From contig WTXI01000073.1 in NCBI GenBank assembly GCA_022376515.1, forward strand, positions 62,001 through 126,000: a stretch of 64,000 bases of DNA. Reading direction: 5' to 3'. The position numbers and the translations under genes are program-made. Below are positions 1 through 64,000 of this stretch, one piece after another. This DNA is from Lactifluus volemus. Lineage: Eukaryota; Basidiomycota; Agaricomycetes; Russulales; Russulaceae. The notes under the pieces are model-generated. The model was not told the DNA's origin. It did no database searches and was given only the letters and a program-made list of their open reading frames with translations. How positions within the stretch are numbered: position 1 is the stretch's first letter; each line of letters starts with the position of its first letter.

Positions 1-1067
1 CGACCCCCAATAACCTCCAATTTCGACTCATTTCTCACATCTCTCTACACCCATATGTTTTGGCCAACTGAGCTCACAGTTTCACAGTTTATACAACAAA
101 TGGGTGACAACGGTACCGCAGCACAGAAACGATGAGTCAAATTTTCGGGATCCTTCCGAGTCTTTTTTCCCCAGTGCTTGATACTGTAAGTCCAAACATC
201 TACGCGCCGCCTTCCTGCCTGTTCACTTCTATGTATATTGACTAGCCACTGGCGGTCATGACAAGGTTGGTGATGTCGCCGAGGCAGCGTCATCCCCTCG
301 CCACCTCAACGCGGACACCACCATCACGCTCACGCACCGCAGCCACAAGCAGGAGAACGACTCGATTACGGCTACCTCCGTTATGGCCATCGCTGCATGA
401 CCACCAGAGTCGTAGCCAAATGACCACATGGTCCTGACCACATACTGATGACGAATACGACCATGTTGACCATTTCCGCCACGCCTATAATGACGACAGC
501 GACGGCGCCTTTGCAGTGCTTTTCCATACTGTTCTGCCACAGCTTGAACAACGAGGATGACCCACGGTGACAAGCATCGACGACGTGACCGCCAGGTGAC
601 TCCCAAGCCGCCCTAGTCTTTGATAGTGGCAGACCGCGACAAAGGTGCGACGGAGCTCGATCGTGGCGGTGCGGCGCTCTCCCGCCTTTCCTCAGATTCG
701 GGACGGACAGGTTCGACGAGTGGTCACCCACAGAATGTAGCACAAGAAGTATAGATTTGGGTGCAGATTCATCCCTCTCCCTCAGTGACTCGGGAGCAAC
801 AAGGGCCATGACGCTACAAATTTAGTACCATGGGTTAGTACGGTACAGTCTGTAGAATTCGATATTACCCGAATACGGTTCCCTCCGCGGGCTGACCCCC
901 ACATAACTCGATTCCATATCCATACAGTATAGAGTGTTGGCGCGTCGCCGCGTGACATGAAATGCACGTGATGGACTCTCAGCACAGGTTAGCGCTGATT
1001 AGCGCTTAATGGCTCGGAAGACAAGGAAAGGGTTACGCCCACGTACACACGTTCCTCCCTTATACCA
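1..1067 (+). repeat. NLR upstream spacer block, copy before NLR1
   Basis: No gene is visible. The block is homologous to the sequence before NLR5 (27842-28196 continued at 42772-43633) and before NLR6 (about 48740-50001), with shared runs such as the segment around 90-130 (TTTATACAACAAATGGGTGACA) and a common end just before the start codon. The long antisense ORFs here, such as 381-809, are not preserved as proteins between copies, so the conservation is at DNA level. It likely carries the promoter, including the CACGTG box at 965-970. The copies before NLR2, NLR3 and NLR4 are shorter or more diverged. Confidence 0.7.
965..970. promoter_or_regulatory. CACGTG (E-box type) site upstream of NLR1
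   Basis: The palindrome CACGTG lies 98 bp before the NLR1 start codon in the context ATGCACGTGATGG. The same core recurs at a similar distance before NLR2, NLR5 and NLR6 and before the FunK1 pseudogene. Basic helix-loop-helix proteins bind this core in fungi; use here is inferred from conserved position only. Confidence 0.45.
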
Positions 1068-4000
1068 ATGTCTTCGATTAACGATGCTACTGTCCCTTCT
1101 CCCAACTTGCAACTAATTCTTTCTGCCGCATTGGCAAACTACTCGAAGCAGACAGGGAGAGACCTCCGGAGTGATCCACTATCTACCGAATTCCAACTTT
1201 GCAAGTCCCCCGATGATATCTTGAACGTTTTAAAAAAGCACGCAGAGAAGCTCGACAAGAATGACGAATCGAAATTGATGAAATACCTCAACCACATCGT
1301 AGATGGCTTGTATACTTTATCGACCAATCCGGTCCTTAGCGCAGGTGTTAGTCTAGTAAGTCAAACCAGTTGTCTGTTTCACTATTACTATATCTTGACG
1401 ATTATTTTAGGCATTCCCTCCCGCATCAATGGTCTTTTCTGGTATCGGCATCCTTCTCGCGGTGCGTTTTTGCCTTGTCATGTCTAATTACCTATTCATG
1501 ACATGTGGGTGCATTAGGCTGCCAAGGGCGTCAAGGATGGTCACGATACGCTCATCGATGTCTTTGAATGTCTCGAAAACTTCCTCATGCGCCTCACAAG
1601 TTATACTCGACCCGAGATCGAACCTACTCCGGTGATGACTGAAATACTGGTCAAGATTTTGACCGAGTTCCTTTCTGTACTCTCCCTCGCAACAAAGTGG
1701 ATGAATGAGGGACGGCTCAGTACGCTCTTCCTTTCTAACGACTTTTTTCACTCAACTTTTCACAGAGAGATTTGCAAAGAAGCTACTCGGCGACAATGAT
1801 GTCCAGGCGGTGTTAAGGAGGATCGACAGGCTCACGCAAGAGGAGTCTCGGGCAACCGCAGCACAGACTTTCGAGATTATCCATGGTCTCGTGAAGAATA
1901 TGGGGGTAGTGATGGAAGGTGCGGCTCATACATGAATCCTCTGACCATGTGTTTGGTATTTAACCTCATCTGATTAGATGGAAAGGCATCTACGGAAGGC
2001 ATTCAGCAGGCATTAGGTACGTCCAACTGGCATTTGAGAACGAACCGTTTTAAGTTATGGGCGCAAGTCCTCATGCAACGTGCAGCAGAGCAAATAAACA
2101 AGACGAACCGTTTGTATCTCCATACAGCCTCCTTTTGGACATTGATTCTGAAATGGCTACCATAGGTGACCAATTACAAGAAAACTTTCGACGTTGGCTA
2201 TCTCCTCCGGATCCGTCCACCAATCACAACATTGCTCGCGAGGCGCATCGCGATGGCACCGCATCGTGGTTTATTCAAGGAGACACCTTCAAAGAATGGA
2301 AAACGACAGGTTCACTTTTATGGATACATGGAAATCGCAAGTTTATCTTGCCGTTTCCTGTCTTTATTACTGATTCTCCTGTATTCTAGCCGGTTCTGGA
2401 AAGAGTGTACTGTGGTATGTGATTGCGCTGTTGTCTGAATGGTTTACTCACCTCTTTGGAAAGTTCGACGATCATTCAGGAGATCCAAAACTTGCATGAT
2501 GCTGGGCTGGCTACTGTCGCATATTTTTATCTCGACTTTCGTGACGCTTCGAAGCGGGACGCCCGCGGCTTGTTGTCTTCTCTTCTTATTCAATTCTGTG
2601 CTCAGTCCGATCCTTTCTGTGAAATCCTCTCTGACCTCTACTCAAAACATAATCGCGGATCTCAACAACCCAGTGGCGATGCGCTTTTACAATGTTTGAA
2701 GAAGATGCTCGAACTTCCGGGGCAAGGCCCACTTTACATCATCATCGACGCACTAGATGAATGCCCGAGCTCATCGGGGTTCCCTACACAACGCGAGCGA
2801 GTCCTCAAGGATGTGCAAGAGCTCGTCAAGGTCCCACATCCATGTCTACATCTCTGCATCACCAGCCGACCAGAGATAGATATCCGAGCCGTTCTCGAAC
2901 CCCTAGCAGTCCACAAGATCTCTCTCCACAACGAATCTGGACAGAATCAGGATATTATCGACTACATTCACTCTGTGGTTCGCTCTGACCCGAAGATGCG
3001 AAAGTGGAGAGAAGAGGACAAGATATTGGTAATTGATACCCTCACACTCAAAGCTGGCGGAATGTAAGCTGTAATTGAGGTTGTTATTTTAGAGTTCGTG
3101 CTTACACGATGACATAGGTTTCGATGGGTGCACTGCCAAATCGAAACATTGCGTCGGTGCTTTCCTCAAAGTATCAAGCGGGCGTTGAATGAGTTGCCAA
3201 GGACTCTGGACGAGACGTATGACCGGACTTTGCAAGACATCGATGAGGAGAAGCGGGGCTACACATATCGGCTATTCCAATGCCTCACAGTATCCGTTCG
3301 TCCACTTCATGTGAAGGAGCTCATCGAGGTGCTTGCGATCGAATCAGACGCGGAGACGATGCCCGGATTTGATGCGGATTGGCGTCCCGAGGATGCAGAA
3401 GAAGCTGTGATGTCGGCGTGCTCTACGTTAGTCGCCATTGTCGAGGACCACGGTTCTAAAGTTGTCCAGTTCTCGCACTTCACTGTGAAGGAGTATCTGA
3501 CATCAAGTCGGCTGGCGAACTCAAATCTTGTTTCGCACTATCACATTCCTCTATTATCTGCGCATACGTTTCTCGCACAGGCTTGCCTTTGCATACTCCT
3601 CCAACTCGATGATACCATAGACGAAAATCGCATCAAGGATTTCCCCCTGGCTGAATATGCAGCGCAGTACTGGGTTGATCATGCACAATTCAAGGACGTA
3701 TCATCACATATCCAAGATGAGATGGACCACCTCTTCGACAAAGATAAACCACATTTCGCATGCTGGGTCTGGTTATACGACATCGATAAACCCTGGATGT
3801 TATTTCCGTTCACCAGTTCCAGTTCCCCGGGGCAACCCGATGCATTCCCACTATATTATGCCGCGCTTTGCGGATTCCGCGATACAATAGAACGTCTAAT
3901 CGGTACAAGCTCAGAAGATGTCAACGCTAGGGGCGGAATGTGCGCGACTCCACTGCACGCTGCGTCGGCCAGAGGTCATCTGGAAGTTGTCCTTTTCCTG

Positions 4001-5275
4001 CTGGAGAACGGTGTTGATGTGGATACTCGGGACAACGACGGAGCAACTCCCTTACACGTGGCATCGAGATCTGGGGATGCCAGGACCATGAGAGTGCTAC
4101 TTGACCACGGCGCAGATCCAAACTCGGTGACTGACCGAAAGATGACTTCATTGTTAATCGCGTCAGAGCACGGAGACGTGGTGGCCGCCAGACTGCTATT
4201 GGAGCATGGCGCTGACATGAACCTCCGGGATGAGGATCATTGTAGCCCTTGTTGAGACGGGCCGGTAGCGCGGGAACATTCCCGGGCAGTACGGACAGTG
4301 TCACGGACCGGATCTAACTGGTCCAAGTGTACAATGTAGATATTCGTAGATAATTGATTAATACATTCTTTACCATTGTGCACGCTCCCTATTCTCTCAG
4401 AAAGGACAATGATGGCATTATGTTTATTGTACATCTATTGTATGAGGCCCTAGGCCAATGCACGCTCCTTCTATGTATTTAAAGGACATTTCCCAGCTGC
4501 TATCACTTCAGTCTCTTACACATCGACTGAAGTGAGTATTACGATTACATCATCTTTTACCTTATTTGGACTCACGCGACTTTTACTTAGCGCTATCTTA
4601 TCTAGGTAAATTATGATTATGAAATATAGTCTCTTACACATCGACTGAACGCTATCTTATCTAGCGTTATCTAATCTACCTCAGCCGCTGCATTTCATCA
4701 GCCCTCTCCAGATAGCATCGAAATGGGGGCATTGCGACATTGCACAATTATTATTCGATCACGGTGCGACTGCCGACGAACAGGACAAATATGGCTGGGC
4801 TCCATTACACGTTGGATCGTATTACGGACAACTTGCGATTGCACGGATGCTCATTGAGCGTGGTGCAAGCGTGGATCCTCGGGCTGGGAGGAAGAGGACC
4901 CCCTTGCACTATGCGTCTCAATCGGAATACGCGGAGGTTGTGCGGCTGTTGCTTGACCGTGGTGCTGATGTGAATGCACAGGATGACGATCTCTTCACCC
5001 CGTTGCACTTCGCGGCACAAGGAGGATGTTTCCAGGTTGCCGAGGTTCTACTTGAGCGTGATGCAGATCTGGATCTCCAAAACAAGCAAGGCTTTTTGCC
5101 TTGGAAAGTCGCTATGGAGCGGCGTCACCACAAACTTGCGGAACTACTAGCAAAGCGCGCTGGTGAGGAGACATGGCTATCATGGAAGCAGGACATCGAG
5201 TTCGTACTCATGCTGTGGAGTAAAGTCTTAAGTTATGCCGGGTTAGGAATGGTGGAATCATGTGAAAGCTGTTAG
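1068..5275 (+). pseudogene. NLR1: Goodbye-NACHT-ankyrin gene interrupted by a solo LTR
   Basis: Paralog of NLR2 (see that entry for domains). Exons by homology and splice sites: 1068-1355, 1411-1461, 1518-1719, 1766-1918, 1978-2016, 2068-2109 (42 nt), 2166-2336, 2390-2414 (25 nt, P-loop), 2464-3063 and 3118 onward. The intron after 2336 begins GC instead of GT (GC-AG type). Walker A reads PGSGKS; Walker B is IIIDALDE. Exon 10 runs through about four ankyrin repeats, then enters a solo LTR at 4250 and stops at 4253-4255, giving a truncated product of about 902 aa. The remaining ankyrin repeats resume in frame after the LTR at 4706 and reach a stop at 5273-5275; that tail is about 30 residues longer than in the other copies. 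The N-terminal receptor half could still be expressed. Confidence 0.85.
4250..4700 (+). mobile_element. Solo LTR (451 bp) inside NLR1 ankyrin exon
   Basis: The element begins TGTTGAGACGGG, ends TTTCATCA (TG...CA ends), and is flanked by the 5-bp target duplication GCCCT (4245-4249 and 4701-4705). Removing the element and one GCCCT restores the ankyrin reading frame seen in the paralogs, so the boundaries are firm. It holds a TATTTAAAGG-like box near 4477 and an internal 21-bp direct repeat (about 4511-4531 and 4629-4649). No internal retroelement sequence remains, so it is a product of LTR-LTR recombination. Its family differs from the copia and gypsy LTRs later in the window. Confidence 0.9.
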
Positions 5276-5535
5276 TACCCTCACTGTCATGTGGAGCAGT
5301 TAAATACCAGCTACTTCCGTAATCTAACCTCTCCGTCCCCAATTGCTTCCTCAGCATTCTCTCGTTTTCCTCTGAGTTGCTGAATTTAAATTCACTTTTA
5401 CAGTAGGTGTTGGATCGAAGACAGCCTAGTTCATTGATGATTTGGAACCCTGGTGCTGATAAACAAGAAAGGTGTATTCCTAGCCTCGCTACAAGACCGT
5501 GACATTCTCTAGAGGACCGGATTAGAGTTGCGGGT
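5276..5535 (+). repeat. NLR 3' tag after NLR1
   Basis: Non-coding sequence with a motif string (GTTGGATCGAAGACAGCC, then CTGGTGCTGATAAACAAGA and GTGTATTCCTAG, then TCTCTAGAGGACCGGA) that recurs after NLR2, after the FunK1 pseudogene and, more diverged, after NLR3, NLR5 and NLR6. It probably holds the 3' UTR and polyadenylation region. Confidence 0.6.
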
Positions 5536-6884
5536 TCACAGGACAAGCGATAAAGGAATGTGTGATAGAAATTTCCCGGCCTCTCCTTAGCAATGTAAAC
5601 GAATCTCCGCATTGAATCAACAAATGCAGCCGAAACCTTAGACCAAATACATTCATGTAAGATAAAGAACGGAGGCTTGTGTGACAACTAAATCGACAGG
5701 TCAACATATGCTAGAGATGCAGCCATATCCACAGCGCGCACGTCTACCTATGTAAATCTAACAGTCTACCCAAGTAACCCAACCAATCCCATATGGGTGC
5801 TATGTTCACGACTAATCGCATAGTCGGGTTCTGGAAAAGCCACATGTCAGCAACTCGAGGGAGTGAGCGCCCATCCAACCATGAACTAACACAAACCTTC
5901 CTAAACTCCTCCACCCTGCAATCGTAACTCCTATCCTACAAAATCCGCGTACGGCCCCTGAACTGTAATTAGATGGAGCACAGGTCCCGCAGGAACCTCC
6001 AACCCAGGACCTCCCCGGCAGAGCCGCACGACCGTGCGCGATGTGCGGTGCGGTGGGTCCCCAGACGGGTGACACAAGGGGCATAATGGGAACTGGGTGG
6101 AGGCGGGAAGAAAAATCTCAGATGAGCAGCGCGCGTTGACGTGAAGACAACGGTTGCTTACGACGTCCGCATACACGTGGATGACCTGAACACTACTTCC
6201 GAGGTCCTTTACGGGTGCAAGGGTGGATGGCGGCGGCTGCAGCTGGAATCGCTTCAGAGATGGCGTATTGGTGTTTTCCCTCACCCCAGGCAACGCTCGT
6301 CTGTAGCCGTGACACAAACGAGATCAATTTAGGCGTGGTGGGCTGCTCTTGCTGCTGGTTGGACCACGGAAACTTGTCCACCTGTCGGTGGTTGAGAGGG
6401 CACGCATGAGCAGGGTGGCTGCGCTGGAGCCAGTTCAAGTACAATCTATACTTTAAATCTGTGATGCTGGTCCAAAATAAATAAATAAACGGACTTTCGT
6501 CATTAGCGCAATTGGAAGAAGACGCACATAGGTCGATATCCGTGGCGGGGTGGATGTCTCTGCAACCCTCATCCGTGTGTGAGCATAGGCCCTGTAGGCG
6601 GCATGATCAATGAGAACGCGTGTTACGCATGAGGGAGATGTCTCTGAATCAGGTCTCGCCGGGTTGAGGCAACTAGTTTCCAACCAAAACCTAAACCCAA
6701 TCTTCAGGTTAGGTTCAGCGCCAATTCGCCATTCGCTGATACTGAAATCCAAAGCTCCTCCACCTTCCTGCCTCTTCACTTCAATGTATATTGGCTAGCC
6801 ACCGGCGGCCATGACTAGTTGGCGATGATGACGAGGACAGCTATGGTGTGGAGGTAGCGTCATACCTTCGCCCCTTCAACATAG
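5536..6884 (-). repeat. Degenerate spacer repeat between NLR1 and NLR2
   Basis: No intact gene. Segments around 5990-6070 (CAGACGGGTGACACAAG), 6160-6190 (CGCATACACGTGGATGA) and 6370-6700 have diverged relatives at 14280-14960, 19470-19830, 27345-27740 and 47760-48480. Read on the minus strand, several segments keep similar peptides between copies, for example AAYRAYAHTRM here and ATYRAYVHPM at about 48340, but with stops and shifts. This fits a decayed antisense gene or an old mobile element. Positions 6735-6884 match the start of the NLR upstream block. The 5536-5800 part shows nothing recognisable. Confidence 0.5.
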
Positions 6885-7040
6885 GGTATAATGGAACATA
6901 GGTCTCAAGTAGGATGTTGAAACGAAGACAGCCTTGTCTATTCTGGAAATCAGCTGAGAACAAGAAAAGTATATCTCGCTACAAGGCGTTCTCGAGAGGA
7001 CGGCATGCCAACTGATCAGAGTTGCGGGTCAACGGGACAG
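6885..7040 (+). repeat. Orphan NLR 3' tag with no gene in front
   Basis: It begins TAGGGTATAATGGAACATAGG, like the sequence that starts at the stop codon of NLR2 and NLR5 (TAGGGTGTAATCGAAC and TAGGGTATAACCGAAC), and continues into the GATGTTGAAACGAAGACAGCC and TTCTCGAGAGGACGG tag. Directly upstream is not a receptor gene but the upstream-block repeat. The junction at about 6885 is what a deletion of a whole receptor copy would leave. Confidence 0.5.
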
Positions 7041-8095
7041 TATTTGGCGGATGTGTCATCCATTTGGCTGAAATATTGTACTGTATTGCTCTTCTTAACA
7101 ATCTTAGCAATTGGAAACTAGGTCTCCGCAACCGATGCAACTTAGGCTAGCTCACCCCTAGTCTGGAGACCACCTTCAAGATCGAGAACGACCACTCGTA
7201 TTGCCGTACATCTAAAACTCCATCGGTATCCCAGAATACGCTTGAAATGCAGCCATATGTACTGCGCAGTGGGCGGGTCCCCATCCACGTAATCAAATAA
7301 ATCGTAAATATATGCCATGTCCAGGCTCCAGAAGAACGACACGTCGGCAACTTGAGTGAGTGCCCATCCGGCCATGCTTTCCGCCTCTTCGCGGACTTCA
7401 CCTAGAGGAGTGAACACTGCTCCACCAAAGGCTCTTAAACTTCGATACTGCTCAGACAGCGCCCACGTTCCGCCAACCCAGGGCCTAGAGGCAGAGCCGC
7501 CTGCCCCCGCACCGCACACCATGAGTCCCCAAATGGGCGACGAAAGCACACAGCTGGATTGGATGGAGGCAAGCGGAACATCATAGCTGAGAACACCATG
7601 AAGTGATGGTGGTAGGTCACGCATAAATACACCTGGTCGTGAGGGAAGATAACTCGGAGCGCTTCCTTTGCAGGTGAAAGAGCGGATTGCTGAAGGCACT
7701 GACCTGCAGAGTATCGGAAACGCCACTACCCAAGAAATGCTAACCCTTGACTGTAGCGCAAATTGCGGTTTGCTATTGACGTGCGTGCTGATGGGGCCGT
7801 TCTTGCGAATCGACGGGCTTGACTTGATGTTTCCACTGCAAGTTGAACAACAGGAAAAACGTGACTTTCTACTCAGTGTGCTGAAAATGACAAATTTTAG
7901 TTGGGATAGCTATCGCGTTTGCCAAATTCAGATCAGTTCTCAGCTAAGCTGTGGGGAGTGGAGTACAGTAGACGGCGATACGGTCGATCACGGTGATTTG
8001 AGTGCACGTGATGAGTGTAGTGCCAGCTGTGCCCAATGAAGACAAGCAAGATGGGGGTTACGGCCTCTTAGTCCTCACTTTCTTCCCTTATACCT
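7041..8095 (-). repeat. Spacer with second degenerate copy of the spacer repeat, and NLR2 upstream region
   Basis: Positions 7142-7726 read as a 194-codon antisense ORF and contain a segment (CCGCACACCATGAGTCCCCA region, about 7507-7530) related to the blocks at 6040-6070 and 14400-14430. The ORF is not kept open in the other copies, so I do not call a gene. From about 7730 the sequence is mostly unique until the NLR2 promoter, which has CACGTG at 8005-8010 and the shared GACAAGCAAGATGG at 8041-8054. Confidence 0.4.
8005..8010. promoter_or_regulatory. CACGTG (E-box type) site upstream of NLR2
   Basis: The palindrome lies 86 bp before the NLR2 start in the context GTGCACGTGATGAG, comparable in distance and flanks to the sites before NLR1, NLR5 and NLR6. 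Confidence 0.45.
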
Positions 8096-11000
8096 ATGTC
8101 TTCGATGAACGATGCGGCTTCCCTTTCTTCCAACTTTCCACCCATTCTTAGTGCCGCCTTGGCCAACTACTTGATGCAGACAGGGAAAGACCTCCAGAGC
8201 GATCCACTGTCCGCTGAAATCCAACGTTGCAATTCCCCCAATGAAATCCTGAATGTATTCAAGAAAATTGTCGAGAAGTTGGATGAATATAGCCGTGACG
8301 ACTCGAAATTGACGAGATACTTGAATCACATTGTGGATGGTATGTATGCCTTATCGACCAATCCGGGCCTGAGTGCAGCTGCTAGTCTAGTATGTCAAAG
8401 AAAATTCGTCTTTCCACTATTGATGCATATTGACGCATTTTTTAGGCGTTCCCCCCCGCACAACTAGTCTTTTCTGGTATCAGCATTCTTCTCGCCGTGC
8501 GTGTTTGCCTTGTTATCTCTTATCACATTTTTTATCTCTGGGTCTATTAGGCTGCAAAGGGCGTCAAGGGTAGCCACGATACGCTTGTCGACGTCTTTGA
8601 GTGCTTCGAAATTTTCCTCACGCGCCTCACAAGTTATACTCGACCCGAGATCAAACCTACACCGGCGATGACTGAAGTATTGGTCAAGATATTGACTGAG
8701 TTTCTTTCTGTACTCTCTCTTGCGACAAAATGGATGAATGAGGGACGGCTCAGTACGTTTCTCTTTTCTTCTCATAGCTACTTTGGTCCAACATTCCCCA
8801 GAGAAATTTGCAAAAAAACTACTCGGCGACAATGATGTCCAAGCGGTGTTAAGAAGGATAGATAGGCTCACGCAGGAGGAGTCTCGGGCAACTGCAGTGC
8901 AGACTTTGGAGATTATCCATGGCCTCGTGAATAATATGACGGTTGTGATGGAAGGTGCGGCTCATACCCGAATCCTATGACATTGTGTATGGTACTTAAT
9001 CCTTATCTGATCAGATGGAAAGGCATCTATGGAAAGCATTCGGCAAGCATTAGGTACGCCCAACTGATTTATGAGAACGAAAAGGTTTAAACTGTTGCCT
9101 CAAGTCCTTATGCAACGTGCAGCAGAGCAAATCAACAAGACGAACCGTTTGTACCCTCATCCTGCCTCATTCTGGATGTTGATTATTAAGTGGTTACCAT
9201 AGGCGACCAATTACAAGAAACTTTTCGACGTTGGCTGTCTCCTCCGGATCCGTCCACCAACCACAATATTGCTCGCAAGGCACATCACGACGGTACTGCG
9301 TTGTGGTTTATTCAGGGAGACACTTTCAAAGAATGGAAAGTGACTGGTTCACTTTTGTGGATACATGGGAACCGTAAGGATCTCTCCAAATTGTGGGTCT
9401 TTCTAAGACTGATAGTCTCCTGTACTGTAGCCGGTTGTGGAAAGAGTGTCCTGTGGTACGTGATGAATCAGTCACCCTTGCCTGAATGACGCGCTCACTC
9501 CCTTGAGAAGCTCAACAATTATTCGGGAAGTTCAGGACCTGCACGACGCTGGGTTGGCCACCTTCGCCTATTTTTATTTCGACTTTCGTGATGCTTCTAA
9601 GCGGGACACCCACAGCTTCTTGTCATCCCTTCTTGTTCAAATCTGTGCTCAATATGATCCCTTCTGTGAAATTCTCTCTGCTCTCTACTCAAAATACGAC
9701 CATGGATCTCGACAGCCTAGTGATGATACGCTTTTAGAATGCTTGAAGAAGATGTTCGAGCTTCCAGAGCAAGGCCCACTTTACCTGATTATAGATGCAC
9801 TAGATGAATGCCCAAATTCGTCAGGGTTCCCTACACAACGCGAACAAGCCCTTGATATTGTGCAGGAGCTCGCCAATCTCCCACTTCCATATCTACATCT
9901 CTGCATCACCAGCCGTCCTGAGATGGACATCCGAGGTGTTCTTGAACCCCTAGCAGTCCACAACATCTCTCTCCACAATGAATCTGGACAAAACCAGGAT
10001 ATTATCGATTACATCCACTACGTGGTTCGCTCGGACCCGAAGATGCGAAAATGGAGAGAAGACGATAGGGTATTGGTAATTGATACCCTCACACTCAAAG
10101 CTGGCGGGATGTAAGCTGTGATCGAGTATTTCATAGTGGGTGCTCACACGATGAGACAGGTTTCGATGGGTCCATTGCCAAATCGAAACATTGCGTCGGT
10201 GCTTTCCTCAAAGTATCAAGCGGGCATTGAATGAGTTGCCAAGGACTCTGGACGAGACGTATGACCGGACTTTGCAAGATATTGATGAGGAAAAGCAGGG
10301 ATACACATATCGTCTATTCCAATGTCTCACAGTATCTATTCGCCCACTTCGTCTGAAGGAGCTCGTCGAGGTGCTTGCGATTCAATTAGACGCGGAAACG
10401 ATGCCCGGATTTGATGCGGATTGGCGCCCCGAGGATGCAGAGGAAGCTGTAATGTCAGCGTGCTCTACTTTGGTCACCATTGTCGAGGACGGTTATTCTA
10501 AATTCGTGCAATTCTCGCACTTCACTGTGAAGGAGTATCTGACGTCAAGTCGGCTGGCAAACTCAAGGCTTGTTTCGCAGTATCACATTGCTCTACTGTC
10601 CGCACATACATTTCTCGCACGGGCTTGCCTTTGCATACTCCTCCAACTCGATGACACAATGGACAGAAATCACATTGAGGACTTCCCCCTGGCTCAATAT
10701 GGAGCGCGGTACTGGATTGGACATGCTCAGTTCGAAAGTGTATCATCGCTTATCCAAGATGAGATGGACTACCTCTTCGACAAGGACAAGCCACATTTTG
10801 CATGCTGGGTCTGGTTATACGACATCGATAAACCCTGGATGTCACTTCCGTTCACCAGTTCCACTTCCCCGGGGCAACCCGATGCACTCCCACTGTATTA
10901 TGCCGCGCTTTGCGGTTTCCGCGATATTATACAACGTCTGATCAGTACAAGGCCAGAGGAGGTTCACGCTAGGGGCGGAAGGCACGTGACTCCACTTCAC

Positions 11001-11762
11001 GCTGCGCTGGCCAGAGGTCATCTGGAAGTCGTCCTTTTCCTGCTGGAGAACGGTGTCGATGTGGATACTCGGGACAACGAGGGAGCAACTCCCTTACACC
11101 TGGCATCGAGATCTCGGGATGCCAGGGTAATGACAGCGCTACTTGACCGCGGCGCAGATCCAAACTCGGTGACTGACCAAAGGAAGACTTCGTTGTTAAT
11201 CGCGTCGGAGACCGGCGACGTGGTGGCGGCCAGACTGTTATTGGAGTATGGCGCTGACATGAATCTCCGGGATGAGGATCATTGGAGTGCGCTCGAGAAG
11301 GCATCAGAATGCGGGAATGGCGACATTGTGCAGTTATTACTCGATCACGGCGCGAATGCCGACGAACAGGACGAATATGGCTTGGCTCCGTTGCACTTTG
11401 CATCGCGAATTGGACAAATTGCGATTGCACGGATGCTCCTTGACCGTGGTGCAAGCGTGAATATTCGGGATAGGAAGAATATGACCTCCTTGCATGTTGC
11501 GTCGGAATTGGGATATGTGGAGGTTGTGCGGCTGTTGCTTGACCGTGGTGCTGATGTGAACGCACAGGATGACAACCTCTTCACCCCGTTGCACGTCGCG
11601 GTTCAATACGGTCATTTCCAGGTCGCCGAGGTTTTACTCGAGCATGACGTGAATCTGCATCTTAAAAACAACAGCGGGAAGACGCCTTTGCAAGTCGCTT
11701 TGGAGTGGTCTGACGACGAACTTGCGCAATTACTATCAAAGCGCGCTGGTGAGAGGACATAG
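8096..11762 (+). CDS. NLR2: intact Goodbye-NACHT-ankyrin STAND protein (1059 aa)
   Basis: Ten exons: 8096-8389, 8446-8496, 8551-8752, 8802-8954, 9015-9053, 9105-9146 (42 nt), 9203-9373, 9431-9455 (25 nt), 9511-10110 and 10160-11762, totalling 3180 nt in frame. Residues about 15-125 match the fungal STAND Goodbye domain (ALANY..TGKDLQ.DPL...I..C.S, then SL.FPPA...FSGI.ILLA). The NACHT ATPase spans about 310-530: Walker A NPGCGKS, Walker B LIIDALDE near 420, sensor CITSRPE near 457. A winged-helix-like region (LDETYDRTL to FSHFTVKEYL) follows, then nine ankyrin repeats at about 769-1055. No signal peptide or membrane segment is seen, so it should be cytosolic. Family knowledge: such proteins are signal-sensing ATPases, with ankyrin repeats as the likely ligand sensor. 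The ligand and the role in defence or self/non-self recognition are inference. The ATG is chosen because it opens the Goodbye domain in all six copies. Confidence 0.9.
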
Positions 11763-12188
11763 GGTGTAATCGAACGTAGGATTACACGTAGGACGCTGAA
11801 ATGAAGTCAGCCTGATGCTGAAAAACAAGAACAGTGTATTCCTAGTCTTGTTACAACACGAGGAACGGATTGTAGTTGCGGGTCCATATTAGGAGATGTG
11901 TGATAGAATTCAATCTAGTTGACTGGGACGCACAGGTTCCACGAACTTGAATGGTCATCTAGAGTATGTAACACAACAGATATAGGTTTTCCGCGGACCC
12001 ATCACCCTCCCACCGCGACTTCGGAGCGGCCGTCCGGGTCAATCATCGCAAGGACCATGGGATTCGTCTTATACTCAATAAGGCTACCGAATTTGTAGGA
12101 CGACAGATTAGAGCGGTAGAGCCTGTAATAACATCCATACTTAAATTTTCTACCTGAACGTGGTGGGCTCGTCCCACTGCACAAAACG
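11763..12188 (+). repeat. NLR 3' tag after NLR2, then promoter-block remnant before FunK1
   Basis: Positions 11763-11890 carry the 3' tag (GAAGTCAGCCTGATGCTG, GTGTATTCCTAGTCTTG). Positions about 11940-12188 resemble the last 400 bp of the NLR upstream block (compare ATAGGTTTTCCGCGGACCCA here with ATAGATTTGGGTGCAGATTCA at 750-770). No gene is seen. Confidence 0.5.
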
Positions 12189-12194
12189 CACGTG
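12189..12194. promoter_or_regulatory. CACGTG (E-box type) site upstream of the FunK1 pseudogene
   Basis: The context CACAAAACGCACGTGATAGG is close to the NLR6 site context CACGAAATGCACGTGATAGG, showing that the kinase relic sits behind the same promoter sequence as the receptor genes. Confidence 0.45.
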
Positions 12195-12244
12195 ATAGGT
12201 TACTCAGTCCGGGTTAACCACTGGCAGGTGCCTCCTGTAACACA

Positions 12245-14140
12245 AATGTCCACGCCTAGCATGAGTTTCGACTCGGGGGCGCCATCCTCAGATTCCTCAC
12301 GAGAAATACAAATTTCAAGGGCTGCTTGTGGTCTCACACCCTCAATTCTAGGCCCCGTGCCCGCTCGAGAATTTCTTTCGAACTTCCTTTCCTCCGAAAA
12401 TCGGTCACCCCGGGGGCTCCATCTGCGTTTAGGAAAGGCATTTTCGATGATCTAGTGGAGTTATTTGATGGAGGAAGGATCTGTATGAACCATTCGTGAG
12501 TCATTAAGTTTTTTTAACTCATGGCCCGGGCCTAGTAGTGAACACGGGGAATTCAATTTCCAGTCAAACCCAATTGCGTTGCATACAGCAGAGAAAGCGG
12601 AGTGGTTACTGGGTGTGATCTCTCCAAGGCTGAGTTCATCGTGGAGTTCCCTTCCACATCCCGGCAGAGAAGCTTGCACAACACGTCATCAAGAAACCAC
12701 GCAAGGTGTCTGTTGTTGTCAAGAGTTCGGCTCACGCTACGGATACAATCTGTCAGATTGCGAGATACGTCACTATCTAAATGAGGTTGCAATACCGAAC
12801 GCACTGTTTTCTTGTGCTTGTCATTCAGCATTACGCTCGCCTCATGCGTTGGGATCGCAAGTGGGATCGTTTTCAGTGAACCCGTCTAATACAACGACCG
12901 CCTCGAATTCCCGGAGTTCTTCGAGGCTTACAACGGGGAGACTCATGAAGAACGGGGCAGTGACCAGTTTGTGACCAAGCTCTCTGATGACGAGATTCGT
13001 ACTACCCTCGAAACCTGTCCGGATCGTAGCGACGGCCCTATGCCCTTGCTGGCCGTCTCACTCCACAACGAGGATCTCCATTCAAAGCCTCGTCGCTACA
13101 TCATCAACAGCCCTCATCTGTAACCTCCCGTCATTACCCCCTAGGGTTCGACACGCACGTCGGTTGCTTATGACCTCGAGAGGAAGAAGCGCGTTTTCCT
13201 GACCGATTCATGGCGGTATGTAGCAGACGGCGTCAAGCCGGAGGGAAAAGTTTATCAAATGCTTCATCAGGGCAACGTCAAGGATATCCCTTTGTGCGTG
13301 GACTTCTGCGATGTGGGTGAGGTGAGGTACCACCAAACACAAACTCGACTTTTTTTCCGAAGCGGGTTTGCTCCCGGGGGGTTGAAACTATCTACCCCAG
13401 TACTTCGATATCATCGCTTGATTCTGGATACCGTGGGCAAGAAATTCGATGAATTTTCAACAGAGGGTCCGCGCTGCGTTAGTCGGTGTGAGGCTTACCA
13501 TTATGTTTTCATTTCTGGACGCTGACACCACTTCTATAGCTCACAAGAAGGCTTACTTACTTGGTGTGCTTCATCGTGACGTCAGTCCCGCCAACATTAC
13601 GATAACGAATGACCGTCCCTTTGACAGGGGATTACTTATCGACTGGGACCTATGCAAGGTCAAGGATGATGGTCATATAAACGATAACGAGGCTGGTCTC
13701 AGTACGTGTAACTCTTCGATGCTATTTAAATTAATGCGGAGCTCAGCCCATAGGGCACATGGAAGCACATGGCCGCAGATTTTATTTGTAACCCCATTAT
13801 CACGCAAACGTTTACCCATGATCTCGAATCTGCATTCTATGTCCTCTTATCTATTACCCTTCTCATTCTTGGGCGCAGGGGACACTCCAGTTTTGCCAAC
13901 AGTGAAGTCTTGAATCCACAAAGATACGGAAACTTGAACGATAACTCGATTGAGGCACCCAGACACGTGGGTTCGCAAACGAGGGTTTTTCTTACGCGAT
14001 GACACTTCCTTACGAGACTGGGAGGTCTTATCCAATAAGCCGTTCACGAGCTTGTTACGCACTCTCGAAGACGTCATCGCAAAAAGGCACAAGTCCACCC
14101 CCTATCGAGGCATGTTGGTGAAGGGACATGGGTATCATGG
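12245..14140 (+). pseudogene. FunK1-type fungal protein kinase, degenerate
   Basis: Kinase landmarks appear in order but in different frames. They are an N-terminal start (MSTPSMSF at 12245, with PAREFLSNFL), FRTH-like YRTHCFLVLVIQHYARLMRWD near 12790-12860, EFPEFFEAYNG near 12905, VAYDLERKKRVFLTDSWRY near 13160-13220, GVLHRDVSPANI (catalytic HRD) near 13563-13600, LLIDWDLC near 13630-13655, and THDLESAFYVLL near 13810-13850. DWD at the DFG position and the HDLES motif are typical of the FunK1 family (PF17667). In-frame stops lie just before the YRTH segment and after FSEPV at about 12890, with frameshifts between MRWD and SGIVF and elsewhere, so it is very probably not functional. Phosphotransfer by FunK1 proteins is inferred from the fold; substrates are unknown. 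It is flanked by NLR-type promoter and 3' sequences. Confidence 0.8.
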
Positions 14141-14280
14141 AACTTAGGATTACAAGTAGGATGTTGGATTGAAGACAGCTTAGTTTAATTTGAAAACCTG
14201 GTGCTGATAAGGAAGAAAGGTGTATTCCTAGTCTCGCTACAAGACATTCTCGAGAGGACCGGATTAGAGACTTAGAGTTA
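14141..14280 (+). repeat. NLR-type 3' tag after the FunK1 pseudogene
   Basis: GGATGTTGGATTGAAGACAGC, CTGGTGCTGATAAGGAAGAAA, GTGTATTCCTAGTCTCGC and TTCTCGAGAGGACCGG form the most complete match to the tag after NLR1. Its presence behind a kinase shows that the tag is a property of the duplicating unit and not of the receptor gene alone. Confidence 0.65.
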
Positions 14281-15189
14281 GGTCCACATGCAATCGTAAC
14301 ACCTCTCCTACAAGATCCGCGTACGACCCTCAACTGCAATACACAGATGGCGCCCAGGTCCCGCAAGAACGTCCAACTCAGGGCCCAAAGAGCCGCTTGG
14401 CTGTGCGCCGTGGGCCGTGGGTCCCCAGATGGGTGGCACAAGCGCATAATGGGGACTGGGTGGAGGCGGGCAGATTATCTCAGCGGAGTGGAGGGCGCCG
14501 GGGTGGAGAAATGGTTGCTTACCACGACCGCATACACCTGGATGACTTAAACACTTCCGAGTCGTTTGCGGGTGCAAGGGTGGATGGCGGCTGCAACTGG
14601 AATTACCACAGAGTGGTGAGCTGCTCTTTGCTGCTGGTTGGACAACGGGGACTCGTCCATCTGTAGGTGTTTGAGAGGGTACGCTTGAGCAGGGCCAGTT
14701 CAGGTATAACCTATACTCCAAATCTGCGCTGCCAATCCAAAAGGTATACTTTCCTCTGTAGCGCAAGTGGAAGAAAACGCACATAGGTCGATATCCACGG
14801 CAGTGTGGATGCCTCTGTAACCTCCATCCGTGTGTGGGCATAGGCCCTGTATGCGACTTCATCAATGCGAACGCCTGCTAGGCATGAGCGAGATCAGATT
14901 CAGTAGAGGTGTTGCCGGGTGCAACGAACTGATTTCCCAACCTAAACATAAACCCTATCTTCAGGTTAGGTTCAGAGGCTGGACGATGCCAGGCTCATTA
15001 CCTTGGCCAATTTGCCTCCGTGTGTTAGCTGAATGGCCAATTTGTGAAGAGTCCGGTGGTAAGAACAGATTAGCACCTACTGTGCGATTCTTGCTGTATG
15101 TATGCGTGTCTACCTATTCAGGGTTCTTGTCCTCAAAGTTTCGGAGGCAAGCTGGGCAAGGGTTACGCGCGTCTTACTCACTTCCCTCT
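14281..15189 (-). repeat. Degenerate spacer repeat and unique NLR3 upstream region
   Basis: Positions 14281-14960 are a diverged copy of the spacer repeat at 5930-6720 (shared CATAGGTCGATATCCACGG, CCGTGTGTGGGCATAGGCC). Positions 14980-15189 do not match the upstream block of the other receptors and lack CACGTG. Only the short GGGCAAGGGTTACGC stretch before the start resembles them. Confidence 0.5.
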
Positions 15190-18100
15190 ATGAATACGTC
15201 TGCAACTAGCGACGCAGCTGCCCCTTCTTCCCACTTGCAACCCATTCTTAGCGCCGCTTTGACTAACTTCTCCAAGCAGACAGGGAAAGATCTCCAGAAT
15301 GACCCTCTCTCCACCGAGATCCAACGCTGCAAGACCCCCGACGATATCTTGAATGTATTCATGAAACAAGCCGAGAAGTTGGACAAATACAAAAGCGACG
15401 ACTCCAGAATGATGAAATATCTGAACTACATCGTGAATGGTCTGCATGCTTTGTCTACCAATGCAGCCCTTAGCGCGGGTGTTAGTCTAGTAAGTTTAAT
15501 TTTGTTGTTCCCTTATAGCTGTATTTTGACGGTTATTATAGGTTTTTCCGCCCGCACAAGTAATATTTTCTGGTATCAGTGTCCTTCTCTCTGTGCGTAT
15601 ACATCTTGTCATGTTCAATCACTTCCTTATGATGTCTCTCTCCACCAGGCGGCCAAGGGCGTCAAGGATGGTCAAGAAACCCTCATAGATGTCTTCGAAT
15701 GTCTAGAAAATTTCCTCATGCGCCTCACAAGTTATTCTCGATCCGAGATCGAACCTACTCCAGCAATGGCCGAAATACTAGTCAAGATATTGACGGAGTT
15801 CCTTTCTGTACTCTCCCTTGCGACAAAGTGGATGAACGAGGGGCGAATGAGTAAGTTCGTCTTTTCGAATAACTACTTCGGCCCATCTCGCTACAGAGAA
15901 ATTTGCAAAGAAATTACTCGGCGACAATGAGGTCCAGGCAGTGTTAAGCAGGCTCGACAGACTCACCCAGGAGGAGTGTCGGGCGACGGCCGTTCAGACT
16001 TTGGAGATTATTCATGGTCTGGTTAATAACATGGCGGTAGTGATGGAAGGTACGGCTCTTATCGTGTTTCCATGGGGATCTGTATGGTACTTACTCTTCT
16101 CCGATTAGATGGCAAGGCATCTACGGAGGGCATTCGAGAGTCTCTAGGTATATCTAACTAACACTCGAGCTCGAGCTTTCTCTAAAATGTGGCTACAAGT
16201 CCTCATGCAGCGTGCGGCAGAGCAAATCAACAAGATGAACCGTCCGTAATCCCACAATACCGCTCTTTCTACGTCGGTTCTGAAGTTGCTCTCACAGGCG
16301 ACCAGTTACAAGAGAACTTTCGACGTTGGTTATCTCCTCCGGACCCGTCTACCAACCACAACCTTGCTCGTGGGGCGCATCATGACGGAACTGCGCAGTG
16401 GTTTATTCAAGGAGACACCTTCAAAGAGTGGAACGCCACTGGTTCGCTCTTGTGGATACATGGAAACCGTAGGCATCGCTCACCATTCTGAGTCTTATTA
16501 CAACTGATAGCCCTTGTGTTGTAGCCGGTTCCGGAAAGAGTGTTCTGTGGTATGTGATGAGATTATTGCGGTCGCCTGAATGATCCACTCACCTCTTTGA
16601 AAAGTTCAACTATCATACAGGAAGTTCAGGACTTGCGTGACGCTGGGTTGGCCACCTTCGCTTATTTTTATTTCGACTTTCGTGACGCTTCTAAGCGGGA
16701 CACTCGCAGCTTGCTGTCATCTCTACTTGTCCAAATCTGTGCTCAATCTAATTCCTTCTGTGATGTTCTCGCTGCTCTCTACTCGAAACACGATCGTGGA
16801 TCCCGACAACCTAGTGACGGTGCTCTTTTACAATGTTTGAAGAAGATGCTCGAACTTCCGGGGCAAGGCCCACTGTATCTCATTATTGACGCTCTAGATG
16901 AATGCCCGAATTCATCAGGATTCCCTACACAACGCGAGCGAGCCCTCAAGCTCGTGCAGGAGCTCATCAACTTTTCAATTCCGTGTCTACATCTCTGTGT
17001 CACCAGCCGTCCCGAGATAGACATCCGAGTTGTTCTCCAACCCTTATCAGTCTACAACATCTCTCTCCACAATCAATCTGGACAAAACCAGGATATTATC
17101 GACTACATCAGCTGGGCGGTTCGCTCGGACCAGAAGATGCGAAGGTGGAGAGAAGGAGACAAGATATTGGTAATTGATACACTCACGCGAAAAGCTGGCG
17201 GGATGTATGTAATCGGTTTCTCTTGGTAACGCGTGCTCACTTGATGATGTAGGTTTCGATGGGTCTATTGTCAGATAGAAACATTGCGTCGGTGCTTTCC
17301 TCAGAGCATCAAACGGGTGTTGGATGAGCTGCCAAAGACTCTGGACGAGACGTATGACCGGACTTTGCAAGACATTGATGAGGAGAAGCGGGGATATACG
17401 TATCGTCTATTCCAATGCCTCACAGTATCTGTTCGTCCACTTCGTGTGGATGAACTTGTTGAGGTCTTTGCGATTGAGCTGGACGCGGAAACGATGCCCG
17501 GATTCGATGCGGATTGGCGTCCGGAGGATGCGGAGGAAGCTGTGATGTCGGCGTGCTCTACTTTGGTCACCGTTGTCGAGGTCGAGGATTCCAAAGTCGT
17601 GCAGTTTTCTCACTTCACGGTGAAAGAGTACCTGACATCAAGTCGGCTCGCAAACTCGAATCTTGTTTCCAACTACCATGTTCCTCTATTGTCCGCGCAT
17701 ACATTTTTCGCACGGGCATGCCTTTGCATACTCCTCCAACTCGATGACACAGTGGACGAGAATCGCATCGGACACTTCCCCCTGGCGGTGTATGCTGCGT
17801 GGTACTGGGTTAATCATGCACAGTTCGAGAAAGTCTCTTCACTTATCCAAGACGAGATGGGTTACCTCTTCGACAAGGACAGACCACATTTCGCATGCTG
17901 GGTCCGGGTCCACGATATCGATATACCTTCGGAACGATACTCCTCCCGTTCCGTGCAACAGCCCGGTGGACTTCCACTGTATTACGCTGCATTTTGTGGT
18001 TTCCGTGATATGGTAGAACGTCTCCTCGGTACCTACCCCCAAGATGTCAACGCCAGGGGTGGATCGCATATGACTCCACTGCATGCGGCGTTGTACCAGG

Positions 18101-18852
18101 GACATCTGGAGGTTGCGCTTTTTCTGCTGGAACACGATGCTGAGATGAATGCTCGGGGTTACGGGGATGCAACACCGTTACATCTGGCCTTGAAGTATGG
18201 AGATACCAAGGTCTTAAGGGCGCTGCTCGACCGCGGCGCAGATCCAAACTCGCAGAATTCGATGAGAAAAATGCCCCTGTCTATCGCGTTTGAGAACAAA
18301 AGACTGGACGCTGCCCGACTGCTATTGGAGCATGGCGCCGACATAAATCTCCGGGATTCGTGGGGTTTCAGCCTTCTCGAGCGAGCATCGAGAGACGGAC
18401 ATTGCGACATTGCGCAGTTTTTATTCGATCACGGCGCGAATCCCAACGAACAAGGCGAGGATGGCGGCACCCCATTACACTTTGCACTGGAAGGTGGACA
18501 ACTTGCAATCGTGCGGCTACTCTTGGAGCGTGGCGCGAACGTGGATATCCGGAGTGGCCCGGGGACTAACCAGACTCCCTTGCACTTGGCGTCGAAATAC
18601 GGATCTGTGGAGATTGTGCAACTGTTACTTGACCACGGTGCGGATGTGAACGTGCGGGATGACGATCTCTTCACGCCATTACACTTTGCGGCACAAAGGG
18701 GAGATCTCCGGGTCGCCGAGGTTTTACTCGAGCACGAGGCGAATCTGGATCTCCAAAACGAGAAGGGCCAGACGCCTTTGCAAGTCGCTTTGGGGCGGTC
18801 TCACGACGAACTTGCGCAATTACTGTCAAAGCGCGCTGGTGAGGGGGTGTAG
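15190..18852 (+). CDS. NLR3: intact Goodbye-NACHT-ankyrin STAND protein (1060 aa)
   Basis: Exons: 15190-15489, 15542-15592, 15649-15850, 15897-16049, 16109-16147, 16200-16241 (42 nt), 16298-16468, 16525-16549 (25 nt), 16605-17204 and 17253-18852; 3183 nt in frame. Same domain order as NLR2. Walker A reads PGSGKS and Walker B LIIDALDE. It is the most diverged complete member in the ankyrin region: repeat 3 reads DATPLHLALKYGDTKV where other copies have ATPLHLASRSR, and the linker before the repeats is different (DIPSERYSSRS). Exon 1 is 12 nt longer than in NLR1. The open 366-codon frame from 14830 is only a chance extension; the Goodbye start at 15190 is chosen by alignment. Its promoter differs from those of its paralogs, so its regulation may differ. 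Confidence 0.9.
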
Positions 18853-20259
18853 GGCATAACCGAACACATGGTTGCAAGTGGGATGTTGAATCGACGACAG
18901 CCTATCATAACTTATTTTGTAGATCTGGTTCTGAAAATGGAGAAAAGTCTAAGTCTAATCTCTTTACTAGTATCAGACATTCTCGAGAATCCCGCACAGA
19001 TCAAATTGGAGATGATATTTTGCTTCACTTGACCGAAAACTGGCGTCTCTCGTTGAGCTTGCTGGCGTGAGTAATCGGCAAAGGCAAATGGACACGGCGA
19101 TCTCCGCAACGGAGGCATCTGGGGCCAAGTTGACCCTACAGTATGCGAAGCTACCTTCAAGGTGTCGCACGTTTAGCGAGATTGAGAACGTGGTCTGCTG
19201 GGAGGTGTCTCCTGGGTGCTTGGGTCGCATCAATGAACTCCGCGAGGGCCTTGCCTCCTGCCGGAGTCCCAAAGATCATGTTAATGGCGAGGTCGGGGGT
19301 GCCAGCTTTAAGTTGTCGCACGTATAGAGAGATTGAGAACGAAGACTTGTATTATATCTAAACCACTGGCGTAATATAAACGAAAGGGTAGCACAGCGTG
19401 GGTCTTTGCAACGATAACTCCAACGAATTTACCCAGATGATCCAACACCGGGATAAATCAGACATTTAGGCTTTAAAAAAGCATACGTCAGCAACTTGAG
19501 GATGGGAGTGCCCATCCGACATTGAAATAACATTATCTTGACCCTCACAAACTCATTTGCCTGCAACCGTGGCGTCGTCCCTGCAGCAAAGTCCGCATCC
19601 GGCCTTTGAAAGTTTGTCGCATTCTCTGTGCTTATCTCAGCGTCGGGTAACCGCTACGCTTCCCACGCCTGTCATCCCGCCTGCGATGTCCCTAATCCCC
19701 ACTCCAACAGCAACACTCATGCGACGCGCACATCCCGCATAGCCTTCCAACCTAGGAAACCTAGGAACACTGGCAGAGCCACCTGGCCTTGCGCCGCGGC
19801 CATGTGACTGCGGGGCGTGGGCGCGGGGTGATCGTATCTCCTCGTTTACGTAAAGTAGGTTGATCAAGTCGAGATTATTACAAGCACGCGAATAGCTAGC
19901 GGTTCTACTCGTACCACACAATCTTCTAGGCCTTCCAAAGGTGAGTAGTAGACAACAGGATCACCAGAGGTTGTGATGAAATTTGTCGTTCCACGTGCGT
20001 GTAGACCGTTGTTGATCTTCGGCATTTCAAAATGGTAAGGTTTACCTACGTTGCTATGCTCCAAATGGTTGCCCCTGTCAGTGGTACAAGCAAGTCGATG
20101 TCGACATCCTTGGAATTTCTTGCACAAAACGCACGTCATGGGTTCTCACGATCAGTCCCGTTGCAGTGCACATGTTAGCGCTTACGGTGTGACACCTGCT
20201 GAAGACATGCAAGATGAACAAAAGCTACGCCCTAATACATACGTCCCTCCCGTACACCC
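18853..20259 (+). repeat. NLR3 3' tag, spacer repeats and NLR4 upstream region
   Basis: The 3' tag at 18853-19000 (TGTTGAATCGACGACAGCC, TAGATCTGGTTCTGAAAA, TCTTTACTAGTA) matches those after NLR5 and NLR6. Positions 19300-19480 (AGAGATTGAGAACGAAGACT, then ATAAACGAAAGGGTAG and AATTTACCCAGATGATCCA) recur at 47605-47745 and 53965-54110. Positions 19640-19830 match the degenerate spacer repeat. The final 150 bp before NLR4 carry GCACGTCATGGGTTCTCA, a one-base variant of the CACGTG site. No gene is seen in this 1.4 kb. Confidence 0.55.
20132..20137. promoter_or_regulatory. CACGTC, degenerate form of the conserved E-box-like site before NLR4
   Basis: Its context (CAAAACGCACGTCATGG) is homologous to the CACGTG site before the FunK1 relic and the NLR genes, with the last base of the palindrome changed. 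NLR4 is also a broken gene. Confidence 0.35.
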
Positions 20260-22159
20260 ATGTCTTCGGGTAAATATTCGGCTGTCCCTTCTCCCAACTT
20301 GCAACCCATTCTCAGTGCCGCCTTGGCCAACTACTCGAGGCAGACAGGGAAAGACCTCCAGAGTGATCCACTCGCTGAGGAGATCCGATGTTGCAAGTCC
20401 CCCAACGATATCTTGAACATTTTAAAGGGGCATGCAGAGAAGCTGGAGAAGAGTGACGACTCCAGTTTGATGAATTACCTGGACCATATCGTGAATGGGT
20501 TGTATACCTTATCTACCAATATGGTCCTTGGCGCAGGTGCTAGTCTAGTAAGTCAAAGTAGGTTTGTCATTATTGCCTATCATGACGGTTGTTGTAGGTA
20601 TTCCCGCCCGCACATTTAGTCTTTTCTGGTATCAGCGTCCTTCTCGCCGTGCGTATTTACCTTGCTATGCCTATTTATCCATTTATGACATTTGGGTCCA
20701 TTAGGCTGCCAAGGGAGTCAAGGATGGCCACGATACTCTCGTCGATGTCTTTGAGTGCCTCGAAAACTTTCTCGGGCGCCTGACGAGTTATACTCGACCC
20801 GAGGTCGAACCCACTCCGGCGATGACTGAAATTCTAGTCAAGATTTTGACCGAGTGCCTTTTGGTACTTTCCCTCGCGACAAAGTGGATAAAGGACGGAC
20901 GGCTCAGTACGTTCTTCCTTTTTAACAACTTCTCTGGCCCAACGTTCCACAGAGAAATTTGCAAAGAAGCTACTTGGCGACAATGACGTCCAGGTGGTGT
21001 TAAGAAGGATCGATAGACTCACGCAAGAGGAGTCTAGGGCAACCGCAGCGCAGACTTTCGAGATAATCCATGGTCTCGTGAATAATATGGCGGTAGTGAT
21101 GGAAGGTGCGGCTCATTCCCTAACTCTGTGACCATATGTGCTTAACCCTTCTCCGACTAGATGGAAAGGCATCTACAGAAGGCATTTGGCATGCTCTAGG
21201 TACGTTCAACTGATATTCAAAAACGAACATTTCAAACTGTGACCACAAGTCGTCATGCAACGTGCAGCAGAACAGATCAACAAGATGAACCGTTTGTGTC
21301 CTCGTATTGCCTTCCTTTGGACGTTGATTCTGAAGTAGCTACCATAGGTGACCAATTACAAGAAAAGTTTCGACGTTGGCTATCTCCTCCGGATCCATCC
21401 AGCAACCACAATATTGCTTGCAAGGCACATCATGACGGTACTGCGTTGTGGTTTATTCAAGGAGACACCTTCAAAGAATGGAAAGAGGCTGGCTCACTTT
21501 TGTGGATACATGGGAACCGTACGTATCTATCCCAATTGTGAGTCTTGCTACGTCTGATAGTGTCTTGTATTGTAGCCGGTTCTGGAAAGAGTGTGCTGTG
21601 GTGCGTGCTGATATTGTCACAGCTGCCTGAATGATGTACTTACTTCTATGAGAAGCTCAACGATCATTCGGAAGGTTCAGGACTTGCACGACGCTGGGTT
21701 GGCCACCTTCGCTTATTTTTATTTCGACTTTCGTTACGCGTCTAAGCGGGACTCGGACACCCACAGCTTCAAGTTGCTGTCATCCCTTCTTATTCAATTA
21801 TGTGCTCAATCTGATCCCGCCTGTGAAGTTCTCTCTGCTCTCTACTCGAAATACTGTCATGGCTCTCTACAGCCTAGTGACGATGTACTTTTGCAAAGCT
21901 TGAAGGATGTGCTCGAACTTCCAGAGCAAGGCCCACTTTACCTGATTGTAGACGCACTAGATGAATGCCCAAATTCGTCGGGGTTTCCTACACAACGCGA
22001 ACAAGTCCTTGATATTGCGCAGGAGCTCGTCAATATGTCACTTCCATGTCTACACATCTGTGTCACCAGCCGTCCTGAGATAGACATCAGAGCCGTTCTC
22101 GAACCCCTAGCAGTCTGGAACATATCTCTCCACAACGAATGTGGACAAAACCAGGATAT

Positions 22160-22199
<40 letters not shown>

Positions 22200-25100
22200 A
22201 CAAGCGATGTATTAGGTAGACGAAGATAGTAACTATGTTACCTAACAGCTCTAACCTAATGCGCTGAAGCGGGCCGTAGTGGTCCGGGCTCGGAGGGAGG
22301 GCAAAAAATGCGTTTACGCACACCCCTGTTACGGGGTAGTGTGGGGCTCAGGGAGGCGGTATTCCCGCGTTTACTACCCACTAAAAAACCTCTTCTCGAG
22401 TAATGAAAATCCTGGTATTTCTTTTAAGGGCATTTTCCCAGGTTGTTTTAGCCCTATGTCACTGATTTCACTTATAAGATTTTTGTCGCCGCTATCTTAT
22501 CATCGGCAAGTCTTTTGAAAAAATTCCGCGTTTTTCGACATTGGAGCGGGTGTGGTCGGTCTTTTATTGATTTTTCCTTTCAGCGTTTTTCAATTTTGGG
22601 GCTGGTATGATATTTATCTTGATTCACTCTCTCGCACATAGGGCCCATCTCTAGCAGTTTTCATCATTGCAGACTTGTCATTGCTCCGGGGGTTGAAATC
22701 ACGCTTATTGCTGGGATGGCCAGATTGGTTTGGGATAAATGCCTGTCCCCAGACATCCTCTATGGGCTAAGTGTACAACCATCGCATTCGTTGGGTCCAT
22801 CACTCACGAGGCAATTCCCTCGTGGTTTTCACTCGCCCATCGCAACTTGGTGCCTAATGAGATACTAGTACGTGATTAAAGTATGGGGAACTGTGCGATA
22901 CGGGGATCTCCAGGGTATCTAGATGAGTGAAGCATTCTATCATGCCGGTCCATCCTCGACACGTCGTTCTCCGTGTCTTCCTCACGTTTGCGTAGAACTC
23001 AGGTACCATCTCTGGTTCCATTCGATTTCGGTGGTCACAGGTATTCAAGTGGTGGTGGTGAGGGTTAGACAGGCCCTTTCAAGGCGTCAGGTAAGGGGTC
23101 GATTCCGCGATCAGAGAGGGTGGGCAATGAAGTGTCGGTGTCGACTTGGAGGGAAGATGTCGTGGCACATTTCGGGGTGGAGGGGTACGCAGTGATGATG
23201 TGCTCACCTGTTTAGAAAGCGGACTCCGCAGGGGTGGCTGGGTGGCAGAAGAGACGCAGTATCATGTGATATGCAATTACTGAACGTGAGAGCGGACGGC
23301 GGATGTGATTGTCGCTAGTTCGCAATAGGTGAGACTCTGACGGGTACGCTTGGAGATCATCCTTGGGCTTAGCAACTTTTTCGTCCTGTGACTGAGCACT
23401 CACTTCCGAGTCAGATGAGCCCATGCTGAATGTGTTAGGGTCAGGCAGGTGACCTGCTTTGAAAACTTCTAGGGATGTCCTCGTAGCGCGAACGTAGTTG
23501 CCAAGACTTATAGCAGTACTGATCGGAGCGTATATTGGCATCGCCATTTTTGCTGCCCGTATCTGACCCCAAGAAAGGGGCGTCGAATGTTCCAGTGGCT
23601 ATCTGCCGGTGCATCTGGGTGGTGACGTGGTGGCGAGTCGAATATGGTCCTGATTCACCGGCTCTATCAGCTCCGGATTATCCTCGAGTCAAGGTGTCAG
23701 AAAAGAGATGAAGGAGTAAGTAGCGTGGTTGGCACGCCTTTGGGCGGAAGGTCGACGGGGGATGGAACGTGATCAGCACGTCCGAACGAAAGTGTTGACG
23801 GTTCTTCAGGTGCCATATTAAGACGAGTGAAATGACCGTCGATCGACTGTGCACCTATATGTATGTGGTAGAACAAGTTGGAATGGAAATCTCAGACTCA
23901 ACGTTGTGGCCGTTGCGGGACAGCATGGCGGGTATCGGGACGGAATCTAGCAGTGTATGGGCCAATAAAGGCGTGCCCCAGTGAGAAGGCAGATGAGGAT
24001 AGAGGAGATAGCTCTCTTAGAGCCTTTTGAGCCCAAAAGCTTGCAAGACAGGTGGGAGTTTGTCTGTGGGACAGGGAGCGTGGTGTGGGCCGGGGAGCGG
24101 TGGTCGTTGTTTTGTCAGTGGGTGCCCCACACCTCGAGGTCGGCGTTTTCTGCCTTGGGGTGGGGAGTTGCTTCCGGGTTCCCTGAGGGAGCGTGTCATG
24201 TGGATTGTGTAGGGTTGCAGGGGTTTTTTGGGGGGGGTTGGTCATTTGTTCTCTTCGGGGTTTGTTCTGAGAGGGATTCAGAGAGGGCTCTCTTCCGTTT
24301 TTGGGATTGGTTTGTGAGGGGGGGAGGTGTCTTCCATGTTGGTTAAGGATTTGGGGTGGGTTGGTTGAGGGCTGTTGTAGCGTTCGGCGTGTGCTGTCGG
24401 GGACGGGTGGCTACCATTTTGGATAGTGTACCTTACATTTTCAGGGGGTTGGTTTTCGGGTTTATGTTGGGTGGGGGGTTAGCGGTTGGTTCTCTAGGGG
24501 GGGGTTGGTGTGGGGGCTCAGCGTTCAGTGTTTATAGTTTTATTCTAGGTGGTTACTACAGGGGGGTCATTGTTTAGGTTACGGGGTTATGTAGGACCTG
24601 TTAGGTGGTCTGGGGGGGTCTCCCGTGTGGGTCTCTTGGGTCTGAGAGTGTTTTAGGTTTATTTGTTTCTGGAGGGGTCATCTCCTGGGGGGGCGGGTTT
24701 GGTCTCCGAGAGTGAGTTGTGCTCTTCCTCAACCTCGCCCTCGCCGAAGCGAGGGATTGCCAAACCATGGTGGTGGTTTAGCTTCAAGGTCCCCCAACCA
24801 GGATATTATTGATTTCATCCACTCTGTGGTTCGCTCGGACCGAAAGATGCGAGAATGGCGAGAAGAGGATAAGGTATTGGTAATTGATACACTCACACTC
24901 AAAGCTGGCGGGATGTAAGCTGTAATCGGGGTTTTTATTTTATTGTGCGTGCTCACACAATGACAGGTTTCGATGGGTTTACTGCCAAATCGAAACGTTA
25001 CGTCGGTGCCTTCCTCAGAGCATCAAATCGGCATTGAATGAGTTGCCAAAGACTCTCGACGCAACGTATGACCGGACTTTGCAAGACATCGATGAGGAGA

Positions 25101-26548
25101 AGCAGGGATACACATATCGTCTACTCCAATGCCTCACGGTATCCATTCGCCCACTTCACGTGGATGAACTTGCTGAGATCTTCGCGATTGAGCTGGACGC
25201 GGAAACTATGCCCGGATTCGATGCAGATTGGCGTCCCGAGGATGCAGAGGAAGCTGTGATGTCTGTGTGCTCTACTCTGGTCAGCATTGTCGAGGACGAC
25301 GGTTCGAAAGTCGTGCAGTTCTCCCACTTCACTGTGAAGGAGTATCTGACATCAAGTCGGCTGGCGAACTCGAATATTGTTTCTCACTATCACATTCCTC
25401 TACTGTCGGCACATACATTCCTCGCACGGGCCTGCCTTTGCATACTCCGGCAACTTGATAACACCAAAGACAAGGATCACATCGACGACTTCCCCCTGGC
25501 TAAATATGCAGCACAGTACTGGATCGATCATGCGCATTTCGAGAGTGTATCATCACTTATCCAAGATGAGATAGACTACCTCTTTGACAAGGACAAACCA
25601 CATTTCACATGCTGGGTCTGGGTACACGACATCGATCTACCCTGGTGGTCATTTCCTTGTCCCCGTTCCCCACCGCAGCCAAATGCATCTCCATTGTATT
25701 ATGCCGCGCTTTGCGGTTTCCGAAATACAATAGAATGTCTAATCCGTACAAGCCCAGAAGAAGATCTCAACGCTAGCGGCGGAAGGCACGTGACTCCACT
25801 GCACGCTGCGTTGGCCAGAGGTCATCTGGAAGTTGCGCTTTTCCTGCTGGAGAAAGGCGCTGATTTGAACGCCTGGGATGCCGGAGGAGATACTCCATTA
25901 CATCTGGCATCGAGATCTCGGAATGTCGAGGTTATGACAGTGCTACTTAAACTCGGCGCAGATCCAAACTCGGTGACTGTACAAAATAAGACTTCGTTGT
26001 TAGTCGCGTCGGAGAACGGAAACACTGTGGCCGCAAGACTCCTCTTGGAGAGTGGAGCTGACTTGAATCTCCGCGACAGACATTGGAGTCCTCTTGAGAA
26101 GGCATCGGCACTCGGACATTGCAAGATTGTGGAGTTATTACTCGATCACGGCGCGAAGGCCGACGAACAGGACGAGAATGGCTGGGCTCCATTACACCTT
26201 GCATCGCGAAATGGACAACTTGCGATTGCACGGAAGCTCCTTGAGCGTGGTGCAAGCGTCGATCCTCGGACTACGGAGAGCAGGACCCCCTTGCACATGG
26301 CGTCGGAAAGGGGATATGTGGAGGTTGTGCAGCTGCTGCTTGACAGTGGTGCTGATGTGAACGCACAGGATGTCCATCGCTTCACCCCGATGCATTTCGC
26401 GGCAAAATGTAGAGATCTCCGGGTCGTCGAGGTTCTACGCGAGAACGGGGCGGGTCTGGATCTCCAAAACGAGAACGGCCAGACGCCTTTGCAATGCTGG
26501 GGAACTTTCGCGGAATGGGAAGAGATCCTGGAGGCCGAAGGCGGATAG
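20260..26548 (+). pseudogene. NLR4: Goodbye-NACHT-ankyrin gene split by a retroelement and with a replaced C-terminus
   Basis: Exons: 20260-20547, 20598-20648, 20705-20906, 20953-21105, 21161-21199, 21250-21291 (42 nt), 21348-21518, 21576-21600 (25 nt), 21656-22163 interrupted and resumed at 24811-24914, and 24967-26548. The insertion lies inside the NACHT exon after the NQDI motif; transcription into it gives a run of TTT codons and a stop at 22229. Without the insertion the frame is continuous (about 1054 aa), so the break is recent compared with point decay. Exon 9 has four extra residues (RDSDTHSFKLLSS). After the last ankyrin repeat the sequence leaves the paralog alignment at about 26495, where the others read on into QVAL, and ends with an unrelated tail (FAEWEEILEAEGG). 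Confidence 0.85.
22164..24795 (-). mobile_element. Non-LTR retroelement (LINE-like, internally deleted or non-autonomous), 2.6 kb
   Basis: The + strand begins with a run of more than 35 T and the insert is flanked by the 15-bp duplication AACCAGGATATTATT (22149-22163 and 24796-24810). So it is a poly(A)-tailed element on the minus strand inserted by target-primed reverse transcription. Its 5' end on the minus strand is GGGGGACCTTGAAG. Near that end lies a Pro/Thr-rich ORF (24245-23898, MTNPPQKTPATL) that could be an ORF1 remnant. I found no reverse transcriptase or endonuclease motif in any frame, so the ORF2 body is missing. Strand composition is extreme: 24,200-24,700 is almost pure G/T on the + strand. 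Confidence 0.85.
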
Positions 26549-27344
26549 GATCGAGCGCGGAGGGAGCAGGAGCCCGACGACAGGAAAGCCATCGTCTGAG
26601 TCATAGACACTCCGAGGGCTACCCACCGTGGATAACGGACGCTCCCCGTTGGGGGCGATCGCCCACAGCCGTTAACTATGATACTACTTCATGATTCGCA
26701 TCAAGGACATATTTTTACATAGTTTATTTAGGTTTCGTGCAGGTGACGCACCTCGGGCGCGGATCGAGCAGCCGTCTTGGGGTGCAACAGAGTGAAGGAC
26801 TCCAGTTTCGTCATTGTCTTAAATCGCCTTATTATAATTGATTCACATTGTAATTAGTGATCTACGTTAGTTACAGATGTACTGGATAAATGTTTCGAGC
26901 GGACTACGGCAAGGGAATTGATCTTATTCCTTTCGCTCTTTTCCTTTACGCGTCCCTCCTTATCGCCTCGTCCTCACTTCAGACCCCTAATATCAACTCT
27001 AGGTCATGGACCCTGGAGTTGTATTCTACTCGGTATGAACTCACATTATAGGTTTATACCGACACAACATTTACCTTTCCGCATACACCCACATACAATG
27101 AGCAAAGACGAGCCGTTAAAGTTATACAGTAGTAGCCGACAGATCCGGCGTGGAAATCTGCCACCATCGCTGTGGTCCCCAAACCCGGCAAATACGATTA
27201 TAGCCTTCCAAAGTGCTATCGCCCCGTCGCGCTCCTGGAGTGCCTGCGCAAGCTTCTAGAGAAAATAATTGCTAAACGGCTCGCACATGACATCTCGGTG
27301 CTACTGTGACCGAATTCTGCAGAGGCAGATGATCTGCATACGCT
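26549..27344 (+). other. Unassigned DNA downstream of NLR4 containing LINE debris
   Basis: From about 26495 the sequence stops matching the 3' flank of the other receptors; the usual 3' tag is absent. Nothing recognisable lies in 26549-27140. Positions 27142-27309 are a LINE reverse-transcriptase fragment listed separately. Alignment to the common spacer repeat resumes at about 27345 (CACGAGGAACGCTCGTCTGT). Confidence 0.5.
27142..27309 (+). pseudogene. LINE (Tad-like) reverse transcriptase fragment
   Basis: One + frame reads WKSATIAVVPKPGKYDYSLP, then CYRPVALLECLRKLLEKII and AKRLAHDI, ending at TGA 27307-27309. The WK.A...VPKPGK.DY....YRPI.LL....K..EKI...R pattern is the conserved fingers region of non-LTR retrotransposon reverse transcriptases. 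Only about 55 residues survive. It is in opposite orientation to the element inside NLR4, which lacks this part. Confidence 0.8.
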
Positions 27345-27841
27345 GCCGCACGAGGAACGCTCGTCTGTGGCTATAAAACAACTGCGGTCACGTTGGGTGC
27401 GGTGAATAATTGTTGCTGGATCGGCATTGGGAGCTTGTCCACTGGGGATGTTTGAGAGGACAGGCTTGAGCAAGGCAGCCGCATGGCCAGGTTTTATCTA
27501 CGATCCCGGTCAGAAACAAAAAAATGAATAAATTCCTCTAAAACGACAGGGGGGAGAAAACGCACGAGCTACATCGAAGGATATCCGTTGGGTTGACGGA
27601 TCTGCAACCCTTGTCCGTGTGTGGTCATAAGCCCCATATGTAACCCTAGCAGTGCGCACTCCTGCTTCTCATTGAGCGGGAGGCGTCTGCCTCAGTCTCT
27701 ACGAAGGTTTTGCCCGGGGCAGCGAACTTGTTCCCAAACAAGCGTCGTTGAGCTGGGAATCAATTGACCGGAGCTGCGATCCGGCACGTGCACGGACCTG
27801 ACCTTCGACGTAACTGAGGACACGTGGTCGTTACCACAATA
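27345..27841 (-). repeat. Degenerate spacer repeat before NLR5
   Basis: Matches 48195-48480 (ACGAGGAACGCTCGTCTGTGG, GGAGGCGTCTGCCTCAGTCTC) and, more weakly, 6290-6700 and 14620-14960. No intact ORF. Confidence 0.5.
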
Positions 27842-28196
27842 GCCTCGAAATTTCGACTCAATGCTCAATGCCGTTTCTCTACGCCTATAAGTTCCGACCA
27901 ACACAGCCCACAGTTTCACGGTTTATAAACGATGGATACAACAAATTGGGTGACAACGATGCCACATCACAGAAACGATATAAGTCGATTTTTTTTGGCC
28001 CTTTCTTTTTTCCCCAGTGATTGATGCTTTTCGTCTAAAGCTCCATGCGCCGCCTTCCTGCCTCTTCACCTCTATGTATATTGCCAAGCCACCGGCGGTA
28101 ATGACTGGGTTGGTGATGGCGACGACGACAGCTATGGCGCGGAGGCAGCACCCATACCCTCACGGCCGCGACTCCAAATCGAACAACGTCACCACC
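27842..28196 (+). repeat. NLR upstream block before NLR5, left part
   Basis: Matches 48760-49110 before NLR6 (TTTATAAACGATGGATACAA, CTCTTCACCTCTATGTATATT). It is cut from its continuation at 42772 by the copia insertion; ACGTCACCACC on the left joined to ATCACGCTCACGC on the right reproduces the uninterrupted arrangement seen near 320-340. Confidence 0.75.
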
Positions 28197-28361
28197 TAAA
28201 GTAAATGGAACTGTGACATGATCACGGCGTGATAGTAAGGGAGAAGAGAATAATCGATTACACCCCAAACTGTGCTGTTTAAGTACTTGTAAGGATGGTA
28301 CAATTCATGTGATAATGTTAATGACGTGCGATGCCAGTGACGTCACATCACAATCTCAATA
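28197..28361 (-). repeat. copia 3' LTR
   Basis: 165 bp, adjoining the purine tract at 28362-28375 on the inner side. Contains a perfect TGACGTCA palindrome at 28338-28345. Confidence 0.88.
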
Positions 28362-28627
28362 CTCCTCCTCATCGGTGTAATCTAAACTTCTGCAACAAAA
28401 AGAAAAAGGGTGCCATGAGGCGGGAGAAGGTGAAGACATGATGCATGCAATGCAATCAAAAGGAAAGTGCCGTGAGGCAAGAGAAGATGAAGATGAAGCC
28501 ATAAGGTGGAGGTCAAGAAGGCATACCATATCATCTGCTCCTCCTCAGTGTGAACACGTCTATGTGCGAGCACTGGCAGTCTCCTCCCGCAAGGCACGGT
28601 CCTGATCGCTATCACAAAATCGCAGGC

Positions 28628-31059
28628 CTAGAGTGTGGCAGAATCGACAAAAGTCAGGTTTCGCAAGTGGTTTAGTAGGATGTCGGCAACGTTCGTGGTA
28701 GTGTGGCATTGCGTAACTTTAATATCACCGAGGTCGACCAGCTTGCGGATGTGGTGGTATTTGACACGGATATGTTTAATGCGAGAGTGCCATACATGGT
28801 CTTCGGCTATGGTGGTTGCTGCGGCATTATCGCAATGAAGAGGGGTTGCCGACGTGGATGGGAAGCCAATGCCATCCAGTAGTTGCCGCAAAAAGACGCT
28901 TCGTGGGAGGCTTCATGGAGGGCGATGTATTCGGCGTAGCATGAGGAGTCAGCAACGGTGCATTGCTTTCTCGAGCACCAGAAATAGCTCCGGAGCCGAG
29001 GGAGAATACGTAGCCCGAGACGGAGCGGCTGGTGTGGGGCAGTTCGCGTAGTCAGAGTCAGAGTAGCCCGATAATGAGGAGGGGCTAGACCCGCCAAGGA
29101 CGAGGGATAAAGTGCGTGTCCCTTGAGGTACTGAAGAACGCGGTGGCAGCGTCCCAGTGCTCTGGGCGGTAGCAGTCAAGGAAGGTGGCAAGTTTACTGA
29201 CTGCGAAGGCGATATCGGGGCGTTCGATGGCAATGTACATGAGGCTTCCACCAGTTCCCGGTAAGGGGTGCGTGCACACCACTCAGTGACGAGGGATCAA
29301 CTGGAGCACTTTTGTCAGGGCGCTCAGGCGGAGGCCGGCGCCATGGGGTTTCAACGGGGCGAGCGTCGTCTGGCCGAATTTCTCAAGGAGGCGAGGATCA
29401 TGACGGATTGTGATAGCGATATGGTCCGAGCGGAGCGATCACGGGAGAGTGCGATCCCAAGTGCGAACTTGGCAGGGCCTAACGCAGGAAATGTCCCACC
29501 TGGATGTTAGCAGTGACTGGAAGCGCTTATTCTCATCCGAAGATGATGCAATGGAGATGATGTCATCAACATGAACAGCGAAAATACTGTACCCGTCTGG
29601 ACTGACGTCGGTACACGCACCACTCACAAGGGAGGCGGTAAACCCCCACTGCGGACGGCGTGTCGAATGTCATATTCCAGACTCGACTCGCTTGTTCATG
29701 CCATAAATTGACTTCATCAATTGCATGACCCACCCCTCTTTCCCCGGTTCCTCAAGCCGGGGGTTGTTCCAGAACATTCCCTCACCGTCAGGGAGGACAC
29801 CGTGGAGAAACGCAGTTTGACATCGTACTGCTGTATGTCCCAGTCCAGACAAGCGCCGAGGTGCAGCAGGGCACGCAGGACTCGAGGCGCGTCGTGGGAG
29901 CAGCGGTTTTGTCATAGTGGATGCCATACTGCTGAGCGTAGCCTTTAGCTACATATCGCACCTTGTACCGTGTAACGTTTCCGGCACTGTCGCGTTTCCG
30001 CTTGCAGACGAGCTTGCCTTTTAACGGGCGCTGTCCGAGGGGAACGTGGGATCGTGGGACCAGCACGAAGACATTTAAGTCTTTTAAGCTTTTCAGCTCG
30101 TCGCGTCCCCCAGCAATCCAGAACTCGCGTTCCGGCGAGGCCAGCGCTGTGCCCAGGAGGCTCGTCGTCATCGTCGGGCAGGCGCGATGTCACCCGTGGA
30201 GAGCGCGGCGAGTATCTCGTCCACCGTGAGCTGCAGATCGTCGGTTCGTACGGGGTACAAGTCGTGCGTGTCGCGGAACGAGCTAAACTCGGATAGTAGT
30301 GCAGCTGCGTGGTCATCGGCATAGGCAGCGGACTGGTTCTCGCGGCCTTGCGGCGCATGGCGGAGGCAGCGCTGTCAGCGACAGCGGCGACAGACGGGCA
30401 TCAGAGAGGGGATTTGAAGACACAGGGACAGGTATTCAAGAGGAACGATGTAAAGTAGGTACAGTAGGTAATGTAAGTTGATTATCTTGTTGGTTTGGTA
30501 TCGTAATTTGTTCACTTTGTGTGTTCGTATCTTGTAAAGTACTGGGCCCGGCAGAGGGTTGTTGGTGTACTCGGGCAGGGATTCTAATGGGGGGTATAAT
30601 AGGGAGGGAAGGGGAAGGTACAGTACGGTTTTGCGGTATTTGTATTGGGGAGGGGGGATGGGTTACGGTATTTATATTTGGGGGGGGGATTAGGAGCGGT
30701 AATTGTAAGGGGCGTATTTGATTGTTGATTTGATGGTTCTGGGGTATGATTGAAGATCGGGGCGGTGATTGGGGGATGGATATAAGGGGTGGCTTGCGTG
30801 GCGTGGGGGAGTGGTGTGGCGATTGATGACGAAGTGGCGTTGAATGGTCGTGTCGTGTCTGTTGGTGGCGTGGCTTCTGATGGGGGCGTGGTGTCTGATG
30901 TTTGAGTGCTGTTTCCGGGTATGATTTTCCCAGGGCGGAAAGGTCGAGGTTCGCTATCAAGATGTTCAATAAAAGTCACATGGAATGAGTCAAAAACTTT
31001 GTCAGCGTCTGGGTCCCATAGGCGGTAAGCCTTCGAATGGGGAGTGTACCCAATCATGA
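28628..31059 (-). pseudogene. copia reverse transcriptase and RNase H, degenerate
   Basis: On the minus strand the end of integrase (IGYTPHSKAYRLWD, from 31057) is followed by a Pro/Thr/Ser-rich linker. Reverse transcriptase pieces come next: ELKSLKDLNVFVLVPR and KGKLVCKRK near 30100-29990, YVAKGYAQ..G.HYDKTAAP, VKTAFLHGVL (other frame) and AVHVDDII (the catalytic VDD) near 29580. RNase H pieces (TPLHCDNAAATTIAEDHV, RIKHIRVKYHHIR, TTTNVADILL) end at 28628. The pieces lie in different frames, so at least two frameshifts have occurred. The conserved motifs identify the family with confidence although the product cannot be made. Confidence 0.85.
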
Positions 31060-31657
31060 TGTTAAGGTTCCAAGTGGGACCTTTGTACGAAGTGTACGTT
31101 CGTTCGTGAAGTCAAGAACTAGACTTGCAAGACGTGCAAGTCAAGATCAAAGGTTCGATAAAAGACGAGACTTAGTAAACGACTAAGTCAAGAGCGTTTC
31201 AGAGGTCAAGGGCTTTGGGCTTAGGGATAAGACCAAAGTTTCAAGAAGTCGAAGAGCGTGATGTCAAGAGGGTTCTCTCAGGTCTGATGCTTCTAGGCAA
31301 GCAAGGTTCTAATAGATAGAAGACTTGGATTGCGAAACAAAACTGAGACTTAAGGTCTCTAGAGCAGAAGTACAGGGTTTATATAGAAAGAAAATGTGGC
31401 TATGTACACAGCCGTAGGGGCTGTGACCTTCGTACAGCTTTCAGGTTTTGAAACATGATTCAGGAATCAGCAAGTCATCCTGTGCATGTGGCTGTTGCTT
31501 GAGGCTGTACGGTGCTGTGTAAAGCTGTATCGTGAGAAAATAAGTAGGCGATCTGAAACAAAGCGATCGGCAGTCCATTCACATAAGCAGGGGAGTCAGC
31601 AGAAATCAGTCCGAAAACGTATAGTATGAGTCAGCAAACACGTGTCAGTCCATAACA
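31060..31657 (-). mobile_element. Solo LTR (598 bp) inside the copia integrase
   Basis: On the minus strand it starts TGTTATGGACTG and ends CCTTAACA, with the 5-bp duplication CATGA (31055-31059 and 31658-31662). Removing it joins the codons for CIM to IGYTPHSK in frame, as in other copia integrases. A TATATAA box is present on the minus strand near 31377-31383, supporting that orientation. Unrelated in sequence to the other LTRs of the window. Confidence 0.9.
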
Positions 31658-33051
31658 CATGATGCAAGGGGTGGAGCATGGGAAGAGTTTTGGTTGGTCG
31701 TGAATCAAGGCGTAGGTAGGGCAGCTGATCTCCTTCAGGTGAGAGAAGGATGGGCGTTCGCCAAACCATAGTTCGTATGGGGTTTTACCATTGAGAGCGG
31801 AGGTTCCGACACGGTTCGTAAGGTAACCCGCTGTGAGGCAAAATTCATCCCAGAAATCATCGGGAGCTTGACAGGCAATGCGCATGGCGCGCGCGCGGTG
31901 GAAGATTGTTCAATGTAGGCGTTCCACTTTCCCGTTTTGGAGGGAGGTATACGGAGCTGTTTTATAGTGAATAATGCCATACTTATTACACCACGCCTTG
32001 GAAATATAGGAGATAAGTTCGCCATTGTCAGTAACGATGGAGCGAAGCTTGGAGCCACTCTGGTTCTCCGCAGCTTTGTGCCACGCCAAGAGGGCGAAGA
32101 TCACGTCACCTTTGGTTTTAAGGGGTATCATCCAACTGAAACTGGAATAATCATCAATCACATTCATACAGTAAAGGCTCTGAGTGCGTGAAGGAGACAA
32201 CATGGGACCACAGAGGTCAATATAAACACGGTCAAGTTTTTCCAACGACTTCGCATTCTCTCGGATCTTCGGGATTGGCATTCGGACTTGTTTTCCGAGG
32301 ACGCAGGCTTTACATTTGGCAGGTAACGAGGATAAGTCGACAGGCATGTTATTAGCCACGCCAGAACGGGCCATGTCGATGACTGTCTGGATATTGCAGT
32401 GGCCGAGGCGGCGATGCCATGTTTCGAGGTTCAGGACAACTTGAGAAATGAAGATGTGATCAGGCGTTTTAGGGTATTGAACTTGAGTACAAAAATGTGT
32501 TGCTTGTGACAGAATAAAAGATTGCGAGACTTTAGGAGGGAACTGGATGCTATTGTGGTACCGGAGCTGTCAGTGATCCAACAAGAGTCGGCATCAAAGT
32601 GCGTCGTAACGCTATTGTGGCGATTCAAGGTCAATACAGACAACAAGCGGACACGGCAATTTGGGATATACAAGGCATCGAAGAGAGAAAGAGTACCGCC
32701 ATTGTGGAGGGGCACATCAATGGTACCCATTGCTGTAGTGATGATCGAAGAATTCCCAAGGCCTTTAATGGCACGAGGGGGGATAGGATGCAAATCACGG
32801 AAGTCAGTTCGTACCGGAGATATATGACAAGTAGCACCAGTATCGAGAACGAAAGGGGTGGCATCGAGTGTATCGTTGCTGAAACCGATATCGGTCGTGA
32901 GCGCGTAGCCGCTTTGGACGTCGGGCTCGTGTCTTTTGTCGAGTCGGTGTCGTCAAACGCAATGAGTGCTTCCCAAGAGCCTCCGGGATCGATATTGAGG
33001 GGCGCTGGGTCAGAGACTGATTGTTTGGGGGGTTTGGTCATTGCGGGGATG
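31658..33051 (-). pseudogene. copia protease and integrase, with nonsense codon
   Basis: On the minus strand the aspartic protease motif DTGATCHI is at 32844-32822. A zinc-binding region (C..C after LSSLPAK) precedes the integrase core, with its DDE residues in DLCGP, TDNGE and GKVERLH (about 32270-31915). Directly after ERLH the frame has TGA at 31912-31910 where an arginine codon is expected, then continues in frame as TIFHRARAMRIACQAP up to the solo LTR at 31657. A CGA to TGA transition would explain it. Integrase would insert the cDNA; this copy cannot make it without readthrough. Confidence 0.85.
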
Positions 33052-33643
33052 TTACCGGGACAAACGCGTAAGTAACCCGTTGATTATGATGTTGTTTGGT
33101 ACAGGCGTGCCGGACGTGGTCGTGGTTGTTGTGTTGGTGTTTGGTGTCGACGTTGTGTCTGTCCCGGCGTCGGTAGCGAGGTGAGCTGAGTGGGGCGCAC
33201 GAGGATTGTGGCGAGGGAAGCTGCGAGCTTGAGAGGCGCAGGCCTCTTCTAGAGTGCGTCCAGCCATTCTACCACCTACCCGGATGCAGAAGTCAATATT
33301 GTGGCCTAAGCGTTTGCAGTTCGTGCATAGGACATTGCGGAGTGGGTTGTCGGGTCGGGCCAGAAGGGCGATGGACTGAGTGTCTGCCTGAAAATTGTTA
33401 GTCGAACGGCAGCGGTGAAGGTCGTCTTCATCTTGAAGTCGGGCAAGAATCATTTGTGCTGTGCAAGCGGGGTCACGTGTTAAAGCCTGTAGGGAAGATT
33501 GGAGTACACGAAAGTTCTGGGAGGCGGCGTTGATGAGCCACGCGCAGTGCATTTTGTCGAAGTCGGGAGTCCCCATTTTCACGAAAGATTGGTGAAGCTC
33601 ATTGATTTTTGCGGCTGTATCCATTAGCGGCGTACCAGGTACA

Positions 33644-34087
33644 TGTTAGGGACTAGCTGTTCCTAGTTCCTAAGATAGGATCAAGTTGTTCAGAAGGGAC
33701 CAACAGAGACGCGAGTCTAAGTTGGGTCTAGCTAAGTTATAGCACTTAGAGGGCTTCAAGAGGAGAGGGGATCACAAGGGGTTTGTGAGGAGATTCAAGA
33801 GGCTAGTATTGGAGAGAAGTCCAAGCTGGAGAGCAAGGACATAAGACAAGACGTCTTATATACTGTACAGGGCAAAGGGCGAGTGACATCAGTAATGATG
33901 TCATGAGCCTGGGTCTAACTACGACATCATCGAAGTTCTAGGCTAATGATGTCATAAGGGTCACTATGAGTCAAGAACACACCGTTCCATGTCGTACAAG
34001 GTGAGGCTCTGTCCGTAAGCGAGAATGTAGACGGAAATGAAAAACATGAGGTAACAGAGAGGCAGAGGTCCAGACAAATCCGTAACA
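33644..34087 (-). repeat. gypsy 3' LTR
   Basis: 444 bp. On the + strand it runs TGTTAGGGACTAGC to AATCCGTAACA. Preceded on its coding side by the purine tract at about 34088-34101. Confidence 0.93.
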
Positions 34088-34123
34088 TTACCTCCCGTCT
34101 TAGGTGGTTGTCCCACCAACCAC

Positions 34124-35401
34124 TCAGCACTCCCAGAAGGAGGGGTCCAGGTTATGGACGTCATCGTCATAGTCATCGCTGTACCAGTTCTGTTCGGCCT
34201 CATAGTCGGCTTTCGTGTCCTTGGCCCAAGCAGCGGGGCAGTGGTGACTCTTGTAGTTTTCATGCCCCGTGCCGACGAGGCATTCCCCGCCCTGGCGAGG
34301 GCATTTGACATGGGGTGTCCAGCAACGCGTGGCAACGTGCCCGAGTTTGCCGCAGATTTTGCAGCGCGTGTTAGGTGGCTGCCATTCCTTGGCCTTCTTC
34401 TTCCCCTTCATGTCACGCGCGCTGGTGTACGGCTTCTTTGTAGTGCGATGGGGGCGCTCCTCCTCGCTGCTGCCTGCTCCTCTGCGTATGCACGACCCTC
34501 CTACCTGTTGTCTGGTTTCTTCATTGGGAAGGGGGCGAGGAGGCGGCGGCGGGGCACCGGGGACAACGACGGGCGGTGGGGAGTTGAAGTGACGAGGCGG
34601 CGGTCCTCGTATGTCCGTCCTGTCGCTGAGGATGAAGGGGAGAAGTCTGGTGGTTGTCCCAGTGGTCCCAAGGCGCCGGATACTGTCCTCGTGCTTCTTG
34701 CAGAGGGTACTGAGGTTCTGCCCCAGTTTCCTCCCTTCCAGCTTCAACCGCTCCTTCTCTTCCACCGTCCATCGGTAGCGCTGCACTTCTGCTGTCAGTC
34801 CCGGGTCTCCTAGTTGCCTGAGTGCCTCGTCGACGGTGCGGCGAAAGATGTGGGTAGGGTGGAATAGGACAAGGTCATCACGGCCCGTCTGTTTGTCTGG
34901 ATGGCTGCGGGCATTAAGGGGGGCTTCGAACAGTCCTTCTCCCGTCCTGGTGTACCCGGTGATGTAGGAGTCGTCCCTCATAGCAAACTTGACGAACTCC
35001 ATTTCTATGAATCCTCCCGACTCCGCGTCTTTTATCGTGAAGGAGTAGTCGTGGGGGTCATCTTCTTCATAGTGGTGGAACCCTGCAGGGGTGGGGATGG
35101 TTCTCTCCGGTATGGGGGTCATGACTCTGGTGCGAGGAGGGGTAGGGAGACGCGGTATCTCTTGGATGTCGTCGTCGTCATCCACCGCAGTCTCGGAGGG
35201 TGTGGCTGGTACGTAGCGAGGAGAGGAGGGGGCCTCGGATACTGGGGAGGTGTCTCTACCCATCAGGAGGTCCTGGATGACCTGGACGTTGACTTGGGCA
35301 ATTGCTGCGAGGAAATCCCTATCCTCGGGGCTATAGACCGCTACTGGGCGGCGAGGAGTAGTGGGAGAAGTGGGAGAAGAGTTACTGGGGGAGGAAGGCA
35401 T
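34124..35401 (-). CDS. Extra gypsy ORF downstream of pol, CCHC zinc knuckle protein (425 aa)
   Basis: It starts 33 nt after the pol stop codon and is fully open. The N-terminal 120 residues are Ser/Pro/Thr-rich. The middle (about 120-260) is mixed and probably helical. A Pro-rich stretch (PPPPPRPLP, near 290) follows, then basic RDMKGKKKAKEW and the knuckle CKICGKLGHVATRCW (CX2CX4HX4C, near 360), and an acidic C-terminus. The knuckle implies nucleic-acid binding as in Gag, but the element already has a gag knuckle upstream. It could be a spliced or separately translated Gag-like accessory protein. I know no function for it. It is intact although gag is broken, which fits the very recent insertion. 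Confidence 0.75.
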   Translation of the reverse strand: MPSSPSNSSPTSPTTPRRPVAVYSPEDRDFLAAIAQVNVQVIQDLLMGRDTSPVSEAPSSPRYVPATPSETAVDDDDDIQEIPRLPTPPRTRVMTPIPERTIPTPAGFHHYEEDDPHDYSFTIKDAESGGFIEMEFVKFAMRDDSYITGYTRTGEGLFEAPLNARSHPDKQTGRDDLVLFHPTHIFRRTVDEALRQLGDPGLTAEVQRYRWTVEEKERLKLEGRKLGQNLSTLCKKHEDSIRRLGTTGTTTRLLPFILSDRTDIRGPPPRHFNSPPPVVVPGAPPPPPRPLPNEETRQQVGGSCIRRGAGSSEEERPHRTTKKPYTSARDMKGKKKAKEWQPPNTRCKICGKLGHVATRCWTPHVKCPRQGGECLVGTGHENYKSHHCPAAWAKDTKADYEAEQNWYSDDYDDDVHNLDPSFWEC

Positions 35402-35434
35402 CGGAGGGGAGATTTGGATGGATCGGATGATGAC

Positions 35435-38400
35435 TCATTTTCTTCCCTTTGGCTTTGCTTTTATGTCTTCTGCGAGCGCCTTCTTTGGATGCTTACGGCT
35501 GAACTCCTTGAGACAATCTGGGGCACGGATATTCCCTTCTGGTTCCCAGGTATCATGTGCTTCGCTGTAGCCTTTCCATCGAACTCTATATTGACGCTTC
35601 CTATTGTTCTTGCCTCCACTCCACCGCATGTCGAGGATCTGATCCACTTCGTACTCCGTTTCACCTTCAATCAGGTCAGGTGGGGGTTCTTCAAAGTTCT
35701 CACCATGCTCCTCCGTCTCCTTATATGGTGAGAGGAGGGAGGCATGGAAGACATCATGTATCTTCCATGAGGCAGGGAGTTGCAGTTTGAAAACCACTGG
35801 TGACACGACTTTGGTCACAAGGAAGGGTCCATGTCGTTTGTTGCTTAGTTTGGCGGTAGGGTGTGTCGTCTTCAGATTAGTCCCTTCTAGCCAGACCTTT
35901 TCGCCTTCATGGAAAGGCCTGTAATTGTGTTGCCCCTTCTTCTTCTGGGCGTAACGTTGCAACGTGTTTTGAGCGGCCCTGATCAATCGTTGCACCTGTT
36001 CTCTTACACGTTCCAGGGTGCGTTGTCTATCCTCCAGAAGGGGGATGTTGGTTGTGATCGGTTGGTTGGGTAAGGAGGGCGTGTGTCCCATGAGGAGTTC
36101 GAACGGTGTTTTGTTTGTGGTGGCATTAGGCCACGACCTTTGTACATATTGCGCCATAGGTAACCAGGTTGCCCAGTCATCTTGCTCATAGTTCCCATAG
36201 ATCCTTAAGTACTGTTCTAGCCACTGGTTGGTGCGTTCTGATTGCCTGTCTGTCTGTGGGTGGTAGGCTGTACTAAGGTTCTGAGCCGATCCCAGTATCC
36301 GACAGAGTTCTCGCGCAAAGTTAGCGGTGAAGCGGGGGTCTCGGTCCGAGATGACTTTTTTGGGGGCTCCATAGTGGGGGAACACATGCTCGGCATACAA
36401 GGAAGCCACTCCTGGTGCATCTATGGTTTTGTTACAGGGGAGGAATACGGCTGCCTTTGTGCAGTCGTGGTCAGTGATTGTGAGGATGGAGTCATATCCC
36501 TTTGACAGGGGTAGGTCGGTTATTAGGTCTAGGGCTATGGTTTCAAAGGGGGCGGCGTTTCGTTCCGTGGCGATGGGGAAGATGGGGATCTTAGGTTTGG
36601 TGGTACAACTCTTTGTTGCTTGGCAGACGGCGCATCCCTGCACGTAGTTTTTGATGAATTGCTTGATATCGGGCCACCAGTAGTCGCGTGTGACGAGTAG
36701 GTAAGTGTAAAAAATTCCGGGGTGTCCTGCCATCTGGTGGTCATGGTAGTGAGTAACTATCTCCCTTCTCAGGGCGTTGTCTACCACGACAACCGGCTTG
36801 TTATTGTGGAACCAGATGTCGTCCCGTTTGTGCATATGGGGGTGGAGCTCCGACCATTTGAGGAGTTCCGCAGGGGACCGGGATTGGGCTTCGAAAACCC
36901 GTTCTTCGAGAGAGGAGAGGCTGATGGCGCGGATGAAGACGGAGTCTGGGAGGACTGTGACGTCCTGGTTGTCCTCTTTCCCTTGGTCGTAGTCTGGTCG
37001 TCGCGAGAGGTGATCTGCCTTGTTGTACTTCCCCGGTTTGTGTATGAGTTTGTAATTGTACTCTGCAAGCCGGGGGATGTACCGTGTGACTCTCCGGTTA
37101 ATCTTCTGTGGGTTACGCCAGTGTTGTAGGTTAGCATGGTCCGTAAATACGAGGACTTCGTGCTGCGCTCCCAGTAAGAGGTGTCTCCAGTTCTCCAGAC
37201 CTTTGACTACTGCCATTAGCTCCCGATCGAAGATGTCATAGCCACGCTCCACCTCGTTCAGCGTCTCTGAGTGGTAAGCCACTGGTCTCTGCTTCCCTTT
37301 GTCATCACGTTGGTAGAGGATGGCTCCTATCGCGTATTGGGAGGCGTCGACCTCTAGCTCGAACTGCTTGGTTTCATCTGGTCGGAAGAGCACAGGGTCG
37401 CTAGTGACTATGTCAATTAATTTGTTCAGGGCGTCCGTGCACTCTTGCGTCCATTTGAATGTCTGCCCCTTTTTAAGGAGGCTTGTGAGGGGTTTGGCGA
37501 TATGGGCGAATCCCCTGATGAAGGGTCTTTGGTACCCCAAGACTCCCAGAGTGCTCCACACTTGGGTTACGGTTGATAGTTGTCGCGGCCATGTCGCTAG
37601 TCCGCTTCGCTTGGTTGGGTCTATGCGGATGGTTCCATCCTTCACGTAAATACCCCGGTATTCTACCGCGTCCTTCTCGAACTCGCACTTGGGGAGTTTG
37701 AGGAATAGGCTGTGATCGCGGAATACTTGTAGGACTTTCCGTGTTATTAAGCGATGGCGAGCTGGGTCTCTGTGCGTGGCTATCAGGAAGTCGTCCATGT
37801 ATCCATGGCATTCCCCAGGGAACTCATCATAGATGGGTTTAAAGACTCTATCCGCCATGCGTTGGAAGGTAGCCGGGGAGTTGTTTAATCCAAATAGCAT
37901 GACGTTGGGGTGGTATAGTCCGAAGGGGGTTTTGAAGGCCGCTTTCCAGCGGTCTTCTTCTTTGATGCGTATATTGTGGTACCCCAATCGGATGTCAAAT
38001 TTAGTGAATAGTTCCTTGCCACTGAGTTCCTCCATGATTTGTTCTATCCTCAGCATGGGGTAGACGTCTCTGACCATCCATTTATTGACTTCGCGGTAGT
38101 CTTGGATGGGACGGAGGCTTCCATCTTTCTTTTTGATGAAGAACCAGGGCGTCGACCAAGGGGAGTTGGATTTTTCAATGTAGTTCTTTTGTTCGTGTTC
38201 GTCAATCCATTCCTTTGTGGCCTGCTTCTCCACTGTGGTCAAAGGGTACACTTTACAGTTGATGACATCTGGTGCTTCGGGTTTTAATTTGATCGCGTGG
38301 TCTTCTGGTCTGGATGGGGGAAATCTCTTTGCTCCTTCTTCGGAGAAGACGTCGGCGAAGTCTCGGTATTGTGGGGGGATTTCCACTTTTTCTTTGTCTT

Positions 38401-38506
38401 TGTTTGCTTTCTCCGCCCACTGCTGTGCCATGTTGACCTTGCTGACTAGGATGATTTCGTCTCCTTCTTCCCAGGCAGGGTCCACGCGTGCTTGTCGCAC
38501 AATCAT
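35435..38506 (-). CDS. gypsy pol: reverse transcriptase, RNase H, integrase, chromodomain
   Basis: 1023 open codons. Reverse transcriptase: FDIRLGYHNIRI, FGLNNSPATFQRM and the catalytic YMDD (near 37800). RNase H: EVDASQYAIGAIL, FDRELMAVV, FTDHANL. Integrase: the H..H...C..C zinc region (GCAVCQATK) and DDE core residues in LDLITDLPL, ISDRDPRF and the HPQTDRQSERTN segment. The C-terminus is a chromodomain (EYEVDQILD, YRVRWKGYSEAHDTWEPE), which in this clade guides integration to marked chromatin. The frame is continuous with the protease ORF upstream apart from one TGA (38509-38507). The first ATG follows that stop directly, but translation is more likely as part of a Gag-Pol polyprotein, by readthrough, or not at all if the TGA is a mutation. 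Confidence 0.93.
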   Translation of the reverse strand: MIVRQARVDPAWEEGDEIILVSKVNMAQQWAEKANKDKEKVEIPPQYRDFADVFSEEGAKRFPPSRPEDHAIKLKPEAPDVINCKVYPLTTVEKQATKEWIDEHEQKNYIEKSNSPWSTPWFFIKKKDGSLRPIQDYREVNKWMVRDVYPMLRIEQIMEELSGKELFTKFDIRLGYHNIRIKEEDRWKAAFKTPFGLYHPNVMLFGLNNSPATFQRMADRVFKPIYDEFPGECHGYMDDFLIATHRDPARHRLITRKVLQVFRDHSLFLKLPKCEFEKDAVEYRGIYVKDGTIRIDPTKRSGLATWPRQLSTVTQVWSTLGVLGYQRPFIRGFAHIAKPLTSLLKKGQTFKWTQECTDALNKLIDIVTSDPVLFRPDETKQFELEVDASQYAIGAILYQRDDKGKQRPVAYHSETLNEVERGYDIFDRELMAVVKGLENWRHLLLGAQHEVLVFTDHANLQHWRNPQKINRRVTRYIPRLAEYNYKLIHKPGKYNKADHLSRRPDYDQGKEDNQDVTVLPDSVFIRAISLSSLEERVFEAQSRSPAELLKWSELHPHMHKRDDIWFHNNKPVVVVDNALRREIVTHYHDHQMAGHPGIFYTYLLVTRDYWWPDIKQFIKNYVQGCAVCQATKSCTTKPKIPIFPIATERNAAPFETIALDLITDLPLSKGYDSILTITDHDCTKAAVFLPCNKTIDAPGVASLYAEHVFPHYGAPKKVISDRDPRFTANFARELCRILGSAQNLSTAYHPQTDRQSERTNQWLEQYLRIYGNYEQDDWATWLPMAQYVQRSWPNATTNKTPFELLMGHTPSLPNQPITTNIPLLEDRQRTLERVREQVQRLIRAAQNTLQRYAQKKKGQHNYRPFHEGEKVWLEGTNLKTTHPTAKLSNKRHGPFLVTKVVSPVVFKLQLPASWKIHDVFHASLLSPYKETEEHGENFEEPPPDLIEGETEYEVDQILDMRWSGGKNNRKRQYRVRWKGYSEAHDTWEPEGNIRAPDCLKEFSRKHPKKALAEDIKAKPKGRK

Positions 38507-38983
38507 TCATTCTTGTCTTTTCTTTACTCGGTCATACCACTTGGCTTCTAGCTGCACCAGAGGTCCGTTCAGTCGACTGGTCTCCCAGTCAAACTTTGGT
38601 TGGAACACTTTTAACCAAGGGTATCCAAGGATGATTCGGTCCGAGCCCAGATTCGAGACATAGAAGTTCTGCACTTCTTCTTTGTCTCCTTGTCGGATTC
38701 TGAGCTCACAGTAATGGGTAAGGGCTCCTGCCGTATTGGCGGAGCCATCAGCGTTGGTGATGGTTCGGGGAAGGGGGAGTTTCTGGAGGGCGACATTCAG
38801 GAAGGAGGCGGTAGAGGTGTCCATGAGATTTTCTGTGGCTCCGCTGTCCACAAGGGTTTTTACTTCGGCCATTCGCTGCATGGATCGGTAGGGCACATTC
38901 AAAATCATAGAATTCCGAGTCCTAATACCGATCCGATACAGTTCTATAGCTCTTTCCCAGGCCGGTGGGTTAGAGCCGCCTAA
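38507..38983 (-). CDS. gypsy protease domain, in -1 frame after gag
   Basis: The frame opens at the frameshift site and reads SNPPAWERAIELYRIGIRTR before the ATG at 38908. The retropepsin motif is TLVDSGATENL (near 38850), followed by the DRIILGYPWL flap/core near 38640. It ends with KKRQE and TGA at 38509-38507, then continues in the same frame as pol. The protease would cleave Gag-Pol. The absence of a start codon near the beginning of the domain and the overlap with the gag stop support expression by -1 frameshifting. Confidence 0.85.
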   Translation of the reverse strand, partial: LGGSNPPAWERAIELYRIGIRTRNSMILNVPYRSMQRMAEVKTLVDSGATENLMDTSTASFLNVALQKLPLPRTITNADGSANTAGALTHYCELRIRQGDKEEVQNFYVSNLGSDRIILGYPWLKVFQPKFDWETSRLNGPLVQLEAKWYDRVKKRQE

Positions 38984-38989
38984 AAACCC
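38983..38989 (-). promoter_or_regulatory. Programmed -1 ribosomal frameshift heptamer at the gag stop
   Basis: The minus strand reads G GGT TTT TAG in the gag frame: the canonical slippery heptamer GGGTTTT directly followed by the gag stop codon. A one-base backward slip gives GGG TTT TTA GGC and enters the open protease frame without a stop. Sequence is direct; use is inferred from the known X XXY YYZ rule. Confidence 0.75.
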
Positions 38990-39913
38990 TCATCTTTCAG
39001 CATGCTATCCATGAGCTCTTCGCGTTGCTCCCTGGACATTCCTCTGACTTTTCCTAGAAAGTCTTTCTTGTCGTCGTCCTCCTCTTCTGGTTCTTCGCTT
39101 GGTTCTATTTTGGTGGTAGTGGCTTCTTTCGCCACTACTCGTTTTGGGGCAGTTTTCCAGGTGTTTGTCCTTCCCTTCTTTTTGGGACAGACTCTGGCCA
39201 TATGCCCAGTTTCTTTGCAGAAGAAGCAAGCCCCTTTCTTCATGAGGCTATCCTTTTCTGCGTCTGTCATGGCGTTGACCTGGACATTGTCTACATCCAT
39301 GGCGTCGGAGCGTCGGTCTTTCTGTCTGTTTTTGGCGCGTTCCTGCCAGGTACGTCTGCCGTCTTTGCTTTCCTTGTACTTCTTAACACGTTCCTGGAAC
39401 CCGTGTGCGCCCCACTCCGCCCATTTGGCTTGCTCGGCTCTTGCCGCATCAGCCCACTGCTGGAAGGTGCGTGGGGCTGGGTTGATGTGGTAGAGGGCAT
39501 TGTGTAGTGCTTGTTGGAGCCCTTGTCGGAACATGATGATGGTTCCTTTGTCCTGAAGGCTTCTGTTTGCCTTTCTGGCGAGTTCCGTGAAGTCGCTGAT
39601 GTAGGTGTCTAATTCCCCTCCCTTCATCTGAAGGTTGGAGAGGTTTCTTTCTGCGTTCTGTTCCGCTGCTGTGTCCTGGAACGCGTTCCTGAATTCATCC
39701 GCAAAAGTGTCCCACAGCCATTGGTTGTCATAACCGACTGGGTTCACGTTTCGTGTGGTGACATTGTGCAGCCATTGGACCTGGGTTCTATTCCAGTTGG
39801 CGACTTTGGGCCCTTTGATGTAGGATAGACAGTTGGCAACTCTTTGGTAGGGGAGGGCGAAGGCGTAGTTGAAGGTGTTGTTAAGGCAGAAGAGGTTCCA
39901 TTCGTCCATGAAG

Positions 39914-40359
39914 TGTTACGGATTCATCTAGACCTCTGCCTCCCTGTTGCCTCACGTTTTTCATTTCCATCTACATTCTCGCTTACGGACTGAGCCTCAC
40001 CTTGTACGACACAGAACAGCGTGTTCTTGACTCATAGTGACCCTTATGACATCATTAGCCTAGAACTTCGATGACGTCGTAGTTAGACCCAGGCTCATGA
40101 CATCATTACTGATGTCACTCGCCCTTTGCCCTGTACAGTATATAAAGACTCTTCGACTTGTGTCCTTGCTCTCCAGCTTGGACTTCTCTCCAATACTAGC
40201 CTCTTGAACCTCCTCACAAAACCCCCTTGTGATCTCTCTCTCTTGAAGCCCTCTAAGTGCTATAACTTAGCTAGACCCAACTTAGACTCGCGTCTCTGTT
40301 GGTCCCTCCTGAAACCACTTGATCCTATCTTAGGAACTAGGAACAGCTAGTCCCTAACA
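39914..40359 (+). mobile_element. Solo LTR of the same gypsy family, inserted in gag in reverse orientation
   Basis: 446 bp from TGTTACGGATTC to GTCCCTAACA, the reverse complement orientation of the element's own LTRs, with the duplication TGAAG (39909-39913 and 40360-40364). It differs from the element's LTRs at several positions (for example TATATAAAGACTCTTCGAC where they have TATATAAGACGTCTTGTC), so it came from another family member. Confidence 0.92.
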
Positions 40360-41231
40360 TGAAGTCATCCGCTTTCTGTCTATCTCCATCGAAGATGGTG
40401 GGTGGTCGTCCAGTGGGCGCCCCCATGAGGTAGCCTGGCCCTGGCATTGGCCCTTGTGGCAGTCCGCCTCCTGGGGGTCCTCCTCCTGGGGGCCCGGCCG
40501 GGGGCCAGCCTGGGGGTCCTCCTCCATGAGGTGGGCCTTGAGGTGGTCCTTGAGGTGGGCCTTGAGGTGGTCCTTGAGGCAGGTCTGGGGGCGGTGCTCC
40601 CCCCTGGTTGAGCACCCATCCTTGGTCGACGACTGGGGGAAGTGGTCCTTCTCCTCTTATCGCTTGGTTGGCCATAACCGTTGGTGCTTCGGTCATGGTT
40701 GCTCTGACTTGTATCGGCTCTGGTTCTATTGTGATGGCGTCCACCTGTTCTGCGAGGTGGGTCATCGGGGTGTTTGCTGGTGGTTCTTGGTAGGAGTGGG
40801 TGGACAAGGGAGTTGTCGGTTCTGGTTCCCCCGTGCTCCCATCGTCTTCACTGTCCTCTCTTATTGCGTTAAGAGCGCGATTGTTTGGGTGTTGGGCGTC
40901 GGTTTCATGCCACCATCCTGCTCCTGCTGCTTCATTGAGTCTGAGTGCGGGGCAGGATTTAAGTATTTCGTGGTGGCGCAGTACGGCGTGCCAGACGTCG
41001 TTGATGAATTCTACGCGGACTGATTCTCCTTCCTGCGCGACGCAGTAACACCGGTCTGTGGGGTTCCAGTATATACCGCCTTTCACATGTGCAGGTAAAT
41101 CATCGTTGTATCGGGTGGGCACTGGGATCAGTGTTTCGTCATCGGGGAATTCTATTCTGAGGAGGGTCGCGCTCATATTGCAACTGCAAGTACGCTGACT
41201 TCTGAGGCAGTTCTGGCAAAGGGATGAGAAT

Positions 41232-41498
41232 CTAGGCGCCGTCGTGTTCTAATTCTGGGTCAAGCGTTTCCAATAGGATCGTCTCGCTTCTGTAGTCTTC
41301 TAGACTGTCGCTCAGGATCTCGTCTGCTTGTTCAATGGTTTGAACAAGTTCGTGGAGTTCTGTCAGGAGCCTTCGCTTCTTTTCACCTGTAGCTAGGTCG
41401 AGTAGAAGGAGTACCGTGAAGTATTCTTTCTCCGCGGAGATCTGGATGGCGAGCGCCTCTACCAGATGTTCAATGCGGTCGTTCAGGGGTTCTGCCAC
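41232..41498 (-). CDS. Small ORF between the gypsy primer site and gag (88 aa)
   Basis: It opens 19 nt after the primer site and ends 55 nt before the gag ATG. It is strongly charged and looks helical or coiled-coil (IEHLVEALAIQ, TELHELVQTIEQADEIL). It may be a leader peptide or a separate accessory protein. I do not recognise a family. Confidence 0.5.
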   Translation of the reverse strand: MAEPLNDRIEHLVEALAIQISAEKEYFTVLLLLDLATGEKKRRLLTELHELVQTIEQADEILSDSLEDYRSETILLETLDPELEHDGA

Positions 41499-41516
41499 CT
41501 TTCAGTGGTGTGTGGG

Positions 41517-41527
41517 AGCTTGGACTT
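41517..41527 (-). promoter_or_regulatory. Self-primer binding site of the gypsy element
   Basis: One base inside the 5' LTR, the sense (minus) strand has AAGTCCAAGCT. Its exact 11-nt complement AGCTTGGACTT lies in the LTR at 41712-41702 on the sense strand, starting 29 nt beyond the TATATAA box (41747-41741), that is at the expected transcription start. This is the arrangement of Tf1/sushi-type elements, whose own RNA 5' end primes reverse transcription. Confidence 0.75.
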
Positions 41528-41528
41528 A

Positions 41529-41972
41529 TGTTAGGGACTAGCTGTTCCTAGTTCCTAAGATAGGATCAAGTTGTTCAGAAGGGACCAACAGAGACGCGAG
41601 TCTAAGTTGGGTCTAGCTAAGTTATAGCACTTAGAGGGCTTCAAGAGGAGAGGGGATCACAAGGGGTTTGTGAGGAGATTCAAGAGGCTAGTATTGGAGA
41701 GAAGTCCAAGCTGGAGAGCAAGGACATAAGACAAGACGTCTTATATACTGTACAGGGCAAAGGGCGAGTGACATCAGTAATGATGTCATGAGCCTGGGTC
41801 TAACTACGACATCATCGAAGTTCTAGGCTAATGATGTCATAAGGGTCACTATGAGTCAAGAACACACCGTTCCATGTCGTACAAGGTGAGGCTCTGTCCG
41901 TAAGCGAGAATGTAGACGGAAATGAAAAACATGAGGTAACAGAGAGGCAGAGGTCCAGACAAATCCGTAACA
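41529..41972 (-). repeat. gypsy 5' LTR
   Basis: 444 bp. Promoter on the minus strand: TATATAA at 41747-41741. Upstream of it (about 41770-41845) are several TGATGTCA-like palindromes. Confidence 0.93.
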
Positions 41973-42605
41973 GTACATACTGAGTGTCCATTATCTTCTT
42001 CATGACGTGCGCTTGGGCGTGTGTCCCAAGTTGCTCGTGGCGTGTTCGGAGTGCTTCATAAACGAGGTGTGCGGTTGGGAGTTTGTCGACGATGTCGTAA
42101 TCAAATCGGGATATGTGCTGTAGAATGAAAGAACAGAGGGAGCCATCGTTGGTCCACCAGACCCAGCATATTTTCGGGCTACTAGTAGTCGGGTCGGGGC
42201 AGGTTAAGGTGCCGTCCAGCCAAGAGGATAAACCTTGTCGGAGTGCAAGAAGTTCAAGACGCCGGCTCCATTCCTGCCAGTTCGAAGTTTGCAGGTCGAG
42301 GGTCAGGGAAGTGGGCCAAGTGGGGTCAGAGATGAATATCAGAGTGAGCGGTATGTCATCTGGTGAGAGTATCGGGCGAGTCGGTACAGTGGGAACAGGG
42401 GCGGTCTGAGGATTGTTTGACTGTGAGGTTGTTTGGTTCGTGGCTGCGCTCGTGTTTGCGCCGGCTTGATTCGTATTGGTTGAGGTCTGAGTTGGTCCTT
42501 GATTCGTGGACGAAGACATAATAATTACGTATTGGGTGGGACTAGATTATGATGCTGATAGTGAAGTCTAAGCGCGAGTGATAGTGAGGGCCAGGGCCCA
42601 TAACC

Positions 42606-42771
42606 TAAAGTAAATGGAACTGTGACATGATCACGGCGTGATAGTAAGGGAGAAGAGAATAATCGATTACACCCCAAACTGTGCTGTTTAAGTACTTGTA
42701 AGGATGGTACAATTCATGTGATAATGTTAATGACGTGCGATGCCAGTGACGTCACATCACAAATCTCAATA
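42606..42771 (-). repeat. copia 5' LTR
   Basis: 166 bp, one base longer than its partner. The sense strand then reads GGTTATGGGCCCTGGCCC, the place of the primer binding site. TGACGTCA lies at 42747-42754. Confidence 0.88.
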
Positions 42772-43633
42772 CCACCATCACGCTCACGCACCCCAACCAT
42801 AAACACAGGAACAACTCCATTACGGCTACCTCTGTTATGGCCATCACCTCCGAGTCGCAACCACATGATCACGACCGCTACATCCACACAACGAGCATCG
42901 TCACAGCGGTCGCAATTACACCAACCACGTTCGCAGAAAGCACCAACCATCACGTATACGATGGTCACGACCACATAGCGATTACGAACACGACCATGTT
43001 GACCGTTTTCGCCGCACCTACGATCATGACGCCGACGACGACTTTGCGGTGTTTTCCCATGCTGCGACAACTTGAACAGCGGTCCTTTTCCCTCTTCCCT
43101 GCCGTGTGCGCGCCGCTGCGCTTCAGGTCATTCTCATGCCGCATCGTCATTGATAGTGGGAGCCCACAACAAAAGTGCGACGGAGATCGCTGCCGCGAGA
43201 CTCAATCGTGGTGTGGCGCTCTTCCGCCTTTCCTCAGCTTTCGGACGGACAGATTCGACGAGTTGTCACCCACAATATATAGCACAGGAGGTATAGGTAT
43301 GGCGCAGAATCATTCTTCTCCCTCAGGGACTTGGAAGCAGTCAGGGCAATGAGGGCTACAAATTACGCAGGATGATATATTAGTACGGTAGAGTCTGTAG
43401 AAACTTCTCTATTCAGATTTTACTACACGAATGCGGCTCCTCTGCCGGCTGATTGCACACTCGATAACTCGATTCCATTTGGGTGTTACCGCGTCTGATG
43501 TCGATCTTCCACGAAATGCACGTGACGGGACACTCTCAACACAGATCAGCGCTTACCGTGTGACACTCGCTGAAGGCAAGCAAGATGGACAAGGGTTGCG
43601 CCCACTTACACGTGTTCCTCCCATATACCCACT
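42772..43633 (+). repeat. NLR upstream block before NLR5, right part
   Basis: Continues the block broken at 28196 and matches 320-1067 and 49110-50001. The 171-codon ORF at 42837-43352 is His/Thr-rich and is partly mirrored at 49216-49434, but frames are not kept, so it is not called a gene. Confidence 0.7.
43519..43524. promoter_or_regulatory. CACGTG (E-box type) site upstream of NLR5
   Basis: 110 bp before the start codon, context CACGAAATGCACGTGACGG, shared with NLR6 and NLR1. Confidence 0.45.
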
Positions 43634-46600
43634 ATGTCTTCGGCCAACGGCGCTGCTGTCCCTTCTCCCAACTTGCAACTCATTCTCAGTGCCGCCTTGG
43701 CAAACTACTCGAAGCAGACAGGGAAAGACCTTCAGTGTGATCCGCTATCTACCGAAATCCAACGTTGCAAGTCCCCCGATGATATCTTGAACGTTTTGAC
43801 GAGGCACGCAGAGAAGCTGGACAAGAATGACGACTCCAAATTGATGAAATATCTGAATCACATCGTGGATGGCTTGTATAGCTTATCAACCAATCCGGTC
43901 CTTAGCGCAGGTGCTAGCCTAGTAAGTCAAACCAGGTTTGTCTGTCTACTGTTGCTGTATCTTGGTGGTTATTGTAGGCATTCCCGCCCGCACAAATAGT
44001 GTTTTCTGGTATCAGCGTCCTTCTCGCCGTGCGTGTTTTCTTTGTCATATCTAATTACCTATTCATGACATCTGGGTCCATTAGGCTGCCAAAGGCGTCA
44101 AGGATGGTCACGATACGCTCATCGATGTCTTTGAGTGCCTCGAAAACTTCCTCATGCGCCTCACGAGTTATACTCGACCCGAGATCGAACCTACTCCGGC
44201 GATGACCGAAATTCTAGTCAAGATTTTGACCGAGTTCCTTTCGGTACTCTCCCTCGCGACAAAGTGGATGAATGAGGGACGGCTCAGTACGTTCTTCCTT
44301 TCTTAGAACTTCTTTGGCCTAACTTGCCACAGAGAAATTTGCAAAGAAGCTACTTGGCGACAATGAGGTCCAGACGGTGTTAAGAAGGATCGATAGACTC
44401 ACGCAGGAGGAGTCTCGGGCAACCGCAGTACAGACTTTGGAGATTATCTGTGGTCTCGTGAATAATATGACGGTAGTGATGGAAGGTGCGGCTCATACCT
44501 GAATCCTATGACCATGTGTATGGTACTTAATCGTTATCCGAGTAGATGGAAAGGCATCTACGGAAGGCATTCGGCAAGCTTTAGGTGTGCCCAACTGATA
44601 CTCCAGAATGAAATGTTTTAACCTGTGGGCCCAAGTTCTCATGCAATCCGCGGCAGAGCAAATCAACAAGGCGAACCGTTTGTGTCTCATACTGCCTCCC
44701 TTTGGACGTTCAATCTGACGTAGCTACCATAGGTGACCAATTACAAGAAAGATTTCGACGTTGGCTATCTCCTCCGGATCCATCCACCAACCACAATATT
44801 GCTTGCAAGGCACATCATGATGGTACTGCATTGTGGTTTATTCAAGGAGACACCTTCAAAGAATGGAAAGAGACTGGTTCACTTTTATGGATACATGGGA
44901 ACCGTAAGTATCCCTCCCAATTGTGAGTCTTGCTGCGTCTGATAGTCTTCTGTATTGTAGCCGGTGCTGGAAAGAGTGTGCTGTGGTACGTGATCAGTCT
45001 GTCACGGCTGCCTGAATGATGCACTCACTCCCATGAGAAGCTCAACGATCATTCAGGAGGTTCAGGACTTGCGCGATGCTGGGTTGGCCACCTTCGGGTA
45101 TTTTTATTTCGACTTTCGTGACGCGTCTAAGCGGGACACCCGGAGCTTGTTGTCATCGCTTCTTATTCAATTCTGTGCTCAATCTGATCCCTTCTGTCAA
45201 ATTCTTGCTGGTCTCTACTCGAAATACGATCATGGATCTCGACAGCCTAGTGACGATGTGCTCTTACAATGCTTGAAGAAGATGCTCGAACTTCCAGAGC
45301 AAGGCCCACTTTACCTGATTATAGACGCACTGGATGAATGCCCAAATTCGTCTGGCTTCCCTACACAACGCAAACAAGCCCTTGATATTCTCCAGGAGCT
45401 TGTGAACATCCGACTTCCATGTCTACATATCTGCATCACCAGTCGTCCTGAAGCAGACATCCGGGCCGTTCTCGAACCCCTAGCAGTCCATAACATCTCT
45501 CTCCACAACGAATCTGGACAAAACCAGGATATTATCGACTACATCCACTCTGCGGTTCGCTCGGACCTGAAGATGCGAGGCTGGAGAGAAGAGGATAAGA
45601 TATTGGTGATTGACACACTCACACTGAAAGCTGGCGGGATGTAAGTTGTGATCGAGTTGGTTATATCATAGTGCATGCTCACGCGATAACCTAGGTTTCG
45701 GTGGGTCCACTGCCAAATCGAGAGGTTGAGTCGGTGCTTTCCGCAGAGCATCAGACCAGCGTTGAATGAGTTGCCAAAGACTCTGGACGAGACATATGAC
45801 CGGACTTTGGAAGACATCGATGAGGAGATGCGGGGATACACATATCGCCTATTCCAATGCCTCACAGTATCCGTTCGCCCACTTCGTGTGAAGGAGCTCG
45901 TCGAGGTCTTTGCGATTGAGCTGGATGCGGAAGCGATGCCCGGATTTGATGTTAATTGGCGCCCCGAGGATGCAGAGGAAGCTGTGATGTCTGCATGCTC
46001 TACTTTGGTCAGCATTGTCGAGGATCACGGTTCTAAAGTCGTGCAGTTCTCGCACTTCACTGTGAAAGAGTACCTGACCTCAAGTCGGCTGGCGAACTCC
46101 GATCTTGTTCCTCATTATCACATTCCTCTATTGTCCGCACATACATTCCTCGCACGGGCTTGCCTTTGCATTCTACTTCAACTAGATGACACAATGCACA
46201 AAAGTCGCATCAAGGACTTCCCCCTGGCTGTATATGCAGCACAGTACTGGATTTATCATGCACAGTTCGAGAGTGTATCATCGCTTATCCAAGATGAGAT
46301 GGACTACCTCTTCGACAAAGATAAACCACATTTCGCATGCTGGGTCTGGTTATACGACATCGATAAACGCTGCCAATCATTTCCGTTCCCAAGTTCCCCG
46401 GAGAAACCCGATGCACTTCCACTGTATTATGCTGCGCTTTGTGGATTCCGTGATATAATAGAACGTCTAATCGATACAAGCCCAGAAGATGTCAACGCTG
46501 GTGGCGGAACGCACGTGACTCCACTTCACGCTGCGTCGGCTAGAGGTCATCTGGATGTTGCGGTTTTCCTGATGGAGCACGGCGCTGCTTTGAATGCTTG

Positions 46601-47294
46601 GGACTACGAAGGACACACTCCATTACACTTGGCATCGATATCTCGGCATGCCAGTGTCATAGGAGCGCTACTTGGCCGCGGCGCAGATCCAAACTCGGTG
46701 ACCAGAAATAAGGAGACTTCATTGTTAATCGCGTCGGAGCACGGAGACCTTGCGGCCGCCAGGCTGCTATTGGAGCATGGCGCTGACTTGAATCTCCGGG
46801 ATGAGAGTCATTGGAGTCCTCTTTTCAAGGCATCGGAAAACGGGCATTGCGACATTGCACGATTATTATTTGAACACGGCGCGAATGTCAACGAACAGAA
46901 CATATATGGCCTCACTCCATTACACTGTGCATCGGGTAGTAGACAACTTGCGATTGCGCAGATGCTCATTGATCGTGGTGCAAGCGTGGATCTTCGGGCT
47001 CTGCTGAACGATACCCCTTTGCACTATGCGTCGGTATCGGGATACGTGGAGGTTGCGCGGCTGTTTCTTGACCGTGGTGCTGATGTGAACGCACAGGGTA
47101 TGGATCTACTCACACCGTTGCATTTAGCGGCAGAAGGTGGACATTTCCAGCTTGCCGAGGTACTACTAGAGCACGGGGCGGATCTGGATCTCCAAAACAA
47201 GAAGGGCCAGACGCCTTTGCAAGTCGCTTTGGGGCGGTCTGACGACGAACTTGCGCAATTACTATCAAAGCGCGCTGGTGAGGAGGGGGCGTAG
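43634..47294 (+). CDS. NLR5: intact Goodbye-NACHT-ankyrin STAND protein (1056 aa)
   Basis: Exons: 43634-43921, 43978-44028, 44085-44286, 44333-44485, 44546-44584, 44636-44677 (42 nt), 44733-44903, 44961-44985 (25 nt), 45041-45640 and 45695-47294; 3171 nt in frame. Same domains as NLR2 with Walker A PGAGKS. By eye it is closest to NLR6: both have VLMQ followed by S or Y in the 42-nt exon, ILAGLYSKYDHGS in the NACHT, and IERLSRCFPQSI at the start of the last domain. Nine ankyrin repeats; several differ from NLR2 at the helix positions that usually contact ligands. The copia-gypsy stack sits 0.86 kb upstream and splits its upstream block but not the proximal CACGTG region, so expression may persist. 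Confidence 0.9.
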
Positions 47295-48739
47295 GGTATA
47301 ACCGAACGCATGGTCGCAGGTGGGATGCGGAATCAGAGACAGCCTATCAGAATATATTTTGTAGATCTGGTTCTGAAAAAGGAGAAAAGTCGAACTCTAA
47401 TCTCTTTACTAGTACCAGGCGTTCTCTGGATTCCCACAAATATCAAGATGGAGATGGAGTGAGATCTTTTACTTCACTTATCCGAAAGTCCTCGCGCCTC
47501 TCGTTGAGCTTGCTGGCGTGAGCAATCGGCAAAGGTAAGTGGATCTCCGCAACGGATGCATCTGGGACCAGTCGACCCTATGTGAAGCCAGCTTTAAGTT
47601 GTCGCACGTTTAGAGAGATTGAGAACGAAGACTCGAATTATATCTAAACCACAGCGTGATATAAACGAAAGGGTAGCCATAGTGGGTCTTTGCTACGATA
47701 ACTCCAAAGAATTTACCCAGATGATCCAACGCTATTTTCAGGATAAATTAGACGTTTAGGCTCTAAATAAGTCATGCGTCAGCCATCCGACAATGAAGTG
47801 ACATTACCTTGCCCCTCATATGACCCTTCACAAATTCCTTCGCCTGCAACCGTGACACCGTCCCTGCAGCAAAGTCCCCATCTGGCCTTTGAGCTGCAAT
47901 ACTCACGCGACGCGCACGTCCCGCATAACCCTCCAACCTAGGAACCCTAGGCAGAGCCACCTGGCTTTGCGCCGCGGCCATGCGGGGCGTGGGCGGGACT
48001 CCAGACGGGTGGCGCAAGCGCACAATGGGAGTGGGCGGGGGCGGGCGGAACATCTCAGCCGAGGGCGCCGTGGGGCGGTGATTGCGTACAGCGCTCGCAT
48101 ACGCCTGGTCATGCGGGATGATGATCGTTTCCTTCGCAGGTGCGAGGACAGAGGGCACCGGCTGCTGATGCTGCTGTAGAAGCGGAATATCGGTGTGCGT
48201 GGCCGCACGAGGAACGCTCATTTGTGGCTGTGGGATAACTGCCAGTCCGAAACAAAAAAAAAAAGAAATCAATGAATTAATTCCTCTGAAACGAGAGTTG
48301 GAAGAAAACGCACATGGAAGGATATTCATTGGATGGACATAGGCCCTATATGTAGCCCCAGCAGTGCGCACCTCTGCTGCTCACTGACCGGGAGGTGTCT
48401 GCCTCGGACTCTACAAAGGTCTTGCCAGGGACAGCGGACTTGCTCCCGACAAGCGCCGTCGTTGAGACAGACCGGAGCTGCGGTCCGGAACGGACACCCA
48501 TCCGTCATGAACGCTGCCACTCGTCAGGACCTACTTAGAGATGAGAAGCAGGAAGACCCCTACAAGCAACAGTTATTATCCCAGGGACTCTACCCACGGT
48601 TCAGGGTGAAGTGCCGGCACGGCGTAGTCTTGTATGCCAACTGTGTCTTCTTCGGGGCCGAGTGCACTTGCAACGGCATCAGCTGGGTTATTTGAGCATG
48701 ATTGTTGTGGGGTATTTGCACCCGCGCAAGCTAACTTAG
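47295..48739 (+). repeat. NLR5 3' tag and degenerate spacer repeat
   Basis: 3' tag at 47300-47430 (GACAGCCTATCAGAATATATTTTG, split here by one base from NLR6). The block at 47600-47760 matches 19320-19480. Positions 47830-48240 form the best-preserved copy of the spacer repeat; its antisense frame (48371-47772, with RLRHPSGVPPTPRMA and LPRVPRLEGYAGR) is open for 199 codons, while relatives at 6317-5931 and 19921-19637 keep short matching peptides (CHPSGDPPHR; PRFPRLEGYAG). No gene is called. Confidence 0.5.
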
Positions 48740-50001
48740 CTAAGGTCGTTACCACCAATAACCTCGAAAATTGACTCAATACTCAATGCTGTTTCTCTAT
48801 GCCTACAATTTTCGACCAATCCAGCTCACTGTTTCACAGTTTATAAACGATGGATACAACAAATTGGGTGACAACGGTGCCGCGGCACAGAAATGATATG
48901 AGTCAATTTTGGGGCTCTTTCTTTTTTCCCGAGTGGTAGATAACGTGAGTCCAAACCTCCACGCGCCGCCTTCCCGCCTCTTCACTTCCATGAATATTGG
49001 CTAGCCATCTGATGTCATGACTGGGTTGGCGATGACAACGACGACATCTATGGCGCGGAGGGAGCGTCCATACCCTCGTGGCCACCACTCCAACTTGAAC
49101 GACGTAAACGCCCACCACTGTCACGCTCACGCACTGCAACCACAAGCACGAGAACAACTCCATATGGCTACCTCTGTTATGGCCACCACCGCCTGACCAT
49201 CCGAGTCGCAGCCACATGACTATGACCGCTTCAGCGAGGGTCACCCACACAAGGAGTATGGTCACAGCGGTCGCAATCACAGCAACCACGTCCACAGAAA
49301 GCACCAATTACCATGTACACGATGGTCATGACCACGTAGTGATCACGAATACGACCATGTTGATCCTTTCCGCCACGCCTACAACCAGGACGCCGACGAC
49401 GACTTCGGTGTTTTTCCATGCTGCGACAACTTGAATAACGGGGATGGCCCACGTCGACAAGCACCAACGACGTGACCGGCAGGTCACTCCCACGCCGCCT
49501 CGTCGTTAATAGTGGCAGACCACGACAAGGTACGACTGCGATCGCTGCCGCGAGTCTCGATCGTGGTGGCGCGGCGCTCTCCCGCATTTCCTCAGCTTTG
49601 GGACGGACAGGTTCGACGAGTGGGCACCCACAGTATGTAGCACAGGTGGTATAGGTGTAGCGCAGAGTCATTCCTCTCCCTCGGCAACTTGGCAACGGCC
49701 AGGAAAATGAGGCTACAAATTCAGGCATGACGAAGAATTAGTATGACAGTGTGTAGAGTCTTCAGTATTAAATTTCTACTACCCGAATGGGGCTCCCTCC
49801 GCGGGCTGATTGCACACTCCATAACTCGATTCCATATCAATAAGGGTGTTGGCGCGTCTGACATCGATCCATACGTCTTGCACGAAATGCACGTGATAGG
49901 CTCTAGCCCAGATCAGCGCTTACAGTGTGACACTGGCTAAAGACAAGCAAGATGGAGCAAGGGTTGCGCCCACTTACACACGTTCCTCCCGTATACCCAC
50001 T
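48740..50001 (+). repeat. NLR upstream block before NLR6
   Basis: Best uninterrupted copy of the block also found before NLR1 and NLR5, ending at the start codon. No gene is seen in it. Confidence 0.7.
49890..49895. promoter_or_regulatory. CACGTG (E-box type) site upstream of NLR6
   Basis: 107 bp before the start codon, context CACGAAATGCACGTGATAGG. Confidence 0.45.
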
Positions 50002-53000
50002 ATGTCTTCGGTTAACGATGCTGCTGTCCCTTCTCCCAACTTGCAACTCATTCTCAGTGCCGCCTTGGCAAACTACTCGAAGCAGACAGGGAAAGACCTT
50101 CAGTGTGATCCACTATCTACCGAAATCCAACGTTGCAAGTCCCCCGATGATATCTCGAACCTTTTAAAGAAGCACGCAGAGAAGCTCGATAAAAGCGACG
50201 ACTCAAAATTGATGAAATATCTGAACCACATCGTGGATGGCTTGTATAGCTTATCGACCAATCCGGTCCTCAGCGCAGGTGCTAGCCTAGTAAGTCAAAC
50301 CGGGTTTGTCTGTCCACTGTTGCTGTATCTTGACGGCTATTGTAGGCATTCCCGCCCGCACAAATAGTGTTTTCTGGTATCAGCGTCCTTCTCGCCGTGC
50401 GTGTTTTCTTTGTCGTGTCAAATTACCTATTTATCACATCTGGGTCGATTAGGCTGCCAAAGGCGTCAAGGATGGCCACGATACACTTGTCGATGTCTTT
50501 GAGTGCCTCGAAAACTTCCTCATGCGCCTCGCGAGTTATACTCGACCCGAGATCGAACCCACTCCGGCGATGACCGAAATACTAGTCAAGATTTTGACCG
50601 AGTTCCTTTCGGTACTCTCCCTCGCGACAAAGTGGATGAATGAGGGACGGCTCAGTACGTTCTTCCTTTCTTAGAACTTCTTTGGCCCAACTGTCCACAG
50701 AGAAATTTGCAAAGAAGTTACTTGGCGACAATGATTTCCAGGCGGTGTTAAGAAGGATCGATAGACTCACGCAAGAGGAGTCTCGGGCAACCGCAGTGCA
50801 GACTTTGGAGATCATCTGTGGTCTCGTGAATAATATGACGGTAGTGATGGAAGGTGCGGCTCATACCTGAATCCTATGACCATGTGTATGGTACTTATTC
50901 CTTATCCGAGTAGATGGAAAGGCGTCTACGGAAGGCATTCGGCAAGCTTTAGGTGTGTCTAACTCATACTTCAGAATGAAACGTTTTAACCTGTGGGCCC
51001 AAGTTCTCATGCAATACGCGGCAGAGCAAATCAACAAGGCAAACCGTTTGTGCCTCATACTGCCTCCATTTGGACGTTGATTGTGACGTAGCTACCATAG
51101 GTGACCAATTACAAGAAAGATTTCGACGTTGGCTATCTCCTCCGGATCCGTCCACCAACCACAATATTGCTTGCAAGGCACATCATGATGGTACCGCGTT
51201 ATGGTTTATTCAAGGAGATACCTTCAAAGAATGGAAAGAGACTGGTTTGCTTTTATGGATACATGGGAACCGTAAGTGTCTCTCCCAATTGTGGGTCTTG
51301 CTGCGTCTGATAGTCTCCTGTATTGTAGCCGGTTGTGGAAAGAGTGTGCTGTGGTACGTGATGTGTCTGTCACGGCTGCCTGAATGATGCACTCACTCCC
51401 ATGAGAAGCTCAACGATCATTCAGGAGGTTCAAGACTTGCGCGATGCTGGGTTGGCCACCTTCGGGTATTTTTATTTCGACTTTCGTGACGCGTCTAAGC
51501 GGGACACCCGGAGCTTGTTGTCATCGCTTCTTATTCAATTCTGTGCTCAATCTGATCCCTTCTGTCAAATTCTTGCTGGTCTCTACTCAAAGTACGATCA
51601 TGGATCTCGACAGCCTAGTGACGATGTGCTCTTACAATGCTTGAAGAAGATGCTCGAACTTCCAGAGCAAGGCCCACTTTACCTGATCATAGACGCACTG
51701 GATGAATGCCCAAATTCGTCTGGGTTCCCTACACAACGCAAACAAGCCCTTGATATTGTCCAGGAGCTTGTCAACATCCGACATCCATGTCTACATGTCT
51801 GCATCACCAGTCGTCCTGAGGCAGACATCCGTGCCGTTCTCGAACCCCTAGCAGTCCATAACATCTCTCTCCACAACGAATCTGGACAACACCAGGATAT
51901 TATCGACTACATCCACTCTGTGGTTCGCTCAGACCTGAAGATGCGAGGCTGGAGAGAAGAGGATAAGATATTGGTGATTGACACTCTCGCACTCAAAGCT
52001 GGTGGGATGTAAGTTGTGATTGACTTGGTTATACTATAGTGCGTGCTCACATGATGAGATAGGTTTCGGTGGGTCCACTGCCAAATCGAAAGGTTGAGTC
52101 GGTGCTTTCCCCAGAGCATCAGACGAGCGTTGAATGAGTTGCCAAAGACTCTGGACGAGACATATGACCGGACTTTGGAAGACATCGATGAGGAGATGCG
52201 GGGATACACATATCGCCTATTCCAATGCCTCACAGTATCCGTTCGCCCACTTCGTGTGAAGGAACTCGTCGAGGTCTTTGCGATTGAGCTGGACGCGGGA
52301 ACGATGCCTGGATTTGATGCAAATTGGCGTCCCGAGGATGCAGAGGAAGCTGTGATGTCGGCATGCTCTACTTTAGTCACCATTGTTGAGGACGACGGTT
52401 CGAAAATTGTGCAGTTCTCCCACTTCACTGTGAAGGAGTATCTGACATCAAGTCGGCTGGCGAACTCAAATCTTGTTTCTCACTATCACATTCCTCTACT
52501 GTCCGCACATACATTCCTCGCACGGGCTTGCCTTTGCATACTACTTCAACTAGATGACACAATGGACGAAGGTCGCATCAAGAATTCCCCCTGGCTAAAT
52601 ATGCAGCGCAGTATTGGATCAATCATGCACAGTTTGAGGGTGTATCATCGCTCATCCAAGATGAGATGGACTACCTCTTTGACAAGGACAAACCACATTT
52701 TGCGTGCTGGCTCTGGGGATACAATATCGATCTACCCTGGAAGTCATTTTTTTTCACTGGTTCCCTGAAGAAACCCGATGCACTCCCACTGTATTATGCT
52801 GCGCTTTGCGGTTTCCGCGATACAATAGAACGTCTAATCTATACAAGCCCAGAAGATGTCCACGCTAATGGCGGAACGCACGTGACTCCACTCCACGCTG
52901 CGTCGGCCGAAGGTCATCTGGAAGTTACGCTTTTCCTACTGGATCACGGTGCTGATTTGAATGCTCGGGACAACGACGGAGAAAATCCATTACACTTGGC

Positions 53001-53661
53001 ATCGAGATCTCGGCATGCCAGGGTCATAAGAGCGCTACTTGGCCGCGGCGCAGATCCAAACTCGGTCACTGACCGAAAGAAGACTTCATTGTTAATCGCG
53101 TCGGAGCACGGAGACCTTGTGGCCGCCAGTCTGCTATTGGAGCATGGCGCTGACTTGAATCTCCGGGATGAGTGTAATTGGAGTCCTCTCGAGAATGCAT
53201 CGTTTTACGGGCATTGCGACATTGCACAATTATTATTCAATCACGGCGCGAATGCCAACGAACAGGACGAATATGACTTTTCTCCATTACACATTGCATC
53301 GTATTGTGGACAACTTGCGACTGCACGGATGCTCATTGAGCGTGGTGCAAGCGTGGATCTTCGGACTCGGGGGAACGAGACCCCTTTGCACATGGCGTCG
53401 ATATATGGATTCGTGGAGGTTGTGCGGCTGTTGCTTGACCGTGGTGCTGATGTGAACGCACAGGATGAGGCTGTACTCACCCCGTTGCATTTAGCGGCAG
53501 AATATGGACATCTCCAGGTTGCCGAGGTTCTACTCGAGCATAGGGCGGATCTGGATCTCCAAAACGAGAATGGCCAGACGCCTTTGCAAGTCGCTTTGGG
53601 GAAGTCTCACGACGAACTTGCGCAATTACTATCAAAGCGTGCTGGTGAGGAGGAGGCGTAG
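50002..53661 (+). pseudogene. NLR6: Goodbye-NACHT-ankyrin gene with one-base deletion
   Basis: Exons: 50002-50289, 50346-50396, 50453-50654, 50701-50853, 50914-50952, 51004-51045 (42 nt), 51101-51271, 51329-51353 (25 nt, PGCGKS), 51409-52008 and 52063-53661. Exon 10 is 1599 nt where NLR3 and NLR5 have 1600. Near 52580-52590 this copy reads CATCAAGAATTCCCC where NLR5 has CATCAAGGACTTCCCC, so a single base is missing. Translation then leaves the family frame and stops at 52768, giving a Goodbye-NACHT protein without ankyrin repeats. The ankyrin half (52666-53661) is open and undamaged, so the deletion is recent or a sequencing error. If real, the product could still act as a sensor-less or regulatory form. 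Confidence 0.85.
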
Positions 53662-54144
53662 GGTATAACCGAACGCATGGTTGGAAGTGGGATGCGGAAT
53701 CAAAGACAGCCTATCATAATATATTTTGTAGATCTGGTTCTGAAAAAGGAGTCTTTACTAGTACCAGGCGTTCTCTGGGTTCCCGCAAATATCAAGATGG
53801 AGAAGATGGAGTGAGATCTTTTGCTTCACTTATCCGAAAGTCCTTGCGCCTCTCGTTGAGCTTGCTAGCGTGAGAAATCGGCAAAGGCAAATGGATCTCC
53901 GCAACGGATGCATCCGGGACCAATCGACCCTATGTGAAGCCAGCTTTAGGCTGTCGCACGTTTAGAGAGATTGAGAACGAAGACTCGAATTACATCTAAA
54001 CCACAGCGTAATATAAACGAAAGGGTAGCCATAGTTACACAGCGTGGGTCTTTGCAACGATAACTCCAACGAATTTACCCGTATGATCCAACGCTATTTT
54101 CAGGATAAATTAGACATTTAGGCTCTAAAAACACATAGTCAAAC
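53662..54144 (+). repeat. NLR6 3' tag and last spacer block of the array
   Basis: Matches 47295-47760 closely (TAGGGTATAACCGAACGCATGG, then the block with AGAGATTGAGAACGAAGACTC). The homology ends at about 54140, which is the right edge of the array. Confidence 0.65.
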
Positions 54145-54289
54145 TACAATGTATCGACTCAATCGGCCCAGCGAAGACATACAATGTATCGACTCAGTCG
54201 GGCCAGCGGGCCCGCTAGCCACTCAGCGGACATACCATATTAGGCTCTAGCGGTCATACCATATTAGGCTCCAGCTGACATACCATATT
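54145..54289 (+). repeat. Short tandem repeats at the array edge
   Basis: A unit containing ACAATGTATCGACTCARTCGG occurs twice (about 54148 and 54181) and a unit with CATACCATATTAGGCTC occurs three times, slightly varied (about 54231-54289). No function can be assigned. Confidence 0.7.
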
Positions 54290-55400
54290 AGAGCGGCAGC
54301 AACCTTTGGCTGCAACCTTTCGGCAGCAATCTCTCGGCAGTGACTTTTCGGCAGTGACATTTTGGCAGCGACGTTTCGGCAGTGATGTTTCGGCAGCGAT
54401 CTTTTGGCAGTGACCCTTAGGCAGCGACGTTTTGGCAGCAGCGTCTCTGCAGTGATGTTTCGGCAGCGACGTTTCGGCAGCGACGTTTCGGCAGCGGCGT
54501 CTCGGCAGTGACATCTCGGCAGTGATGTTTTCGCAGTGACGGCAGCGACGTTTCTGCAGTGACATCTCGACCTGTTGGCCGCTACCTTTGGCAGCAGCGT
54601 CTCGGCAGCGACATTTCAGCAGTGACGTCTCGGCAGTGATGTTTCGGCAGTAACATTTAGGCCGCGACCTTTTGGCAGCAGCGTCTCGGCAGTGACGCTT
54701 CGGCAGCGACCTTTTGGCAGCGACGTTTCGGCAGCGGCGTCTCGGCAGTGACATCTCGGCAGCGTTGTTTCTGCAGTGGCATCAGCGACGTTTCTGCAGT
54801 GACATCTCGACCTGTTGGCCGCGACCTTTGGCAGCAGCGTCTCGGCAGTGACGCTTCGGCAGCGACATTTCGGCAGCATTGTTTCGGCAGCATTGCTTCG
54901 GCAGCATTGTTTCGGCAGCGTTGTTTCGGCAGCATTGTTTCGGCAGCGTTGTTTCGGCAGTGATATCTTGGCAGTGATGTATCGGCAGTACCATTTTGGC
55001 CATGACCTTTTGGCAGCAGCGTCTCGGCAGTGACGCTTCGGCAGCGACATTTCGGCGGCGACATTTCGGCAGCGACATTTCGGCAGCAATATTTCGGCAG
55101 CATTGTTTCGGCAGCGTTGTTTCGGCAGTGACATCTTGGCAGTGATGTATCGGCAGTACCATTTTGGCCATGACCTTTTGGCAGCAGCATCTCGGCAGTG
55201 ACGCTTCGGCAGCGACATGTCGGCAGCAATGTTTCGGCAGTAATGTTTCGGCAGCATTGTTTCGGCAGCGTTGTTTCGGCAGTGACATCTCGGCAGTGAT
55301 GGATCGGCAGTAACATTTTGGCCGTGACCTTTTGGCAGCAGCATCTCGGCAGTGACGTTTTAGCAGCGATGTTTCTGCAGCAGATCCTTCGGTAGGACGT
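54290..55400. repeat. 14-bp minisatellite, about 75-80 units
   Basis: The consensus on the + strand is close to CGGCAGYGACRTTT. Units vary, and larger blocks of about 150-200 bp recur (compare 54675-54810, 55010-55150 and 55175-55320), pointing to higher-order duplication. Since 14 is not a multiple of 3, all three minus-strand frames encode the same kind of 14-residue periodic Ala/Cys/Lys-rich peptide and stay open for 219-263 codons. These ORFs are a by-product of the repeat and not genes. Confidence 0.9.
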
Positions 55401-55647
55401 TTCGGCAGACCTTTTTGCATTGACGTTTTGGCTTGCACATCACTGTTGCTGTTTGGCAAACCTGTAGTGCCGATCAAGCTCTGGAACAGCAGAACTGGTG
55501 CTTTACAGTAATCCCACCACCATGATACTGTGGCTACAATGATGTGTGGCACATTCTCATAACGAACCGACAAGCCCAGAACTCATCCTTCTGTATATTA
55601 CATTGACAAATGCGGGTACTCGCTCTTCACATTCGACAAAAGATTCC

Positions 55648-57784
55648 TCATGCACTAGAATCATCTAAGACAGATCCACTATCAACATATTCATCTGGGT
55701 CACCAAAGCCAGTAAAGTCAGCTACAGTCCATCTACCCTGTTCGAGTCTCCTATTAGTAGATGTGCTAGACTCATCTTCATTCATACGATTGGCAGATGG
55801 TTCATCATCCGAATCACCATCATCCATCAGTGCATAATATGTTTGCATACCAATGTTGAATTGTGAATCATTCTCATCTGAGTCACCACTGGCAATGTCA
55901 TTAAGAGCATTGAGGACATCTCTGCCAGAGGGTGGTGCAGATGTGATGGATGGACTAGAGTGCCGAGAATGACTTGACATGGGTGGTGGACTTGGAGATG
56001 GAGAAATGTCAGACATGAGAGCAGCCAGAGCGGCTTTACCAGATATAGGATTGGATGGTGAATGTAAATGGTCACTGCTCGAGGGCCTGGTGATATTGTC
56101 ATCGGCAATCTCGGCAGGCGCAGTATCATCGGCAGGCGCGGTATCATCGGTAGGCGCGGTATCATCGACAGGTGCGGCAATGGCACCAGGTGCGACAGGC
56201 GCGATATTTGCATCATCGGTGCTAGTATCTGCACTAGAAGTTGAAGTTCGAGAAGGTGACTTGGATAGTTGGGACAGTGCAACATCGCTGCCATGTTGTA
56301 AGGCCCCACTTGGCACACGAGCACGAGGGCGGCACAGAGGGAATTCCCGAAAATGAGCCGGATATTTTCGTCTTGTAAGACGACGCACAGCGTCCACGGT
56401 AACAGGGGAATGTATTGCAGAGTTTCTTGGGTCCGATGTGACCTCGGAATATTCCCCAGAAAATTTCCCCTCCTTCAATGACTCATCATAGCCAGAGTGT
56501 GGACGTTTATAGCCATTGTCTCCTGCACGAAATAATCCACGAATGTCATCTTCATCAAGGTCTATTCCCCATGTCCACTTCAGAGATGGCTGAGGGAACT
56601 GTTGATGGTGATTACGGATGGCCTCAGCATGCTGCTGAAAGATGGCAACCAGCTCTCTCCTAGTCAGGTCCTGTGGCTTCCGCTTGCGTAGCTGTCGTGT
56701 AGCTCCTGGTTCTTCTGGTGGCATTTCTGCAGTACTGGGGGTGGGTCCTGGAGTTGGGGAAGATGTGGCGGACACGTCTGGAGGGGGTAAAGTCGTATCG
56801 TGTGTCTCTTTGATAACGGCCGCTTCAAAAAGCCTGTTGAATCCTGAAGCACGCCTCGTGGTTAACACATATCGGTCTGTAATTTTCTGGCCCAGTGTGT
56901 TTAACTCTCTGAAAAGATATCGCACATCATTTCCAGTAAACACGGCCAATTTGTGGTACACTATGCAGCACCCGCAGTCAACTTTTGGTGGTGGTAGCCC
57001 AAGTGATTTCAAGAGAGATGTCGGAGTTAGTAGTGATGATGCCTCCGGTGCCGCTGCCGCCGACATTTCCGATGCCGCTGCCGCCGACGTTTCCGATGCC
57101 ACTGCCGCCGACGTTTCCGATGCCGCTGCCGCCGACGTTTCCGATGCCGATGCCGACGACGTTGCCGGTGCCGATGCCGCCGACGCTGCCGACGTTTCCG
57201 ATGCCGCCGACGTTGCCGGTGCCGACGACGTCCCTGTTGGAGTGTGTGTTGCCGATGCCTCCGGTGCTTCCCGCTGTTGTCGATGGAACAACATACATTC
57301 GTGAAGAGTTTTACGGCTGAGTAGTTCGGGGTTGGGATCGATAACAGAGCTGGTCCACCAGTCTAGCATGTAATTTTCTACTAGACCAGGTACGCAACTG
57401 GGATGATTGCCTGCATCCAACATAAGACGAGTGTCCAGTGTTAAAAAAAAGGGCAGGTCGTTGTCGTCGGCCCTGGGGTCCAATTTCTCGTAACATGAAA
57501 TGAGGAAGTTGGTTATATTAGGGATGGTGGTCATGTCCCTAACTGCTGTTGATATTCCAATATGTATCAAGGATAGTTCCTTCACACAATTAGCAAATGA
57601 AACAAGGAAATAAGGTGATTCTTACTAGTTCTTGTACAATACATTTTTGGATTATCTTTTTTTGAGACATCTCAGTCTGTTTTTCCATAGCTGTTAGTGC
57701 AGCCCGGAATCTTGAATCGCAATAGTCGACTACATCTTGAATAGACACCTCAAGAGGGTCTAATCCAGTGTGAGAGGATGACAT
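55648..57784 (-). CDS. Unrecognised low-complexity protein next to the KDZ transposase
   Basis: Two exons on the minus strand: 57784-57626 and 57579-55648, joined by a 46-nt GT-AG intron (the spliced codons read QEL-ELS); about 696 aa. The N-terminal 200 residues look globular (VDYCDSRFRAALTAMEK, YMLDWWTSSVIDPNPELL). Then comes an Ala/Ser/Thr/Glu repeat (ETSAAAAS-like, encoded by 57040-57235), a second conserved-looking part (VDCGCCIVYHKLAVFTGNDVR) and a region with LKWTWGIDLDEDDIRGLFRAG. The C-terminal third is Asp/Pro/Ser-rich (repeats of PADDTAP type). I do not recognise a family. It could be an accessory ORF of the KDZ element or a host gene. An alternative start is 57805, seven codons upstream. 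Confidence 0.65.
57040..57235 (-). repeat. 24-bp coding repeat inside the unrecognised gene
   Basis: Units of the type GCCGCTGCCGCCGACGTTTC are repeated about five times, then shorter variants. They encode an eight-residue ETSAAAAS-like unit. Confidence 0.8.
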
Positions 57785-57805
57785 TGTATAGGGCAGAAAG
57801 ATCAA

Positions 57806-59059
57806 GAGAAAGATTGTACTGATGGTAGTGGATCGATGTCAAGATGTAAGCGTGACTATCAGATGAGTGATCTTCTCGAACATCGTCACTGTGACATTGT
57901 GACATAGTCCGACTCAGCTCCCATTTTGGGGCTGCTGGAGAATTTGAGAATTTTCCTCTTTTGGGTATACACACATTATATATTATATAATACATATGGG
58001 CCGGCGCTCGGAGTCAGAGTCAGAGCCCAGGACTTGTATCTTGTGGCTGTGTATGTTGTAATATTGATTACGGCGGTTGTGATCTCGATTACGACTGCGC
58101 CACCGACCCCACTCGACACGAACACGCCGACACGAGCCACGAGAACAGCGCATCAATCGCGTGAAAAGTCAATTGGGGCGCATCTCGGTTTGATATTTAT
58201 GCAAACCACTAATGTTTTCTTAAAAATTTCGAGGTCCTTTGTATGATACAAAACGAGCACAGGCGTTCGTCATCACCTCGTCTGGTGGTTCCCATTCTCC
58301 CCGCTTTGTTGTCATTTTACCTTCAAAATGAGCACAGCTGCGTGCATTGCCCTCAACAGGGCATTACCCTGTTTTATTATGATGTAGTAGTCTCCACTCG
58401 ATATCTCGAGTGCTTTTCGTGTTTTGTTCTTTCCAAGCTTATGATATTTTTTCTCCACTTCTTTTCTTTGAAATAACATGAAAAACAAATAGCATACTTG
58501 TATCAAATACGAGCCAAAGTGCTCTAGTAAAATGTAACAAGTTGACCCACTGTTCCCTTGTGTAAATGCACCTGCGTTCGCCCCGCTTCCCCCTCGCATA
58601 TAATCATTCCCTCGACCCATAACTCGTTTTGGCATTATCTTGTCTTCTTGTGCCAACCTTCTCATCTTTCATCTCAGGCTGCATTCCCTTCTCCCTTCTA
58701 CCTATAGACCATCTGTGAAAGGGACAATATTCCATTGTAAGAGCCTGATTGATTTTGTCTACAATGCATGTTTTGAAAAGGGAAAGCCTCTATAATATGA
58801 TGCACAAGGCAAGTACATTGCACACCTCCTTTCATACACATTGAATCACTGATCTATGCTTGATGTGGGGTGTGTGCACTGTGCACACCTCCCACAGATA
58901 ACTTGGAAAGCCCAGGCCCTCTAAAGCCAAGCCCAGGCAGGGGCTTTTGTGCCAAGCTGACCCCTTTAAACTACTAAGACTCAAGCTGTAACAATACTAA
59001 TTTGATCACTTAGTTCAAGTGATTGCCACTAGTGAACTTGAATATCCTATTTATAGGCT
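57806..59059. other. Intergenic region between the unrecognised gene and the KDZ transposase
   Basis: No coding region is supported. The part near 57990-58030 has a GTCAGAGTCAGAGCC tandem hexamer. The region includes the 3' flank of the transposase gene and the 5' flank of the next one, both on the minus strand. Confidence 0.5.
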
Positions 59060-62000
59060 TTATAAAAAAGGTGTGATATATATACTGTTAGTTCTTTTGA
59101 ATGAATCATTGGCATCTTGAGCCATCCAACCCCACATTGCTGCTTTGCGAGCAGCATATGCTGCTGGTCCAGTAGCTTGATTGTCATTTGCCATTGTTCT
59201 TCGTCGCTCCCAATCCTCCTGCTTATGGATAAAAAAACGCACTGTCCACTGCATCTCATATCCAACAAGAATGACCTCTTCTTTCCAGCGCTGCTTCTGT
59301 GCACGTGCACGTAGCCAATGGACTCGTTGAACTAATAGGATGTGTTTAGCTATAACATTCACAAGATTTAAGAAAAACACACACATTCCTGCAAGGCTTG
59401 TGTGCTTCCTTGGTCTATGTTTGACTCAACTTGCCATATCCAAGAGAGCTGAAGTGTTGAAGAGCCAGGTTTGTTGGGGTCTAATAGTGCAGTACTTGAT
59501 TTGACATCCTTTTTTGATAAGACCCTAAACTTGGATAAGATCTTCTTATTTGCGCCAAGCCGGGTCATTGCCAACTGGCACCTGCTATATACCCGGCAAT
59601 AAAAGGAAATCCGGTCATTCAGCTGGACAACTGCTGATCTTGCACGACTGCTAACTGTTTTGCGTGGAGCAACACGCAAAACATGAGAGTATTGAAATGA
59701 TTTGTCTGCAATTGTTTCTCGCAAAGAGTTGAGAAGCCGGGCAGCCTGCTGCTCTCTAAGTATCAATTCAATTGCCCGATGCAAAGGGTTAGGAGATTGA
59801 GATGTAGATGGCATAGACAATGGCATAGAGTGAACTGAAAATGTTTGTCCTATAGGAGAGGATGCCGAGTCTGCCGTTGCCGTTGCCGAGATTGCCGTTG
59901 CCGAGCCCGCCGTTGCCGAGATTGCCGTTGCCGAGCCCGCTGTTGCCGAGCCCGCCATTGCCATGCTTGCCATTGCCGTGCCTGCAGTTGCCAAGTCTGC
60001 CGTTGCCGAGCCCGCTATTGCCGTGCTTGCCGTTGCTGTGCCTGCCGTTGCCGAGTCTGCCATTTCCCAATGTGTTGTTGCCAAATGTGCCACTGCTGAC
60101 TGTGCAGCTGATTGTGTGCTGGTTAACTCTGTGGCTATTAGCCATGTGAGCAACAACTACATTGAGAGTGTTGGTAGAGATTGAGCTCACATATCATCAG
60201 GTCCTCTTCGTCAAGGTCATCAAATGAAAAGGGTTCCGTATCTTCAATGATCTGGTTGAATTCTCCAGAGATGCCTGGAACACGCTGCCGAAGTGTCTGA
60301 AGCACCAAGAATTGAGCATTGAGAGATTCAGACAATTGTCGAAGGTGTTTGTCATCCTTCTCCGAGTGACCTCTACTAGAGCATCGTCGTAAGTGATCCT
60401 GAAGTTCAATTCTTTCAAATGCTATTAGTTTATAACATAGTGAGAATATAATATAATAATTACTGTTTTTCTTCGACATTCAGTGCCATTTGGACCCACT
60501 CCTCCACTAAAGTGTAATCTCTTCCCTCTGTAGGAAGCATTGATTCATCATTTTGTTTGGGTTTTTGCACACGAAGAATATCCATTGCTGCTGGATCGGT
60601 AAGGCGGCGAGACTCGGCAAGTTCAATCTCTATCTCCCACTGTGCTCGGTTGGCTACACTAATAGTGGATGATAAGTTTTCAAAGTATTGCCCTGTTGTG
60701 TGTGCCATAGCTGATGCTTGAGAATATCTGGTGCACAAGGTGGAAGCTTCAAAATGCGTATACAGTAAGCTGATGACACTAACACTATCAAAGCAATTTT
60801 TACTAACCTATGTTAAGCATTTTTTTGTGATTTGAGTCTGTGGCATGGTCATCAATAGTCTCTGCACGATTTGCTAGTGTTGCTGTGCGAACAGTGGGTG
60901 TAATGGCATTTAGAGATGACCACAGTGTCTCCAAGATTTCACCTGCTGTAACTGCTGCACCTGGAATAAATGATGTTGCAAAGCGAAAGAAGCACTCCTC
61001 CTTGTGGCCATGCACATGAAATAGACCAATAGCACGATCCAGGGATAATTTCTCTGGCAACAGATGGCCAATGCGGTCCTGAAGATGAACAAAATACTGA
61101 CAGGCAATATCATAAATGAGCATTGCACCCTGTGTGGGGTCCACATTTGTTCGTTTTAGAGCTTGTAAGAGTACCCAATCCACATTTTTTTGTTGCTCTC
61201 CTCGAAAGAGATTTGCAATGCCATTTGGAGCAAAGAAGCCATGGCGAGCACAAGCAACAGCCACAACACCAGTAACATCACAGGCTTTAGACCCTAGCAT
61301 TGCCAGCTCAATAGCACGAAACTGATTTGAACATGGGGCTTTCTGTATAAGAATAAATCAGCTAAACCTATATGCTTTTACTCAAGTGATTTATACAGAA
61401 AAGCCATTCATCACTGAAATTAGCAAAAATAAGATACTCACAGTTTGGCGTTCTACTGCACTTGCTAAGAAGCGCTCATAATCCTCTGTCTTTGACATCA
61501 TTCCACCACCTTCTGAAAGCCAGACTTCAGATTTATTCTTCTGCCTGATGTGGTCTGCCTTGAAGTTGCCATCAGCTACAAATAGCCGTTTATACACCCA
61601 TCTAAATAAGAGTAAGTTCACTAGAAGTTCTATAAATACTCTAAAACGCACGCATTAGGATCTTCCTTCCAATTTGATGGCAAATTGATGCCAGACTGTG
61701 GACAAGCTGGACAGAAGTTGGCAAGTTCCCCTGGTGTGGGCTGATTGAAATCAACTGCCTCATGCCCATATCCTGCCCACTTTATCTTTTTCAGCCATCT
61801 CCATGCACGAGATAGCCTTAGCAGTTCCTGATATAAATTTGGTGTGCGTGATGGTGCCATGGGATAGGTGAGACGGCGAAGCTTTTGGAAGTATTGATAG
61901 GCAGATGCTTTGCATTCCAAATTTGAGATGCGAAAGTCATCTAATACTGCTACAGTGAAAAGTGTCTGATAGCGAGAGAAGGTTGTAGGCACCAGTCGGC

Positions 62001-63436
62001 AATACATGAGATCAGCATGGATAGCCTCGGCACCACGGCATGAGCAAGTGACAAGGGCAATATGGTGAACTCCATTAACATGCACCACACGCACGTAATG
62101 GTTGTTTAATGCATCTTGTCTTGGTGCATGAATATCGAAGATAGAAAAACTGGAAGGAGGGTTGAACATAGCATGATTGGCATCAGATATTGTGATATTG
62201 TCAAGATAGCCACTGATTGCCACAAGATCAGAATCGGCAATGGGCACTTCTTCATCATTACTGTCTTGATCATCATCTTCCAATTCTGCGACTGTAGGTG
62301 TCAGTGCCGTTACTGATGTCAATGCTGGTGCCGATGCTGATGTCTGTGCCGGTGCCGGTGCCGGTGCCCATGCTATTGCCGGTGCCGTTGCCGGTGCCGA
62401 TGCCGATGCCATTGCCGGTGCCGTTGCCGGTGCCATTGCCGGTGCCGTTGCCGGTGCCGGTGCCATTGCCGATGCCGATGCCATTGCCATTGCCGGTGCC
62501 GTTGCCATTGCCATTGCCGGTGCCATTGCCGGTGCCATTGCCGGTGCCGGTGCCGTTGCCATTGCCGGTGCCGGTGCCATTGCCGGTGCCGGTGCCATTG
62601 CCATTGCCGGTGCCATTGCCGGTACCGGTGCCGATGATGGTGCCGGTGTAGCAGTATCTTCTGCTTGTAATTTTGCCTGCTCTTCATTATCCCTGACCTG
62701 TTGTATCTTCTCCAAGACTTCTTTTTGAAATGTCAGCTGCTCACAGACCATTACTCCCAAGTGGTGTTGAACTAGAACGTATACGCCAACTTCCCAGAGG
62801 TGTGCTGGGCGGAAGAATGACCCTGTCCAGTATTCGATACGGTGGAGTGGGTTGTCAAGATGGGAGTGACGCATGCAAAAGCGACAGAGAAGGGGGCTTG
62901 TAGTGCAGTCCTTGCATCTCCATCTTGCATGCCTATGCTCCGGACATTGCATACATCTTCGATAGTTTGGTAATGCCTCTCGAGAAAGCAGAGCAGCTAG
63001 TAAACTACTAGCATGATGGGTGAATTCTTGCAAATACACATCCTGCTACAATGTGATTGATATTATTAAGAACAGTTTAAAATTTTCTATAATAGACTTT
63101 ACACACCATATTCTTCTGGGTTTCATTTGCTTGTTGTTCATCATCAGGTGTGTCAATATCCATTTGAGCCAAGATTTGAGCATCCTCAAAAGCTTCCACC
63201 CGTGGATTAGATGAGGATGCTCTAGGGAAATCTGTAGTTTTCCCCTTGGTTTTCCCGAGTTTGACATTGGGTCTTAGAGGTACTTGAATCCTTTTCATAA
63301 CTGGTTCACCAGGTGTGTTGGTCTTCACCTCTTTGAAACCAACAATATCAATTGCTTCATCATCATCTTCCACCATCCGGTTCTTATACTTCCCTCGTTT
63401 TCGCTTTCTTGATTCTGTGGCCATAGGAACTTGCAT
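59060..63436 (-). CDS. KDZ-family transposase with CxC2 cysteine cluster
   Basis: Exons on the minus strand: 63436-63107, 63045-61652, 61601-61442, 61342-60808, 60746-60464, 60411 to about 60180, about 60156-59385 and 59331-59060. The junction between exons 6 and 7 could not be fixed. Exon 1 is basic ([13 protein letters not shown]). Exon 2 has the CxC2-type cluster ([17 protein letters not shown], then [11 protein letters not shown]), a long Ala/Pro/Met repeat (62290-62650) and the conserved SCRG...FP-like region. The catalytic core lies in exon 4: [11 protein letters not shown]...NVDW, YDIACQY and [12 protein letters not shown] supply the D, D and E residues. The end ([27 protein letters not shown]) is the usual C-terminus. 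These enzymes cut and paste large DNA transposons; action in the nucleus is inferred. Reading frames look intact, so activity is possible. Confidence 0.85.
59873..60065 (-). repeat. GCCGTTGCCGAG-type repeat inside the transposase gene
   Basis: Interrupted 6/15-bp units on the + strand (GCCGTTGCCGAGCCCGCC), encoding Ala/Thr/Ser/Gly on the minus strand ([10 protein letters not shown]). The repeat is open in two minus-strand frames, which obscures the frame of this exon. Confidence 0.75.
62290..62650 (-). repeat. GCCGGTGCCATT hexamer repeat inside the transposase gene
   Basis: About 55 units of GCCGGT, GCCATT, GCCGTT and GCCGAT, encoding an Ala-Pro / Ala-Met alternating stretch of roughly 110 residues between the cysteine cluster and the catalytic part. 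Confidence 0.85.
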
Positions 63437-64000
63437 AGAAATGAGGTTGATGTGAGAGTACTAGGAATAGAGTATTTGAAGATTCCAAGTCACAGGTATG
63501 CCCTTGGCCCCTTCACATTGCACAGCAAGATTAGAAAATAAATTCTAGATACATAGCATTACTATATGGGTGCTGTAATGCTATCTGTCAACGTGTAACT
63601 GAAACACTTATGTTATTGCAGATTATACCTAATGTAGAAGCGTTGGGTTTAGCTAAATATGGTATAGTATAGGGGAGATAAGGCTGATAAGCGATGCTCG
63701 TTTCAGTGACAGTTCAATGTAAATTATGTAATGCACGGGTTTAGCTAAATATGGCAAAGTTCGAGGGGCTTGGAGATAAGCGATGCTCGCTTCAGTCAAT
63801 GTGTAATCACTACAAATGTCATCTGGCACACTGTACCTGAGATCATCTGGCGATTGATCGTAGAAATGTGTTAATTAATCAATGATCAACTTATTTCCTG
63901 TCACTAACGACGCTAATGAACTCGCTTATCTACAATAATTAGCCCAATGGCATAATCAAGGTCAAGCTAGGCACTATCATGTCTCATGGCTACAATCTGT
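63437..64000. repeat. 5' flank of the KDZ gene with a pair of imperfect direct repeats
   Basis: Copies at about 63646-63707 and 63737-63796 share GGGTTTAGCTAAATATGG, a GGGGAGATAA/GGAGATAA core and AAGCGATGCTCG followed by TTTCAGT or CTTCAGT. Subterminal repeats are common in KDZ and other large DNA transposons as transposase sites; here this is only a suggestion. No gene is seen in this stretch. Confidence 0.5.

What the first reader, a model, noticed from the sequence alone, without database searches (positions are those of the whole stretch)
1068..53661. Tandem array of six Goodbye-NACHT-ankyrin receptor-like genes, three intact and three broken in different ways
All six copies keep the same ten-exon structure and domain order on one strand over 53 kb. 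NLR2, NLR3 and NLR5 are open. NLR1 is cut by an LTR, NLR4 by a poly(A)-tailed element and NLR6 by one missing base. This is a clear picture of birth and death in a fungal NLR-like family, and the breaks are fresh enough that the rest of each frame is still readable. An immune or self/non-self function is inferred from the family.
Basis: partly seen in the sequence, partly recalled or inferred. Interest (0 to 1): 0.75.

Follow-up and report, generated by a model that had tools for sequence, protein, structure and literature searches.

The report
Fast-evolving fungal immune-receptor gene cluster
A probable mushroom-forming fungus carries a row of related immune-type receptor genes whose presumed binding surface changes unusually fast, and two versions of the row in the same genome assembly show which genes are broken on one version only.

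Summary
Six Goodbye-NACHT-ankyrin genes lie on the + strand, ten exons each. NLR2, NLR3 and NLR5 are open (1052, 1053, 1049 aa). NLR1 is cut by a solo LTR, NLR4 by a poly(A)-tailed non-LTR element with a 14-bp target duplication; NLR6 has a one-base frameshift. Pfam scores all three domains above cut-off.

The picture is larger. The six are a slice of an 11-copy cluster on contig C600. Contig C468 carries a collinear second version with nine one-to-one partners, most likely the other haplotype. The two insertions and the NLR6 frameshift are absent there. The NLR6 partner is open; the NLR1 and NLR4 partners are broken by other lesions. In all, 8 of 20 copies are broken.

Goodbye and NACHT are under purifying selection (dN/dS about 0.2). 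In the ankyrin repeats positions 2, 3, 5, 10, 13 and 14 vary most, with pN/pS 1.53 (2.95 between NLR5 alleles); five of these vary in designed ankyrin binders. A second array has the same six, with weaker ratios. One allele carries an ankyrin block like a neighbouring locus's.

Best reading: a diversifying receptor cluster resembling plant R-gene clusters. Immune function is inferred.

The parts
1068..5176 (+). NLR1, ten exons, interrupted in exon 10 by the LTR at 4254-4700; intron 7 has a GC donor; usual stop codon absent
4254..4700 (.). Solo LTR in NLR1, 5-bp target duplication AGCCC; C468 has no LTR here. 16 other full-length genome matches at 99%, ten of them in five pairs about 5.2 kb apart
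5188..6878 (.). 1691-bp segment present in C600 only, just 3' of NLR1; no clean target duplication
8096..11762 (+). NLR2, open, 1052 aa, ten exons; partner on C468 open, ankyrin part conserved between the two
13422..13913 (+). Fragment matching Pkinase_fungal (PF17667) between NLR2 and NLR3
15190..18852 (+). NLR3, open, 1053 aa, most divergent paralogue; partner 99.0% identical
20260..26548 (+). NLR4, interrupted in exon 9 by the poly(A)-tailed element; C-terminus rewritten, shared with its partner
22163..24795 (-). Poly(A)-tailed non-LTR element, 2633 bp, 14-bp target duplication; C468 has the empty site; three contigs carry its two ends about 7.6 kb apart
28197..42770 (.). 14.57-kb insertion in C600 only, terminal 170-bp repeats 99.4% identical, with nested 449-bp repeats (33642-34090 and 41527-41975, 99.8%) and a reverse transcriptase ORF
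43634..47294 (+). NLR5, open, 1049 aa, ten exons; Goodbye aa 20-142, NPHP3_N/NACHT aa 282-463
46404..47291 (+). Ankyrin-coding part of NLR5 (aa 754-1049); identity to the partner 87.0% in the last 890 bp against 94.2% in the rest of the gene and about 97.5% in both flanks
50002..53661 (+). NLR6, one-base frameshift in exon 10; partner on C468 open

Best explanation
This is part of a tandem cluster of fungal NLR (STAND) genes in a probable Russulales basidiomycete, seen on two haplotypes. Shown: Goodbye-NACHT-ankyrin architecture; conserved Goodbye and NACHT; excess amino-acid change at ankyrin positions 2, 3, 5, 10, 13 and 14; an identity pattern that points to exchange of an ankyrin block between neighbouring loci; repeated loss of copies by insertion, frameshift, nonsense change and truncation. 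Inferred: C468 is the other haplotype, the ankyrin concave face binds a varying non-self ligand, NACHT acts as a nucleotide-controlled oligomerisation switch, and the Goodbye helical domain then starts a cell-death or defence response. The tandem layout feeds new binding faces by unequal exchange and gene conversion while individual copies die. If two diverged versions share one cytoplasm in a dikaryon, sensing foreign organisms or elements is more likely than sensing the partner nucleus.
For: Domains over cut-off. Eleven copies on C600 and nine on C468, no others at 80% identity or more among the 150 scored of 623 candidates. Collinear nine-pair alignment with empty sites for the C600 insertions. 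Mean dN/dS over all pairs of the 12 open copies: Goodbye 0.21, linker 0.09, NACHT 0.19, post-NACHT 0.21, ankyrin 0.65. pN/pS at the six positions 1.53 (bootstrap 1.24-1.94) against 0.55 elsewhere in the repeat; NLR5 pair 2.95 (1.46-10.82) against 0.99. Repeats of a solved designed ankyrin differ at 2, 3, 5, 13, 14 and 33 while most other positions are fixed. Second array: the same six positions on top, ratio 1.60 (0.94-3.09). In NLR5 the last 890 bp are 87.0% identical between versions, the rest 94.2%, the flanks 97.5-97.6%. The B3 ankyrin part is A2/NLR1-like.
Against: No expression, ligand, structure or phenotype for any copy. Not every locus diversifies: the ankyrin part is no more diverged than the rest in A1, A2, NLR2, NLR3 and NLR4 or only slightly so, and NLR2 ankyrin dN/dS is 0.25. 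Position 33 of my prior set is not among the most variable, and with the prior set the second array gives only 1.20 (0.71-2.13). Around A3/NLR1 and after NLR6 the noncoding DNA is also strongly diverged (85.7 and 82.9%), so only NLR5 shows an ankyrin peak inside well-matched flanks. Recombination among copies can bias rate ratios. Allelism of C468 is not shown by read depth.
Confidence: 0.7

Rival explanations
1. C468 is not the other haplotype but a recent segmental duplication of the whole array within one nucleus.
For: The assembly is not fully phased: one polymerase-subunit match occurs twice (C1, C95) but two others once. No read depth is available. The C1/C95 pair is 99.05% identical over 4948 bp, closer than most of the array.
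Against: Order and orientation match over nine loci, with insertions on one side only and empty sites on the other. A further NLR match about 43 kb upstream of the first copy on C600 has a 93.5% partner on C468 in the expected orientation; but on C468 it lies only 18 kb away, and two other such C600 matches were not compared. One other contig pair (C203/C445) carries equal-scoring matches, as leftover haplotigs would.
Confidence: 0.17
2. The ankyrin variability is relaxed constraint on exposed residues in a decaying family, not selection for new binding faces.
For: Eight of 20 copies are broken; exposed positions are the least constrained in any ankyrin repeat (recalled). In the second array the bootstrap intervals include 1.
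Against: Ratios exceed 1 at the six positions with bootstrap intervals above 1 in array 1 while Goodbye and NACHT of the same open copies stay near 0.2. In NLR5 the ankyrin DNA differs more between versions than the noncoding DNA on both sides.
Confidence: 0.17
3. The one-base breaks are assembly errors, so fewer copies are really broken.
For: Four of the eight broken copies (NLR6, B1, B2, B4) rest on a one-base frameshift, though B2 also has an in-frame stop. NLR6's lies beside a run of C.
Against: The LTR, the poly(A) element, the nonsense codon in the NLR4 partner and the missing exon 1 of A1 are unlikely to come from base-call slips.
Confidence: 0.25
4. The cluster is a somatic-incompatibility (het-type) system that recognises other individuals of the species.
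For: Some NLRs, het-d and het-e, do this in Podospora (abstract of PMC12222747 in the listing). Divergence between the two versions is high at some loci.
Against: If both versions share a dikaryon, strongly different alleles coexist without self-killing; Auxier and colleagues argue that direct allelic or non-allelic recognition does not fit that life cycle (passages of PMC8229728).
Confidence: 0.2

Closest known systems
Fungal NLRs as surveyed by Dyrka et al. 2014 (PMC4986451; passages seen, one from the abstract)
   Same: N-terminal effector domain, NACHT, ankyrin repeats; positive selection mostly on the ankyrin concave face; Goodbye-like is one of their effector classes
   Different: Their selected repeats are highly conserved internally with changing repeat number. 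Here internal repeat identity averages 34-38%, repeat number is fixed among the open copies, and change comes by point substitution and apparent block exchange between tandem loci
Goodbye/HeLo/MLKL-like effector domains (PMC9815663; passages seen, one from the abstract)
   Same: The N-terminus matches the Goodbye profile; a Lactarius tabidus relative is modelled as helices there
   Different: I could not test the four-helix-bundle relation: N-terminal model confidence is low and the fold search was filled by ankyrins
Plant NLR (R-gene) clusters (recalled)
   Same: Tandem arrays, presence/absence and null alleles between haplotypes, sequence exchange, diversifying selection on the sensor repeats
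   Different: Ankyrin instead of leucine-rich repeats; fungal; no known ligand
Podospora het-d / het-e and other NLRs (passages; abstract)
   Same: NLRs with repeat sensors under diversifying selection
   Different: WD repeats and tested incompatibility there; ankyrin and untested function here

Membership tests
Fungal NLR (STAND) | Recognised N-terminal effector-type domain | tested here: met
   Goodbye PF17109 57.2, 68.1, 69.2 bits against cut-off 24.8 in 3 of 3 spliced proteins
Fungal NLR (STAND) | NACHT-type nucleotide-binding domain with Walker motifs | tested here: met
   NACHT over cut-off in 3 of 3; GKS and DALDE motifs kept in 12 of 12 open copies, read by eye, motif names recalled
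Fungal NLR (STAND) | C-terminal superstructure-forming repeats | tested here: met
Fungal NLR (STAND) | Ligand-triggered cell death or defence | not testable with these tools
   No expression or phenotype data
High-internal-conservation (HiC) repeat NLRs of Dyrka et al. | Repeats at least 85% identical over at least 100 aa | tested here: not met
   Internal repeat identity averages 34, 37 and 38%, maximum 48%, in NLR2, NLR3, NLR5; definition
High-internal-conservation (HiC) repeat NLRs of Dyrka et al. | Repeat-number polymorphism between alleles | tested here: not met
   12 of 12 open copies, including 4 pairs of partners, align with the same repeats and small gaps only; 8 broken copies not tested
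Two haplotypes of one locus | Collinear genes with one-sided insertions and empty sites | tested here: met
   Nine pairs in order; LTR, non-LTR and 14.57-kb insertions in C600 only
Two haplotypes of one locus | Half read depth and 1:1 segregation | not testable with these tools
   No reads or progeny held
DARPin-like binding face (analogy) | Variation concentrated at repeat positions 2, 3, 5, 13, 14, 33 | tested here: inconclusive
   2, 3, 5, 13, 14 are the top five in array 1 and within the top six in array 2; 10 joins them; 33 does not
HET-S/NWD2 or het-e type incompatibility system | WD-repeat sensor | tested here: not met
   Repeats are ankyrin
HET-S/NWD2 or het-e type incompatibility system | Incompatibility phenotype | not testable with these tools
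   No crosses or barrage data

The most novel reading that the evidence does not exclude
A basidiomycete maintains, in its two nuclei, two divergent versions of an NLR cluster that works as a repertoire of ankyrin binding faces: a fixed-length scaffold whose paratope positions are driven by selection and swapped between neighbouring loci, with some loci held constant (NLR2, NLR3) and others hypervariable (NLR5, the locus before NLR1). This would be a fungal counterpart of plant R-gene clusters, with a built-in split into conserved and variable receptors.
Probability: 0.43. Interest if true: 0.78.

Novelty: new variant of a known kind. Interest (0 to 1): 0.6.

Why it matters
Fungal NLRs are many, but their ligands and their evolution outside Podospora are little known (my judgement). 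Two versions of one cluster separate conserved from variable receptors, order losses by presence or absence, and name the residues to test for ligand binding. That makes the question whether mushroom NLRs defend against foreign organisms or police conspecifics open to direct test. In the held library, my searches for NLR with Russulaceae and NACHT, NACHT with Russula and Lactarius, and fungal NLRs with tandem, paralogs and Agaricomycetes listed none, three papers with titles on other subjects, and the 2014 survey only.

Tried and rejected
Considered and dropped: a firm copy-number difference of 11 against 9. C468 begins about 15 kb beyond the NLR6 partner, so partners of the last two C600 copies may lie in missing sequence; no other contig holds a copy at 80% identity or more among 150 scored of 623 candidates. 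The 1691-bp segment as a simple retroelement: its ends give no clean duplication. Position 33 as part of the variable face: not supported. A first figure for noncoding identity (96.2%) left out 5 of the 15 collinear blocks; with all 15 it is 95.6% over 16,501 positions, and I use that. Fold relation of the Goodbye domain to HeLo/MLKL: not tested, because the N-terminal model is weak and ankyrin matches fill the search; that none is listed says nothing against it. In the second array I had 7 loci of 24 match rows at 79% or more; one, L037, was left out of the rate counts because its frame stops. The eight broken copies were left out of all codon counts. The two DARPin papers (passages) do not print the position numbers; I took them from recall and then checked them against solved chains. 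Listings were otherwise used as listings only, except the passages named in the report.
Full report
What is in the window. Self-comparison shows six copies in direct orientation. I aligned them, set ten exons in NLR2, projected them on the others and corrected two acceptors and the NLR3 start. NLR2, NLR3 and NLR5 are open. Pfam finds Goodbye, NPHP3_N/NACHT and ankyrin above cut-off in the three spliced proteins. Of 668 relatives found, 120 are listed; every listed row that names an organism names Lactarius, Russula, Lactifluus or Multifurca, and the 120 rows are 34-58% identical. The host is therefore probably a Russulales fungus that is not itself well represented in that database.

The inserts. 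The NLR1 insert is a 447-bp LTR with 16 other full-length matches at 99%, ten of them in five pairs about 5.2 kb apart, so it is a solo LTR of a young family. The NLR4 insert ends in poly(A), lies between 14-bp direct repeats, and its family gives 74 match rows, with three contigs that carry its two ends about 7.6 kb apart, so it looks like an internally shortened non-LTR element. A third insertion of 14.57 kb lies between NLR4 and NLR5 and contains nested repeats and a reverse transcriptase ORF.

The larger cluster. The window is C600:62001-126000. The NACHT exon finds 11 copies at 80% identity or more on C600 (46.5-146.7 kb) and nine on C468; the next match is 59% (150 of 623 candidates scored). 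Fetched stretches of C468 (12001-72000) align collinearly with C600:45449-116131 in nine one-to-one pairs. The LTR, the poly(A) element and the 14.57-kb insertion are absent from C468, with overlaps of 5-6, 14 and 5-6 bp at the empty sites. C600 also has an 853-bp insertion between A2 and A3, and C468 has its own of about 151, 456, 870 and 3382 bp; the last ends in poly(A) with a 15-bp overlap and sits about 40-50 bp upstream of the NLR6 partner's start. I read the two contigs as two haplotypes. The assembly is only partly phased, and read depth is not available.

State of the copies. C600: A1 (46k) lacks the first part of the gene, about 290 bp; A2 (51k) and A3 (58k) open; NLR1 broken; NLR2 and NLR3 open; NLR4 broken; NLR5 open; NLR6 broken; 139k open; 146k open by frame but with no AG at the projected intron-5 acceptor. 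C468: B1 frameshift in exon 7; B2 frameshift in exon 3 and an in-frame stop; B3 open; B4 (NLR1 partner) with its own frameshift; B5 and B6 open; B7 (NLR4 partner) with a nonsense codon; B8 and B9 open. So 8 of 20 are broken; of nine pairs, three are broken on both sides by different lesions, two on one side, four on neither. NLR4 and B7 share a rewritten C-terminus, which predates the insertion. Open copies of the same kind exist; I propose no mend.

Selection. Among the 12 open copies mean dN/dS is 0.21 (Goodbye), 0.09 (linker), 0.19 (NACHT), 0.21 (post-NACHT) and 0.65 (ankyrin). Pooled over seven 33-residue repeats, the highest non-synonymous rates are at positions 3, 14, 5, 13 and 2, then 10. 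For the prior set 2, 3, 5, 13, 14, 33 the ratio is 1.62 (1.28-2.11) against 0.56 elsewhere; for the observed set 2, 3, 5, 10, 13, 14 it is 1.53 (1.24-1.94) against 0.55. Between the NLR5 partners it is 2.95 (1.46-10.82) against 0.99. Between the NLR2 partners the prior set gives 0.39 (0.00-1.24), and between the NLR3 partners there is no change there. In a second array (six loci on C390 and C603) the six most variable positions are the same six. There the set chosen in array 1 gives 1.60 (0.94-3.09) against 0.52, the prior set only 1.20 (0.71-2.13) against 0.68, and the part of exon 10 before the ankyrins 0.22. Repeats of a solved designed ankyrin differ at 2, 3, 5, 13, 14 and 33 while most other positions are fixed.

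Exchange and divergence between the versions. Over all 15 collinear blocks noncoding DNA is 95.6% identical (16,501 positions), but unevenly: 94-98% in most intervals, 85.7% between A3 and NLR1 and 82.9% just after NLR6. Last 890 bp of the gene (roughly the ankyrin part) against the rest: A1 95.3 and 96.3%, A2 98.2 and 97.4, A3 80.1 and 94.4, NLR1 83.2 (477 positions only) and 92.5, NLR2 97.1 and 94.7, NLR3 99.3 and 98.9, NLR4 96.4 and 96.1, NLR5 87.0 and 94.2, NLR6 90.5 and 94.7. So four of nine loci have a clearly more diverged ankyrin end; NLR5 is the clean case, with 97.5-97.6% in both flanks, whereas for A3, NLR1 and NLR6 the noncoding DNA beside the ankyrin end is diverged too or not well aligned. 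In A3/B3 the first two thirds are 95-96% alike, but the B3 ankyrin part is closest to NLR1 and A2 (90-95%) and only 76-85% like its own partner, which indicates exchange between neighbouring loci.

Mechanism. The anatomy fits a STAND receptor: ankyrin sensor, NACHT switch, Goodbye executor. Goodbye-like domains have been modelled as relatives of the HeLo/MLKL four-helix bundle, with their function left open (PMC9815663, passages). My own model of a Lactarius tabidus relative has mean pLDDT 77, confident in much of the NACHT and ankyrin parts but weak at the N-terminus; the search returned ankyrin domains. Sensing, switching and killing are inferred. Because diverged versions would share a dikaryon, I favour foreign targets over the partner nucleus, in line with the argument in PMC8229728 (passages).

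What is known. Dyrka et al. (PMC4986451, passages) found positive selection mostly on the concave face of ankyrin repeats in a Podospora NLR with highly conserved, length-variable repeats, and a review states that fungal NLRs evolve by birth and death with frequent recombination (PMC10197012, passage). Here the repeats are not internally conserved and their number is fixed, so the mode differs: point change plus apparent block exchange in a tandem cluster seen on two haplotypes. I therefore file it as a new variant of a known kind. On checking I lowered two odds slightly, because noncoding DNA beside some loci proved as diverged as their ankyrin ends.

Noticed in passing
window 54277-55420: Long array of a 14-bp repeat unit just downstream of NLR6, where collinearity with C468 ends.
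   Followed up: no
window 57400-63045: Region with a KDZ transposase match (60806-61357, minus strand) and a CxC2 match (61630-63042, minus strand); the 57.4-62.2 kb stretch has matches over its whole length at 100% (C10) and 98% (C325) elsewhere.
   Followed up: partly
window 13422-13913: Fragment matching a fungal protein kinase family (PF17667) between NLR2 and NLR3.
   Followed up: no
contigs C390, C603, C116: A second Goodbye-NACHT-ankyrin array, about 59% identical to this one in the NACHT exon; some loci on C390 and C603 are close (up to 97.6%) and may be partners; same variable ankyrin positions.
   Followed up: partly
whole genome G000: 150 NACHT-exon matches (the number scored, of 623 candidates) in 62 Mb, many in runs on one contig (for example C445, C479, C579, C24, C5, C29).
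   Followed up: no
L040-L041 (C468:19200-22581): 3382-bp poly(A)-tailed insertion with a 15-bp overlap, about 40-50 bp upstream of the start of the open NLR6 partner; it may affect expression.
   Followed up: partly
window 28197-42770: 449-bp repeats (99.8% identical) nested inside an element with 170-bp terminal repeats (99.4%), on C600 only; both look recent.
   Followed up: partly
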